A stretch of 64,000 bases of DNA. It comes from Cephalotus follicularis (Eukaryota; Streptophyta; Magnoliopsida; Oxalidales; Cephalotaceae). Made by a program: the position numbers and the translations under genes. Shown piece by piece: positions 1 to 64,000 of the stretch; position 1 is the first letter of the stretch; every line of letters starts with the position of its first letter. A model generated the notes under the pieces. That model did no database searches. It saw only the letters and a program-made list of their open reading frames with translations, and was not told where the DNA came from. The stretch lies in assembly GCA_001972305.1 (NCBI GenBank), contig BDDD01000060.1:210239-274238 (forward strand), written 5' to 3'.

Positions 1-2077
1 CGCCTCTATCATACATAGCGGATCCATAAATCCACCTCATGGGATTTACTCATAACATAGAGAGACACCGTAGACTAATCACACTGCTACGGAAGTGTCA
101 TGTCCCTGTGCCAGGCGTACGACATGCCTATGGTACGCCCCATAGGAGGGTACAATACTCAGTATTTAATCATTTTGAAAACAATGATTTATCAAAATCA
201 ATTTAAAAGCACATTATACATGCTTTTTCGGAACATATTCAAAAATCGTTGACAAAAGATATCATAGCATACATTCATAGTCGAAAATAAATTCATTTAT
301 TTTCCACTATAAAGAGATGATCATAACATATTTCATAACATATCATAGCATAAGAATAAAGTCAGGAACATTCAATTTTGCAAAATGTCAAAACTGACTT
401 TATTTTAAGAACATATCGAAATCATAAAACATAACCGATTTCATAACCGAAGAACATATCATAAAAAAAATAAAACTGATTTGTGTTCGATAAAACCAGA
501 TGGCCAAAGAGCGATAGAAATCCATACATTATGCGTTCACAAAAGTACTTACGAAAAGATTGTTAATTCAAACTCCCCTTTTGAATCACAACAATCTAAA
601 AGACACAAAACCATACATATAAGGGTCTGAGAATCATTAGAGACATAAAACAGATTCATTACAGTGTTTAGGCAGAACCAGATTGATTCAAAGAACAAAC
701 GGATCAAAACAAATGAAAACATGAATTTTCTGAGCAAAACAGCCGACTGTTGGAAGCTTGGCAGTCGACTAATCAACAGGATCAGTTGACTACTCAAAAC
801 AGACTGCAGGCAGTCGACTGTAATAGAGGTCTAGCCGACTGTGCAAAGCAAGGCAGTCGACTGATTCATACAAACAACCGACTACACAAGGCTAGACAGC
901 CGACTGTCAATAAGAACAGCCGACTGTTCTGGACGACAGAACAACAGAACTTAACATTTTCATTGTAGAAACTGTCCAAACATGTATAACATTATACCGG
1001 AGGCTTATACACATATACATATGACATTGTATGGCATTTAGACGGTAGGAAAACACAGATTTTACATGATCCTATGACCAGTGGCTATATTCAAGGAAGA
1101 ACAAAGTGAACTCTAATCACATGCATTCCTATTAGTTCAATTTTATTGTCAACAGCCACTCTAAGTTTCTAAGATCAGATTACAACCCCTTTCATCATGT
1201 TAGCAGTCTTGTTAACAGACTCAGGAACACAATGACAAAACATATAAAGACGGGAACCAAAACCAGCAGAATTTTAGCAGTCTATATGCATATAAAACCA
1301 AATAACAATATGGAACAAACCATCATAGCAAGGATTACTAACCTGTAATGGTTTAACAGACACTGAAAACAGTAGGAAAACACCACAGAACAATGTCAAT
1401 CGGCTATACACGAGAAAAAGAGAAGAGAACAATTACACAGCTCAATGCCTGCCATAGAAAGTATAACCAAAAGAACAACAAAGAATTGAGATTACATAAC
1501 AAACCTGACTTGTGATGAACGAAATAACACAAGAACACAGCAATCCTAGCTTTCAATTTCGGCAGTGAGCAGGCAAAAGGAAACGGATGGCATATCACAG
1601 TGATAATGTCACTCTTAAAACGGGATAGAAAAGAGAGAATTATGGAAGAGATAAGGATATATGGAGACATAATCTGATTGATAAGGTAGAAGAGAGGATT
1701 TTCAGGAGATTGATAAGGAAAGAAGGAAGAAAACGTGTGAAGAGAGATAGAGAGGAAGAGAGAGTTATGGGAGAGGGAAAGAAAAGGAATTAGAAGAATA
1801 AAATAAATAAAAATTTTTTAATAGGGTTTTAAAAAAATAAATAGACTTTGTAAGAAAGGATTTATATAAAAAGAGAAAGAGACATAAGCATAAACATAAA
1901 CCCATCGAAGAAGCATTCCCATACCCACATATCCAAAACTCAGGCTGGTATCAGTCAACCCAAAATACATTGGCCCAAAACGGGGCAAACGGACTTTATA
2001 ACAAAACAATTTGAAAAGCCAAAACACAAACATATAAAAGTCCGTAAAACAAATATACAAATAACCAGGGTATTACA
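1..2077 (-). repeat. 3' LTR of element A (truncated by window edge)
   Basis: Near-identical to 12766-14836. It ends, in element orientation, with TGTAATACCC at 2077. A TATA-like stretch lies on the minus strand at about 1861-1870, roughly 210 bp into the LTR. A cluster of GTCGAC-core palindromes lies at 740-926. The region around 1-160 holds a block also conserved in the LTRs of B and J. Short open frames here are not conserved between copies and are not genes. Confidence 0.95.
740..926. repeat. Palindrome cluster, arm type CAG-CTG (9 sites)
   Basis: Nine 10-mers matching CAG[T/C]CGACTG or one base off start at 740, 762, 783, 811, 832, 854, 875, 897 and 917. CAGTCGACTG is a perfect palindrome; the commonest variant is CAGCCGACTG. 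Spacing is irregular (about 20-29 bp), so this is not a simple tandem repeat. The same set occurs in the other LTR at 13502-13688. It lies about 1 kb downstream of the TATA-like site, so probably in the transcribed leader (inference). Confidence 0.9.
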
Positions 2078-2097
2078 TCCAACCCCCCCCCCCTTTT
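2078..2097 (-). promoter_or_regulatory. Polypurine tract of element A
   Basis: On the minus strand a run of A then eleven G then TTGGA directly abuts the 3' LTR start. Its position fits the plus-strand primer of reverse transcription. The G run is longer than the AAGGAGGGG form in the other elements here. Confidence 0.85.
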
Positions 2098-2136
2098 AAA
2101 AGGACTTTGTCCCAAAATCACAAACATACACATACC

Positions 2137-3345
2137 TTAAGCAAACAAGTGCAGATATCGCTCCCGAATATGCTCCTCCAACTCCCAAGTAGCCTCACGT
2201 ACGGGATGGTTCCTCCATAAAACTTTCACAAAAGGAACGGTCTTGCTACGTGTCACCCGCTCCTGTCGATCCACAATAGCCTCTGCCTCCTCGTCACAAG
2301 ATAGATCCTCCCGATTACTGTCCAGAGGATAGTGAACCACATGCAGGAGATGATACTGATAACCCCTTAGGAAAGATACATGGAACATGCTATGGACGTG
2401 TGCTAACTGCGGAGGCAAAGCCAACAAATATGCAACTGTGCCCACCTTTTCCAGAACTTTGAAAGGTCCTATAAACCGTGGACTCAACTTTCCTTTCAGC
2501 CCAAAACGTCGGACTCCTTTCCAAGGTGAAACTTTTAAGAACACATGTTCAACTACTTTGAACTCCAAGTCCCTCCAATGTCTGTTCGCATAACTCTTCT
2601 GTCGAGATTGAGCTGCCTTCAATCTCTCTCCTGCTACTGCCACTTTTTCAGTAGTGATCTGCACTGGCTCGGGTCCCTCGATAACTCGCTCTCCAACATC
2701 ATCCCAACATGTCAGAGCTTGACACTTCTTCCCATGAAGAGCTTCAAACAGAGCCATATGGATGCTAGCATGCCAACTATTATTGTATGCAAGCTCCACC
2801 AAGCTCAAATACTCATCACAGTTCCCAGTCCACTCCAACGCACAAGACCTGAACATATCCTCTATGGTCTGGATGGTCCTCTCAGTATGCCCATCTATTT
2901 ATGGATGGAAAGCTGTACTGTAACTGAGCCTCGTTCCCCAAGCTTTCTGGAACCCTTTCCAAAACTGCGAAGTGAAACGAGGATCCCTATTTGAAACAAT
3001 GGATATCGGAGTCCCATGGAGTGTCACTATCTCCTGCTGAAACACCTCTGCAAAACGATCCACAGATTAATCCTCTTGGATAGCCAAAAAGTGAGCCGAT
3101 TTAGTCAATCGATCCACTACTACCCAGATAGCATCGTTCCTTCTGAAAGTTCTTGGCACACCCGTAACAAAGTCCATCGAAATGCTTTCCCATTTCCATA
3201 CTGGAACTTCCAAGGGCTGTAACAAACCACTAGCATGCTGGTGTTCAATCTTTACCTGTTGACAGATCAAACACCTTCCAACATACTCTGATCCATCCCT
3301 TTTCATTCCATTCCACCAGAAGTTCTTCTTCAAGTCTCTATACAT
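2137..3345 (-). pseudogene. Element A integrase with chromodomain-like tail, broken
   Basis: The frame opens at 3345 with MYRDLKK, the middle of the integrase zinc-binding region, followed by the CLIC half of the HHCC finger. The catalytic core follows: the first Asp in MDFVTG, the second in SNRD (Asp retained), and the GHTER region with the Glu. In-frame stops fall at about 3064-3066 and in the 2870s. The last 239 codons (2856-2137) hold the GPF/Y-like stretch (FIGPFKVLEKVG) and a tail resembling group II chromodomains, with VKVLW and ATWE-type motifs. The missing N-terminal part coincides with the solo LTR K insertion. The protein is not functional as it stands. Confidence 0.9.
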
Positions 3346-3462
3346 TTTATTGACATTTATGTCTCAATTCCTAATTTTGATGATAACACATTTGCAACTA
3401 ATGAGTTTGTTTTGTGCAAGATAAGCAAGAAGATATACCAGATACAAATCAGTTCAACCAGA

Positions 3463-3778
3463 CAAAGCGGCGACTGTCAAATTGAAAGCGTCAGCTCTTC
3501 TGGGCTTGTGAGTTTGAAGGTGTCAAGAATTAATATGAAAGTGTCGACTACAAAAATTGCACAAAGCGCCAGCTCTCAAATTGAAAGTGGCGACAGTTTC
3601 AGCACAAAGTGTCAGCAGTTTAGTGTACAAAGTATTCAAAGCGCCAGCAGTTAAAATTCAAAGTCTGAAAATAACAAATGATACAAAGCATCAGCATCAC
3701 TAAGAGGCGACAGTTAATCTCAAACTGGCAGCACATGAAGCGTCGACGCTTATATTAAAACCGGCGACGCTTTGATCG
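3463..3778. repeat. Palindrome cluster, arm type AAAGC-GCTTT, in K
   Basis: About a dozen degenerate sites of the form AAAGCG[T/C/G]C[G/A][A/G]C(G)(C)TTT lie between 3463 and 3778. The best are at about 3737 (AAGCGTCGACGCTT) and about 3762 (CGGCGACGCTTTG). Others read AAAGCGCCAGC, AAAGTGTCGAC or AAAGTGGCGAC. Spacing is irregular. The cluster ends about 110 bp upstream of the TATA box. Confidence 0.8.
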
Positions 3779-3886
3779 GGAATACTGTCAGATGATATCT
3801 TATCAACGCACAAATTAAGGCCAAAGTTTCCAAAATTATTTCAACGGCTACAAGACATTACACAACGGCTCTTTCATCAAAAACAG

Positions 3887-3895
3887 TATAAATAG
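3887..3895 (+). promoter_or_regulatory. TATA box of LTR K
   Basis: TATAAATAG follows the palindrome cluster in element orientation and precedes a block shared with the LTR of D. The position fits a U3/R border. This is a sequence-pattern call only. Confidence 0.7.
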
Positions 3896-4320
3896 GGCTC
3901 AAGAACAACCAAGAAAAATCAATCAAGTCATACAGCAATCATAGCATTACTCTGAGTTGTTCTTGTCTTATTTCAAACGATTATTGTGAGCAAATTTAGT
4001 CTATATCAAGCCTTTGAGAGGTGATACAAAAAAGCTATTCATTCTTGTATTTGTTCAAATATTTGAGGGAGGTGAACCCTTGTGTGTGTGATTGAGGTCA
4101 ATCACAACTATTGTATTCGAGGTCGGATACTAGTGGAAACTCAAGTAGATCCTTGAGAAAAGTGGACGTAGGCAAGAGATTAAGCCGAACCACTATAAAA
4201 CTGTTTTTGCATTCTTCTACTCTATCTCTTTATTTTGTTAGTATCATTGTTTGAATATAATTGTTGTTTTTGAATTGTTAGTTTAATTTTTATTTTGGCT
4301 AATTTTTCAAATTCATCATA

Positions 4321-5748
4321 GCAACAAAACCTTTAGAACTCCGAACAAACAGATTCAAGTCCAACAGCTCCATATCGTCTATCAACTACGGCTGAGTAAG
4401 CAAAGCCGCTACACTCCCAGAACTCTTCCGACTAAGTGCATCAGCTACCACGTTTGCTTTACCAGAGTGGTATAGAATATTCATATCATAGTCCTTCAGA
4501 ACCTCCAACCATCACCTATGGCGCATGTTCAACTCCTTCTACGTAAAGATGTACTTGAGACTCTTATGATCGGTAAAGACGTCACAATTTTCTCCGTATA
4601 GATAGTGCCTCCATATCATCAACGCAAACACCACTGCTGCTAACTCGAGATCATATGTAGGATAGTTTACTTCATAAGGCTTCAACTATCTCGAAGCATA
4701 AGCTATCACATGGTCGTGCTACATTAAAACACACCCCAAACCCTTCTTAGAAGAATCACTATAAATCTGGTATCCACCCAACCCAGATGGTAAACAAAGA
4801 ATCGGTACCGACATAAGACCATTCTTCAGTTTCTCGAAGCTTGCTTCTTGCTCTTCATTCCATTCAAACCTAGCTCCCTTTCTCATAAGCTGAGTCAGTG
4901 TTAAGGCTATAGAGGAAAATCCTTCCACAAACTGCCTATAGTATCCAGCCAAACCCAAAAAGCTCCTAACCTCCGTCACTGTGGTAGGTCTCGGCCATTT
5001 AGTAATAGCCTCAACTTTAGTAGGATCCACACAGATACCTTCAGCTGTAACCACATGACCCAAAAATGCCACATGTTCCAACCAGAACTCACATTTTGAA
5101 AACTTCGCGTAAAGCTGATTCTTCCTCAAAATACCCAGCACTATGCGAAGCTATTCTTCATGTTCTTCCTTCGACTTGGAATACACAAGGATGTCATCTA
5201 TGAACACAATCACAAACTGATCCAAGAACTCACAAAACACTCGATTCATCGGATCCATGAAAACTTCCAGTGCATTAGTAAGTCTGAACTGCATCACTAG
5301 AAACTCATAATGCCCATACCGAGTACGGAAATCAGTTTTAGACACATCTTCATCCTTTATCTGAAGCTGATGATATCCCGATCTCAAATCGATCTTAGAG
5401 AAATACCGAGCACTTTGGAGTTGATCAAACAAGTCATCAATCCTAGGCAAAGGGTATTTATTCCGAACAGTAATACGATTCAACTCTTTGTAGTCTATGC
5501 ATAGCCTCATAGACCCATCTTTCTTCTTCACAAAAAGAACCGGAGCAGCCCACGATGAAACACTCGGCCAAATGAAACCCCGATCCAACAGCTCTTGCAA
5601 TTGCTCCTTCAGCTCCTGTAACTCAAGTGATGCCATCCTCTATGGTGCTTTAGATATAGGTGCCACTCCAGAAATGAGCTCAATGGTAAACTCCACTTCC
5701 CGTTGAGGTGGCAAACCCGATAAGTCCTCCGGAAACACATCTGCAAAC
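4321..5748 (-). pseudogene. Element A reverse transcriptase and RNase H, broken
   Basis: Reading down from 5748: the N-terminal RT region (PLELQ-like, here [11 protein letters not shown]), [10 protein letters not shown], and the catalytic box as [10 protein letters not shown] near 5195, with both Asp kept. RNase H follows ([13 protein letters not shown], then DLELAA, then TDHKSL further down) and ends with the typical [10 protein letters not shown] near 4400. A stop after KEEHEE at 5151 separates RT fingers/palm from the thumb (5141-4719). Further stops lie in RNase H (about 4718, 4690 and 4580). RT residues LTNALEVF replace the usual LTNAPxxF. Clearly a decayed copy. Confidence 0.9.
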
Positions 5749-5750
5749 TC

Positions 5751-6698
5751 TCAAACCACAGGATAGTCTTCAAGGCGAGGCTCAACCTTAGAGACATACT
5801 TCACAATAGCTAAGAAACCTTCAGCTCCCTTAGCCACCAACTTCTGAGCCTTCAAACCAGAAATAACCTTCGCTTCTTTTCTCGGTTGTGAACCCTGATA
5901 AATAAAATCAGGTTTATCCACAACCCCAAGTAGAATCCTTCGAGCGTGATAGTTAATCATAGCTCGATGACGATCCAACCAATTCATACCCAAAATCATA
6001 TCGAAGTCATACTTATCAATAGGACGAAGATCCGCATCATGAATCCGATCATCAAAAACAAGATGGCAAGCATAAAAACACTCAGATATCACAACCGATG
6101 TCCCCGTAGGGGTCGAAAGAACCAGAGCTGGATCAAGCATCTGTGAAGGCATTCCAAGATGCCAAACAAAGGACCTTGCTACAACCCAGTAGGTCGATCC
6201 AGTATCATATAAAACATAAGCCCTATGGTTACCAACAAAAATAAAGCCCAAAACAGTACCTGGTGCATTAGCAGCCTGCTGTGTCCTGATAGCAAAAACA
6301 TGACCTCCCACATTGCGCTGTCCAGGATCTGTATTGTTCCCCCTCCTATCCTTCGCACGAGGATAAGGACAATCCTTCACAAAATGCCCCTTTTTACCAT
6401 ATACAAAACAGGCCCCGATGGTCTTATAGCACACTCACACTGGATGTTGTCTACCACAAGTATCACACTTGGCAATCTGAACATCCCAAGCTTCCTATGT
6501 CTGCTTCTGATCATTACCGGGTTGTCGCTACCCCCGGTTATCATTCATCCTTCCTTGTTCGCCATTTCTGTTCTTGCCATGCTTTCCAAAACCTTGCCCC
6601 TGAGAATCTCCCCTATTTCTCTTCTTATCATTTTCATGTCGAGCTGCCTGGAAGTCTAGCCTCTCCAGTTCTATATTCTTTGTTGCGTTTACGATTTC
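5751..6698 (-). pseudogene. Element A gag C-terminus, zinc knuckle and protease
   Basis: The gag sequence resumes here after the D insertion ([17 protein letters not shown], continuing from 11149). The zinc knuckle reads [14 protein letters not shown], with the second Cys changed to Tyr; the same site in B is [14 protein letters not shown]. The aspartic protease has DTG intact (VLYDTGST) and the downstream ILGMNWL motif. The open part (6434-5751) is 227 codons and ends at a stop just before the RT domain; stops also lie upstream of the knuckle. In intact relatives this would be continuous with RT. Confidence 0.9.
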
Positions 6699-7234
6699 AG
6701 AAATGAAAGGACCTATGTGGCAACTCTTAAATTAATAAATATTTGTTTGCGGAATTAACAAATTAATCTATGAACATAAATAAGCACACAAGAACAAGTA
6801 ATACAATAGTAAGTTAAAGAGATAAGGGATAGAGAGTGTGCAAACGATTTATAGTGGTTCGGCAAAATCCGTGCCTACGTCCACTTTCTCAAGAACCCCT
6901 TGAGTTTCCACTAGAATCTAGTAGTAACCTTTGATTTCAGCTTGCGGGTGCAAATCAAACAAAACCACCATACAAGTGATCGACCCCCTTTGATAATCCT
7001 CCTAAGGGTTCACTTCCCTTGATTATCTCACGAAGGTTTCACTCCTCTCTTTTACAATGAAAGATTTAAAGGATTGGTGTTGTTTACAATAAACCTCTTA
7101 AAGATTGGATATGAAAGTGATAGCTAGTTACAAGCTTTTGATGTGAAAGTGTAAAACTCTAGCTTGATGATCTTTTGTAGATGTGCAAGTTTTAGATTGG
7201 ATGTTCAAAATCATTTGATCTTGTTTCTTGGCCT

Positions 7235-7244
7235 CTATATATAG
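7235..7244 (-). promoter_or_regulatory. TATA box in 3' LTR of D
   Basis: CTATATATAG, the same on both strands; element orientation is minus. The identical site lies at 10650-10659 in the 5' LTR. Confidence 0.75.
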
Positions 7245-7355
7245 CTTTCTTCAGTTTATGGCCGTTGTAGAAGTAATATAGCCGTTGGAGAAGTCTTGAA
7301 GGTTGTTGCATAAAAGCCGGCTCTTTAAAACGAATTCTGACATTGTTCTAGCCGT

Positions 7356-7626
7356 CCAAAGCGTCGACGGTGTTGCCTAAAGCATCGACGCTTAGGTTAC
7401 CGTTATGAGTTGATTTTGAATTTTCTCGCTCTGTCGGTCGGCCCTTTGATCTCGGTGTAGACTCTTTGGCATAAAGCGCTGACGCTTTACTCCTAAGCGT
7501 CGCCGCTTTGAGTTCTTCAACTGATTTTGCACGTCACTGGTTTTAACCGCAGATGCACGCTTTTTAGGCGTTGACGCCTTGGACCAAACCGCTGACGCTT
7601 TGATTCCAACCGTCGGCGCTTTGTCC
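7356..7626. repeat. Palindrome cluster, arm type AAAGC-GCTTT, in D 3' LTR
   Basis: About ten sites, including AAAGCGTCGACGGTG (about 7358), AAAGCATCGACGCTTA (about 7380), AAAGCGCTGACGCTTT (about 7472), AAGCGTCGCCGCTTT and GGCGTTGACGCC. All are variants of the 16-bp palindrome AAAGCGTCGACGCTTT. The cluster lies about 110-390 bp upstream of the TATA box, reading on the minus strand. Confidence 0.85.
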
Positions 7627-7733
7627 TGTTTCTGCACTTCTTTATTGTGTTTATCTTTTCTTGCACATAAAGTAATAAAGTTAAATGCAAATTTATAATC
7701 ATTAAAACTTAGGATTGAGACTAAAAGTCAACA

Positions 7734-8361
7734 ATCTCCCCATTTTTTATGATTACAAAAATTTGCTTCATTATGGAAAAATCTATAACATTTCAAAGCA
7801 AAAGTACAATTGAAAGATAAGACTTTCTTTAGATACCAACTTAAAAATTTTAGATAAATTCCCCCTTAATATGACATCTAGTTTTCTTTCATTTTCAAAA
7901 TAGTGATTTATGCAAATAGTCTTATTTAGCTTCACATTTACCATAAACTCCCCATTTAAGACATTTTTCATTAATAGCACATTTTCATATCTAGCTCCCC
8001 CTTAGCATAAGCTATCAATTTTTCCTAAAGCATAAAGCATTCTCCCCCTTTTTGTTAGCAGCAAAAAGATTATGTCAAAGATTTGATACCAAATAAACAA
8101 TTTTAACGGGATACCAAATAAAAAACAAAAAAATAAAAGAATATCAATAGTAATATAGTCCTTTGAAAGTTAAAATATCGTATCAAAACAAAATTAAAGA
8201 TTTGAGAGATACCAATTGAAAGTTAAAGATTAAATCAATGAGACCATTATTTTATTATCTAACATAAAACGATACCTCCCCCTCAACAAAAGCTTTCTCA
8301 CATAAACTTGTGTACTTGAACATCTTGAAATTAACTCCAAGTACACATACAAAAACAAAGT
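7734..8361 (-). promoter_or_regulatory. Multiple polypurine-tract region of D
   Basis: At least six minus-strand purine tracts of the type AAGGGGGAG(A/C/T) lie here, at about 7734-7743 (next to the LTR), 7860, 7948, 7996, 8041 and 8274. Only the one abutting the LTR need act as plus-strand primer. Repeated tracts in this position are a known Sirevirus feature. I see no coding sequence in this stretch. Confidence 0.8.
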
Positions 8362-10062
8362 TTAAGCTTTTTGTACCCATTTGAACTTGGGTCCTTGCAA
8401 GTTAGTCGCACACGTTCCTTTCGGAACCCAAATCTTTCTAGTTTTACCAAAACAAAGATTATTTCTAAAAATGCAAGAGGTAGATACATGTCCTATTCTA
8501 CCATAATAATTGCAACAAAATTGAGGCTCATTTTTCTTAACAAAGAAATTTTTAAAATGTTTGACATTTTTCATTTCTTCATAGCCAAGACCGGCTTTGT
8601 CAAACACACACCTTTGAAGACCTAAAAGATTATCCAATTTAGCACTACTATTTGAAAAGGTAGAAAAAGATTTCTTTAAAGCATCAATCTCAATTTTTAG
8701 CTTTTCATTTTCTTCCATTGAATCGATTGATAATTTTGAAGACACATTTAAAATGTCAATCTCATTCATATAAAAACTATTCTTACTTTTTAGAGATTCA
8801 ATTTCATTTATGTGTTTGCTATTTTCACTCTTTAGAATTTCCAATTCTTTAGACATAGAAATAGCATTTTTCTTTAAAGACTTATTCTTCGAGCATACAT
8901 TTTCATATTCATTAAACAAGTTCTCATATGCATTTTGCAATTCATCGAAAGTAAAGTTTACCTCATTTTCACTTTCATCTTCACTTGTATCTTCTTCCAA
9001 AGCCATGAGAGCAAGGTTTACAACCTTTTCATCACATTCTTCTTCTTCGGAGCTTGAGGGATCGCTATAATCCCAAGTTGCTACCATTGCTTTCTTCTTC
9101 TTGGAATGCTCATTCTTCTTGAATTGTTCTTTGTTGAATCGTTCTTTCTTCTTAAGATTCGGGCACTCATTTTTGAAATGACCCGTATTTTTGAATTCAA
9201 AGCAAGTAAGTTCTTCCTTTTTGCTTGATTCTTCATCTTGAGAGAATTTCTTTTTGAAGGCCTTTTTGCCTTTTTGACTCTTGAGGAACTTTTTGAATTG
9301 TTTGGAGATAAGAATAATATCATCGTCTTCATCACTCTCACTTTCTTCCCTTAAGGCTCTTAAGGCAATTGACTTCTTCTTCTTGACTTCCACATGCTCA
9401 TGATTCTTCATTGTAGTCTCATGCGTCATCAAAGAACCTAGGAGTTGTTCGAGTGGAAGAGTGGAGAGGTCCTTAGCTTCCTCAATTGTCGTTACCTTTG
9501 GAGTCCAACTCTTCGGCAAGCACCTTAAGATTTTTCTAACAAGTTCTTGGTTAGAATATGATTTGCCAAGATTCTTAAAAGAATTAATAATGGTAGTAAA
9601 GCGAGTAAACATATCACTAATACTCTCATTATCATACATCAAAAATAGTTCATATTCATGTACAAGCATACTAATTTTTGATTCCTTTACTTGATTCGTG
9701 CCGTCATATGTAACTTCTAATAAATCCCACATTTCTTTAGCCATGTCACATGAAGAAATGCGATTAAACTCATTAGGACCAACGGCACAAAACAAAACAT
9801 GTTTAGCTTTAGAATTTAATTGAAGCATTCTAAAATCATTATCGTTATACTCATTTTCGGGTTTAGGAGAGACTACTCCTTCTATTGTTCTTGTGGGCAT
9901 TCTAGGACCATTTATAACAATATGCCATAATTGATAGTCTAAGGATTGTAAAAATATTGTCATCCTAGTCTTCCAAAAACTATAGTTATTTCCGTAAAAA
10001 AATGGAGATCTAGTTATGGAGGAACCTTCTAATCCTACGTTTAGATTCATTTGGGTTGGCAT
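8362..10062 (-). CDS. gag: Copia (Sirevirus-type) Gag, 566 aa, open
   Basis: Gag is the capsid precursor that forms the virus-like particle and packages element RNA. The N-terminus (FFYGNNYSFWKTRM, about residues 22-35) is the DUF4219-like start of plant copia gags. It is followed by the UBN2-like capsid region with LVRKILRCLPKSW and the IEEAKDL...LLGSLMTHE stretch. A Lys/Glu-rich, coiled-coil-like C-terminal half follows. Two CCHC knuckles are recognisable at about residues 287-300 and 515-528, but each has lost its second Cys (CFEF... and CNYY...). RNA binding may therefore be impaired, or the lineage may have changed it. The start Met fits the family N-terminus and lies about 40 bp from the primer site. 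No stop interrupts the frame, which is unusual in this window. Confidence 0.92.
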   Translation of the reverse strand: MPTQMNLNVGLEGSSITRSPFFYGNNYSFWKTRMTIFLQSLDYQLWHIVINGPRMPTRTIEGVVSPKPENEYNDNDFRMLQLNSKAKHVLFCAVGPNEFNRISSCDMAKEMWDLLEVTYDGTNQVKESKISMLVHEYELFLMYDNESISDMFTRFTTIINSFKNLGKSYSNQELVRKILRCLPKSWTPKVTTIEEAKDLSTLPLEQLLGSLMTHETTMKNHEHVEVKKKKSIALRALREESESDEDDDIILISKQFKKFLKSQKGKKAFKKKFSQDEESSKKEELTCFEFKNTGHFKNECPNLKKKERFNKEQFKKNEHSKKKKAMVATWDYSDPSSSEEEECDEKVVNLALMALEEDTSEDESENEVNFTFDELQNAYENLFNEYENVCSKNKSLKKNAISMSKELEILKSENSKHINEIESLKSKNSFYMNEIDILNVSSKLSIDSMEENEKLKIEIDALKKSFSTFSNSSAKLDNLLGLQRCVFDKAGLGYEEMKNVKHFKNFFVKKNEPQFCCNYYGRIGHVSTSCIFRNNLCFGKTRKIWVPKGTCATNLQGPKFKWVQKA

Positions 10063-10104
10063 GGATCTTTATATTTATAACAATTAAGAATTATGAAATA
10101 ACCT

Positions 10105-10115
10105 CTCTGATACCA
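10105..10115 (-). promoter_or_regulatory. Primer binding site of D (initiator tRNA-Met)
   Basis: On the minus strand TGGTATCAGAG, complementary to the 3' end of plant initiator tRNA-Met, starts two bases after the 5' LTR. Confidence 0.92.
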
Positions 10116-10649
10116 ATTGAAAGGACCTATGTGGCAACTCTTAAATTAATAAATATTTGTTTGCGGAATTTAGAAATTAATCTATGAACATAAATAAGCA
10201 CACAAGAACAAGTAATACAATAGTAAGTTAAAGAGATAAGGGATAGAGAGTGTGCAAACGATTTATAATGGTTTGGCAAAATCCGTGCCTACGTCCACTT
10301 TCTCAAGAACCCCTTGAGTTTCCACTAGAATCCACTAGTAACCATTGATTTCGGCTTGCGGGTGCAAATCAAAGCAAAACCACCTTACAAGTGATCGACC
10401 CCCTTTGATAATCCTCCTAAGGGTTCATTTCCCTTGATTATCTCACGAAGGTTTCACTCCTCTCTTTTACAATGAAAGATTTAAAGGATTGGTGTTGTTT
10501 ACAATAAACCTCTTAAAGGTTGGATATGAAAGTGATAGCCAGTTACAAGCTTTTGATGTGAAACTGTAAAACTCTAGCTTGATGATCTTTTGTAGATGTG
10601 AAAGTTTTAGCTTGGATATTCAAAATCATTTGATCTTGTTTCTTGGCCT

Positions 10650-10659
10650 CTATATATAG
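10650..10659 (-). promoter_or_regulatory. TATA box in 5' LTR of D
   Basis: CTATATATAG, in the driving LTR of this element. Transcription would run leftwards through the gag frame. Confidence 0.75.
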
Positions 10660-10770
10660 CTTTCTTCAGTTTATGGCCGTTGTAGAAGTAATATAGCCGT
10701 TGGAGAAGTCTTGAAGGTTGTTGCATAAAAGTCGGCTCTTTAAAACGAATTCTGACATTGTTCCAGCTGT

Positions 10771-11040
10771 CCAAAGCGTCGACGGTGTTGCCTAAAGCAT
10801 CGGCGCTTAGGTTACCGTTATGAGTTGATTTTGAATTTTCTCGCTCTGTCTGTCAGTGCTTTGATCTCGGTGTCGACTCTTTGGCATAAAGCGTTGACGC
10901 TTTACTCCTAAGCGTCGCCGCTTTGAGTTCTTCAACTGATTTTGCACGTCACTAGTTTTAACCGTAGATGCGCGCTTTTTAGGCGTTGACGCCTTGGACC
11001 AAACCGCTGACGCTTTGATTCCAATCGTCGGCGCTTTGTC
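10771..11040. repeat. Palindrome cluster in D 5' LTR
   Basis: Same set as 7356-7626, with a few substitutions, mostly at the CpG of the core (for example GCTGAC against GTTGAC). It sits immediately upstream of the TATA box. Confidence 0.85.
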
Positions 11041-11148
11041 CTGTTTCTGCACTTCTTTATTTTGTTTATCTTTTCTTGCACAGAAAGTAATAAAGTTAAA
11101 TGCAAATTTGTAATCATTAAAACTTAGGATTGAGACTAAAAGTCAACA

Positions 11149-11865
11149 AGAAACATCAGCAAACCTAGCATTATTCAGTTTACCCCTAAACTGATAGTGC
11201 AGCTTCCATTTGAATTTCTCAGCCTGCTCTAATGCTGTCCCCGCCGCGGACCCAGCAAAACCAGCAAGCCTAGTGAAACAGGTCAAAAACTCCGTGACCG
11301 ATTCTCCATCCTTCTGTCTTGTATTTATGAACTGCCTGGCATAAGCCGCCCTATCAGTAGCAGAAAAATACTGCTTATAGAAGACTTCGCAAAACTCTGA
11401 CCAAGTCAAAGCATCAATATAGTTACCACCCTTAGCCAATCCCAGAGTCTTCCACCACTTATGAGCATCACCCTCAAGCTTGTAAGCAGCTAATCTCACC
11501 TTCTGCTCGTCACCACAACAAAGCAGATCGAAGATCTTGTCCATATGCGCAATCCAATGCTCAACCTTCATAGGAGTCACGGCTGAGCTGAAAGACTACG
11601 GCCTCTATTTCTGGAACCGCTCAAGCTAGATATAAACAAGTGTGTCAATCCTGTCCCCAGTTTCCCTTCCCAATTGAACATCATCTGGAGCATTCTCCTC
11701 AGCAACCGGCTCCCTTAGGCATTGTTCCTGATTCTGCTGATCCATCACACAACGTACCTCTTGAGCGACTGCCTGACATACCAACTCTTCCATAGAAGGC
11801 CCATTTCTGACCTCCTGAGCCTCAGCTAGTGCAGTCCTCTGAGAACCGTTCCTTGTTCGTACCAT
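11149..11865 (-). pseudogene. Element A gag N-terminus and capsid, broken
   Basis: Begins MVRTRNGSQRTALAEAQEVRN at 11865, like the gag start in B. The chromovirus retrotrans_gag capsid region follows (WIAHMDKIF, YKLEGDAHKWW, FCEVFYKQYF, VTEFLTCFTRLAGF). Stops at 11626-11628 and about 11583-11595 fall where B has Trp/Leu or Gln codons (two look like CAG to TAG). The frame is cut at 11149 by element D and resumes at 6703. Confidence 0.92.
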
Positions 11866-12026
11866 CTACGAAAAGACGCTCAAAACATGAAACATCATAA
11901 AGAAACAGAAATAGAAACCAAAATAGAAAACATAACAAACTGATCGTAATAGAAAAGCTTAACCCAGAGTCTACCTAATCTCATAGGTCAAACCTAGTTA
12001 GGTCTTCTAAGGAAACAAACCTATTT

Positions 12027-12037
12027 CTCTGATACCA
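12027..12037 (-). promoter_or_regulatory. Primer binding site of element A
   Basis: On the minus strand TGGTATCAGAG, initiator tRNA-Met type, five bases inside the 5' LTR end at 12043. Confidence 0.93.
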
Positions 12038-12042
12038 CAATC

Positions 12043-14836
12043 TGTAACACCCCCAGACTGCGAGATTCACATGTCATAATATAGATCCTAACATAACATA
12101 GCATAACTTAACTGAACATAAGCATAACTTTATTAAGAAAAAAACGCAGCGGTCAAAACAAATTCTGTAAACTGATGAAAACTTAAAACTTATCATATTC
12201 AGAAAACTTAACATATTTCAAAAGTCAATTATTAGAAATGTAAACCATAAGTAACTTATTATTCATGACCAACTCTAACAGAAAAAATAACAGGATCACA
12301 CTCCTAAGGATTCTTGACATAAAGGTGGTCATCTCTCATTCACACTTTCCCTACCGCTCCTGATAACTTGCCGCATGGAAACAAAAACGCGGTTGAGCAA
12401 ACCTTAGTACGGATAAAGCATATAAAACAGTAACAATAATTTAAAAGCGGTAAGATTTCAATAAAACTCGTAACATAAATCTTAAGCAGTAAATCAGTTA
12501 AATGTTCATTTTCGAACTTCATAAAACCCAATTTCATAACTTTCAAAACATATACGAAATATTTCAAAACCACAAATTTCATAATATCATACTAAGCCAC
12601 ATAACATATCACATATCGAAAATATATATGGCAAGGGAGGCGCTAATTCCACATGCCCATTAGAATTGAAGTGTACGACACTACACGAGTCAATTCTCAT
12701 ATCATATCATATCACATATTGCATAACTCCATACGTATGTCATGTCCTAGAATCGATTCATACGCCTTTATCATAAATAGCGGATCCATAAATCCACCTC
12801 ATGGGATTTATTCATAACATAGAGAGACACCGTAGACTAATCACACTGCTACGGAAGTGTCATGTCCCTGTGCCAGGCCTACGACATGCCTATGGTACGC
12901 CCCATAGGAGGGTACAATACTCAGTATTTAATCATTTTGAAAACAATGATTTATCAAAATCAATTTAAAAGCACATTATACATGCTTTTTCGGAACATAT
13001 TCAAAAATCGTTGACAAAAGATATCATAGCATACATTCATAGTCGAAAATCAATTCATTTATTTTCCACTATAAAGAGATGATCATAACATATTTCATAA
13101 CATATCATAGCATAAGAATAAAGTCAGGAACATTCAATTTTGCAAAATGTCAAAACTGACTTTATTTTTAGAACATATCGAAATCATAAAACATAACCGA
13201 TTTCATAACCGAAGAACATATCATAAAAAAAATAAAACTGATTTGTGTTCGATAAAACCAGATGGCCAAAGAGCGATAGAAATCCATACATTATGCGTTC
13301 ACAAAAGTACTTACGAAAAGATTGTTAATTCAAACTCCCCTTTTGAATCACAACAATCTAAAAGACACAAAACCATACATATAAGGGTCTGAGAATCATT
13401 AGAGACATAAAACAGATTCATTACAGTGTTTAGGTAGAACCAGATTGATTCAAAGAACAAACAGATCAAAACAAATGAAAACATAAATTTTCTGGGCAAA
13501 ACAGCCGACTGTTGGAAGCTTGGCAATCGACTAATCAACAGGATCAGTTGACTACTCAAAACAGACTGCAGGCAGTCGACTGTGATAGAGGTCTAGCCGA
13601 CTGTGCAAACCAAGGTAGTCGACTGATTCATACAAACAGCCGACTACACAAGGCTAGATAGCCGACTGTCAATAAGAATAGCCGACTATTCTGGATGACA
13701 AAACAGCAAAACTTAACATTTTCAATGCAGAAACTATCCAAACATGTATAACATTATAGCAAAGGCTTATACATAGATACATATGACATTGTATGGCATT
13801 TAGAGGATAGGAAAACACATAATTTACATGATCCTATGACCAGTGGCTATATTCAAGGAAGAATAAAGTGAACTCTAATCACATGCATTCCTATTAGTTC
13901 AATTTTACTGTCAACAGCCACTCTCAGTTTCTAAGACAAGATTACAACTCCTTTCATGATGCTAACAGGTTTGCTCACAGACTCAGGAACAGAATGACAA
14001 AACATATAAAGACAGGAACCAAAACCAGCAGAACTTTAGCAACCTATATGCATATAAAACCAAATAACAATATGGAACAAACCATCACAACAGGGATTAC
14101 TAACCTGTAATTGTTTAACAGACACTGAAAATAGCAAGAAAATACCATAGAACAATGTCAATCGACTATACACAGGAACAAAAGAGAAGAGAACAATTAC
14201 ACAGCTCAATGCCTACCGCGGAAAGTATAACCTAAAGAACAACAAAGAATTGAGATTACATAACAAACCTGACTTGTGGTGAATTAAATAACACAAGAAC
14301 ACAGCAATCCTAGCTTTTATTTTCGGCAGTAAGCAGGCAAAAGGAAACAGATGGCATATCACAGTGATAATGTCACTCTTAAAACGGGAAAGAAAAGAGA
14401 GAATTGTTGAAGAGATAAGGTACGAAGACATAATCTGATTGATAAGGTAGAATAGAGGATTTTTAGGATATTGATAAGGAAAGAAGGAAGAAAACGTATG
14501 AAGAGATAGAGAGGAAGAGAGAGTTATGGGAGAGGGAAAGAAAAGGAATTAGAAGAATAAAAGAAATAAAATTGTTTTAATAGGGTTTTAAAATAATAAA
14601 TAGAATTTGTAAGAGAGGATTTATATAAAAAGAAAAAGAGACATAAGCATAAACATAAACCCATCTAAGAAGCATTCCCATACCCACATATCCAAAACTC
14701 AGGCTGGTATCAGTCAGCCCAAAACACATAGGCCCAAAACGGGGCAAACGGACTTTATAAAAAAACCATTTAAAAAGCCCAAACACAAATAGATAAAAGT
14801 CCGTAAAACACATATATGAATAACCAGGGTATTACA
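12043..14836 (-). repeat. 5' LTR of element A (2794 bp)
   Basis: Element orientation: TGTAATACCC at 14836 to GGGTGTTACA at 12043. It contains the palindrome cluster 13502-13688. It also contains a block at about 12350-12910 that is shared, in reverse complement, with B (17226-17810) and directly with J (56625-57490). Confidence 0.95.
13502..13688. repeat. Palindrome cluster in A 5' LTR
   Basis: Nine sites corresponding one-to-one to those at 740-926. Several differ by single substitutions, such as CAATCGACTA for CAGTCGACTA. In element orientation the asymmetric variant reads CAGTCGGCTG, as in B. Confidence 0.88.
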
Positions 14837-15401
14837 GTAGACCTCGGCTCTTAACGCCCTGATCTTTTCCAAACACATAGTTTGACGTATGAAGTCTGAT
14901 CAACGAATTAGAGGCTGAGATATGGAATAAGATAATAATAAATAAGGTTAAGTCTTGTACTGCACGACTCGTCTGGAAGGGTGATAATATGGGCGATGGG
15001 TCATGTCATAGATGGTGCATTTGAATGGTAATAGAGAATGGTGAATGCATTGGAGTGGAAGCAATGATATGGAATTAAATGAATTCCTTTATGTGCATAA
15101 CAATTGATGTATTGAAGTAAATTTGTTTGAAGAGGAATAATTATGAGATGATGTAAGTAGCATGAGGAATTATAGTTGCAAAGTAAACATTTAAATAAAG
15201 TGTGAATTAACGGCAAATCAGATTAAAATGGCATAAGACATCTCATACATGAATTGTATGCATTTCATGTCATAAAGTGTTGGGAATGTGGGTACTAAGT
15301 CATTAACGTAATGGCATTTTAGATGGGGATTCAATAGCTGATCCAGAGCATTGAGGGACAAGTCCGTGGTAGTTGTGATATTGATGCTGTGAGTGGGACA
15401 T
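14837..15401 (+). other. Probable fragment of element G LTR (no gene seen)
   Basis: This lies between elements A and B and ends in the GACAT duplication of B (15397-15401). It joins across B to 31758. No conserved coding frame is seen. Assignment to the LTR of G is an inference: its continuation, after B and E are removed, leads to a primer site and a gag of G. Confidence 0.5.
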
Positions 15402-16554
15402 TGTAATACCCTGCTCGTTCGTAAATATATATTTTACGGATTTTATATGTGTTTTCGGGCTTTTAATTTTGTTTAATTTTAAAAGTTCGGTTGCCCTATG
15501 ATCGGGTTTATGTGAATTGAGTTGACTGATACCAGTCCGAATTTTGGGTATGTTATGCTATGTTGGGTTTTATTTATTTTATTTTAATCCAAAATTATTT
15601 TAATTAAAAACAAATTATTATTCTTTTATTTTTAAAATCCTTAATTACTTTTTATTATTAATTCTTTAATTTTCCTTTTTACTATTTTAAAATTTTATCA
15701 CACTTTTCTCCTACTTCCTCCCATCTTCCTCCTTCTTTCCAGCAAATTCCTTCCTCCCACCATCAAATGTCATGCTAAAGTCTCTCTTTTCCCATTTCAA
15801 AATCCAGAAAAGTTACCTTTCTTCCTCATTTTATCAAATCATGTCTCCTCCTTTCTCCTTTATTGAGTGCCTTTGTCATTTTAAATGTTGCCTCCACCTT
15901 TCTTGCAAGCCACTGCAGATTCTATCTTGTTAGTGTGCAATAATCTACTGTGTAATTCATTCTTCAAAGTTCAAGAGGTAATCTCAACCCTTAATTATTT
16001 CTTTTGGGTTAAATTCACTTGGTTTATTGTACATGTCCAAGCATGTTCTTATTTGGTATTCTTTGGCCCCTGTTCTGTATGCAGCCGATTTTTGATACTG
16101 TTGTAGTGGTATTCCTACTGTTTTCTGTGTCCTTAACATCACTACAGGTCAGTGAATTCGTCCCTTTTATTATGGTTTTGTTGTAATATTGTGAAAATTG
16201 AGTTTTTGTGCTCTTAGTGTCTTTTGGGCATTGATTCTTGCCTAAACATGTTATCATTGTGTTAGCAATATTGTAAACACGTTTTATGCACATAAATATG
16301 TCACAAACTTGTTTTATAACATCTGTAATCAATTAGAGACAGAATTTGGACATGTACATCCATTGTCTTTTTACTTCCTTTTGTAAGTTAAATCACTATC
16401 AAGTTGTTTCCTTGTCAAATTTGTGTTTCTATGTCACCTACAAGTCATATATGATCATATGTTTATGTCCATATGTCTCTAGTTTAATGTAGAAACCATT
16501 TGAACCATTTTCAGTAGCAAATCGTCGAATTTTTAACTGTTTTGTCGCCTAGAA

Positions 16555-16718
16555 CAGTCGGCTGTCTCTGTGGACAGTCGGCTGGAATGGTTGTGTAGTC
16601 GACTGGAAGGATGAACACAGTCGACTGCCTACATTTTGGGTTGTGTAGTCGACTGGACCATATGAACAGTCGACTGCCAAGCCTCCCCAGTCGACTGGAT
16701 CCCTATTTTAGTCGACTG
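16555..16718. repeat. Palindrome cluster, arm type CAG-CTG, in B (8 sites)
   Basis: 10-mers at 16555, 16575, 16596, 16618, 16646, 16667, 16688 and 16709. The first two read CAGTCGGCTG; the others read [C/T]AGTCGACTG, five or more being the exact palindrome core. Spacing is 20-28 bp and irregular. Same orientation sense as in element A. Confidence 0.9.
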
Positions 16719-17225
16719 TTTTTCCCTGGAATGTGCTGTTTTCAACTGTTTTGATTCGTTTGATCCCCAAATCGATCGGAATCTTTTCCAAACACTGTTA
16801 AGAGTTTGTTTAATACTTCTGGTGTGATTTAGACTCTTACACTTATGATTTTGAATGACTTTTAGATTGTATACTTCAAAGGAGAAATTTTTTTGATCAC
16901 CATTCGTAAGTACTTTGTAAGCGCATAAGGTACGAATTTTCTATTCCTTGGCTATCTGATATTCGAACTGAAACTGTTTTGCTAAGCATCTTCGTTTATG
17001 AAATTGAGAATGTTTTATGACTTTGACATGTTTCGCATTTAAAGTTGGTTTGATATTTAAATGATTTCGACTTTATTAATGCGATATGAAATGATACAAT
17101 ATGTTAAGACATGATATGTTATAATACGATATGTTATGATACCATTATGAACGGTTTCTGAATATGTTGAGAGAAAACATATGTCAAGTGATTTTAAGTT
17201 GATTTTGATAAATCAATTATATTGA

Positions 17226-17810
17226 AAATAAATACTGAGTATTGTACCCACCTCTGGGGCGTACCATAGGCACGTCGTGGGCCTGGCACGGGGATGTGAC
17301 ACTTCCGTAGCGGTGTGATTAGACTACGGCATCTCTGAGTGTATGAACGAATCCCATGAGGTGGATTTGTGGATCCGTTATGTATGATAGAGGCGTATGA
17401 ATAGATTCTAGTTTATGTGATCTGAGGTGAATTCAGATATATGGTCCGAGGTGTGATCGGATATGTGTATGTGAGAATTGACTTGTGTAGTGCCGTACAC
17501 TTCAATTCTAGTGGGCATGTGGAATTAGCGCCTCCCTTGCCAAAATTTATGACATGTGATATGAATATGGCTCAGTATGTTTTATGAACTATGATTTATA
17601 ACGTTTTGGAAATGTTCCGTAATTGTTTTGAAAAATATGCAATTGTCATTTGAATATGATTAAACTGTTATAACTGTTTAAGATTTATGTTACGAAGTTT
17701 ATTGAAATATTAACGTTTTTAAATTATCGTTTACTGTTTTATTTCCCTTATCCGTACTGAGGTTTGCTCAGCCGCGTTTTTGTTTCCATGCGGCAGGTTT
17801 TCAGGAGCAG
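17226..17810 (+). repeat. LTR block conserved among A, B and J
   Basis: Several 15-40 bp stretches match the reverse complement of 1-160 and 12350-12910 (A) and of 56625-57490 (J). They include ACACTTCCGTAGCGGTGTGA, GAATTAGCGCCTCCCTTGCC and GTTTGCTCAGCCGCGTTTTT. Surrounding LTR sequence is much more diverged, especially in J. The function is unknown; a leader or regulatory role is a guess. Confidence 0.75.
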
Positions 17811-17994
17811 CGGGGGAAAGTGTGTGTAACGCCCGGTATTTTTCCTGGATGTAATATTTAGATTTATGATGTAATGATTAAACTTGATTTAATGAGAATG
17901 TTGAGTTTTGGACTCAAAGGATGCTTGCAAACCCTAATTTTGGACTTGGAAATGGAATAAGAATGTTAAAGCTTAAACGGCACTATTTTTGGCC

Positions 17995-18132
17995 AAAGAC
18001 ATCGACGTCTTTGGTAAAGATGTCGACGCCTTTGGGGTGCGAGGTGCACGTTGACCTTGAGAGAAAGCATCGACATCCTCTGTCAAAAAATGGAAAATAC
18101 ATCGACGTCCAAGGAAAGACGTCGACGCCTTT
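17995..18132. repeat. Palindrome cluster, arm type AAAGAC-GTCTTT, first in C
   Basis: Five 18-bp sites at 17995 (AAAGACATCGACGTCTTT), 18016, 18064, 18095 and 18115. The consensus AAAGACGTCGACGTCTTT is a perfect palindrome. Individual copies differ at one to five positions. Confidence 0.9.
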
Positions 18133-18890
18133 GTATGAATGGCCAGCACGTTCTTCATCGGTAGAACAACATGCAAGGGGGATTTGTTTAGAGGCTTACC
18201 TAATGCCCTTACAAGTGCGTTGTGACGTGTTGTGCATGTCGGTATGCTGCCAGGGATGCCCAGAACATGCCCTCACATGGAACATGCAAGGGATTACCAC
18301 CCTCACATGCAACCAGCTAGAGAGAAGGGAAGAAATATGCAAAAGAAGTACAGAAAGAAGGTAGGCGGGAGAGGTTATGAACATGGCCATCAAATGCCAG
18401 GAGGAGAATGTCAGGGGGGAGCAATCTGCATAAGAATCACCCTCCCCACTTATCTCTCTCGTTTTATAACGCCAGAAGAAAGAGAGGAAATAAAACAGTG
18501 TGTGTGTGTTCCACCATTGTTGAGCTTGGAGCTTGGAAATTGGACCTTGGGACCACTGGTGCAGCTACGGGACGGACCTAGAAAGGCTGCTGTGACCTGT
18601 TTGGATACTAAAAGAAGTGGACTTCGGTTTCTAACTTGAAGCCAGAGGTAGGGGGAAGCCATACTGTAATTTCAAGTTTAATATTTACGCATGATATATG
18701 ATTTTTGGGATGTATAAAATGCATGATTCTTGGAATGATATTGCTACTGGATTGCTGCCATGCTATGCTGGGTATGTTTTAAATATCTGCATGTTGGTTC
18801 TTGCTATGAAAACCCGTTATTGTGCATGATTATGGGATTGTTGAGACCACTGTTTGATATGTCGTGAGGTAGAAGACGACTACTGTTGAA

Positions 18891-19152
18891 AAAGACATCG
18901 ACTCCTTTTAGAATAACATCGACGTCTTTCAGTTTTTGCCTTATTACTGATTGAAAGGGATCGACGTCTTTGGGAAGACATCGATGCCATTATATTATAC
19001 ACTGTCATTTTGAGGATTCCAGTCCTTGAACGTCGACGTGTGAGGAACAGACATCGACGTCTTCTGAAGAAGAACGCGCTGACACTGAGACTTGGACATC
19101 GACGCCTGACGCGAAAGACATCGACACCTTTGGGAAAGATGTCGACGTCTTT
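18891..19152. repeat. Second palindrome cluster in C 5' LTR
   Basis: About nine sites between 18891 and 19152, with the same AAAGAC[A/G]TCGACG(T/C)CTTT consensus (for example 18912, 18954 and 19135). Spacing is irregular. The cluster is conserved in the 3' LTR at 28084-28346. Confidence 0.9.
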
Positions 19153-20465
19153 GTTACTGTTTGGGGTTTTCTTCATCTAATGATATGAAACGATCCCGGT
19201 TCTTGTTAGGGTGCATTTGAGCATATGCATGCATTGCATATATACTGTTTACTGCCTGATTGTGTACTGTTTGTGAATTGTTTATGATTTCTAAAGTATT
19301 GATACTTGGAAATGCATATATGAACTCGGAGTAGGATATTTTGAGTACGAAAATATGTATTGATTAAATAACGTATTTTTAACTGATTGGATAAACAATT
19401 TACACTACTGAAACTGTTTACTGATATTTTCTACTGAAAATACATATTTTCAAATGTTGGCAATTTTGGAAACATTTTGGGAAACAACTGCCTGTTGTCG
19501 ATCAAATCGATCATTACTGTTTATTGTACTGTTACTGTTTGAATTCACCGTTTGCTTTGTGAATTGCTATGTGATTGTGTTTGAGCTGCTAGTTGCATGG
19601 CGGAGGTTGCCAGCGATGACTAGTGGTAGGGTTGTACCTAGGGGCCTGGAGCATGGCTAGGTGACTCACTGTACTGTTGCCTCGCTTGATTACCCGATGT
19701 GGGGATCATAGTGGGAGTGTAGCGTGGGGCCAGGAGTTGGCGGCGCTATAACTGTTATTGTGGTCCTATGTGGACATACTGCCTGCTGTGGTCCTATGTG
19801 GACATACTGTACTGTACTGCTTATTGGTCCTTCACGGACATTACTGTGACTGTTAATGTAGCCCTGGCTGGGTTACTACTGCACTGTTACTGTACACATA
19901 CATTTCTTATATATGTAACACCGATATTTTACTGTACTGCTATACGTATTTTCATATATGCATAAACTGGGTCTCTACTACACTGCATCATTTATGCATT
20001 CATATCATGACATGCATTATGTTAATCCCGAATTACTATTATGACTTGGCCGAGTGAGGATAAAGGCTAACCCCCTACTTTACAGGCAGTGGACATTTGG
20101 ATCGACATGGACGAAGATCAAGTTGTTATACTCTTGATCTTGTTATCTTCCTGATTGTTTAAACCTTTGTGGATTTATGATTTTTGGATATACCATTGTG
20201 ATGGTATTGTTTATGACGGAATATTGTATTGTACTGTATCTTCACGCTCCGTTTTGTGGGCGATTAACACTGCGATAACTTGTATTTATGTAGCGTGTGG
20301 TATGGGACGCATGTTACGAGTTCACGGCTTATGTTTTGAGATGCTTCCGCAACTTTTATTATTATGGAAAAGTTTAAATTTTATGGTTTTTGGCATGAGC
20401 TGTATTTTATGTTAATTGCCTTTACCGCTTTTTGTCGCGTTTTTATAAACGGGGTGTGACAACAG

Positions 20466-20477
20466 TGGTATCAGAGC
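20466..20477 (+). promoter_or_regulatory. Primer binding site of C
   Basis: TGGTATCAGAGC, initiator tRNA-Met type, four bases after the 5' LTR. Confidence 0.95.
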
Positions 20478-20571
20478 ATATTCCGTATATGCTTAGCTAG
20501 GATACTTTCCTTGGCAATTAATGAATTTTTTTCCTAAAGTCTTGACTGACCGTCAATCTTCTTATAGGAAA

Positions 20572-21566
20572 ATGGACCGAAGAAGGACACGTGCTAGGGC
20601 TAGAGCCGTTGGAGCTAATGCCCCGGAAGAAGCTAATGCTCCGCAAGGGATGCCCCAGAACGACAGAGATCCGATGACTCGGATCGCAGACTATTTCCAG
20701 CAACAAATGGACTTTAACAGGGCTAATGCGGAGGAAATGCGCCAATACTACGCAAGCCCGACCACAGCATAGGGCTCCCGACCACTGCCCAGGAGGGGAA
20801 GATTTCGGGAGAGATATTGAGAAATTCATGAGGCTGAGTCCACCCAGCTTCAAGGGAGAACTGGATGCTGCGGTTGCTGAAAGATGGGTGCAGGATCTAG
20901 AGAAGATCTTTCAGGTAATGAACTGTACTGATGATCAAAAGTTGAGATTTGCTGTGTACCGCCTATAGGGTAAGGCCACCCATTGGTGGGAAATGGTTAG
21001 AGCGAAGTGGGAATCACAAGGACTGGATAACACTTGACCAATTCCAGACAGAGTTCCTGGAGACATATGTTCCAGACATTGAGCCAGAGCGACGAGAGAC
21101 GGAGCTCTTGGAGTTACGACAAGGAGAGATGACTATCGCAGAATATCAGGCAAAGTTCATGGAGTTGGCCAGACATTCACCGTATCTGGTAGCTGATGAA
21201 CCCAAGAAGATACGGAGGTTCTTGAGAGGATTACGACCGGATCTTCGGTCGAGGATTAGAGCCATGGAGCTGAGGACTTATGTGGAAGTTGCTCAGAAAG
21301 CTAGACTGCTGGAGACGATATCTAGTGAAGACCGGGCTGAGAGAGCTCGCGCAAAGGAGAGTAAGCAGAATCCTGTACAGTCTAGACCGGCATCTTCGAA
21401 ATGGCGAGATAGTGGTTCTCCGATGAAGTCGTCGAAGAACAAGTTTCAGCAGACTGCTTCTCAGGGTACTCCCATCCAGGGGAGTAATGCTAGATCTTGA
21501 ATATGTTTTTACTGTGGTCGTACCGGCCACCAACAGAAAGATTGCTGGAAGTACAATGGCTGGTGT
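20572..21566 (+). pseudogene. Element C gag, broken
   Basis: The start MDRRRTRARA is the same as in F (33180). The capsid region follows in pieces: FQQQMDF up to about 20745, then a frameshift; SPPSFKGELDAAVAERW...FAVYRL to a TAG at 20966-20968 (F has TGG); then another indel near 21030 before FLETYVPDIEPERRETELLELRQGEM. A TGA at 21498-21500 precedes the first zinc knuckle ([14 protein letters not shown]), which is intact. Compared with F, at least two frameshifts and two stops have accumulated. Intact Gag is not possible from this copy. Confidence 0.9.
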
Positions 21567-23750
21567 TTGAGGTGCGGGGCACCGGGTCATTCGGTGAAGG
21601 ACTGCCCGAAGGGTTCTGCTACAGCGCCTACTGGACCGGGGAGCAGCAGTGGTGCGGCCGCGGGACCATCACAGAGGACAGATACCGGCAAGGGCATCGC
21701 AAAAGGTAGAATTTTTGTACTTGCTCAGACTGAGGTTCCAGAGTCGACTTCTGTTGTTGGAGGTACTCTGTATATATATGGTTATTCTGCTAGAGTACTG
21801 ATGGATTCAGGTGCATCGCATTCATTTATATCTGCACGTTTTGCATCTTGTTTAGATGTCACCCCTGACTGTTTGTCTTATACACTTGATGTGTGTACAT
21901 CAACTGGAACTTCTATGTATACTGACTCGGTATATAGGAGTTGTGAGATGTCTACGGCAGGCATTCTATTATATGCAGACTTGATTGTACTGCCTATCCG
22001 TGACTTCGATGTGATATTGGGGATGGATTGGCTATCGGCGCACCATGCTCGTATGGATTGCTACCACAAGACAGTGGATTTTTGTCTGTCCGACAGAACG
22101 ACTTTTCAGTTCAAGGGAGACAAGGGGTTTTCAACCCCAATCATATCTTTTATCCGAGCATCAAGATACCTGGAGAGGGGATGCGAAGGATATTTGGCTT
22201 ATGTTATTGATCGAAGGAAAGAGAAGGGCTTGAGCTTGGAAGAAATTCGAGTTGTGTGCGAATTTCCGGATGTGTTTCCTGATGACTTGGGATCCTTACC
22301 ACCCAAGAGGAGTATGGAGTTCATTATTGACCTTGTTCCTGGAATGGCTCCTATCTCTAAATCACCCTATCGGATGGCTCCGGCTGAGTTACGAGAGCTG
22401 AAGCTACAATTACAAGACCTGATTGATAAGGGTTTTGTAAGACCCAGTGTTTCTCCATGGGGTGCACCGGTACTATTCGTTAAGAAGAAGGATGGGTCGA
22501 TGAGACTCTGCATCGATTACCGAATGTTGAACAAAGCAAATATCAAGAATAAATATCCTTTACCCCACATTGACGATTTATTTGATCAGTTGCAAGGATC
22601 GAGGGTGTTTTCTAAGCTCGATTTGAGAACGGGTTACCACCAGTTGCGAGTAAGAGAAGGGGACATCGAGAAAACTGCCTTCCGAACACGGTATGGTCAC
22701 TACAAGTTCTTGGTGATGCCTTTTGGTGTTAGCAATGCACCGGCAGCTTTTATGTCATTAATGAATGACGTCTTTCGACCATACCTGGACCAGTTCGTCG
22801 TGGTATTCATTGACGATATACTGGTATATTCAAGGAGTGAGGAGGATCACACTCGACACCTGAGGACAGTATTACAGATTCTCAGAGAACACCGATTGTA
22901 CGCCAAGTTTGGCAAATGTGAGTTCTGGCTTGACCATGTGATCTTTCTCGGTCACATCGTGTCTGGAGAAGGTTTGATGGTGGATCTGTCAAAGACTGAA
23001 GTGGTGCGAGACTGGCCACAACCAAAGAATGTAACGGAGGTCCGCAGTTTCCTTGGTTTGGCGGGATATTACCGGAGGTTTATCCAGAACTTTTCAAGGA
23101 TAGCCGAACCCTTGACCAGACTGACCCAGAAGAAGACTCCTTTCCTCTGGGATGGGGACTGCGAGGCTAGTTTTCGTGAGCTGAAGGACCGGTTAGTTTC
23201 CGCTCCTATCTTGGCATTACCGGAGCGTAATGAAGGCTTTGCAGTGTACAGTGATGCATCAGGTAAGGGCTTGGGCTGTGTGTTGATGCAGCGAGGCAGA
23301 GTGATTGCATATGCCTCAAGGAAGCTTAAGTCGTACGAAGAAAATTACCCGACCCATGACCTTGAGCTTGCAGCTATCATCTTCACCCTTCAAAAGTGGA
23401 GGCATTACCTTTATGGGGCGCAGTTTGAGATCTTTACCGATCACAAAAGCTTGAGGTATCTGTTCTCTCAAGATACACTGAACATGAGGCAGCGTAGATG
23501 GGTAGAATTCTTTAATGATTATGACTGCAGTTTACAGTACCACCCGGGGAAAGCGAATGTTGTCGCTGATGCCTTGAGCCGCAAGGCTATGCTTGCTAGT
23601 ACTATGGTGTCGCAATGGAAGATGCTGGAAGACTTCCAAGAATGGTATCCGTTTAATCAGTCACCGGGGATCATTTTAGCGGACATGCGGGTAGAACCAG
23701 TGTTACTGCATCGCATCAAAGAGGCACAACCGCATGATCCTGAACTGTAG
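21567..23750 (+). CDS. pol: Element C second zinc knuckle, protease, RT and RNase H (727 codons)
   Basis: Part of the gag-pol polyprotein that processes and reverse-transcribes element RNA. Residues 3-13 hold the second CCHC knuckle ([11 protein letters not shown] with the preceding C). Protease active site DSG is at 80-82. RT has [10 protein letters not shown] and the catalytic FIDD with Asp 416 and 417. RNase H has [14 protein letters not shown] and TDHKSL, so all key acidic residues are present. The Met is internal, since upstream gag is broken. The stop at 23748-23750 (TAG after DPEL) stands where F has CAA (Gln), so it is a recent nonsense change; it is also in the duplicate. Catalytically plausible but not expressible as a full polyprotein. 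Confidence 0.9.
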
Positions 23751-24347
23751 AGGATTCGAGAGAATCTGGATTCGGAGTCTGACTTTAGAGTACACGAAGA
23801 CGGTATTATGAGATATCGGGGACGTGTATGTCTTCCAAATGAGCCTAGAGTGAAGGATGAATTACTCCGCGGGGCTCATCAATCTATGTACAGTATTCAT
23901 CCGGGTAGCACGAAAATGTATCAAGACATGAAGAAGTGTTACTGGTGGCCTGGTATGAAGCGGGAGATCGCTGAGTATGTGGCAAAGTGTTATACCTGCC
24001 AGACAGTTAAGGCCGAGCACCAGAGACCAGCAGGTTTGCTGCAACCTTTGCCCATTCCAGAGTGGAAGTGGGAACATGTAACGATGGATTTCGTTTCGGG
24101 TTTTCCTCTGACTCAGAACCGTCATAATGCTGTGTGGGTCATCGTGGATAGACTCACCAAATCCATGCACTTTCTACCGACACACGTTACTGATTCTGCG
24201 AACAAGCTGGCTCGACTGTATGTGAAAGAGATAGTGAGGCTACACGGGGTTCCAGTCAGCATCGTATGTGATAGAGATGCTATCTTCACTTCCAACTTTT
24301 GGAAGAGATTTCAGTCAGCTTTCGGGACGAAGCTGAACTTGAGTGCT
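22259..24347 (+). repeat. Tandem duplication in C pol, first unit (2089 bp)
   Basis: Runs from just before the RT domain to the middle of the integrase core. The next 2089 bases repeat it with no difference that I could find. The junction at 24347/24348 joins GAGTGCT to CGAATTTCC. Because 2089 is not a multiple of three, the join is out of frame. Confidence 0.95.
23751..24347 (+). pseudogene. Element C integrase, first copy, cut by the duplication
   Basis: Open from 23808: zinc finger His24, His31, Cys61, Cys64, and the core with MDFVSGF and VCDRDAIFTS. After NLSA it runs into the duplicated RT start out of frame and stops at 24371. It lacks the catalytic Glu region and the chromodomain. Confidence 0.9.
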
Positions 24348-25839
24348 CGAATTTCCGGATGTGTTTCCTGATGACTTGGGATCCTTACCACCCAAGAGGA
24401 GTATGGAGTTCATTATTGACCTTGTTCCTGGAATGGCTCCTATCTCTAAATCACCCTATCGGATGGCTCCGGCTGAGTTACGAGAGCTGAAGCTACAATT
24501 ACAAGACCTGATTGATAAGGGTTTTGTAAGACCCAGTGTTTCTCCATGGGGTGCACCGGTACTATTCGTTAAGAAGAAGGATGGGTCGATGAGACTCTGC
24601 ATCGATTACCGAATGTTGAACAAAGCAAATATCAAGAATAAATATCCTTTACCCCACATTGACGATTTATTTGATCAGTTGCAAGGATCGAGGGTGTTTT
24701 CTAAGCTCGATTTGAGAACGGGTTACCACCAGTTGCGAGTAAGAGAAGGGGACATCGAGAAAACTGCCTTCCGAACACGGTATGGTCACTACAAGTTCTT
24801 GGTGATGCCTTTTGGTGTTAGCAATGCACCGGCAGCTTTTATGTCATTAATGAATGACGTCTTTCGACCATACCTGGACCAGTTCGTCGTGGTATTCATT
24901 GACGATATACTGGTATATTCAAGGAGTGAGGAGGATCACACTCGACACCTGAGGACAGTATTACAGATTCTCAGAGAACACCGATTGTACGCCAAGTTTG
25001 GCAAATGTGAGTTCTGGCTTGACCATGTGATCTTTCTCGGTCACATCGTGTCTGGAGAAGGTTTGATGGTGGATCTGTCAAAGACTGAAGTGGTGCGAGA
25101 CTGGCCACAACCAAAGAATGTAACGGAGGTCCGCAGTTTCCTTGGTTTGGCGGGATATTACCGGAGGTTTATCCAGAACTTTTCAAGGATAGCCGAACCC
25201 TTGACCAGACTGACCCAGAAGAAGACTCCTTTCCTCTGGGATGGGGACTGCGAGGCTAGTTTTCGTGAGCTGAAGGACCGGTTAGTTTCCGCTCCTATCT
25301 TGGCATTACCGGAGCGTAATGAAGGCTTTGCAGTGTACAGTGATGCATCAGGTAAGGGCTTGGGCTGTGTGTTGATGCAGCGAGGCAGAGTGATTGCATA
25401 TGCCTCAAGGAAGCTTAAGTCGTACGAAGAAAATTACCCGACCCATGACCTTGAGCTTGCAGCTATCATCTTCACCCTTCAAAAGTGGAGGCATTACCTT
25501 TATGGGGCGCAGTTTGAGATCTTTACCGATCACAAAAGCTTGAGGTATCTGTTCTCTCAAGATACACTGAACATGAGGCAGCGTAGATGGGTAGAATTCT
25601 TTAATGATTATGACTGCAGTTTACAGTACCACCCGGGGAAAGCGAATGTTGTCGCTGATGCCTTGAGCCGCAAGGCTATGCTTGCTAGTACTATGGTGTC
25701 GCAATGGAAGATGCTGGAAGACTTCCAAGAATGGTATCCGTTTAATCAGTCACCGGGGATCATTTTAGCGGACATGCGGGTAGAACCAGTGTTACTGCAT
25801 CGCATCAAAGAGGCACAACCGCATGATCCTGAACTGTAG
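24343..25839 (+). pseudogene. Element C RT and RNase H, second copy
   Basis: 498 codons identical to the RT-RNase H part of 21567-23750, with FIDD and RNase H residues present. It begins without protease or knuckle, right after the duplication join, and ends at the same TAG. No promoter or start context of its own; the Met spans the join. A passenger of the duplication. Confidence 0.88.
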
Positions 25840-26436
25840 AGGATTCGAGAGAATCTGGATTCGGAGTCTGACTTTAGAGTACACGAAGACGGTATTATGA
25901 GATATCGGGGACGTGTATGTCTTCCAAATGAGCCTAGAGTGAAGGATGAATTACTCCGCGGGGCTCATCAATCTATGTACAGTATTCATCCGGGTAGCAC
26001 GAAAATGTATCAAGACATGAAGAAGTGTTACTGGTGGCCTGGTATGAAGCGGGAGATCGCTGAGTATGTGGCAAAGTGTTATACCTGCCAGACAGTTAAG
26101 GCCGAGCACCAGAGACCAGCAGGTTTGCTGCAACCTTTGCCCATTCCAGAGTGGAAGTGGGAACATGTAACGATGGATTTCGTTTCGGGTTTTCCTCTGA
26201 CTCAGAACCGTCATAATGCTGTGTGGGTCATCGTGGATAGACTCACCAAATCCATGCACTTTCTACCGACACACGTTACTGATTCTGCGAACAAGCTGGC
26301 TCGACTGTATGTGAAAGAGATAGTGAGGCTACACGGGGTTCCAGTCAGCATCGTATGTGATAGAGATGCTATCTTCACTTCCAACTTTTGGAAGAGATTT
26401 CAGTCAGCTTTCGGGACGAAGCTGAACTTGAGTGCT
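24348..26436 (+). repeat. Tandem duplication in C pol, second unit (2089 bp)
   Basis: Offset +2089 from 22259-24347. It continues at 26437 into the genuine integrase remainder, so the second unit is the one joined to the 3' half of the element. Confidence 0.95.
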
Positions 26437-27213
26437 GCCTTCCACCCTCAGACCGATGGGCAGTCTGAGCGTACCATCCAGACCTTGGAGGATATGCTAC
26501 GAGCTTGCGTTATTGATTTTGTTGGTACCTGGGAGGATCATATTCCTCTGATAGAGTTTTCTTACAATAACAGCTATCACTCCAGTATCGGCATGGCACC
26601 ATTCGAGGCTCTGTATGGGAGGAAGTGCAGATCTCCTGTGTGTTGGGATGAGGTTGGGGAGCGACCTTTACTCGGGACTGAGCTAGTAGAGGAAACCTCA
26701 GAAAAGATCAGAACAATCCAGAAGAAGCTGCTTGCTGCTCAGAGTCGGCAGAAGAGCTATACTGACAGTATAAAGAGAAGACCTCTGGTCTTTAATGTGG
26801 GTGATCACGTATTTCTGAAAGTATCGCCATGGAAGGGGGTACAACGGTTTGGAAGAAAGGGCAAATTAGCTCCTCGCTACATTGGACCTTTTGAGATTCT
26901 AGAGAGAGTTGGGGAGGTGGCCTATCAGCTTGCCTTACCTCCTGCACTGTCAAACGTGCATAACGTCTTCCACATATCTATGCTGAGGAGATATATCCCA
27001 GACCCGTCACATGTTCTGGATCATGATACTGTTCATGTACAGGATGATCTATCTTGTGAGGAGTTACCTGTGTGGATTCTCGATCAGAAGACGCAGACTT
27101 TGAGGAACCGAACCATTTCCATGGTCAAGGTTCAATGGAAGTTTCACAAACCTGATGAGGTAACTTGGGAGCGTGAGAAGGACATCCGAGAACGCTACCC
27201 GCACTTGTTCTAG
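25840..27213 (+). CDS. int: Element C integrase with chromodomain-like tail (438 codons from 25897)
   Basis: Integrase inserts the cDNA, and the tail is thought to steer chromoviruses to heterochromatin (family knowledge). From Met at 25897: zinc finger His24, His31, Cys61, Cys64; core motifs MDFVSGF, VCDRDAIFTS and [10 protein letters not shown], carrying the D, D and E; the GPF/Y-like module YIGPFEILERVGEVAY; and a tail of about 50 residues (VKVQWKFHKPDEVTWE...RYPHLF) resembling group II chromodomains. All open. It would normally be joined upstream to RNase H, but the TAG at 25837 intervenes. The Met is probably not a true start. Confidence 0.9.
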   Translation, partial: RIRENLDSESDFRVHEDGIMRYRGRVCLPNEPRVKDELLRGAHQSMYSIHPGSTKMYQDMKKCYWWPGMKREIAEYVAKCYTCQTVKAEHQRPAGLLQPLPIPEWKWEHVTMDFVSGFPLTQNRHNAVWVIVDRLTKSMHFLPTHVTDSANKLARLYVKEIVRLHGVPVSIVCDRDAIFTSNFWKRFQSAFGTKLNLSAAFHPQTDGQSERTIQTLEDMLRACVIDFVGTWEDHIPLIEFSYNNSYHSSIGMAPFEALYGRKCRSPVCWDEVGERPLLGTELVEETSEKIRTIQKKLLAAQSRQKSYTDSIKRRPLVFNVGDHVFLKVSPWKGVQRFGRKGKLAPRYIGPFEILERVGEVAYQLALPPALSNVHNVFHISMLRRYIPDPSHVLDHDTVHVQDDLSCEELPVWILDQKTQTLRNRTISMVKVQWKFHKPDEVTWEREKDIRERYPHLF

Positions 27214-27245
27214 TGTTGTGTTAATTTCAAGGACGAAATTTCTTG

Positions 27246-27258
27246 AAGGAGGGGTGGA
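27246..27258 (+). promoter_or_regulatory. Polypurine tract of C
   Basis: AAGGAGGGGTGGA abuts the 3' LTR. It is preceded by GGACGAAATTTCTTG, a sequence that recurs in the same place in F, I and E with small changes. Confidence 0.92.
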
Positions 27259-27428
27259 TGTAGCTCCCGGTATTTTTCCTGGATGTAATATTTAGATTTA
27301 TGATGTAATGATTAAACTTGATTTAATGAGAATGTTGAGTTTTGGACTCAAAGGATTCTTGCAAACCCTAATTTTGGACTTGGAAATGGAATAAGTATGT
27401 TAAAGCTTAAACGGCACTGTTTTGGGGC

Positions 27429-27566
27429 AAAGACATCGACGTCTTTGGTAAAGACGTCGACGCCTTTGAGGTGCGAGGTGCACGTTGACCTTGAGAGAAA
27501 GCATCGACATCCTCTATCAAAAAATGGAAAAGACATCGACGTCCAAGGAAAGACGTTGACGCCTTT
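27429..27566. repeat. Palindrome cluster, first in C 3' LTR
   Basis: Counterpart of 17995-18132. The site at 27450 reads AAAGACGTCGACGCCTTT, closer to the perfect palindrome than its 5' partner. Confidence 0.88.
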
Positions 27567-28083
27567 GTATGAATGGCCAGCACGTTCTTCGTCGGCAGAA
27601 CAACATGCAAGGGGGATTTGTTTAGAGGCTTACCTAATGCCCTTACAAGTGCGTTGTGACGTGTTGTGCATGTCGGTATGCTGCCAGGGATGCCCAGAAC
27701 ATACCCTCACATGGAACATGCAAGGGATTACCACCCTCACATGCAACCTGCTAGAGAGAAGGGAAGAAATATGCAAAAGAAATACAGAAAGAAGGTAGGC
27801 GGGAGAGGTTATGAACGTGGCCATCAAATGCCAGGAGGAGAATGTCGGGAAGCCATACTGTAATTTCAAGTTTAATATTTACGCATGATATATGATTTTT
27901 GGGATGTATAAAATGCATGATTCTTGGAATGATATTGCTACTGGATTGCTGCCATGCTATGCTGGGTATGTTTTCAATATCTGCATGTTGGTTCTTGCTA
28001 TGAAAACCCGTTATTGTGCATGATTATGGGATTGTTGAGACCACTGTTTGATATGTCGTGAGGTAGAAGACGACTACTGTTGA

Positions 28084-28346
28084 AAAAGACATCGACTCCT
28101 TTTAGAATAACATCGACGTCTTTCAGTTTTTTCCTTATTACTGATTGAAAGGGATCGACGTCTTTGGGAAGACATCGACGCCATTATATTATACACTATC
28201 GTTTTGAGGATTCCAGTCCTTGAACGTCGACGTGTGAGGAACGGACATCGACGTCTTCTGAAGAAGAACGCGCTGACACTGAGACTCGGACATCGACGCC
28301 TGACGCGAAAGACATGGACGCCTTTGGGAAAGACGTCGACGTATTT
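28084..28346. repeat. Palindrome cluster, second in C 3' LTR
   Basis: Counterpart of 18891-19152. The last site (28329) is AAAGACGTCGACGTATTT. Confidence 0.88.
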
Positions 28347-28905
28347 GTTACTGTTTGGGGTTTTCTTCATCTAATGATATGAAATGATCCCGGTTCCTGT
28401 TAGGGTGCATTTGAGCATATGCATGCATTGCATATATATTGTTTACCGCCTGATTGTGTACTGTTTGTGAATTGTTTATGATTTCTAAAGTATTGATACT
28501 TGGAAATGCATATATGAAGATCAAGCTGTTATACTCTTGATCGACATGGACGAAGATCAAGCTGTTATACTCTTGATCTTGTTATCTTCCTGATTGTTTA
28601 AACCTTTGTGGATTTATGATTTTTGGATATACCATTGTGATGGTATTGTTTATGACGGAATATTGTATTGTACTGTATCTTCACGCTCCGTTTTATGGGC
28701 GATTAACACTGCGATAACTTGTATTTATGTAGCGTGTGGTATGGGACGCACGTTACGAGTTCACGGCTTATGTTTTGAGATGCTTCCGCAACTGTTATTA
28801 TTATGGAAAAGTTTAAAATTTATGGTTTTTGGCATGAGCTGTATTTTATGTTAATTGCCTTTACCGCTTTTTGTCGCGTTTTTATAAACGGGGTGTGACA
28901 GTGTG

Positions 28906-29201
28906 ATTGAGTGATGACCACCCTATGTGTTGGATCCTTAGGAGAGTGATCCTTATGTTATGTTTAGTGTTCTGAAACTTGGATTATTATGTCTTATGTT
29001 TTTAAATTTGAACTAAATTATGTTTTGGGTTTTCCGCAAACTACTTAATATGTTAAATGGTTAAGTTTTTAAGTATTATTGTTTTGATAAGACTGCCACG
29101 TTTTTTGCTGCTTTTGGCTAACAAAGAAATCTTATGATTTGTTAAGATATGCTATGTATGATATGACCCTGTGATGACTCCCGCCGTCCGTGGGTGTTAC
29201 A
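28906..29201 (+). repeat. 5' LTR of B, second part
   Basis: Resumes after the GTGTG duplication and ends GGTGTTACA. It matches 31457-31752 nearly base for base. Confidence 0.93.
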
Positions 29202-29207
29202 GAATTT

Positions 29208-29218
29208 TGGTATCAGAG
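29208..29218 (+). promoter_or_regulatory. Primer binding site of B
   Basis: TGGTATCAGAG, initiator tRNA-Met type, six bases after the LTR. Confidence 0.94.
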
Positions 29219-29373
29219 AATTAGGTTTTGTTTCCTTAGAAGACCTAACTTGGTTTGACCTGTGAGATTGGGTAGACAACGGGTTAGGTTGTTTCGATTT
29301 TGATTTTCTGATATGTTTTCTGTTTTCTGTTTTGTTCCTTGTGATGTTTTATGTTTTGAGCACCTTTTCGTAG

Positions 29374-30909
29374 ATGGCATGTACAAGGAACGCTGCTCGA
29401 AGAACTGCACCCGTTGAGGCTCAGGAAGTCAGAAATGAGCCTACCATGGAGGAGCTCGTACGTCAGGTAGTCACTCAGGAGATACGACGCGTGTTGAGTG
29501 AGCAGAATCAGAATCAGGACCGTAGGGAGCCGGTTGTTGATAATGATGCTCCAGCTGATGTTCAGTTGGGAAGAGATGCTGGGAACAGGACTGATACGCC
29601 CACTTATGTTTGGCTTAAGCTGTTCCAGAAGCAGAGACCGCAGTCTTTCAGCTCAGCCGCGACTCCGGTGGAAGCTGAGCACTGGATTGCTAATATGGAT
29701 AAGATATTTGATGTGCTTGGTTGCAGTGACGAACAGAAGATTAAGTTGGCTGTGTACAAGCTTGAGGGTGATGCTCAGAAATGGTGGAAAGCTGTGGTTT
29801 TGGCTAAGGGTGTTAACTATGCGGAGACTTTGACATGGTCTGAGTTTTGCGAGGTCTTTTATCAGCAGTACTTTCCCACCGCTGATAAGGAGGCTTACGC
29901 CAGAGAGTTTATCAATACCAAACAGAAGGATGGAGAGTCAGTGACAGAGTTTTTGACCCGTTTCACTAGGCTTGCTGGTTTTACTTGTTCTGCGGCAGGG
30001 ACAACATTGGAGCAGGCAGAAAAGTTCAAGGGGAAGTTGCACTACCAGTTCCGGGGTAAATTGATCAACGCCAGGTTTGCTGATGTATCTGAAGTGGCTA
30101 ATGCGGCTAAGAACATTGAGCTGGAAAGGTTAGATTTCCAGGTTGCTCGACAGGAGTTTGATAGAAAACGAAACAGAGGTGGTTCTCAGGGGCAAAGTTC
30201 TGGACAGAATAAGGATAGTAAAGGTAAGCGAGGGAAAAGAAATGATAACCGGGGACAGCAATATCCCGGTAATGACCAAAGGCAGACTCAGGGAGCTGCG
30301 GATGTCCAGATTGCCAAGTGTGATTTGTGTGGTAGACAGCATCCGGTGGGAGTGTGTTACAAGGCTAGTGGAGCCTGTTTTGTGTGTGGACAAAAAGGGC
30401 ATTTCGTGAAGGATTGTCCAGACCCTCGTGCGAAGGAAAGGAAGGGGAATAATGCAGATCGTGGACAGCGCAACGTGGGAGGTCGTGTTTTTGCTATCAC
30501 GACTCAGCAGGTAGCTAACGCACCAGGTACAGTTTCGGGCTTTATTTATGTTGGTAACCATAAGGCTTATGTTTTGTATGATACTGGATCGACCCACTCG
30601 GTTGTAGCGAGGTCTTTTGTTCGGCATCTTGGGATGTCTTCCCAGTTGCTTGATCTAGCTTTGGTTCTTTCGACCCCTACGGGTTCTTCTGTTGTGATAT
30701 CTAAGTGCTTTAATGCTTGTCCTCTTGCTTTCGATGATCAGATTCGTGATGCGGATCTTTTGCCCATCGATATGTACGACTTTGATATGATTCTGGGAAT
30801 GAACTGGTTGGATCGACATCGGGCTACGATCGACTGCTATGCTCGGAGAGTTCTGTTTGGGAATGTGAATAGTCCTGAGTTTGTTTTTCACATCCAAGTA
30901 AAGAAGTGA
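29374..30909 (+). CDS. gag: Element B Gag and protease (511 codons, open)
   Basis: Gag forms the particle and the aspartic protease matures it. [20 protein letters not shown] is the family start, just after TTTTCGTAG. The capsid (retrotrans_gag) region has [34 protein letters not shown] and [15 protein letters not shown] basic, Gln/Gly-rich linker follows, then an intact CCHC knuckle [14 protein letters not shown] (about residue 335), protease DTG in [10 protein letters not shown] and [10 protein letters not shown]. The frame ends in KK-stop at 30907; the next segment continues in another frame from 30906, so a small frameshift separates protease from RT. This is the best-preserved chromovirus gag in the window. 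Confidence 0.92.
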
Positions 30910-31442
30910 AAGTTATATCCGCTTTGAAAGCTTGGAAGTTGGTAGCTAAGGGCGCTGAAGGTTTCTTAGCTATTGTGAAGGATGTCTCAAAGGTTGAGCC
31001 TCGCCTTGAAGACTATCCTGTGGTGCGAGAATTTTCTGATGTGTTTCCGGAAGAGTTACCGGGTTTGCCACCGCAACGGGAAGTGGAGTTTACCATCGAA
31101 CTCATTCCCGGAGCGGCACCTATATCTAAGGCACCTTACAGAATGGCACCGTTGGAACTGCAAGAGTTGAAGGAAAAGTTGAAAGAGCTGTTGGATCGGG
31201 GTTTCATTCGGCCTACTGTTTCGCCGTGGGGTGCTCCGGTTCTTTTTGTGAAGAAGAAAGATGGGTCTATGAGGTTATGCATAGACTACAGAGAGTTGAA
31301 CCGAATCATTGTTCGGAATAAATACCCGCTACCTAGGATTGATTATTTATTTGATCAACTCCAAGGTGCTCGGTATTTTTCGAAGATCGATTTGAGATTG
31401 GGATATCATCAGCTTCAGATAAAGGATGAAGATGTGCGAAAA
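30906..31442 (+). pseudogene. Element B reverse transcriptase, truncated
   Basis: Starts in [19 protein letters not shown] and continues through [34 protein letters not shown] and [19 protein letters not shown]. It then breaks off before the catalytic FxDD box, where the sequence switches to LTR at about 31443. No RNase H or integrase remains. Confidence 0.92.
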
Positions 31443-31752
31443 CGGGGGAAAGTGTGATTGAGTGATGACCACCCTATGTGTTGGATCCTTAGGAGAGTGA
31501 TCCTTATGTTATGTTTAGTGGTCTGAAACATGGATTATTATGTCTTATGTTTTTAAATTTGAACTAAATTATGTTTTGGGTTTTCCGCAAACTACTTAAT
31601 ATGTTAAATGGTTAAGTTTTTAAGTATTATTGTTTTGATAAGACTGCCACGTTTTTGGCTGCTTTTGGCTAATAAAGAAATCTTATGATTTTTTAAGATA
31701 TGCTATGTATGATATGACCCTGTGACGACTCCCGCCGTCCGGGGGTGTTACA
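31443..31752 (+). repeat. 3' LTR remnant of B (310 bp)
   Basis: CGGGGGAAAGTGTG... to GGTGTTACA. It equals the 14 bp before C (17811-17824) plus 28906-29201. Here the GTGTG site is uninterrupted, showing the LTR as it was before C. It ends at the GACAT duplication. Confidence 0.94.
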
Positions 31753-32259
31753 GACATCCCTTCTCTTCCCTTACTTGTTCTCATAATTCTTTGGATATGA
31801 TATGTGCCCTTGTATTTAATTCAGTTTATCATGATACTTCCTTGTCCATTATTGTCATACCTTTGTCATGGAGTGGATGATTATTTTTACTTTGGGTGAC
31901 AATTTCGCATTCCCTTATGTGCATTATTGTGAGATTGTTCTTTGTACTCTGATGCTTGGGTACCCCTGTGTTATGCATGTTGTATAGTGCTTCGTAACAG
32001 GCCCATCGGATGAGGGTGATGAGGTACGTTGATGCACAACGCTCCGTAGCAGGCCCATTGGTCTATGATGGGGTGTTACGTATGATTGTAGCGTGTTTTG
32101 TTGCCTTCCCATCGGATGAGAGTGTGATGTTACGTATGATGCACAGTTTATATGCCTGGTCCGCATCGATTCATGAGGATGATGATGATGCGATGATGAT
32201 AATGGGGATGATGATGATGAGGGTGCGTGATATGTTTACATATAGCCTCGGGCTCATGG
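31753..32259 (+). other. Probable element G LTR fragment
   Basis: Lies between B and E; no coding sequence is recognised. It contains three imperfect copies of GCCCATCGGATGAG...GTTACGTATG (31999-32140) and a GATGAT-rich stretch (32176-32222). It ends with CATGG, the left duplication of E. Confidence 0.5.
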
Positions 32260-32375
32260 TGTAACAACCCGCATTAATTTTGGGTAAATTCATGTTTGGG
32301 CCTTGGGGAAAATTTTTCCTTTCCTTGGATGTTGGTTCGACTAGGGCTTTACTTGGGTAAGGCCCAATATGTGTT
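32260..32375 (+). repeat. 5' LTR of E, first part
   Basis: TGTAACAACCCGCATTAATT..., matching 46967-47078. It ends in GTGTT, the left duplication of F. Confidence 0.92.
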
Positions 32376-33068
32376 TGTAACGCCCGGAAATTTCATGTAT
32401 TGTAATTTCACAATGTAATGTACTTTATTATGGGATCAATAAAATGATGGAATTTTTTTTCCTAATTTGATGATGTTTTCCCGAACTATGATGATGTTGA
32501 TGTTAAACCGATTATGTACTTAGAAGTGTGAGTACTTGGTCTGTACACTGGAGGCAGTCGACTGGCATGTAAGACCAGCCGACTGGATGGCTGCGTATGG
32601 GAGCAGTCGACTGGTGGGATGAACCAGGCGACTGGCCAACTATCGAGCCACCTGGCAACGAACTGCCAGGCGAGCAGCCGGCTGATGGGTGTGGACAGCC
32701 GACTGGATCGTGCAATGTTATGTTGCATGTGGCAGAAATCACATGCTACAACTGGAAGATGGAAGTGGATGCCATCTATGCTTCATGTAGCTAAAGGAAA
32801 GGATAAAGGGGACACCTGTGGATCATGCAAACTTCATGGGGCAGAGAAATTAGACCTGTGAGTGTGTGCATGCATGTGAATTTATATAAACTTTGTGGGT
32901 ATCACGTAGTATGGGATGCGTGATACATATTTAAATTCAGCTTATTTCGTGTTATTGCTTCCGCTACTGAAGATTTTGTTTATACGTTTTATCGCATGAG
33001 CTGAATTATGTTGTCTTGATTGCCTTACCGCTTTAATGTTGCCCTCTTGGAAAAAATGGGGTGTGACA
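32376..33068 (+). repeat. 5' LTR of F (693 bp, internally deleted)
   Basis: TGTAACGCCCGG to GGTGTGACA. It matches both ends of the 3' LTR, but at about 32880-32925 it replaces the 3' LTR segment from about 38295 to 39205 with a short unrelated stretch. The palindrome cluster at 32555-32705 is kept; the second cluster is lost. Confidence 0.93.
32555..32705. repeat. Palindrome cluster, arm type CAG-CTG, in F 5' LTR
   Basis: Six sites at 32555, 32576, 32604, 32625, 32675 and 32696: CAGTCGACTG or the variants CAGCCGACTG, CAGGCGACTG and CAGCCGGCTG. In element orientation the asymmetric form is CAGCCGACTG, opposite to A and B. Confidence 0.88.
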
Positions 33069-33071
33069 ACG

Positions 33072-33083
33072 TGGTATCAGAGC
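33072..33083 (+). promoter_or_regulatory. Primer binding site of F
   Basis: TGGTATCAGAGC, three bases after the LTR. Confidence 0.94.
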
Positions 33084-33179
33084 ATATTCCATATATGCTT
33101 AGATAGGATACTTTCCTTGGCAATCAATAAATTATTTTCCTAAAGTCGTGACTAACCGTCATCCTTCTTATAGGAACAA

Positions 33180-33776
33180 ATGGACCGAAGGAGAACGCGC
33201 ACTAGGGCTAGAGCTGCTGGTGCCAATGCCCCAGAGGAAGCAAATATGCTGCAAGGGATGAATGCTCCTTTGGATGAGAGAGATCCGATGGTTCGTATCG
33301 CAGATTACTTTCAACAGCAGATGGCCTTTAATATGGCTAATACGGAGGAATTGCGCCGAAATTATGGACAAGCACAACCTCAACACAGGGCTCCTGACCC
33401 GTACCCAGGGGAGGATGGTAATCAGTTTGGGAGGAACATTGAGAGATTCATGCGTCAGAATCCACCCAGCTTTCGGGGAGAGCTAGATGCTACCATCGCT
33501 GAGAGGTGGCTACAATACTTGGAGAAAATCTTTGAAGTAATGGACTGTACAGACGAACAGAAATTGAAGTTTGCCGTGTACCGTCTATGGGGAGAGGCCA
33601 CTCACTGGTGGGAGATGGTCAAAGCGAGGTGGGAGTCAACTGGACTCGATGCTACATGGGAGAGATTCCAGACAGAGTTCCTCGATTCCTATGTACCCCG
33701 GGTTGAGCAAGAACGGAGGGAGACAGAGCTTCTTCAATTACGTCAATGGGAGATGACTGTGGCCGAGTACTAGGCC
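33180..33776 (+). pseudogene. gag: Element F gag N-terminus and capsid
   Basis: MDRRRTRTRARAAG start after CTTATAGGAACAA. The capsid part is one frame (FQQQMAFNMANTEELRR, PPSFRGELDATIAERW, FAVYRLWGEATHWWEMVKARW, ELLQLRQWEMTVAEY) to a TAG at about 33771, where C reads CAG (Gln). Apart from this single CAG-to-TAG change the capsid is open and is the reference for the broken gag in C. Confidence 0.9.
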
Positions 33777-33782
33777 AGGTTT

Positions 33783-35918
33783 ATGGAGCTAGCCAGACAT
33801 TCACCTTATCTGGTAGCCGATGAACTGAAAAAGATACGGAGATTTCTGAGGGGTTTGCGACCGGATTTTTGGTCAAGGATTAGGGCTATGGAGCTGGGTA
33901 CTTTTTCGGAGGTCGCTCAAAAAGCGAGGCTGCTGGAAAGCATATCCAGTGAGGACCGAGCAGAGAGGGCCCGAGCACAACAAAATAAACAGAGCCCGAC
34001 AAGACCAGCTTCTTCAAAATGGCAAGGCAGTGGTTCTCCGACGAAATCATCAAAGAACAGATCTGGACAGACTGCCACACGGGGTACTCCTAGCCAAGGG
34101 AGTAATGCCGGAACTAGAGCTTGCTATCACTGTGGTCGTAAAGGCCACTTACAGAATGATTGCTGGAGGATGAACGGACTGTGTTTGAGGTGTGGGGCAT
34201 CTGGCCATTCCGTAAGAGATTGCCTGAAGAGTCAGGCTACAGCACCTATTGGACCAGCTAGTAGCAGCGGGGCCGCAGCGGGGCCTTCACAGGGAAGGGA
34301 CACCGGCAAGGGCATTGCGAAAGGTAGAGTTTTTACCCTTTCACAGACAGAGGTTCCGGAGTCTACCTTAGTCGTTGGAGGTACACTGTATATTTATGGT
34401 TTTTCTGCTAGAGTGTTGATGGACCCTGGAGCATCACATTCTTTTATTTCTTCACAATTTGTATCACACTTAGATGTAACACCGAACCATATGCCATACA
34501 CCTTGGATGTGAGCACACCTGCTGGAGTTTCAATGTATGTAGATACCGTATATAGGAATTGTGAGATATCTGTGGCAAGCATTCCCTTGTATGCGGATTT
34601 GATAGTATTGCCCATCCTTGACTTTGATGTTATTTTAGGGATGGATTGGCTATCAGCACATCATGCTTACATGGACTGTTACAGCAAGACGGTTGATTTC
34701 CGTCTGCCCGATGGTACCTTTTTCCAGGTTAAGGGAGATAAGGGGTTTTCCACACCAGTTATATCCTTTATCCGTGCGTCGAAGTATCTCGAGAAAGGAT
34801 GCGAAGGATATCTCGCTTATGTAATTGACCGGAGGAAAGAGAAGAGTTTGAGCCTGGAGGAGATCCTAGTGGTGTGTGAATTTTCATATGTATTTCCTGA
34901 TGACTTGGGATCTTTGCCACCAAAGAGGAATATGGAGTTTGTTATCTATCTTATACCAGGTACAGCTCCTATTTCTAAAGCACCATACAGAATGGCTCCT
35001 GCAGAATTGAGGGAACTAAAATTGCAGTTACAGGATCTGATCGATAAGGGTTTTATTCGACCTAGTGTTTCTCCGTGGGGTGCGCCTGTACTGTTTGTCA
35101 AGAAGAAGGATGGGTCGATGAGGCTCTGCATCGACTACAGAATGTTGAATAAGGCAACTATCAAGAACAAGTATCCTTTGCCGCACATCGAGGATTTGTT
35201 CGACCAGCTGCAAGGAGCGAGAGTATTCTCGAAACTTGATTTGAGGTCAGGCTATCACCAGTTGAGGGTGAGGGAAGGAGATATTGAGAAGACTGCTTTC
35301 CGAACAAGGTATGGTCACTACGAGTTCCTTGTAATGCCTTTTGGTGTTACCAATGCACCGGTTGCGTTCATGTCGTTGATGAACGATGTGTTTCGACCGT
35401 ACCTGGACCAGTTCGTCGTTGTGTTTACTGACGACGTACTAGTGTACTCAAGGAGTGAGGAGGAGCATGCTTTCCATATGAGGTTGGTTATGCAGATTCT
35501 CCAAGAGCAGCAGCTGTACGCCAAATTCAGTAAGTATGAATTTTGGCTTGACCGTGTGATCTTTCTTGGTCACATAGTATCTGGAGAAGGTTTGGCGGTG
35601 GATCCGTCGAAGACAGAGGTGGTACGAGGTTGGCCACAGTCGAAGAACGTGACAGAGGTACGCAGTTTTCTTGGCTTGGCGGGGCATTACAGGAGGTTTA
35701 TCCAGAACTTTTCAAGGATAGCCGAGCCCTTGACTAGACTGACCCAGAAGGAGACCTTGTTTGTCTGGGATGAAGATTGTGAAGCTAGTTTTCGTGAACT
35801 GAAGGATCGGTTGGTTTTCGCTCCTGTCTTGGCATTAACCGAGGGTAATGAGGGCTTTGCAGTCTATAGTGATACATCGGGTAAGGGCTTGGGGTTGCAT
35901 GTTGATGCAACGAGGTAG
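33783..35918 (+). pseudogene. Element F gag C-terminus, protease, RT and start of RNase H
   Basis: 711 codons. Two intact zinc knuckles ([14 protein letters not shown] and [14 protein letters not shown]). The protease active site reads DPG instead of DSG (LMDPGASHS), which should inactivate it. RT has [10 protein letters not shown] and FTDDVLVYS (both Asp kept). RNase H begins ([11 protein letters not shown]), then one extra base near 35895 shifts the frame and a stop follows. Upstream it is continuous with the capsid apart from the TAG at about 33771. Confidence 0.9.
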
Positions 35919-36408
35919 AGTGATAGCTTATGCTTCGCGGAAGCTAAAGCCATACGAAGAGAATTACCCGACTCATGATCTTGAACTGGCAGCTATTATC
36001 TTTGCTCCTCAGAAATGGAGACACTACTTGTATAGAGCTCAGTTTGAGATCTTTACCGATCATAAGAGTTTGAGGTACCTATTTTTCCAGGACACGCTGA
36101 ACATGAGACAGCGCAGGTGGGTAGAGTTCTTTAATGATTATGACTGCAGTATCCAATACCACCCGGGGAAAGCGAATGTAGTCGCTGATGCCTTGAGCTG
36201 CAAGGATATGGTTGCCAGTACAATGGTGTCGCAATGGAAGATGTTAGAAGACTTCCAAGATTGGTCTCCGTTTAATCAGTCACCGGGGATCTTCGTGGCC
36301 GACATGCGGGTCCAGCCAGTGTTACTGGATCACATCAGGGATGCACAACCACACAATCCGGAGTTGCAACGAATTCGGGAGAACCTGGACTCAGAATCTG
36401 ATTTTTGA
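35895..36408 (+). pseudogene. Element F RNase H remainder
   Basis: In the shifted frame: [38 protein letters not shown] and NVVADALSC, ending at a TGA after ESDF (36406-36408). Completes the RNase H domain of F. Confidence 0.88.
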
Positions 36409-37743
36409 GTACATGTTGATGGTCTTCTGGGATATCGAGGACGTGTGTGTCTCCCAAATGAACCAGGGTTGAAGAATGAGTTGCTTCGCGGGGCTCATAA
36501 ATCCTTGTACAGTATTCATCCTGGTAGCACCAAAATGTACCAAGATATGAAGAGGACTTACTGGTGGCCTGGCATGAAGCTCGAAATTGCATAATATGTC
36601 GCGAAGTGTTTGACTTGCCAGAGGGTCAAGGCCGAACACCAGAGACCGGTAGGATTGTTGCAGTCATTACCAGTGGCAGAGTGGAAATGGGAACACATCA
36701 CGATGGACTTTGTTTCTGGATTTCCACTGACTAGACATTGTCATAATGCCATGTGGGTTATTGTTGATAGACTCACCAAATCAGCACACTTTCTGCCTAC
36801 ACATGTCACTGATTCTGCGAGCAAGTTGGCTCGATTATACGTGAAGGAGATTATGAGACTGCACGGTGTTCCGGTGAGCATCGTTTGTTATAGGGATTCG
36901 ATCTTCACTTCCAACTTTTGGAAGAGGTTTCAGACAGCTTTCGCTACAAAACTGAACCTGAGTACTGCCTTCCACCCTCAGACCGATGGGCAGTCTGAGC
37001 GTACCATCCAGACCTTGGAGGACATGCTACGGGCTTGCATTATTGATTTTGCTGGTACTTGGGAGGATCACATTCCTCTGATAGAGTTCTCTTATAATAA
37101 CAGCTATCATTCCAGTATCGGCATGGCACCGTTTGAAGCACTGTATAGGAGGAAGTGCAGGTCTCCGGTATGTTGGGATGAGGTCGGGGAGCGACCTTTA
37201 CTCGGGACTGAGTTATTGGAGGAAACTTTGGAAAAGATCAGGATGATCAAGAAGAAGCTGCTTGCTGCCCAGAGCCGGCAGAAGAGCTATACGGACAGTG
37301 TCAAGATGAGGCCTTTGACCTTCAGTGTGGGTAATCATGTGTTCTTAAAGGTTTCACCATGGAAGGGCATGCAAAGGTTTGGGAGAAAGGGAAAATTAGC
37401 TCCCCGCTACATCGGTCCCTTCAAGGTTTTGCAGAGAGTCGGGGAGGTAGCCTACCAGCTTGCCTTACCTGCTGCACTATCAAACGTGCACGACGTCTTC
37501 CATGTATCCATGCTGAGGAGATATATTCCGAATCCGTCACATGTCCTGGATTATGATACTTTTCCGTTGCAAGATGATCTATCATGTGAGGAGTTGCCTG
37601 TGCGGATTCTTGATTGGAAGACGCAGGTTTTGAGAAACCGAACAATCCCTATGGTCAAGGTTCAATGGCAGTTCCACCAACCTGATGAAGCAACTTGGGA
37701 AAATGAGGAGGATATCCGAGGAGGCTACCCACACTTGTTCTAG
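36409..37743 (+). pseudogene. Element F integrase with chromodomain-like tail
   Basis: The zinc finger region ([17 protein letters not shown]) is followed by a stop (TAA, about 36593) before KCLTC. From 36610 the rest is open: MDFVSGF, VCYRDSIFTS (the second catalytic Asp is in YRD, with the preceding D changed to Y), [24 protein letters not shown], and a tail with VKVQWQFHQPDEATWE...YPHLF. One stop and one altered core residue; otherwise well kept. Confidence 0.88.
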
Positions 37744-37775
37744 TCTCGTTGAATTTCGAGGATGAAATTATTTTG

Positions 37776-37788
37776 AAGGAGGGGTGGA
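37776..37788 (+). promoter_or_regulatory. Polypurine tract of F
   Basis: AAGGAGGGGTGGA, identical to that of C, abutting the 3' LTR. Confidence 0.92.
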
Positions 37789-37967
37789 TGTAACGCCCGG
37801 AAATTTCATGTATTGTAATTTCACAATATAATGTACTTTATTATGGGATCAATAAAATGATGGATTTTTTTCTCCTAATTTGATGATCTTTTCCCGAACT
37901 ATGATGATGTTGCTGTTAAACTGATTATGTACTTAGAAGTGTGATTACTTGGTATGTACACTGGAGG

Positions 37968-38118
37968 CAGTCGACTGGCACGTAAGACCAGCCGACTGGA
38001 TGGCTGCGTATGGGAGCAGCCAACTGGTGGGATGAACCAGGCGACTGGCCAACCGTCGAGCCACCTGGCAACGAACTGCCAGGCTAGCAGCCGGCTGCTG
38101 GGTGTGGACAGCCGACTG
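37968..38118. repeat. Palindrome cluster, first in F 3' LTR
   Basis: Six sites matching those at 32555-32705; one has CAGCCAACTG, a CpG change. Confidence 0.88.
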
Positions 38119-38970
38119 GATCGTGCTCTGTTATGTTGCATGTGGCAGAAATCACATGCTACAATTGACAGATGGAAATGGATGCCATTTGTGCTTCATG
38201 CAGCTAAAGGAAAGGATAAAGGGGACACCTGTGGATCATGCAAACTTCATGGGGCAGAGAAATTAGACCTGTGAGTGTGTGCATGCATGTGAATTAGGGA
38301 GTGTGGCATTTAGTGCCATGTGAGGGAGCTAGGTGAGAAGGGAAGAGAAAAGCCTCTGCATAAAACACCTCTCCTCACTTCTCTCGTCCAGGTACTGGGA
38401 GGCCAAAGAACCAAAGGAAATAGTAGAGAAAAACATAAAGAAGAGAGGGAAGAAGAGTGTTTTTCCATTATTGAAGCTTGGAGCTTGGGTTGGAGCTGTT
38501 GGGCTGTTCTTGGAGCTGCTGGGCTTAGAGTTGGAGCTTCTGGGGAGCTCAAAACATCTCTGTTGGAAAACAAAGAGGTGGACTTACAGATTCCTAACTT
38601 GGAATCAAAAGGTAGGGGAAATAGTAGAGAATTCTATGCATGCAATTTGAGTTTAAAAGTAATGATATTATAAATGAATGGTGTAGTTGTTTGGCTGAGG
38701 ATTTCTGCATTGATGTCGTGGTTACTGTTAATAAATAACCGGACATGCACACTGAATTTTGGATGGAGTTTTGGATTGGTTTTCATGCAATACCATGTTT
38801 TGGTTTCATTTGAATTACAATGAAAACGTAGAATAATGCATGATTTGAGTTGTGTTTTAGACCAGGATATGACTACTGATGATATTCTGTGACATGAATA
38901 TGTGTGGAATGGTTTCAATTGCTTGTTGAATGGATTTAGAAGTGAATTACTTGTACTGTCCAGCCCAGAA

Positions 38971-39164
38971 CAGCCGACTGTTTAAGTAAAACAGTCGACT
39001 ACTCAATCATCCAGCCGACTATCAAGTAAGAACAGTAGACTGTGCATGCGTTTTTGCCCACAACAGTCGACTGTCGAAGGAAGACAGCCGACTACTGATT
39101 ACTCGTGTTGAACAAGTCGACTGACTCAAGGATCCAGCCGACTGTTATGGAAAACAGTCGACTG
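38971..39164. repeat. Palindrome cluster, second in F 3' LTR (9 sites)
   Basis: Sites at 38971, 38992, 39012, 39033, 39064, 39085, 39114, 39135 and 39155, all CAG[T/C]CGACT[G/A] or one off. Absent from the 5' LTR, which lost this part. Confidence 0.9.
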
Positions 39165-39357
39165 TTACAGCAGAAATTGAACCTTTAGAGAAGGTGATAG
39201 GCCTAGGTTCTATTTAAATTCAGCTTATTTCGTGTTATTGCTTCCGCTACTGAAGATTTTTTTTATACGTTTTATCGCATGAGCTGAATTATGTTGTGTT
39301 GATTGCCTTACCGCTTTAATGTTGCCCTCTTGAAAAAAAATGGGGTGTGATAGTGTG

Positions 39358-42098
39358 TTATGTGTTATGAGAGAAGGAGATATTTTTAATGGGGTCTTCG
39401 GAAGCATGTGGGCTTGCTAAGGAAGCTTTGGCAGTTGGCAGTTGGGCAATCAGTCACTTCTGTCTTCTCACGTTGGAAGGAGCTTTGAGAGAGAGAGAGA
39501 GAGAGAGAGTTTCTTCTTCTTTTCTTCTTTTCTTCTTTTCTTCTTCTTCGATCTCCTTGAAGCTTTGTTCATCAGTTGAGGTTGGAACTTCCTTGCCCGT
39601 TTACGCGTCCAGCAGGTGAGTGTTCTCCTCAATACGTTATGATGCGTCACTTTGATAGTTCAGTAACGTCTGTGAGGCAGAGGAAGAGCTTCGTCACGGT
39701 TCTTATGCATGTGTGTGGATCATGCATGACCTCGAAACGTTTGATGATGGTAGCTAAGAGTTGTTGTGTATTGATCTTGCAAAGGAGGACCCAGGCGCGG
39801 AGTCTGCACAACAAGGAAGCTAGCCTGAGGAAGCTGTTGATACTAATGAGTGGGATGTTCCCTTTCTATCAATTGATACTGAGAGTTATTGCTTAATATG
39901 CCTGTTTATTTGATATCGTCTGACCAGGATTTCTTTTCCTATGGTCTTGTTGTTTATAGCATGTTTGAAATACTTTTTTCAAGCAGAGGACTCGATGTTG
40001 GGTTGAACTTGTTGTTTTCCCTTTTCTTGATTATGTATTTCATGCTTTCTTGATATCATGTGTTGTATTGCTTTGATATTGGTTACTGATAATTGGATAT
40101 GTATGAGGCTTGTTATGGCAGGCAGAGGAGTGGGCGTTCGATCCCAATTCCATTCAGTAGTGCCATTGTCTATGATGAATTGTTGGGTATGACTGCGCCT
40201 GGGTTCCATACACGAATCTGCTCATTTCGTTGGTCTATTACGTAATGATATGTGATGGCAGCCGAGGATCCGCTACTTTCCTAATGAAGCCATGATGGAG
40301 TCCTCAGACATGAGATTGCCGACCGAGATGGTCTAAGTGGTGATAGACTTACCTCTATGTCATGATAGACTTACCTCTAAGTCATAGTTCTCCTCGGTCA
40401 TCTCGTCAAGGGTAGAGCTGGGCGGTGATTCACGGGCCCCTTGGACGATATTAGCGCTATATGATTGCCTACGAGGGAGCTCCTTGATTAATGTTCATAT
40501 GGTGTAGTGCTGAACTCAAGATCGCCGATGAGGGTGTGCTTGTGTAGCCCTTCGATTGATGTTCATGTAGTGAGGTTCGCTAGATGTGTGATTGCCGAGG
40601 ATGGATTGCTCGCGTAGCCCTTCCATCGATGTTCATACGGTGCTCTGGAACTGGGTATCTATATGTGTATATGAGGGATGTGTAAAGTCCTGTAGCCCAT
40701 GACCACGTTGATGGATTTCAGCAAGAGGTGTTACTTGTGTTTGCCGAGGTGGTTCCGGCTATGGAAATGTTTGAGTATGATGTGTGCATGTGTGTGTGTG
40801 GAATTGCGCTTGTGATTGATACAGTACCGGTAGTCCTCTTAATAATTGTTGATCCTTAGAGTTTGATTGTTTGTTGATCCTCAGATCCTTGGCATATTTG
40901 TTATAACTTGTTGATATTATCTTTCCTTGAGGTTAGTCATTGAGTTTGGTAACTCTGACGTCTCCTCAGACTTTCGTTTATTATTGATATTCTTGCACAT
41001 TTTCACCTCTGCCTTGTTTTGTTGAGCAGTGGATATGGGGTGTACTCGGCCTAGTTGGGGCAGGGCACGTTTACCTTGTTCTTAGCACCCAGTGGTGGTG
41101 GGTTGCTTGGGAAGTTCCTCAATCTTACTCACTAGTCAGTTGGACTAATCCCCTCTCAATTTTGTGTGCAGACAAAGCAGGGTTGCAGAGTTATTGAGAT
41201 ACACTAAGAGAAAGAGTGTTAACTGAGGTAGACGTCTGACGCAACACCTGGATGTTGTGTGTCCTCGGCATTTTGTCTGAGGATCGTATATAAACCATTT
41301 GATGTTTTAGAGGCTTTTATGTTAGGAGATCTTAGCTTGTGGATGTTTGTTGTTTTTCGCTAAGTGTTTAGGATGCGGAGATAAGGAACGTGTTTGGAGT
41401 CGTCTGACTTTTGGCAGAGGAACGGGTCTCCTCAGCCCTGGCCTAGGTGGAACCATAGGAGATCCTCCTCGGGGCCTTAGGAGCTAACGGCACCTCTGCT
41501 GAGATGCCAGGGAAGGGATGGTGAGGTTCTTAGTTTAGGCAGACCCTAGGTTGACCTCTCAGCTCGGGTTAGTTTGACCTTAGAGTTGAAGTCTGGTGTC
41601 GTCCCCAGGTGTTGTCCTCGGACATAGCTCGCATACGTTAAGTAAGAGTTAAGGTTTTTCCTTAGTTTTACCCAACCTCCCAACCACTGGTCAGTAAGGT
41701 TCCTTGGGCTGTATTGAAGTGTGAACCCTGGTGGATCTTTTGTGTGATCGGGCATGGTGAGATGCTATCGTCTTAGAGTAAGTTGAACGTTAGAGGACCT
41801 AGGATGGTTGTCCTCTACAAGGCGTTTGCCCCCAGGCTTCTGAGTTAATTCCAGGCTTAATGTTAGTGTTATGTTGTCCTTTCTGTGCTCGGGCATTGTT
41901 TGTTTAATGCCTTAGAGTACGTGGTCGTTTGGAGAGTAGCGTTCTCCTCTGCAGCGCGTTTTGCATGTCGGCTTCCTTGGCTTGAGCGTTAAGCTTTGAG
42001 TGTTGGTGTTTTTGTAGTTAGGTTAGGGATCCAGGTGGAGGATCCTTCCTCCTGGCACGGCCATCCTCCGGCGGGGAGGTCAGGAACGGGGCGTGTCA
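39358..42098 (+). repeat. 5' LTR of E, second part
   Basis: Resumes after F and ends GGCGTGTCA. It contains a GA microsatellite (39487-39511), three diverged units of about 57-70 bp beginning GAT[T/C]GCC (40463, 40520, 40590), and many CCTCGG/CCGAGG motifs. Matches 47079-49909. Small open frames here are not genes. Confidence 0.92.
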
Positions 42099-42104
42099 GC
42101 TTTT

Positions 42105-42115
42105 TGGTATCAGAG
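42105..42115 (+). promoter_or_regulatory. Primer binding site of E
   Basis: TGGTATCAGAG, six bases after the LTR. Confidence 0.93.
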
Positions 42116-42227
42116 AAACAGGTTTAGTTTCCTTGTGTTTTTCTTTGGAGACTTTTGGGGGTATGCATTGCATGCATTTCATGTAGTATACTTGTTAGTA
42201 ATAACCTAACCTTGCATGTGAAGATAG

Positions 42228-43409
42228 ATGGTGCCTCGGCGTCAGGCCAGAGGACGTTGTCGGGATAGAGGATGAGAAACCTTCCCACCACTTGTGGATC
42301 AAGAACTGCCTCCTGTTGAACCTGGTGTGCAGGAAAACCCTGGAGTAGTTGGACAAGAGACTGGACTGGCGGTGGCAGCTGAGGTCCCAGTAGCACAGGT
42401 ACCTCCTCCGATAGGTACGGGTAATCATGTTGAGTGGATACAGTTTGCTACGATTATAGCACAAGCTTTGAGCGGTTCTCAACCTCAAGCTCTACCAGTT
42501 GACCGCCTGCAGCGTTTAGGCACTATGACTTTTGAGGGTACTGACGATCCAGCGGATGCAGAGGCATGGCTAAATCATCTCGAGATGATCTTTGTACAGA
42601 TGGGAGTTTCTGATGACTCACGCATTGGACTTGCAATCTTCTTGGTAAGGAAGAATGCTCTTCGATGATGGGAAGCTCTCCAGGCTAGGCATGTTGATGT
42701 TGCGGCGATCACTTGGGATGTTTTCAAACGAGAGTTTCACCAGTACTTCTTCCCATCTACCTTTGTGAAAGAGAAGAGGAGAGAGATTTTTCATTTGTGC
42801 CAGGGGAACAAGACTGTGACCCAGTATGAGTACCGTTTTTTGGAGTTGTCTCACTTTGCTCCGGTGTTGGTTGCTGACCAAGAGGAGAGGTGTGAGAAAT
42901 TCTTGGATGGGTTACGGCCTGAGGTGATACATACTATGGCAGCAACAAATTGGACTATCTTTGGAGATTTTATGGAATCTACCAAGAGAGTTGAGCAAAG
43001 CATCACAGAGCAGAGGAACCGGCAGGATAGAGGACAGAAGAGAGATGGACAGCAGGCTGCTCAAGAGGAGAGTTCCTCCCGAGGACAAGGAAAACAAAGG
43101 AAGCGTTTCTCCCACAAACAAGCCGACGGTGGAAACCAAGGACATGCCAAGTCCGTTGGGCAGGGGACGTTTTCTCCACATCAAATGAGTCCTCCTACAG
43201 CCAGTGGTGCGCAGCAGAGCACGCACCAGAGTTCATCAGTTTCTCAACAACCTCCAAGGTGCCAGAGGTGTGGTCGTTCTCACTTTGGCAACTGTAAGTC
43301 GGAGACTCGAGAATGTTTCCAGTGTGGCCAGGTTGGACACATCAAGATGAACTGTCCACAGGTTCATCAGACCTCAACGACGCCTGGACCAGCTGCTTCC
43401 AATAGATAA
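42228..43409 (+). pseudogene. Element E gag, broken
   Basis: MVPRRQARGRCRDRG, then TGA at 42273-42275 (CGA expected). The capsid follows (FEGTDDPADAEAWLNHLEMIF), with a stop at 42666 (TGG to TGA-like), then FKREFHQYFFPSTFVKEKRREIFHL and FLDGLRPEV. Two knuckles: a degenerate CQRCGRSHFGNC and an intact CFQCGQVGHIKMNC. TAA at 43407-43409. The DPADAEAWL type of capsid separates it from the gags of A/B and C/F. Confidence 0.9.
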
Positions 43410-43412
43410 TTT

Positions 43413-44054
43413 GTGGGAGCCAGAGGTGGAGCAATAGCTTCGCAAGTGGGTTCCTCCAAGGCCAGTGGTAGCCATCCGCAAGGCAGACCTGCAACAACCA
43501 CCATAGTTTATGCTCTGAACAGGGAAGATGCTCTCGGATCCGCGGACGTGGCTATAGGTAAGGCTCTTATCTTTGGCAGAGATGCCACGGTTTTGTTTGA
43601 CACGGGAGGCTCTTTATCTTTTGTTGCCCATGCATTTTGCATACATGCATGTGGTGAGTTGAGTTCTTTGGACGAAGAGATCGCTGTATCTGTTCCTATG
43701 GGCCACAGTTACCATGTAGAACGAGTCTACAGAGGTTGCGATATTACGATCAAAGGGCAAAGCTTTGTAGTTGACCTTATCACCTTCAAGATCAAGGATT
43801 TTGATGGCATCCTGGGCATGGATTGCCTGGTGAAGCACCGAGCAGTGGTGGAATGTTCGTGGAAGGTTATTTCCTTTCGTTTGCCCGACGAGTCAGGCAT
43901 GGAGTTAATCTGTGAGCAGTGCTTGACACCTCATAGGATAATCTCAGCTATGGTGGCATGTAAAACCTTGGGGAAGGGTGCGCAAGGATTCTTTGCTCAT
44001 GTGGTGGATACTCGAATGTCTGTGCCAGAGGTAAGGGACATACCCGTGGTGTGA
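43413..44054 (+). pseudogene. Element E protease
   Basis: VYALNREDAL leads into the protease with DTG kept (VLFDTGGSLSF) and ILGMDCLVKH. Open for 213 codons, to a TGA at 44052-44054 just before the RT domain. Confidence 0.88.
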
Positions 44055-44823
44055 TTTCCCTGATGTTTTTCCCGATGAGTTACCAGGTCCTCCACCGGAC
44101 TGGGAGATAGACTTTGAGATTGAGTTGATCCTTGGTGCAGCTCCTATATCCCTTGCTCATTACCGTATGGCACCGGTAGAGTTGAATGAGTTAAAGGTAT
44201 AGTTGGAAGACTTGTTGGATAAAGGATTTATACGACCTAGTAGTTCTCCATGGGGTGTTCCAGTCCTGTTTGTGAAGAAGAAGGACGGAGCTATGCGTTT
44301 GTGTATCGACTATAGGCAATTGAACAAGGTCACTGTGCATAACAAGTATCCGTTGTTGAGGATAGATGACTTGTTTGACCAGTTGTGAGACGCCTGTGTG
44401 TTTTCTAAGATAGATCTTCGGTCTGGATATCACCAGTTGAAGGTGAGGGAAGAAGATGTTCCGAAGATAGCTTTTAGATCTAGATATGGTCTCTATGAGT
44501 TCTCAGTTATGCCATTTGGGTGAACCAATGCACTGGCCGCTTTCATGGATTTGATGAATCGGGTGTCCCAACCCTTCTTGGACACTTTTATGGTGGTGTT
44601 CATAGATGACGTGATGGTGTACTCGCGGAGTATAGCCGACCACGAGGAACATCTGAGGATCGTTTTGCAGACCTTGAGAAACAATGAGTTGTATGCCAAG
44701 CTGAGTAAGTGTGAGTTTTTGTTGGACAAGGTTGTGTTTTTGGGCCATGTGATCTCGGGCCAAGGTATTGAAGTGGACCCGAGGAAGGTTGAAGCTGTGT
44801 TAGCTTAGGAAAGAACCAAGAGT
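44055..44823 (+). pseudogene. Element E reverse transcriptase, broken
   Basis: [42 protein letters not shown] and [11 protein letters not shown] (both Asp kept). Stops lie within RT at about 44200, 44386, 44521 and 44806; several fit CAG to TAG or a single change at Trp/Gln codons. Confidence 0.9.
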
Positions 44824-45366
44824 GTGCCAAAGGTGTGTAGTTTCCTTGGACTTGATGGCTATTATCGAAGATTCATTGAGGGATTCTCGGCAATAGCGGC
44901 TCCTTTGTCAAAGTTGACCAGGAAGGATGTGAAGTTCGTATGGTCAGAGGACTGTGAAAAGAGCTTCCAGACGTTGAAGGATAGGTTAACGTCATCTCCA
45001 GTGTTGACCCTTCCTTCTCCAGGGGTTGGTTTCGTGGTTTACAGTGATGCTTCACTGCATGGCCTTGTTTGTGTGTTGATGCAAGAAGGGAAGGTCATTG
45101 CCTATGCTTCTCGGCAGCTGAAGGTTCATGAGCTCAACTATCCTACCCATGACTTGGAGTTGGCTGCGTTGGTGTTTGCTTTGAAGATATGGCGTCATTA
45201 GATGTATGGTGAAGTCTGCCAGATCTTTGTCGACCACCAGAATTTGAGGTATTTGTCTTCTCAACCACACTTGAACATGAGGCAGAGAAGATGGATCGAG
45301 CTCATCTAGGATTATGATTGTACCATTGAGTATCATCCTGGTAAGGCCAACGTGGTTGCTGATTGA
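44824..45366 (+). pseudogene. Element E RNase H
   Basis: RT thumb/connection ([16 protein letters not shown]), then [29 protein letters not shown] and [16 protein letters not shown] at about 45199, then VDHQNLRYLSS (FTDH changed to FVDH) and NVVAD with a TGA and frameshift at about 45363. Confidence 0.88.
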
Positions 45367-46920
45367 GCAAGAAGTCTTCTGATTCCTTGGCTCATGTACA
45401 GTTGGTTTACTTACCAATGTTGGAACAGTTGACATCCTTAAGGGCAGAGTTGTCTGCCGAGGACAGTGGTGTAATGTTGGCTTCTCTACGAGTGAGGTCT
45501 GCTTGGGAAGAGCAGTTCCGAGGAGAACAAGAGAAGGACTAGAGGTTAGCCACGTTAATGAAACAAGTCAGAGAAGGTTTTCAGACTGACTTCCACATCA
45601 TAGGTGATGGCGCTCTGATGTTTGGGCAGAGGATATGTGTAGCACACGTTGAGACGATCAAGCAAGAGATTTTGGAAGAAGCTCATCGTTCTCCTTGTTC
45701 GAGATGTACCGTGATCTAAGGCAATCTTTTTGGTGGCGGGGCATGAAGCGTGAGATTGCCAGGTTAGTGGCAAGATGCCTAACGTGCCAGCAGGTGAAGG
45801 CTGAGCGACAAAAGTCGTCGAGTCTTCTCTAACCGCTTCCTATTCCAGTGTGGAAATGGAATAACATATCGATGGACTTTGTCACGGGTTTTCGTCAGAT
45901 GATAAGTAAGCACGATGCTATTTGGGTTATCGTTGATCGTCTGACCAAGTCTGCTCACTTATTACCAATAAGAAAAGACTTTCGTTTGGACAAGTTAGCT
46001 CGGTTGTATGTGGACGGCGTGATTAGGTTACATGGGATTCCCAGCAGCATAGTTTCGGATAGAGATCCAAGGTTCACATCAAGGTTCTGGCGGAGCATGT
46101 AGAGGATGTTGGGTACAGAGTTGCGACTCAGTACAACATACCATCCTCAGACCGATGGGCAGTCTGAGCGTACTATCCAGATTCTTGAGGACATGTTGAG
46201 AGCCCATGTTATGGATTTCTGAGGAAGTTGGGATGACCATTTGACTTTGATCGGGTTCGCCTACAACAATAGCTATCAAGCGAACATTGGGCTGGCTCCT
46301 TATGAAGTTTTTTATGGCAGACGTTGTCGAACCCCTTTGTGTTGGAATGAGGTGGGAGAACACCAGTTGTTGGGACCAGAGTTTGTTCAAGATGCGGCAG
46401 AGAAGGTTTAGGTGATCCGAGATCTCCTGCGCGCAGCTTAGAGTAGGTAGAAGAGCTACGCAGACAAACATCGTAAGGACTTGGAGTTCTCGGTAGGTGA
46501 TAAGGTTTTCCTTAGAGTATCACCATACATAGGGATTGTTTGTTTTGGCAAGCTTGGAAAGCTTAGCCCGAGGTACATAGGTCCCTTTGAGATCGTGCAA
46601 AGGATCGGGCCAGTGGCTAATCGTCTGGCGTCGCCTTCAGAGTTAGCCAGAGTGCATGATGTGTTCCATGTAACCGTGATGAGTAAGTACGTTGCTGATC
46701 CTTCCCATGTGTTGGTTGAGCCTTTTGTGTTGTTCGAAGAGGATCTACCAGTTTTAGCTATGAGGAATCCCCATAGCAGATTTTGGATCGCCGAGAACAA
46801 GTGTTGAGGAACAAGATCATCCCGTTGGTGAAGTTCTTGTGGAGGAACCATGTAGCAGAGGAAGCCACATGGGAGCGTGAGGACCAGATGAAGGAACGCT
46901 ACCCTGACTTGTTCCTTGGA
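45367..46920 (+). pseudogene. Element E integrase and chromodomain-like tail, broken
   Basis: Pieces in more than one frame: finger Cys pair CLTCQQVKAE; core MDFVTGFRQM, VSDRDPRFTSRFW (45848-46102), [25 protein letters not shown] and ARVHDVFHVTVMSKYV (46481-46807); tail with VKFLWRNHVAEEATWE...YPDLF ending near 46916. At least six stops. Confidence 0.88.
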
Positions 46921-46952
46921 TCAAAGCAAACATTTTGAGGAAAAAATTCCTT

Positions 46953-46966
46953 AAAGGGGGAGAGGA
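46953..46966 (+). promoter_or_regulatory. Polypurine tract of E
   Basis: AAAGGGGGAGAGGA next to the 3' LTR, preceded by TTTTGAGGAAAAAATTCC. Confidence 0.9.
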
Positions 46967-49909
46967 TGTAACGACTCGCATTAATTTTGGGTAAATTGAT
47001 GTTTGGGCCTTGGGGAAAATTTTTCATTTCCTTGGATGTTGGTTCGGCTTGGGCTTTACTTGGTGAAGGCCCAATGTGTGTGTTATGTGTTATGAGAGAA
47101 GGATATATTTGGAATGGTGTCTTGGGAAGTGTGTAAGGCTTGATAAGGAAGCTTTGACAGTTCGCAAGTTGGGCAATCAGTCACTTCTGTCTTCTCATGT
47201 TGGAAGGAGCTTTAAGAGAGAGAGAGAGTTTCTTCTTCTTTTATTCTTCTTTGATCTCCTTGAAGCTTTGTTCATCACCCGAGGTTGGAACTTCCTTACC
47301 TGTTTACGCGTCCAGTAGGTGAGTGTTCTCCTCAGTAAATTATGATGCGTCGCTTTGATAGTGCAGTATCGGCCTGTGAGGCCGAGGAAGAGCTTCATCA
47401 CGGTTCTTTTGCATGTGTGTGGATCATGCATGACCTCGGAACGTTTGATGATGGTAGCTAAAAGTTGTTGTGTGTTGATCTTACAGAGGAGGATCCAGGC
47501 GCGGAGTATGCACAACAAGGAAGCTAGCCTGAGGAAGCTGCTGATACTAGTGAGTAGGATGTTCCCTTTCTATCAATTGATACTCAGAGTTATTGCTTAA
47601 TACGCCTATTTATTTTATATCGTTTGACCAGGATTTCTTATCCTGTGGTCTTGTTGCTTATAGCATCTTTGAAATACTGTTTTCCGAGCACAGGACTCGA
47701 TGTTACATTGAACTTGTTGTTTTCCCTTTTCTTGATTATGTGTTTCATGCTTTCTTGATATCATGTGTTGTTTTCCTTGGATACTGGTTACTAGTACTTG
47801 GATATGTATGAGGCTTGTTATGGCTGGCAGAGGAGTGGGTGTTCGATCCCAATTCCATTCAGCAGTGCCATTGTCTATGATGAACTGTTGGGTGTGACTG
47901 TGCCTGGGTTCCATACCCGGATCTGCTCATTTAGTTGGTCTATGACGGAATGATGTGTGAGGGCAGCCGAGGATCCGCTACTTTCTTAGTCAAGCCATGA
48001 TGGAGTCCTCGGACATGAGATTGCCTGCCGAGATGGTCTAAGTGGTGATCCACTTACCTCTAAGCTAAAGTTCTCCTCTGTCATCTCATCAAGGGTAGAG
48101 CTGAGCGGTGATTCGTGGGCCCCATGGACGATATTAGCACTTTATGATTGCCGATGAGGTAGCTCCTCGATTGATGTTCATATGGTGTAGTTCTGAACTC
48201 GTGATTGCCGACGAGGGAGTGGTTACGTAGCCCTTCGATCGATGTTCATGTAGTGAGGTGCGCTAAATGTGTGATTTCCGAGGAAGGAGTGCTCGCGTAG
48301 CCCTTCCATCAATGTTCATACGGTGCTCTGGAAGTGGGTATCTATATGCGGTTATGAGGGATGTGTACAGTCCTGTAGCCGATGACCACGTTGATGGATT
48401 TCAGCAGAGTTGTTACTTGTGTTTGCTGAGGTGGTTCCGACTGTGGAAATGTGTTAGTATGATGTGTGCATGTGTTTGTGTGTGGAATTGTGCTTGTGAT
48501 TGATACATTTCCAGTAGTCCTCTTGATAATTGTTGATCCTTAGAGTTTGATCGTTTGTTGATCCTCGGATCCTTGGCATATTTGTTATAACTTGTTGATA
48601 TTATCTTTCCTTGAGGTTAGTCATTGAGTTTGGTAGCTCTGACGTCTCCTCGGACTTTCGTTTATTATTGATATTTGTGCACATGTTCACCTCTGCCTTG
48701 TTTTGTTGAGCAGTGGATATGGGGTGTCGTCCGCCCAGTTGGGGCAGGGCACGTTTACCTTGTTCTTAGCACCCAGTGGTGGTAGGTTTCTTGGGAAGTT
48801 CCTCAATCTTACTCACTAGTTAGTTGGACTAATCCCCTCTCAGTTTCGTGTGCAGAGGAAGCAGGGTTACAGAGTTCTTGATATCCACTAAGACAAAGTG
48901 TGTTAACTGAGGTAGACGTCTGACGCAGCCCCTTTGGATGGCTCCTCGGCCATGCGCAACCTTCATGCATTTTGGGGCATTCTTGGGGTTTTTTTTTTAT
49001 AGATTCTTTTGGTGATAAGATCTGTAACCTCTTTCCTTGTAAGCTTGTATATGAATCATGGATGTTGTGTGTCCTTGGCATTTTGTCTGAGGATCGTATA
49101 CAAATCATTCGATGTTTTATATGCTTTTATGTTACCCGATCTTACCTTGTGGATGTTTGTTGTTTTTCGCTAAGTGTTTAGGATGCGGAGATGAGGAACG
49201 TGCTTGGAGTCGTCTGACTATTGGCAGAGGAACAGGTCTCCTCAGCCCTGGCCTAGGTGGAACCATAGGATATCCTCCTCGGGGCCTTAGGAGCTAACGG
49301 CACCTCTGCTGAGATGCCAGGCAAGGGATGGTAAGGTTCTTAGTTTAGGCAGACCCTAGGTTGACCTTTCAGCTCGGGTTAGTTTGACCATAGAGTTGAA
49401 GTCTTGTGGCATCCCCAGGTGTTGTTCTCGGACGTAGCTTGCAGACGTTAAGTAAGAGTTAAGGTTTTTCCTTAGTTTTGCCCAAGCTCCCGACCTCTGA
49501 TCAGTAAGGTTCCTTGAGGTGTTTTGATGTGTGAACCCTGGTGGATCTTTTGTATGCTCGGTCGTGGTGAGATGCTATCGTCTTAGAGTAAGTTGAACGT
49601 TAGAGGACCTAGGATGGTTGTCCTTTGCAAGGCGTTTGTCCCTGGTCTTCTGAGTTAATCCCAGGCTTCAAGTTAGTGTTTCGTTGTCGTTTCTATGCTT
49701 GGGTGTTGTTTGTTTAATGCCTTCAAGTACGTGGTCATTTGGAGAGTAGTGTTCTCCTCTGCAACGTGTTTTCACGCCCGCTTGCTTGGCTTGAGTGTTA
49801 AGCTTTGAGTGTTGGTGTTTTTGTGGTTGAGGTTAGGGATCCAGGTGGAGGATCCTTCCTCCTGGAACTGCCGTCCTCCAGCGGGGATGGTTGGGAATAG
49901 GGCGTGTCA
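46967..49909 (+). repeat. 3' LTR of E (2943 bp)
   Basis: TGTAACGACTCGC to GGCGTGTCA. It is uninterrupted and so shows the F insertion site intact (CCAATGTGTGTGTTATG at about 47070). It has about 130 bp near 48930-49060 that the 5' LTR lacks. GATTGCC-type repeat units start at 48146, 48203 and 48273. Confidence 0.93.
48146..48335 (+). repeat. Three imperfect 57-70 bp units in E LTR
   Basis: Each unit begins GATT(G/T)CCGA(T/C/G)GA and contains TTCGATCGATGTTCATGTA or a variant. The counterpart in the 5' LTR is 40463-40650. Confidence 0.75.
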
Positions 49910-50668
49910 CGTGGTTATACTTGATGATGTTTTATGTGTACCAGTATCTCCAGATATTTTATTCATACGTGACCACATTTTATGGATGTTGCTATATTTG
50001 TGGATTTCGTTGATATTGTGGATTTTGATTTCTAATGTGGAGTTCATTGTTGAGTTTGAGTTTTATTTCTATCGAGATTGTTTTCCATGGGTTACATTTT
50101 TTTGTACTTTGAGCTTACACCTCGATTTATATCATTATCCTTTTATTCAGTATATTCACCTTATTCAGATTTTCTCTTTTCACACTAGGGGATGTATAGT
50201 TCTCTTTCACTTAGTCATTTGGACTAACCCTCTCCCATTTCTATTTTTCAGTTGAGGTGGCAATTCACAGTCTACCTGATCCACAGTTTGGTCACAGTTG
50301 AGTTAGTGAAGGTAGGCCACGGACACCATACCCTGGCAGCCTCTCCAGATGTGCATGCATTCATGGGAACATTTGGGTGTGGTATATATGAGTGCTGGGA
50401 GACTAGTATTCTTACTGGAAAATTTTTGGGATAGGTCCAGATTTAAGGGAAACTCTTGCAGTTTTTCAGCAGGAATTTCCACCTCTTCATAAGTTTTAAT
50501 CAAATGGTTAAGGATAGAAATTAAGTTGGTGATAAACTTATTTTTGTAAGAATCTAAATAGGTACATTTTAAAGTAACTAAGTAAGGAAAGGTAAAAATG
50601 AAGAAAGTATATGGTATAGGCACGGTTCGTTCGGTTGAGGTTACAGCCTTGGGGGACGGGTCGTGTCT
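49910..50668 (+). other. Element G LTR, 3' part
   Basis: Runs from the E insertion to just before a primer site. Around 50205-50255 it shares the arrangement CACT(T)AGTCATTTGGACTAAC...CAG with the LTR of E (41130-41172, 48810-48856). That supports its being an LTR of a related family. The end reads GGTCGTGTCT, where CA is expected. The start of this LTR is not in view or not recognisable. Confidence 0.65.
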
Positions 50669-50671
50669 GTT

Positions 50672-50682
50672 TGGTATCAGAG
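50672..50682 (+). promoter_or_regulatory. Primer binding site of G
   Basis: TGGTATCAGAG followed by gag about 95 bp on. Confidence 0.88.
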
Positions 50683-50777
50683 TGAGGATAGGTTTTGTTG
50701 GGGGATTCTGCATACTCATGCATTACATATGGGGTGCATAATTGTGTATTGACATCATGTCAGCATATGTGAAGGTA

Positions 50778-51809
50778 ATGGTGTCCCGTGGTCACAGTAG
50801 AGGTTGTGGTTGAAGAAGGGGTGGAGCAGCCCTTATGCCACATGTGGATAAGGATATACCTCATGCAGAGCCTAGAGTGCATGATGACCCTAAGATGCAG
50901 GGGCAGGAGGCACAGCCTGCTATGGCAGCCCAGTTTGCTGCACCAATGCTACCTCCTCTTCCACTCCCCTAACAGTTACAGGCTCACAACCTGATTTTGT
51001 TCAGGAAGTCACCTTATTGGTTCAGGCGTTGGGAGCCTCTAAATCCCAGCCACTGTCTATGGAGAGCATGAAGTGCTTAGGGGATACTCCATTTGAGGGG
51101 GCAGGATCCCCCGCAGATGCTGAAGCATGGTTGAGGCGATTGGAGAGGATCCTTGAGAAGAGTATAGCTGGCCAGAGGCATAGGCAGGACCTGGGACAAA
51201 AGAGGCCTGCATTGTAGTTTGAGCAGGGAGAGAGCTCCTCTGCATCCCAGAGACGGCGTGGATCCCTACCTACCAGTAGAACTGTTGGTGGGGAGAGCCG
51301 CATACCTGCCAGAACAGAGGGGTAGAGAGCAGCCAGTCAACAGCAGACACAAACTCCAGCTGGCAGTAGTACTCACGAAAGATATTGTCAGGGTGGCACA
51401 CTAGGCGGTACCCAGAGTGCAGTAGCATCTCCGCAAGCGCCACAGCGTCAAAGATGTGGACGGTCCCTTTTTAGGGAGTGCCAGAGCATGACGCAAGAGT
51501 GTTTCCGATGTGGGCAGATAGGACGTTTTGTGAGGGAGTGCCCACATCCGCCGCTAAGTGCAGGAACAACACTGGGACCAGTTCCGACAGACAGGCAGAC
51601 TGCATGTAGAGGGATGGGACAAACAGGACAGTAGCCAGGAGCGTAGAGGACTGGACCTGTTGCACCGTAAACTAGTACCTCGATTACTGGCAGTGGCAAA
51701 CAGCCAGGTAGACACGCGGTGAAAGTTAGAGTGTATGCACTGAGTAGAGAGGAGGCCCTGACAGTTCCTGATGTTCTAGTAGGTATGGTTAATATTTATG
51801 GACATGATG
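50778..51809 (+). pseudogene. Element G gag, broken and internally deleted
   Basis: MVSRGHSRGCG then TGA at 50811. The capsid start FEGAGSPADAEAWLRRLERIL is followed at once by SIAGQRHRQDLGQKR. In E these stretches are about 140 codons apart, so the capsid centre is deleted. Knuckle CFRCGQIGRFVREC has His changed to Arg. VYALSREEAL starts the protease, and the frame is cut at 51809 by H (duplication TGATG). It resumes at 61595. Confidence 0.88.
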
Positions 51810-51956
51810 TGTCACGCCCCGAACAGCGAAAGTAAACCCCCACGATCAGACGCGTTAGATACTGTAATGACCCGGATTTCCAATAAAGATACTAATTATG
51901 GAAAGATGATTGTTATTGTGTATATTGACAGATGGTTTAAGGGACCCATAGTATGA

Positions 51957-52063
51957 CCCTACGCTCGGGGAGTACGGGGGTTCCGCTCCCCGGTGAGCGG
52001 ACGGGGGGTCCCGCTGCCGGGTCAGCGGGCGAGGATTCAGGGGGCAGCGCCCCTAGAAGAAAA
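51957..52063. repeat. GC-rich, hairpin-capable block in I LTR
   Basis: Stretches such as GGGGAGTACGGGGGTTCCGC with CTCCCCGGTGAGCGGA, GGTCCCGCTGCC with GGTCAGCGGGC, and GGGGGCAGCGCCCC can pair with each other. The counterpart at about 54099-54205 differs at only three or four positions, which is notable in an otherwise AT-rich region. Confidence 0.75.
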
Positions 52064-52098
52064 TTTTATTTGGCTATTTGTTTTGGATGAATGTAATG

Positions 52099-52367
52099 TT
52101 GAAAGCGTCGATCTAAAAGGTTAAGAGTTGACAAAACTGTCTAAAGCGCCGACAGTTTTATTTAAAGAGTCGACGCTTTGGGTAGCAGTCGATGTCCTAA
52201 TTTTAAACGTCGACGCGTTGAAGATTAATGTGTCAGTTGACTTGGACGAAGACTTAAAGCGTCGACGCTTTGTAAGAAAGCGTCAACGCTTTAGTCGGGA
52301 TAGAGGTGAAAAATGCAGGAAAAAGGCTGTGACCGTCGACGCTGAGATATAAAGAGTCGACGCTTTG
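52099..52367. repeat. Palindrome cluster, arm type AAAGC-GCTTT, in I
   Basis: Sites include AAAGCGCCGACAGTTT (52143), AAAGAGTCGACGCTTT (52164), the perfect 16-bp palindrome AAAGCGTCGACGCTTT (52256), AAAGCGTCAACGCTTT (52277) and AAAGAGTCGACGCTTT (52351). Same arm type as copia elements D and K, although I is gypsy. Confidence 0.9.
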
Positions 52368-52449
52368 CCCTGTGTCAGGTGTAGAACTATAAGTTTTTAC
52401 CCCATTTCGGAGGAATTAAATGGATTGTAGGACACGTGGCAAGCAAGGA

Positions 52450-52515
52450 ATGGAAGAAACTTACTTCATAAGCCATGGAAGAAACTTATTTCATAAGCCA
52501 TGGAAGAAACTTACC
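52450..52515 (+). repeat. 25-bp tandem repeat, 2.6 copies
   Basis: ATGGAAGAAACTTACTTCAT with AAGCC, starting at 52450, 52475 and 52500. Sits between the LTR remnant and pol of I. Confidence 0.9.
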
Positions 52516-54004
52516 GGAACAACTTGAGTTTGTTTTTCGAAGCAAGGGAGTCGGTGGATCCTTAAAGATCATATCAACGATGCAAGCTAAACGATTATTG
52601 GAAAAAGGATGCGAAGGCTATCTTGCCTATGTGATGGATGTCGATAAAGACAAGATGATGATAGAAGAGTTACATGTTGTTAACGAGTTCACCGATGTTT
52701 TTCCTGAAGATTTACCTGGTATGCCACCGGATCGAGTAGTGGAGTATAAAGAGTATTTGACCAATGTGTTGCAAACATTGAGGAGGGAACGACTGTATAT
52801 TAAGTTCAGTAAGTACCAATTTTGGATGAAGGAAGTATCCTTCTTGGACCATGTAATTTCGAAATGAGCTATTTTAATGGTCCCTGATAAGACTATGACA
52901 ATAAAGGAATGGTAAAGACCAATGTTGAAAGCAGAAATATGAAGTTTTCTTGGATTGATAAGTTACTACCAAAGGTTTATTTAATGATTCTGCCGCATTG
53001 CGAACCCTCTTGCAAGGGTGATACGGAAGAATGCTAAGTTCGAATGGTCTATCAATGCGAAGAGAGTTTCTTAGAATCTTAAGGATTATGAGTGTACCAT
53101 CCAGGAAAAGAGAATGTCTTGGCGAATAGTTTGAGCCACAGGAACATAAAGGTTTCAATGATTATCACACAGGAGAAGTTATTAAGGGATTTCCAAAGTT
53201 TGAACTGGGAAGTTAGAAAGCAAGGAGAAACAGCTTTCTTATCTCAAGTTATGATTTGACTACCTGTACTTGAACTAATGAATCAAGCAATGTTAGTTTG
53301 ATGATCCAAATTTTAAATAAAATAACGGGCAAAGGTGTTGAATGTCTATATGAAGGGAGAAAGCGAACGTCGTGGGAATTGCTTTAAGTCACAAAAGCAT
53401 GGGAAAGTTAGCAACGATGAATCCCACACAAAAGGAGTTATCAAGGTATTTCAAAAGGTTGAATCTGGAATGTAAAAGGAAAAGAGAAGAAGATTAATTA
53501 TTTCAAGTCATATCTCAACCATCTTTAGTGAAAAGAGTTAAGCTGCATCAAGTTGATGATTCGGATGCTCAAGGAGATAACGGACGGAGATGTTGTATGC
53601 TTATGTACGGGAAGAAGAAAGAGGAAGGAATTTTTTTTTTGGAAACAGAAAAGGTACAAATGATAATTGGGAAAGTGAAGAAGCATCTTAAGAGACAAAA
53701 GGAGTTACAATTGGAAGTAAAAGATCTTGTTTCTCTTAAAGTGATTGTGTTGGAAAGGAGTAAAGAGATTCCGCAAAAAGGGAAAAACTTAATCCGTAAT
53801 ACATTGGACCATTGGAGAGCTTTGGATTAAAAGAATAAGTTTAATGGACCACAACTTTTCTGTTTGGAAAAGTGTTGTGAAGGAATAATAAAGTCTACGA
53901 AGTCACTTGGATATTGGAGGAAGTAGTGAGACATAAATACCCTCGTCTTTTGAGAATAAAGTATAACAAATTTTGAGGACAAAATTTTTCTAAGGAGGGT
54001 AGAT
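52510..54004 (+). pseudogene. Element I pol remnants and polypurine tract
   Basis: VFRSKGVGG...[11 protein letters not shown] is the end of protease. FTDVFPEDLPGMPPDRVVE starts RT, then fuses by deletion to TNVLQTLRRERLYIKFSKYQFW and FLDHVISK (RT thumb), so the catalytic box is gone. Further traces: an RNase H end-like NVVG...ALSHKS near 53370 and LVSLKVIVLER; near 53905 EVTWILEEVVRHKYPRL, a chromodomain end. The tract TAAGGAGGGTAGAT at 53991-54004, preceded by TTTTGAGGACAAAATTTTTC, abuts the right LTR. Confidence 0.8.
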
Positions 54005-55077
54005 TGTAATGACCCGGATTTCCAATAAAGATATTAATAATGGAAAGATGATTGTTATTGTGTATATTGACAGATAGTTTAAGGGACCCGTAGTATGACC
54101 CTACGCTCGGGGAGTACGGGGGTTCCGCTCCCCGGTGAGAGGACGGGGGGTCCCGCTGCCCGGTCAGCGGGCGAGGATTCAGGGGGCAGTGCCCCTAGAA
54201 GAAAATTTTATTTGGCTATTATATGCCACAAGAATGTATAAACGGAAAACGTTTTGATTGTTTTCAAGTATGCTGGTTATATATACCAGAAAAGGTATGA
54301 TTTTAGAAATGTTCTGTTTTTTTTATAAAACTAGAAAATGATTTCCAAAGATATTATGAAATGTATGATGTTGAAATTTTTTGATAAATATTATCAAAAA
54401 TAACGGATTTCGATAACGTTTTATAACTATGATTCTTACTGGGCTCTTAAAAGCTCACTCCTTTCAATGTCTTGTTTTTAAATAAATCTTCCAGGAAATG
54501 TCGAACGTGAGGTTGCGAGCTTTAGAGGAAGTTTGCAAAAGAAGAGTAAGGAAAGGAAGTATATGCTATGAAGTTATGTTTTATGTCATATGTGTATGTT
54601 TTCCGCTGTGTAATGTTTTATGATAGACGGTGTATAGATGTTATAGTATAGAAACAAATGCTATAGGTTATGATGTTTTTATGTAAGATGATGATATCAA
54701 AGTTATTAAACACACTTGAGTGTATGAGATGTTAATGATAAAGGCGAGTATATGATTATTTTTACGATGTAATAAGTTTATGTTTTCCGCTGTGAAAGGT
54801 TATATGTTAAGTGATGCACCAATGTAAAGGTATTAGAAATGATCATGATAATGAGAATATAACATTTTGAAATTGGTGTTTCAAAGATGTAAGTATATGT
54901 GATCCTGTGAAGTTATTGAGTGATAATGTTTTATTTTAAATCTAAGTTAAGATTAAATGATATGAAATGGATCGTTAAATGATTAACGATTTGACGGTCA
55001 AAGGTTACACCCACGTAACGCACCGATCTTCGGAGCTCGCTTTGAGCTTAAAGTGGACTCGGGTCGGGGGCGCTACA
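54005..55077 (+). repeat. 3' LTR of I (1073 bp)
   Basis: TGTAATGACCCGG to GGGGGCGCTACA. Contains the GC-rich block and AT-rich sequence; no GTCGAC cluster. Confidence 0.92.
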
Positions 55078-55927
55078 GATACCTTCCCTTCAAACTATTC
55101 ATATCATATAAATATATCATACTCTACAAAGTGCTATAAATGTAAATATTTAAATCAAAGTCATGCAAGCGGAATAATCATTCATAAATATATTCTAACT
55201 CTTAAAATCTCCCGAAAATCGGGCATGAAGTATTCGTTTATCGGACTATACCCCCTGTAAAGAAAAACACATTTTATATGTTAGGCTCAGCCCTTAGCAA
55301 ACCACACCTAAAACAAAATCATAACATTCTAATACCTCAAATGATGGGCTTGTCCCTGTTTAATACATCAACACACATATCTTAAGCACTGCCACATGTC
55401 GATAATGTTCAAAAGCAATTCTTACATAATATCTGTTCATTTACATTCACTACCTTTACACAAAGATAAGTCGAAGGAGATATCAATCCTTACTCTGTGG
55501 TTTAACCTGGCTGGTCACTGCTGCGTGCTACCTGGATCTATACCTGACCCATTACATTACAATGCAATAGGTCAGCAGCCTATGGCTGTGTACAATATAC
55601 ATATGCAAGGAACGTATAGAGATGCAGCTATGTAGTACATAGAAAGGATGAGCGGGTATATATATAATATGTTATGAGAATGCATACATGTTCATAAGTC
55701 ACAACATTAGTAATTCACATTCATAACATGCTATCTCATTCATCGGATAACAATCTAAAGGCTAACTAAATATATATACTGTCCCATACCAGCATATATA
55801 GATAGTTAACCACATACAACATCAGTTCATAACCATTCCTTAACTATCCCTCTCTTTCCATACCGTTCCTTGACTATCCCTCCCTATCTATACCGTTTCT
55901 TGACTAACTCTAACCATCCCTCCCTGA

Positions 55928-56160
55928 GCGGAATTCACCCGTAGGTTCACTGGCTCTAATGGCGGAATTCACCCGTAGGTTCACCAGTCATACCCTTCCT
56001 GAGTGGAATTCACCCGTAGGTTCACCAACTCTAATAGCGGAATTCACTCATAGGTTCACCAGCCATACCTTCCTTAACTATCCCTAACCATCATTTCCTG
56101 CGGAATTCACCCGTAGGTTCACCGGCTGTAATGGCAGAATTCACCCGTAGGCTCACCAGC
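55928..56160. repeat. Six copies of a 24-bp unit with EcoRI site, in H
   Basis: GCGGAATTCACCCGTAGGTT followed by CACC, beginning at 55928, 55962, 56003, 56037, 56100 and 56134. Copies alternate between two following sequences (GGCTCTAATG type and AGCCATACC type), so the higher-order unit is about 70-75 bp. Confidence 0.88.
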
Positions 56161-56286
56161 CATATCAGTCCATATAGTTCTATGGATAACTCTCTATATT
56201 TTGCTTTGCCAAAGTAGAGTACTCTAGGCACTCCTAGTTTCCTAGGCAGGGATTAATTCTTTACTGAGTAGACTAGATAATAATCA

Positions 56287-59200
56287 TGTAACACCCCCGA
56301 TTCGGAACCGGGATCACTCCCGATTCGGGATCGGTGTGTCACACAAAACTGACTAAAACATATCAAGATCTTAATCTTAATCATCATCAATACGTGGTGG
56401 TTCAAAAAAAATTCTGAAAACATGTATCATCATGAAACATAAACTGAATCTGAAACATAATCTGAAAACTTTATCATAACCCAAAATGTCATAATCCAAA
56501 AATCACCATGTTGTTCGGATAACTGGCCTATACACGACCATAACACCACTAAAAACATAACCGGATCAAACTCCTAGATGATCCTCTGACATAGGGTAAC
56601 TCTCTCATCACACTTGCCCATGTTGTCCCTGAAAACCTGCCGCATAGAAAACAAAAACGCGGCTGAGCAAACCTCAGTACGGATATAGAATCATAAAACA
56701 GTTTATGAAACAAAATAATTACGAAACAACATAATTACGAATCAAAACAGATACGAATCAAAACAGAACGTTTACGAAACAAAACATAACAGTTACGAAT
56801 CATAACAGATCAGTTACGAATCATAACAGAACGAAACAAAACTGTATCCAAAATAAAACAGTTTACCAAAACGAATCAGTTTCCCAAATAAAACAATATC
56901 ATGCTCGATACAGTATCAGAAACAAGCACGATACAATACAAAACATTTTATGAAATGAAACAGTTTACGAAACAGAAAAGAACAGTTTACGGAACAAAAG
57001 AAAACAGTTTCTGAATAGTATAAAACAAACAGATTTCATAACAAAACAAAACATTAAACGATAATTTGAAAGCAGTAAGATTTCAAAGTTAACTCCAAAC
57101 AGAAATCTTAAGCAATATATCAGTTTAAAACATGCTTTGTAACATACACGAAACCTTTCAAAACATAAGTTTCATACTTTGAAAACACAAAGCATATCTT
57201 TCCCAAAATATAGGTTCCATAACTGAGCACCAAAACATATCAGAAACAAATAGTAGCAAGGGAGTAGCTAATTCCACATTGCCAAATAGAATTACAGTGA
57301 ACGACACTACACATACAATTCCCATATCATAACATATCCCAAAAACACATAACTAGGATCGATCCATACGCCTCTATCACAAATCCGATCTACGGATATC
57401 ACAAAGAGACGTCGTAAACAAATAACACTGTTACGGAAAGTGTCATGCCCCCGTGCCAGGCTCACAGCATGCCTATGGTACCCCCATAGGTGGTTATAAA
57501 AGCTCAGTATATCACCATATCAAAAACTTAGTATTTCGAAAATAATGATTTATCAAAATCATTTCATATATTGGTTTACTCCAAAACCAATTCAAAACAT
57601 ATACATATCATTTCATAAAAGCAGCATACTTTCGATAGGGAAAGTCATGCCCATTTAACATACTCTCGATAGTGAAAGTCATGCTCATGTCCAAAAATAA
57701 AACCAGTAATCTTTACTATATTCACAAAGTAATAAAACGGATTTTATTCGAATCAGATCGAAACATAATAGTCAAAACGAAGAATCCATACGGAAAACAT
57801 ATCTGAATTCATTTCAATAAAATCGGAGGGTAATGACCCAAAACACAGAAATTCGAACGTTTTCACAATCAGAAATCAACTCATTTTAATTCACCATAAA
57901 AGAGATGATCGCATAGCATTTCATAAACAAATCATAAATGAGCATATATAAAGTCAGAACATTTAATTTCGTAAAAATATCAAAATCGACTTTAGTTCCA
58001 GAACGTGTCAAAACCCGAAACATAACAACGTTCATAAAATCCAAAGGAACATACTCATAAAACTGGGTTTATTTCAAATAAATTGGATAGCCCAAGAACG
58101 ATAAAATCCGTACTTCCAAAACAGAAACTGAATTTATTACGATCAAATCAGAAAGATAGCCAAAGCACGAAAGCATCCGTACTTTATTTCTGAAACATAT
58201 CATAAAACATAACGAAGTCTATAAAATGAGAACATAACATAAAACTGATTTTAGTTCGATAAGTAGATAGCCAAGGAACGATAGAAATCCGTACATTTTC
58301 ACCAAAAATGCATAACTGATTTATTTTAATAAAATCACCAGAGTGTATCAAAGAACGAAGATCCGTACAAAAACATAACCGACTTTATTCAAACAAAATC
58401 GAACGGAGTATCCAAGAACAAAAGAATAATCCATACATTTCAACAACAGATTCGATTCAAATAAAACCGAATTCATTTAAACAAAACCGACAGAGAAAGC
58501 CATAGCAAAGAGAATCCGTACATAATCATTAAACAGTAGGAGTGTATGAAGGAACGAAAAATCCGTACCTCATGCGATCACCAAAACAACCTCAAGCATA
58601 TGTATCGAGACTTCTCTAGACCGCTCATCGGTTGTTGCAAACATCTAACAGAAATAAAATCGTTCTCATAAGGACTTGAAATAAAATCATACCTCAACTC
58701 ATGGGTCATTGTAACTGTTCATGACCATATAACATAATGATAGGTTTATACGTCCAATCGCAGAAGTCTCATCTAAACATAATTTCGAATTCACTAAGGT
58801 AAGTCCAATTTGTCCAATTCATCCAATTTCGAATCATAATACTAGTTCAGCTCATAATATCGTAAAACGATTACATAAATACATAATTCAATCGAAAACA
58901 GAATGTAACGGAGTAGGGTTCAGAGTTTATCGAAAGCAGTCGAAACAGACCACAGAGCCATAATCACATCGCGGAACTGGAACGGATCACACCTACGCGA
59001 AGAGCGGAGTCAAAAACTGTCCGAAAAAAATTCTCGTCGGAGGGCCGCCGGCGCGTATCTGTCACGCGTCGCCGGTCAGTAGCCGTGAGGGTCTGATCTG
59101 GACCGTTTGAGGCCACTGATTCCATATCTGGGGCGCGTTTGCCATGAATCGGCCGCATTTGTCCGGAACAGAAGCTTTTGACCGCGGTTTGTCATTGCGC

Positions 59201-59793
59201 CGATCTGCTTTTCCGACGTCGTCAAGGGTCGAGGCCGGTCGGGTTCGCTTCCTCTCGTCGCCAGGATGCCGAATATGTGACTGGATTGTCATGACGATCA
59301 CTGGAGAGGGAGAAACGATGCCAAACAGTTCCGGGAGAAAGAAGTCATCGCGCACGCCGGTGGAGACGTCGGCCGGTGCAGGGGTTGGGACCGGTGGACT
59401 CAGGACACTGCGGGGGTTCGAACGGTGCCCTTCGCCGGTGCCAAATCGGTACCAACGCCGGTGACCGAGGGTGAGAGGTGAGAGAGAATGGGAGAGAGAG
59501 AGAGATGGTCGGGAGAGAGAGGGAGAGAGAGAGAGTGTGGGAGAGAAATACAAGTTTAACACAAAATTGGGTTTTTGACTTCTAAAATGCTGAAAATGGT
59601 TTTTTTTTTTAACACATAAGTAAAAAGCCAAAAAATTATTTTATCAATCATGGACATAATATCAAAACCCACTGGCTAAGACTAAAACCCGCTTAGCCAA
59701 GCCAAAAGCAAAACAAACCGAAAACAAAATCGGCAGCCCATACGAAACATATCGAAAAGCCCAAAAATCTATACGGAAAAACGGGATATTACA
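56287..59793 (-). mobile_element. Element J: solo LTR (minus, 3507 bp)
   Basis: Flanks AATCA (56282-56286) and ACTCA (59794-59798). In minus orientation TGTAATATCCCG...GGGGGTGTTACA. It shares with A and B the conserved LTR blocks (56625-56700; 57240-57490) but little else, and has no GTCGAC cluster. Near its start in element orientation a CT-rich tract (59470-59545) is followed by a GC-rich leader-like stretch (59030-59465) whose long open frames on both strands are unlikely to be genes. Confidence 0.85.
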
Positions 59794-60048
59794 ACTCATA
59801 AGTTGAACAAAGAAGGCAAGAAACACGTATATATACATTAGCCTAATCAGGCTGATCAAAAATGCTAAACTACCATTATGGTATCCATGGGGTTCACAAT
59901 CTCCATACGTATACCATCCATTGACGTCATAGTCCTCTTAGTGTGAGCAAAGTCTGAGACCCTATGGGTCTTTAATCCTAAAGCCCATATCTTAGGACTT
60001 AGTATTATGAGAGGGTTTCACTTATTCTGCCTTTTGCCTTTGGACGTC

Positions 60049-60148
60049 GGTATGCTCGGTAGCCTTAGGGATAGGTCTGCTTGGCATTCAATAGCACAGG
60101 TCTACTCGGCAACCTTAAGGACAGGTCTGCTCGGTATTCAATAGTGCA
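60049..60148. repeat. Four tandem 25-bp units in H
   Basis: Units at 60049, 60074, 60099 and 60124, of type GGTCTGCTCGGTATTCAATA + GTGCA. Units 1 and 3 resemble each other (AGCCTTAGGGATA, AACCTTAAGGACA), as do 2 and 4, so the real period may be 50 bp. Confidence 0.9.
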
Positions 60149-60219
60149 GGTCTAACCTTATTGTCGTTTAGGATTGAAACCCATGCAAGACCAATCCATT
60201 TTGGGTGAAACAGTGGGTT

Positions 60220-60525
60220 TAGGTGTCGACGCTGCTTTACGCATCAGTTGTTGCAATGCTTAAGGCGTTGACGTTAAGCGCTATTCTGCCTTGTTGCGTT
60301 TAACGTTATGCACTGGCGTGATCATCCATTTCCTTAGGTGTTAACAAGTTCTATGAATCGCGTTAACGCGTTGTGCTATCAAGTTATGCATAAACGCTAT
60401 GAACTGACGCGTTGTGCTGATCAGTGTACAGAATCTCGAAGAACACATATCGCGCCGACTCACTACTCTCAAAGTGTCAACTGATCACTACAAGGCTTCG
60501 ACGCCATTATTCGACGCATTGACCT
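60220..60525. repeat. Degenerate GTCGAC-type cluster in H
   Basis: GGTGTCGACGCTGCTTT (about 60222), AAGGCGTTGACGTTAAG (about 60263), AAGGCTTCGACGCC (about 60491) and TTCGACGCATTGACC (about 60509). Looser than in the other elements; arms are closest to the AAAGC-GCTTT type. Confidence 0.6.
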
Positions 60526-61524
60526 TAACAGGGGAGTTTGAAGAACAGATGGAAACCAAAAAATTCTATACTCAGTACACATTCATCCATCACACTCAAT
60601 CATTCATTCAACCAGCAATCATCAATCAATAACAACAACAATCCATTCAATCCATTTAGAATGCATGAATGCAGCATATGCATATTGTATATTGTACATG
60701 TTAGTAATTGAGCTCGGAAACCTCCTATCCTTGGCCACTTCTTCACACCGCATACACAATACATTTCCGTTACATTCTACACATAGGAATCAAATACGGT
60801 CTCCACCGGAGCTCCGGCCAGATTCTGGCCAATACACGGGGCTCCGACCGAGCCACCAACAGGCTACAAATTGGCCGATCTACACACTGCTGCCTAAGAC
60901 TCACCGTGAATCATATGATCATAACCAACAGCGAGTCTGACTCACTGAGTTGAGTCGTCTGTCTTCCACAACTCTGACCACTTCATAAACAGGCTTCCAC
61001 AACCCCAGTTCTACATGTCTCTGCCAGAGACTCGCCGAGAATTGGCACTGATGTGCCTCACCGGAGCTTTGGCCAGGTCTCTTGAGCTCCTGTCACGCCA
61101 CTGTTGTCCTCAAAATCCTTTGATCAATCCATTGCTGGTCTCGGCTCACTGGGACTCAGTGCTAAACATTGTGTTACAGGCGGCAGTGAGTCGAGGTGAT
61201 TGAGTTGACTCAGCGACTGAAATTCGGCCGAGTCAGGCCGAATAACGCCTTGGCCGACACCAAAATGGGCATAGCTGGTCCTCAGGACGAAAACCAGCAC
61301 CACCCGCGACGCTATCAGCGGCAGAAAATGGCTGACAGTGGCAAAGCATCAAAAAGAAAAAGAGAAGAAGAGAGGGTTACCGTCGGTTGTAGAGGTCCTG
61401 GGTCGCTCGTTGTATCCACCTTCTCTTGCGTCTTCATCTTCTCCAGCATGCTCTCCCCGATTCTCTCTCTCATGCGCTCCCTGTCTCCCATTCTCTCTCT
61501 CGCATCTCACTCTCTTCTCCCTTT

Positions 61525-61532
61525 CTATATAC
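61525..61532 (-). promoter_or_regulatory. TATA-like site of H
   Basis: GTATATAG on the minus strand, about 65 bp inside the LTR start and followed by a GA-rich stretch in element orientation. Pattern call only. Confidence 0.45.
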
Positions 61533-61594
61533 GGGTGCTTCATGAGCCCGTGAAGCCTTTTTTTTCAATACACATATATATCCGGGGCATTACA

Positions 61595-62060
61595 TGATGC
61601 CGTAGCCTTATTTGATACGGGGTCAACATTGTCATTTATTTCACATACTTTTTGCATTCATATCGACCAGGAGTTAAGTCCCCTTGATGTAAGCGTAGCA
61701 GTGTTAGTTCCTACGGGTATATTTATTGGGTGAAACAGGTGTACCAGGGTTGTGAGGTAATAGTTGGGAGACAGAATCTTCCAGTAGACCTTATACCATT
61801 ATGTATCAAGAATTCTGATGTTATCGTCGATATGGATTGGTTGACAGCTCATTGGGCATTAGTAGATTGTTCTAAGAGAGTAGTTACATTTTGTATGCTT
61901 GACGGAACCAGTATGGAGTTATTATCCGAGCAGCGTACTATACCATCTTAGAGTGATTTCGGCAATGATAGCCCATCGGTTATTGTAGAAGGGTAGTCAG
62001 GGTTACATTATACATGTGGTGGATACTAGGATGACCTAGTCTAGGGTAGAGGAGATCTCT
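61595..62060 (+). pseudogene. Element G protease, second part
   Basis: Continues from 51809: DAVALFDTGSTLSFISHTFC (DTG kept), with a frameshift and TGA near 61732, then VIVDMDWLTAHWALVD in place of the usual ILGMDWL. Stops follow near 61950 and 61989. Confidence 0.88.
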
Positions 62061-62770
62061 GTAGTTTATGAGCTTCTGGATGTGTTTCCGGAAGAGTTAT
62101 CGGGGTTACCGCAAGAGAGGGAGACTGACTTTGCCATAGAGTTGGTTCTTGGTACTGTCCTTATATCTCTCGCTCCCTATAGGATGATACCAATTGAGTT
62201 GAAGGAACTGAAGGTACAGTTATAGGAGTTACTGGAGATATGGTTCATTAGACCCAGCAGTTCTCCTTGGGGTGTACTAGTATTGTTTGTAAATTAGAAT
62301 GATAGTACCCTGCGACTTTGTATTGATTACAAGTAGCTCAACAAGGTCACGATACGGAATAAGTACCAATTACCACGTATCGATGACCTATTTGATGAGT
62401 TGGAGGGGCCCTGTATATTTTTTAGCATAAATCTTCGATCAGGTTACCACAAGCTTAGGATTTGGGAGCAGGATGCCCCGAAGACAGCTTTTAGGATACG
62501 ATATTACCATTATGAGTTTTCAGTCATGTGCTTTGGGCTGACTAATGCTCCGATATCTTTTATGGATCTGATGAATCTGGTCTTTCAGCCTTTCCTGGAT
62601 AGCTTTGTGGTGGCATTCATATATGGTATTATAGCTTACTCTCGTAGTCAGCTAGAGCGTAGTGATCATCTGAGGACAATTTTGCAGACTTTGAGGGGAC
62701 ACCGGCTATATGCCAAACTCAAATGATAGTTTTGTCTTGACAGATGGGGCATGTGATATCAGCCCAGGGT
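62061..62770 (+). pseudogene. Element G reverse transcriptase, catalytic box lost
   Basis: [64 protein letters not shown] and the box [14 protein letters not shown], where FIDD has become FIYG, so both catalytic Asp are gone. Stops at about 62223, 62296, 62335 and 62724. An old, inactive copy. Confidence 0.9.
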
Positions 62771-63462
62771 ATTGAAGTGGACCTAAAGAAAGTGGAGGCT
62801 GTAGTTGCTTAGGAGCCACCCAGGAGTGTTACAGAGGTGCGTAGTTTCTTGGGATTGGATGGTTATTATAGGAGGTTTATTGAGGGCTTCTCCTTGTTAG
62901 CTTTACCCTTGTCTAAGCTGACAAGGAAAAGAGTCAAGTTTGTGTGGGCAAATGAGTGTGAGCGGAGTTTTCAGGAGCTCAAGAGTGGATTGACTACAGC
63001 TCTAGTTTTGACTCTTCCATCTCCAGGGGTGGATTTGTAGTTTACAATGATGCTTTTAGACAGAGATTGGGCTATGTATTGATGCATCGCGGGAAGGTAG
63101 TAGCCTTTACCTCGAGCCAGTTGAAGGAGAATGAGCTGAACTATCCTACCCATGATTTGGAGTTAGCTGTAGTGGTTTTTGTTTTAAAGATTTGGCGACA
63201 ATATCTGTTTGGGGAGACCTGCCAACTCTTCACTGATCACCAGAGCAAAAAATATATGTTTTCCCAGCAACACCTAAATTTGAGACAGAGGAGATGGATT
63301 GAACTGATAAAGGATTATGATTGCACCATTGATTATCACGCAGGCAAGGCGAATGTTATGGCAGATTCTTGGAGTAGGAAATCTTCTGCTTCCCTTGCCC
63401 ATGTACAATTGACTTACCTACCGTTACTGGAGCAGTCGAGGTCGATGGGTGTAGAGTTATGA
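62771..63462 (+). pseudogene. Element G RT connection and RNase H
   Basis: EVDLKKVEAVVA-stop, [19 protein letters not shown] and FQELKSGL. A stop after GVDL interrupts the first RNase H Asp region (VYND in place of VYSD). The rest (63067-63462) is open: [35 protein letters not shown]. Confidence 0.88.
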
Positions 63463-64000
63463 GTAGCCGATGATGGTGTGGTGTTAGCTACCCTGTGGGT
63501 GAGATTTGTGTAGGTGAAGCAGATCAAGGAAGCGTAGGAGCTGGATTGGAGGTGGGCCAAACTCATGAAATAGGTCAGAGAGGGTTCACGGTCAGATTTT
63601 CATATTCAGGAGGATAGTGCTTTGAGGTTAACCAACGAATCTGTATAACACATGTGGGGACTATCAAGTAGGAGATTTTGGAAGAAGTCCATTGTTCATC
63701 CTGGTCGATGCATCCTGGCATTGCTAAGATGTATCGAGACCTGAGGCAGCATTACTGGTGTAGAAGTAAGAAGCGAGAGATAGCCAAATATGTAGCCAAA
63801 TGTTTCACATGTCAACTGGTTAAGGCAGAGCGGCAGAAAAAGTCAGGGTTGTTGCAGACAGTTCCTATCCTTGAGTGGAAGTGGGAACACATTACGATGG
63901 ATGTTGTTGCAGGACTTTCGCGAACTCAGAGGAAGCGGGATGACATATGGGTGATAGTGGACTGACTGACAAAGTCGGCACACTTCTTGCCGATACGTAT
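63463..64000 (+). pseudogene. Element G integrase N-terminal part, runs off window
   Basis: Several stops to 63670, then an open stretch from 63678: SMHPGIAKMYRDLRQHYW, finger Cys pair CFTC, WEHITMDVVAGLSRTQ (first catalytic Asp), then a TGA at 63962. The remainder and the 3' LTR lie beyond the right edge. Confidence 0.88.

What the first reader, a model, noticed from the sequence alone, without database searches (positions are those of the whole stretch)
740..60525. One palindrome core (GTCGAC) forms clusters in LTRs of both gypsy and copia elements
Seen: clusters of 5-12 irregularly spaced short palindromes in the LTRs of A, B, C, D, F, I and K, and loosely in H. All centre on [G/A]TCGAC. 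Three arm types occur: CAG/CTG (10 bp), AAAGAC/GTCTTT (18 bp), AAAGC/GCTTT (16 bp). Known: Sirevirus LTRs have been reported to carry repeated palindromic motifs. Inferred: the same core in unrelated superfamilies points to a common host factor, an RNA-dimerisation role (retroviral dimerisation sites are palindromic loops), or exchange of LTR segments. The sites are not tandem repeats, so slippage alone does not explain them.
Basis: partly seen in the sequence, partly recalled or inferred. Interest (0 to 1): 0.8.

Follow-up and report, generated by a model that had tools for sequence, protein, structure and literature searches.

The report
Helically phased motif arrays in LTRs
Several unrelated families of retrotransposons in a carnivorous pitcher plant carry the same kind of switch-like DNA sites in their control regions, set about two turns of the DNA helix apart, as if a host protein had been recruited to turn them on.

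Summary
The clusters are real. The host is Cephalotus follicularis. CAGTCGACTG occurs at 197,377 places in its 1.58 Gb assembly; the reversed control at 939.

Two motifs share the ladder: M1 CAG[T/C]CGACTG and M2 AAAGRC[A/G]TCGACGYCTTT. Arrays lie in LTRs of chromovirus-like gypsy elements and of a copia family in which only gag was recognised. In the copia LTRs examined they sit upstream of the TATA box; related copia LTRs carry M1 or M2.

Perfect palindromy is not what is kept: one-sided variants outnumber symmetric double variants (M1 177,392 v 7,846; M2 57,216 v 12,903; doubles about 0.2 of independence), and central CpG-decay forms are rare. This argues against RNA dimerisation and for a DNA-binding protein needing one intact YCGAC. 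GTCGAC and RYCGAC are catalogued CRT/DRE (CBF) elements. The binder is inferred, not shown.

Nearest known: Sirevirus repeated motifs, and CRT/DRE sites in other LTRs. Verdict: new variant of a known kind, unusual in scale, phasing and spread across superfamilies.

The parts
742..924 (-). M1 array in one LTR (1-2077) of a gypsy element read on the minus strand; 8 RYCGAC-type sites, gaps 22,49,21,22,21,22,20
13504..13686 (-). Same array in the other LTR (12763-14836); about 0.95 kb downstream, in the element's sense, of a TATA-like TTTATATAAA at 14620-14629
16557..16716 (+). M1 array, 8 sites, gaps 20,21,22,28,21,21,21; probably a solo or partial LTR, orientation inferred from similarity to the LTR at 1-2077
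18001..18126 (+). M2 array 1 in left LTR (17825-20461, interrupted) of a gypsy element
18897..19146 (+). M2 array 2 in the same left LTR
27435..27560 (+). M2 array 1 in the right LTR (27259-28900); it did not meet the array rule and is not among the 31 arrays
28091..28340 (+). M2 array 2 in the right LTR
32555..32705 (+). M1 sites (CAGTCGACTG, CAGCCGACTG, CAGCCGGCTG) in the left LTR of a gypsy element, upstream of TTTATATAAA at 32881-32890
37968..38099 (+). M1 sites in the right LTR (37789-38295) of the same element
38973..39162 (.). M1 array, 8 sites, gaps 21,20,52,21,29,21,20; LTR membership not confirmed
52107..52361 (.). M2-like array (AAAGC/GCTTT arms), 8 sites; near a 223-bp repeat and gypsy RT remains, LTR limits unclear
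10731..11037 (-). Weak M2-like array in an LTR (10115-11149) of a copia element with only gag recognised, upstream of TATA CTATATATAG at 10650-10659
7363..7622 (-). The corresponding weak array in the partner LTR (6701-7734; TATA 7235-7244); limits approximate

Best explanation
The arrays are enhancer modules of the LTRs. Each RYCGAC-containing site is bound by a sequence-specific host DNA-binding protein, with the CBF/DREB (AP2) type as the best candidate, and sites are kept two helical turns apart, or about 28-31 bp at a junction, so that neighbouring proteins lie on related faces of the DNA and act together on the promoter. Different gypsy and copia families gained or exchanged such modules, and families that had them multiplied. 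Shown: enrichment, fixed spacing, two motif alphabets, presence in LTRs of elements of both superfamilies (copia by gag only), position upstream of TATA in the copia LTRs examined, tolerance of one-sided variants. Inferred: protein binding, cooperativity, activation, identity of the binder, selection as the cause of the spread.
For: Spacing: 174,792 pairs at 19-22 bp v 3,117 at 23-26 bp genome-wide; local adjacent spacings 137 of 303 (those of 6-130 bp) at 19-22 against a mean of 22.2 (maximum 36) in 1000 jitter controls; best period between 6 and 40 bp is 10.3 bp in 253 pair distances on contig C1. Same step for the 10-bp M1 (48 pairs at 19-22, none at 14-18 or 23-27) and the 18-bp M2 (55 v 2 and 0), and for both motifs within one array (L006). 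Variation: M1 T-to-C at position 2 (gives GCCGAC) 177,392 sites v 21,361 for the CpG-decay form CAGTTGACTG; M2 ATCGAC form 57,216 v 1,052 for CpG decay. Symmetric double variants, which lose RYCGAC on both strands, are about 0.2 of the number expected if the halves varied independently. Position: L001 11 of 11 and L009 22 of 22 sites (two LTRs) upstream of TATA, window copia LTRs 9 of 11. Between related arrays the 6-bp core is 92.6% identical, spacers 71.6%, surroundings 77.3%. A New PLACE scan in a published table names GTCGAC CRTDREHVCBF2 (core CRT/DRE motif) and RYCGAC CBFHV (dehydration-responsive element) (PMC9138379, passages). DREB1D sites are associated with plant LTRs (PMC11656987, passages), maize TEs tied to cold, heat and salt response are enriched in CBF/DREB sites (PMC4287451, passages), and the alfalfa element MCIRE has a CCGAC-type element in its LTRs (as told in PMC5059998, passage).
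Against: No binding, expression or methylation data. In the gypsy LTR at 12763-14836 the array is about 0.95 kb downstream of the TATA-like box, and no TATA could be placed with confidence in the gypsy LTR at 27259-28900. A period of 7.1 bp fits the C1 distances nearly as well as 10.3 (0.59 v 0.65), the junction of 28-31 bp is not a whole number of turns, and the comb blurs beyond about 65 bp. The four bases of arm on each side are no better conserved between related arrays (76.5%) than the surroundings (77.3%). M1 varies at position 2 and M2 at position 1, which suggests two binders or another protein class; conserved arms make dyads wider than a single AP2 domain needs (recalled). The double variants are reduced, not absent. 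CCGAC-type and AAAG motifs are common entries of such catalogues, so the match is weak evidence. Footprint identity was measured from intact sites and is biased upwards.
Confidence: 0.6

Rival explanations
1. The arrays are by-products of local duplication and LTR recombination: short segments with a 21-bp step duplicate, spread between families by template switching, and have no function.
For: Spacers within an array are somewhat more alike than between arrays (0.39 v 0.29; 0.27 expected); period 20-21 hits of 1.9-2.5 copies by TRF at 16543, 17995, 19113, 27429, 28289 and 28307; M1 and M2 replace each other in homologous copia LTRs.
Against: Cores stay while spacers turn over (biased as noted); two different motifs use the same step; spacers in the genome-wide listing are diverse; central CpGs do not decay as neutral repeats should.
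Confidence: 0.15
2. Anti-silencing target: a transposon-encoded protein binds the arrays and relieves methylation, as VANC proteins of VANDAL elements do (recalled, not read here).
For: Clustered short motifs in non-coding parts and family-wise motif alphabets.
Against: The same core and step occur in gypsy and in a copia family; of 20 window ORFs scanned with Pfam (of 26 of at least 150 aa listed), 16 show only ordinary gag, zinc-knuckle, protease, RT, RNase H, integrase, SH3 or chromo matches and 4 have none.
Confidence: 0.1
3. Host repressor or silencing recruitment sites: the arrays are recognised by a host factor that keeps the elements off.
For: Abundance of the motif and retention of CpG (and CHG in M1) contexts.
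Against: Elements should not keep sites that silence them, yet sites persist in elements whose LTR pairs are about 95-99% identical and sit where activators would sit in copia LTRs (inference).
Confidence: 0.08
4. RNA function: palindromes act as dimerisation or packaging hairpins in the genomic RNA.
For: Sites are self-complementary; in the gypsy at 1-14836 the array would lie in transcribed sequence if the TATA-like box is the promoter.
Against: Symmetric doubles are 23 times rarer than one-sided variants in M1 (7,846 v 177,392) and 4 times in M2 (12,903 v 57,216); same step for motifs of different length; arrays upstream of TATA in the copia LTRs.
Confidence: 0.04

Closest known systems
Repeated motifs (RMs) of Sirevirus LTRs (PMC2829016; passages, section 9)
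   Same: [quoted passage not shown] PLACE comparison gave mainly stress-related sites; the Vitis RM is CGGTCGACCG, with the GTCGAC core
   Different: Published RMs have a CGG-CCG signature (Tnd-1 excepted) and are said to be absent from classic copia elements; here the arms differ, gypsy elements carry them too, and sites keep a fixed step (spacing is not mentioned in the parts read)
CRT/DRE (CBF/DREB) sites in plant TEs: MCIRE of alfalfa (told in PMC5059998, passage), maize TEs (PMC4287451, passages), LTRs of many plants (PMC11656987, passages)
   Same: CCGAC-type sites linked to LTRs and to stress-responsive TEs, gypsy and copia among them
   Different: No arrays with conserved arms and a fixed step are described in the passages read
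Heat-responsive elements of ONSEN and other COPIA LTRs (PMC5059998, passages)
   Same: Clusters of a host activator's site gained by different LTR families, many of them species-specific
   Different: HSF sites, about four to six motifs per cluster in the passages read, copia elements

Membership tests
Sirevirus-type repeated motif | At least eight copies of one palindromic box per element, clustered in the LTR | tested here: inconclusive
   Met in L001 (11), L009 (10 and 12) and the gypsy LTRs at 1-14836 (8, 9) and 17825-28900 (16, 15); not in the gypsy at 32376-38295 (4, 3) or the window copia (6, 5); counts are RYCGAC-type sites per LTR
Sirevirus-type repeated motif | CGG-CCG core signature | tested here: not met
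   Position profiles show CAGYCGRCTG and AAAGRCRTCGAYGYCTTT
Sirevirus-type repeated motif | Position in the upper half of the LTR, upstream of TATA | tested here: inconclusive
   Upstream of TATA in copia L001 and L009 and in the gypsy at 32376; not in the gypsy at 12763-14836
Sirevirus-type repeated motif | Found in Sireviruses only | tested here: not met
   Gypsy elements carry the arrays; whether the copia family is a Sirevirus was not tested
CBF/DREB binding element | Matches RYCGAC (CBFHV) or GTCGAC (CRTDREHVCBF2) | tested here: met
   M1 and M2 cores and their main variants; catalogue names in PMC9138379
CBF/DREB binding element | At least one strand keeps RYCGAC | tested here: inconclusive
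   Doubles that lose it on both strands fall to about 0.2 of expectation but are not absent
CBF/DREB binding element | Bound by a CBF/DREB protein and responsive to cold or drought | not testable with these tools
   No binding or expression data
Retroviral-type RNA dimerisation site | Self-complementarity maintained by compensatory change | tested here: not met
   One-sided variants outnumber symmetric doubles 23-fold (M1) and 4-fold (M2)

The most novel reading that the evidence does not exclude
One plant lineage has a shared regulatory code for its retrotransposons: unrelated gypsy and copia families converged on, or traded, arrays with a two-turn step built from two interchangeable motif alphabets, so that one small protein family reads about one array per 10 kb of the genome and could switch much of the mobile genome on together, with hundreds of thousands of decoy or enhancer sites for that protein.
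Probability: 0.4. Interest if true: 0.85.

Novelty: new variant of a known kind. Interest (0 to 1): 0.66.

Why it matters
If a host activator reads these arrays, the genome holds several hundred thousand binding sites for it, spread by retrotransposons of two superfamilies. That would explain co-activation of unrelated elements, give a clear case of LTR enhancers with a shared geometry, and bear on how host genes using the same factor avoid titration. It also extends the Sirevirus motif story, in which a fixed step can now be looked for, to gypsy elements.

Tried and rejected
RNA dimerisation, hairpin or cruciform: disfavoured on counts of one-sided against symmetric double variants. Plain tandem repeats: in the arrays TRF finds only rows of 1.9-2.5 copies with a period of 20-21 bp. 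Simple methylation decay as the source of ATCGAC and GCCGAC: disfavoured, since the central CpG-decay forms are 8-fold (M1) and 54-fold (M2) rarer. Literature: CAGTCGACTG is held by 29 papers, of which 20 were listed; none of the 20 listed titles concerns plant transposons. Cephalotus + retrotransposon + palindrom: none. The Cephalotus genome paper is not held. Searches were listings that gave nothing used here. Comparison with other plant genomes was not possible: no plant DNA collection is on hand. RNA pairing by orientation (G-U test) was looked at by eye only and is not used. A search for CAATCGACTG did not complete.
Full report
Where it is. The window is G000:C60:210239-274238 of a 1.577 Gb, 9746-contig genome. 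Its copia-type gag ORF finds proteins named Cephalotus follicularis, one of them on a contig of 881,643 bases, the length of contig C60. The host is therefore Cephalotus follicularis, order Oxalidales.

Is it there. GTCGAC occurs 38 times in the window against 7.3 (sd 2.6) in 100 dinucleotide shuffles, and 16 palindromes of at least 10 bp are centred on it against 0.49. GTCGAC is in excess in LTR-like stretches and at expectation in six internal regions. In 23 stretches of the genome that I chose by contig number (213,615 non-N bases), words of the motif are among the most over-represented: GTCGAC 118 v 17.4 expected, CGTCGA/TCGACG 212 v 24.6, CGACGC/GCGTCG 133 v 14.3 from an order-1 Markov model. 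Genome-wide, CAGTCGACTG has 197,377 places, its reversed control 939; with up to one mismatch 541,281 v 25,037.

Spacing. Distances between RYCGAC-type sites (all pairs, duplicates removed) peak at 19-22 bp (129 pairs, v 2 at 23-27), with further peaks at 40-43, 48-53, 62-64, 70-73, 91-93 and 113-114 and 2 pairs at 54-59; beyond about 65 bp the comb blurs. Adjacent spacings at 19-22: 137 of 303 (6-130 bp); jitter control mean 22.2, maximum 36 of 1000. Genome-wide: 174,792 GTCGAC pairs at 19-22 bp (control 1,783) v 3,117 at 23-26 (control 383). The best period of 253 distances on contig C1 is 10.3 bp (vector 0.65), but 7.1 bp reaches 0.59, as 21, 28, 49 and 70 are also multiples of 7. Two turns of the helix per step is therefore the natural reading, not a proof. 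Steps are about 21 bp with a junction of about 28-31 bp. The spacers listed are diverse.

Two motifs. An array was defined as at least 4 RYCGAC-type sites with at least 2 gaps of 19-22 bp, so phasing inside the arrays is by construction. By this rule there are 31 arrays: 8 in the window, 2 in loci fetched because they match M1 (L001, L006), 21 in the 23 chosen stretches. They fall into 13 BLAST groups, counted with 600-bp flanks that may hold other elements. For most of the 21 the LTR context was not worked out. Sorted by flanks, 11 are M1 and 20 M2; the profiles are M1 CAG[T/C]CG[A/G]CTG and M2 AAAGRC[G/A]TCGA[C/T]GYCTTT; sites were pre-selected for RYCGAC on either strand, so only the difference between types is unbiased. 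M1 varies at position 2 but hardly at position 1 (A 0.04); M2 at position 1 but hardly at position 2 (C 0.01). The array in L006 mixes both on one ladder.

What the variants say. M1: intact 197,377; one-sided T-to-C 177,392 (control 1,330); central CpG decay 21,361 (control 4,173); symmetric double 7,846 (control 133) against 39,858 if the halves varied independently. M2: intact 12,992; one-sided ATCGAC 57,216; double 12,903 against 62,994; central CpG decay 1,052. Palindromy as such is thus not the conserved property; one intact YCGAC is. Copies within a family are not independent, so these counts are not independent events, and the arms were held fixed in the patterns.

Which elements. The gypsy elements at 1-14836, 17825-28900 and 32376-38295 show RVT_1, RVP_2, Retrotrans_gag and Tf2-1 SH3 matches; a chromo match passes Pfam's cut-off in the first (26.2 v 25.1 bits) and falls below it in the third (23.3); none was seen in the second. 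The element at 6701-11149 has a copia-type gag (PF14223), the only ORF of 150 aa or more in its internal part; its LTRs are 96.6% identical. L009 holds a relative with LTRs at 2703-3851 and 6035-7183 and M2 arrays; L001 holds a third with an M1 array; the LTR parts downstream of the array and the internal parts next to them are alike (83% and 89%). In these copia LTRs the array ends shortly before the TATA box: L001 11 of 11, L009 22 of 22, window 9 of 11 sites upstream (the L001 TATA at 1866-1875 was read by eye, the script's pattern missed it). The copia assignment rests on gag alone.

Conservation. Over 28 alignments between different arrays (at least 100 columns, at most 93% identical, several from copies of one element) the core is 677 of 731 identical, arms 734 of 959, spacers 1455 of 2033, surroundings 3569 of 4615. 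Arms (76.5%) are thus no better kept than surroundings (77.3%). Cores were chosen intact in one member and the partner was array-bearing, which raises their value.

Function. A DNA-binding protein reading RYCGAC, in spaced groups near the promoter, explains most of this. A published table made with New PLACE names GTCGAC CRTDREHVCBF2 and RYCGAC CBFHV (PMC9138379, passages). Independent work finds CBF/DREB sites in LTRs and in stress-responsive TEs (PMC11656987; PMC4287451; MCIRE in PMC5059998; passages only). That barley HvCBF1 and HvCBF2 prefer such sites is recalled beyond the catalogue names. The dyad arms and the type-specific tolerances are not explained by a lone AP2 domain and leave room for another protein.

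Against. One gypsy LTR has the array downstream of its TATA-like box. Two window clusters (38973, 52107) are not shown to lie in LTRs. Spacers within arrays are somewhat alike, so some local duplication has occurred. No experiment is available.

Compared with the known. Sirevirus RMs share number, position, dyad form and, in Vitis, the GTCGAC core. They differ in signature and in being described as Sirevirus-specific. The present case is a new variant: other arms, gypsy as well as copia, a fixed step, and very large scale (21 arrays in 213,615 sampled bases).

Noticed in passing
window 22259-26436: Exact (100%) 2,089-bp tandem duplication inside the gypsy element, length not a multiple of three: recent duplication or assembly artefact.
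   Followed up: no
window 6701-11149; L009 2703-7183; L001: Copia family in which only gag was recognised (PF14223/UBN2); 517 protein hits, and many of the 120 listed are named Cephalotus: possibly a non-autonomous lineage.
   Followed up: partly
window 10672-10709 and 7257-7294; L001 near 1786; L009 near 6545: AACGGCTATA-like box just upstream of TATA in the three copia LTRs; resembles the AACGG core of M-phase MSA elements (recalled).
   Followed up: no
L022 6302-7332: Tandem repeat with a step of about 183-185 bp, neighbouring units about 98-99% identical, likely a satellite.
   Followed up: no
L006 1368-1548: Mixed M1/M2 array about 320 bp after the end of the gag match, perhaps inside the internal region of an element, recalling Sirevirus motif copies before ENV.
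   Followed up: partly
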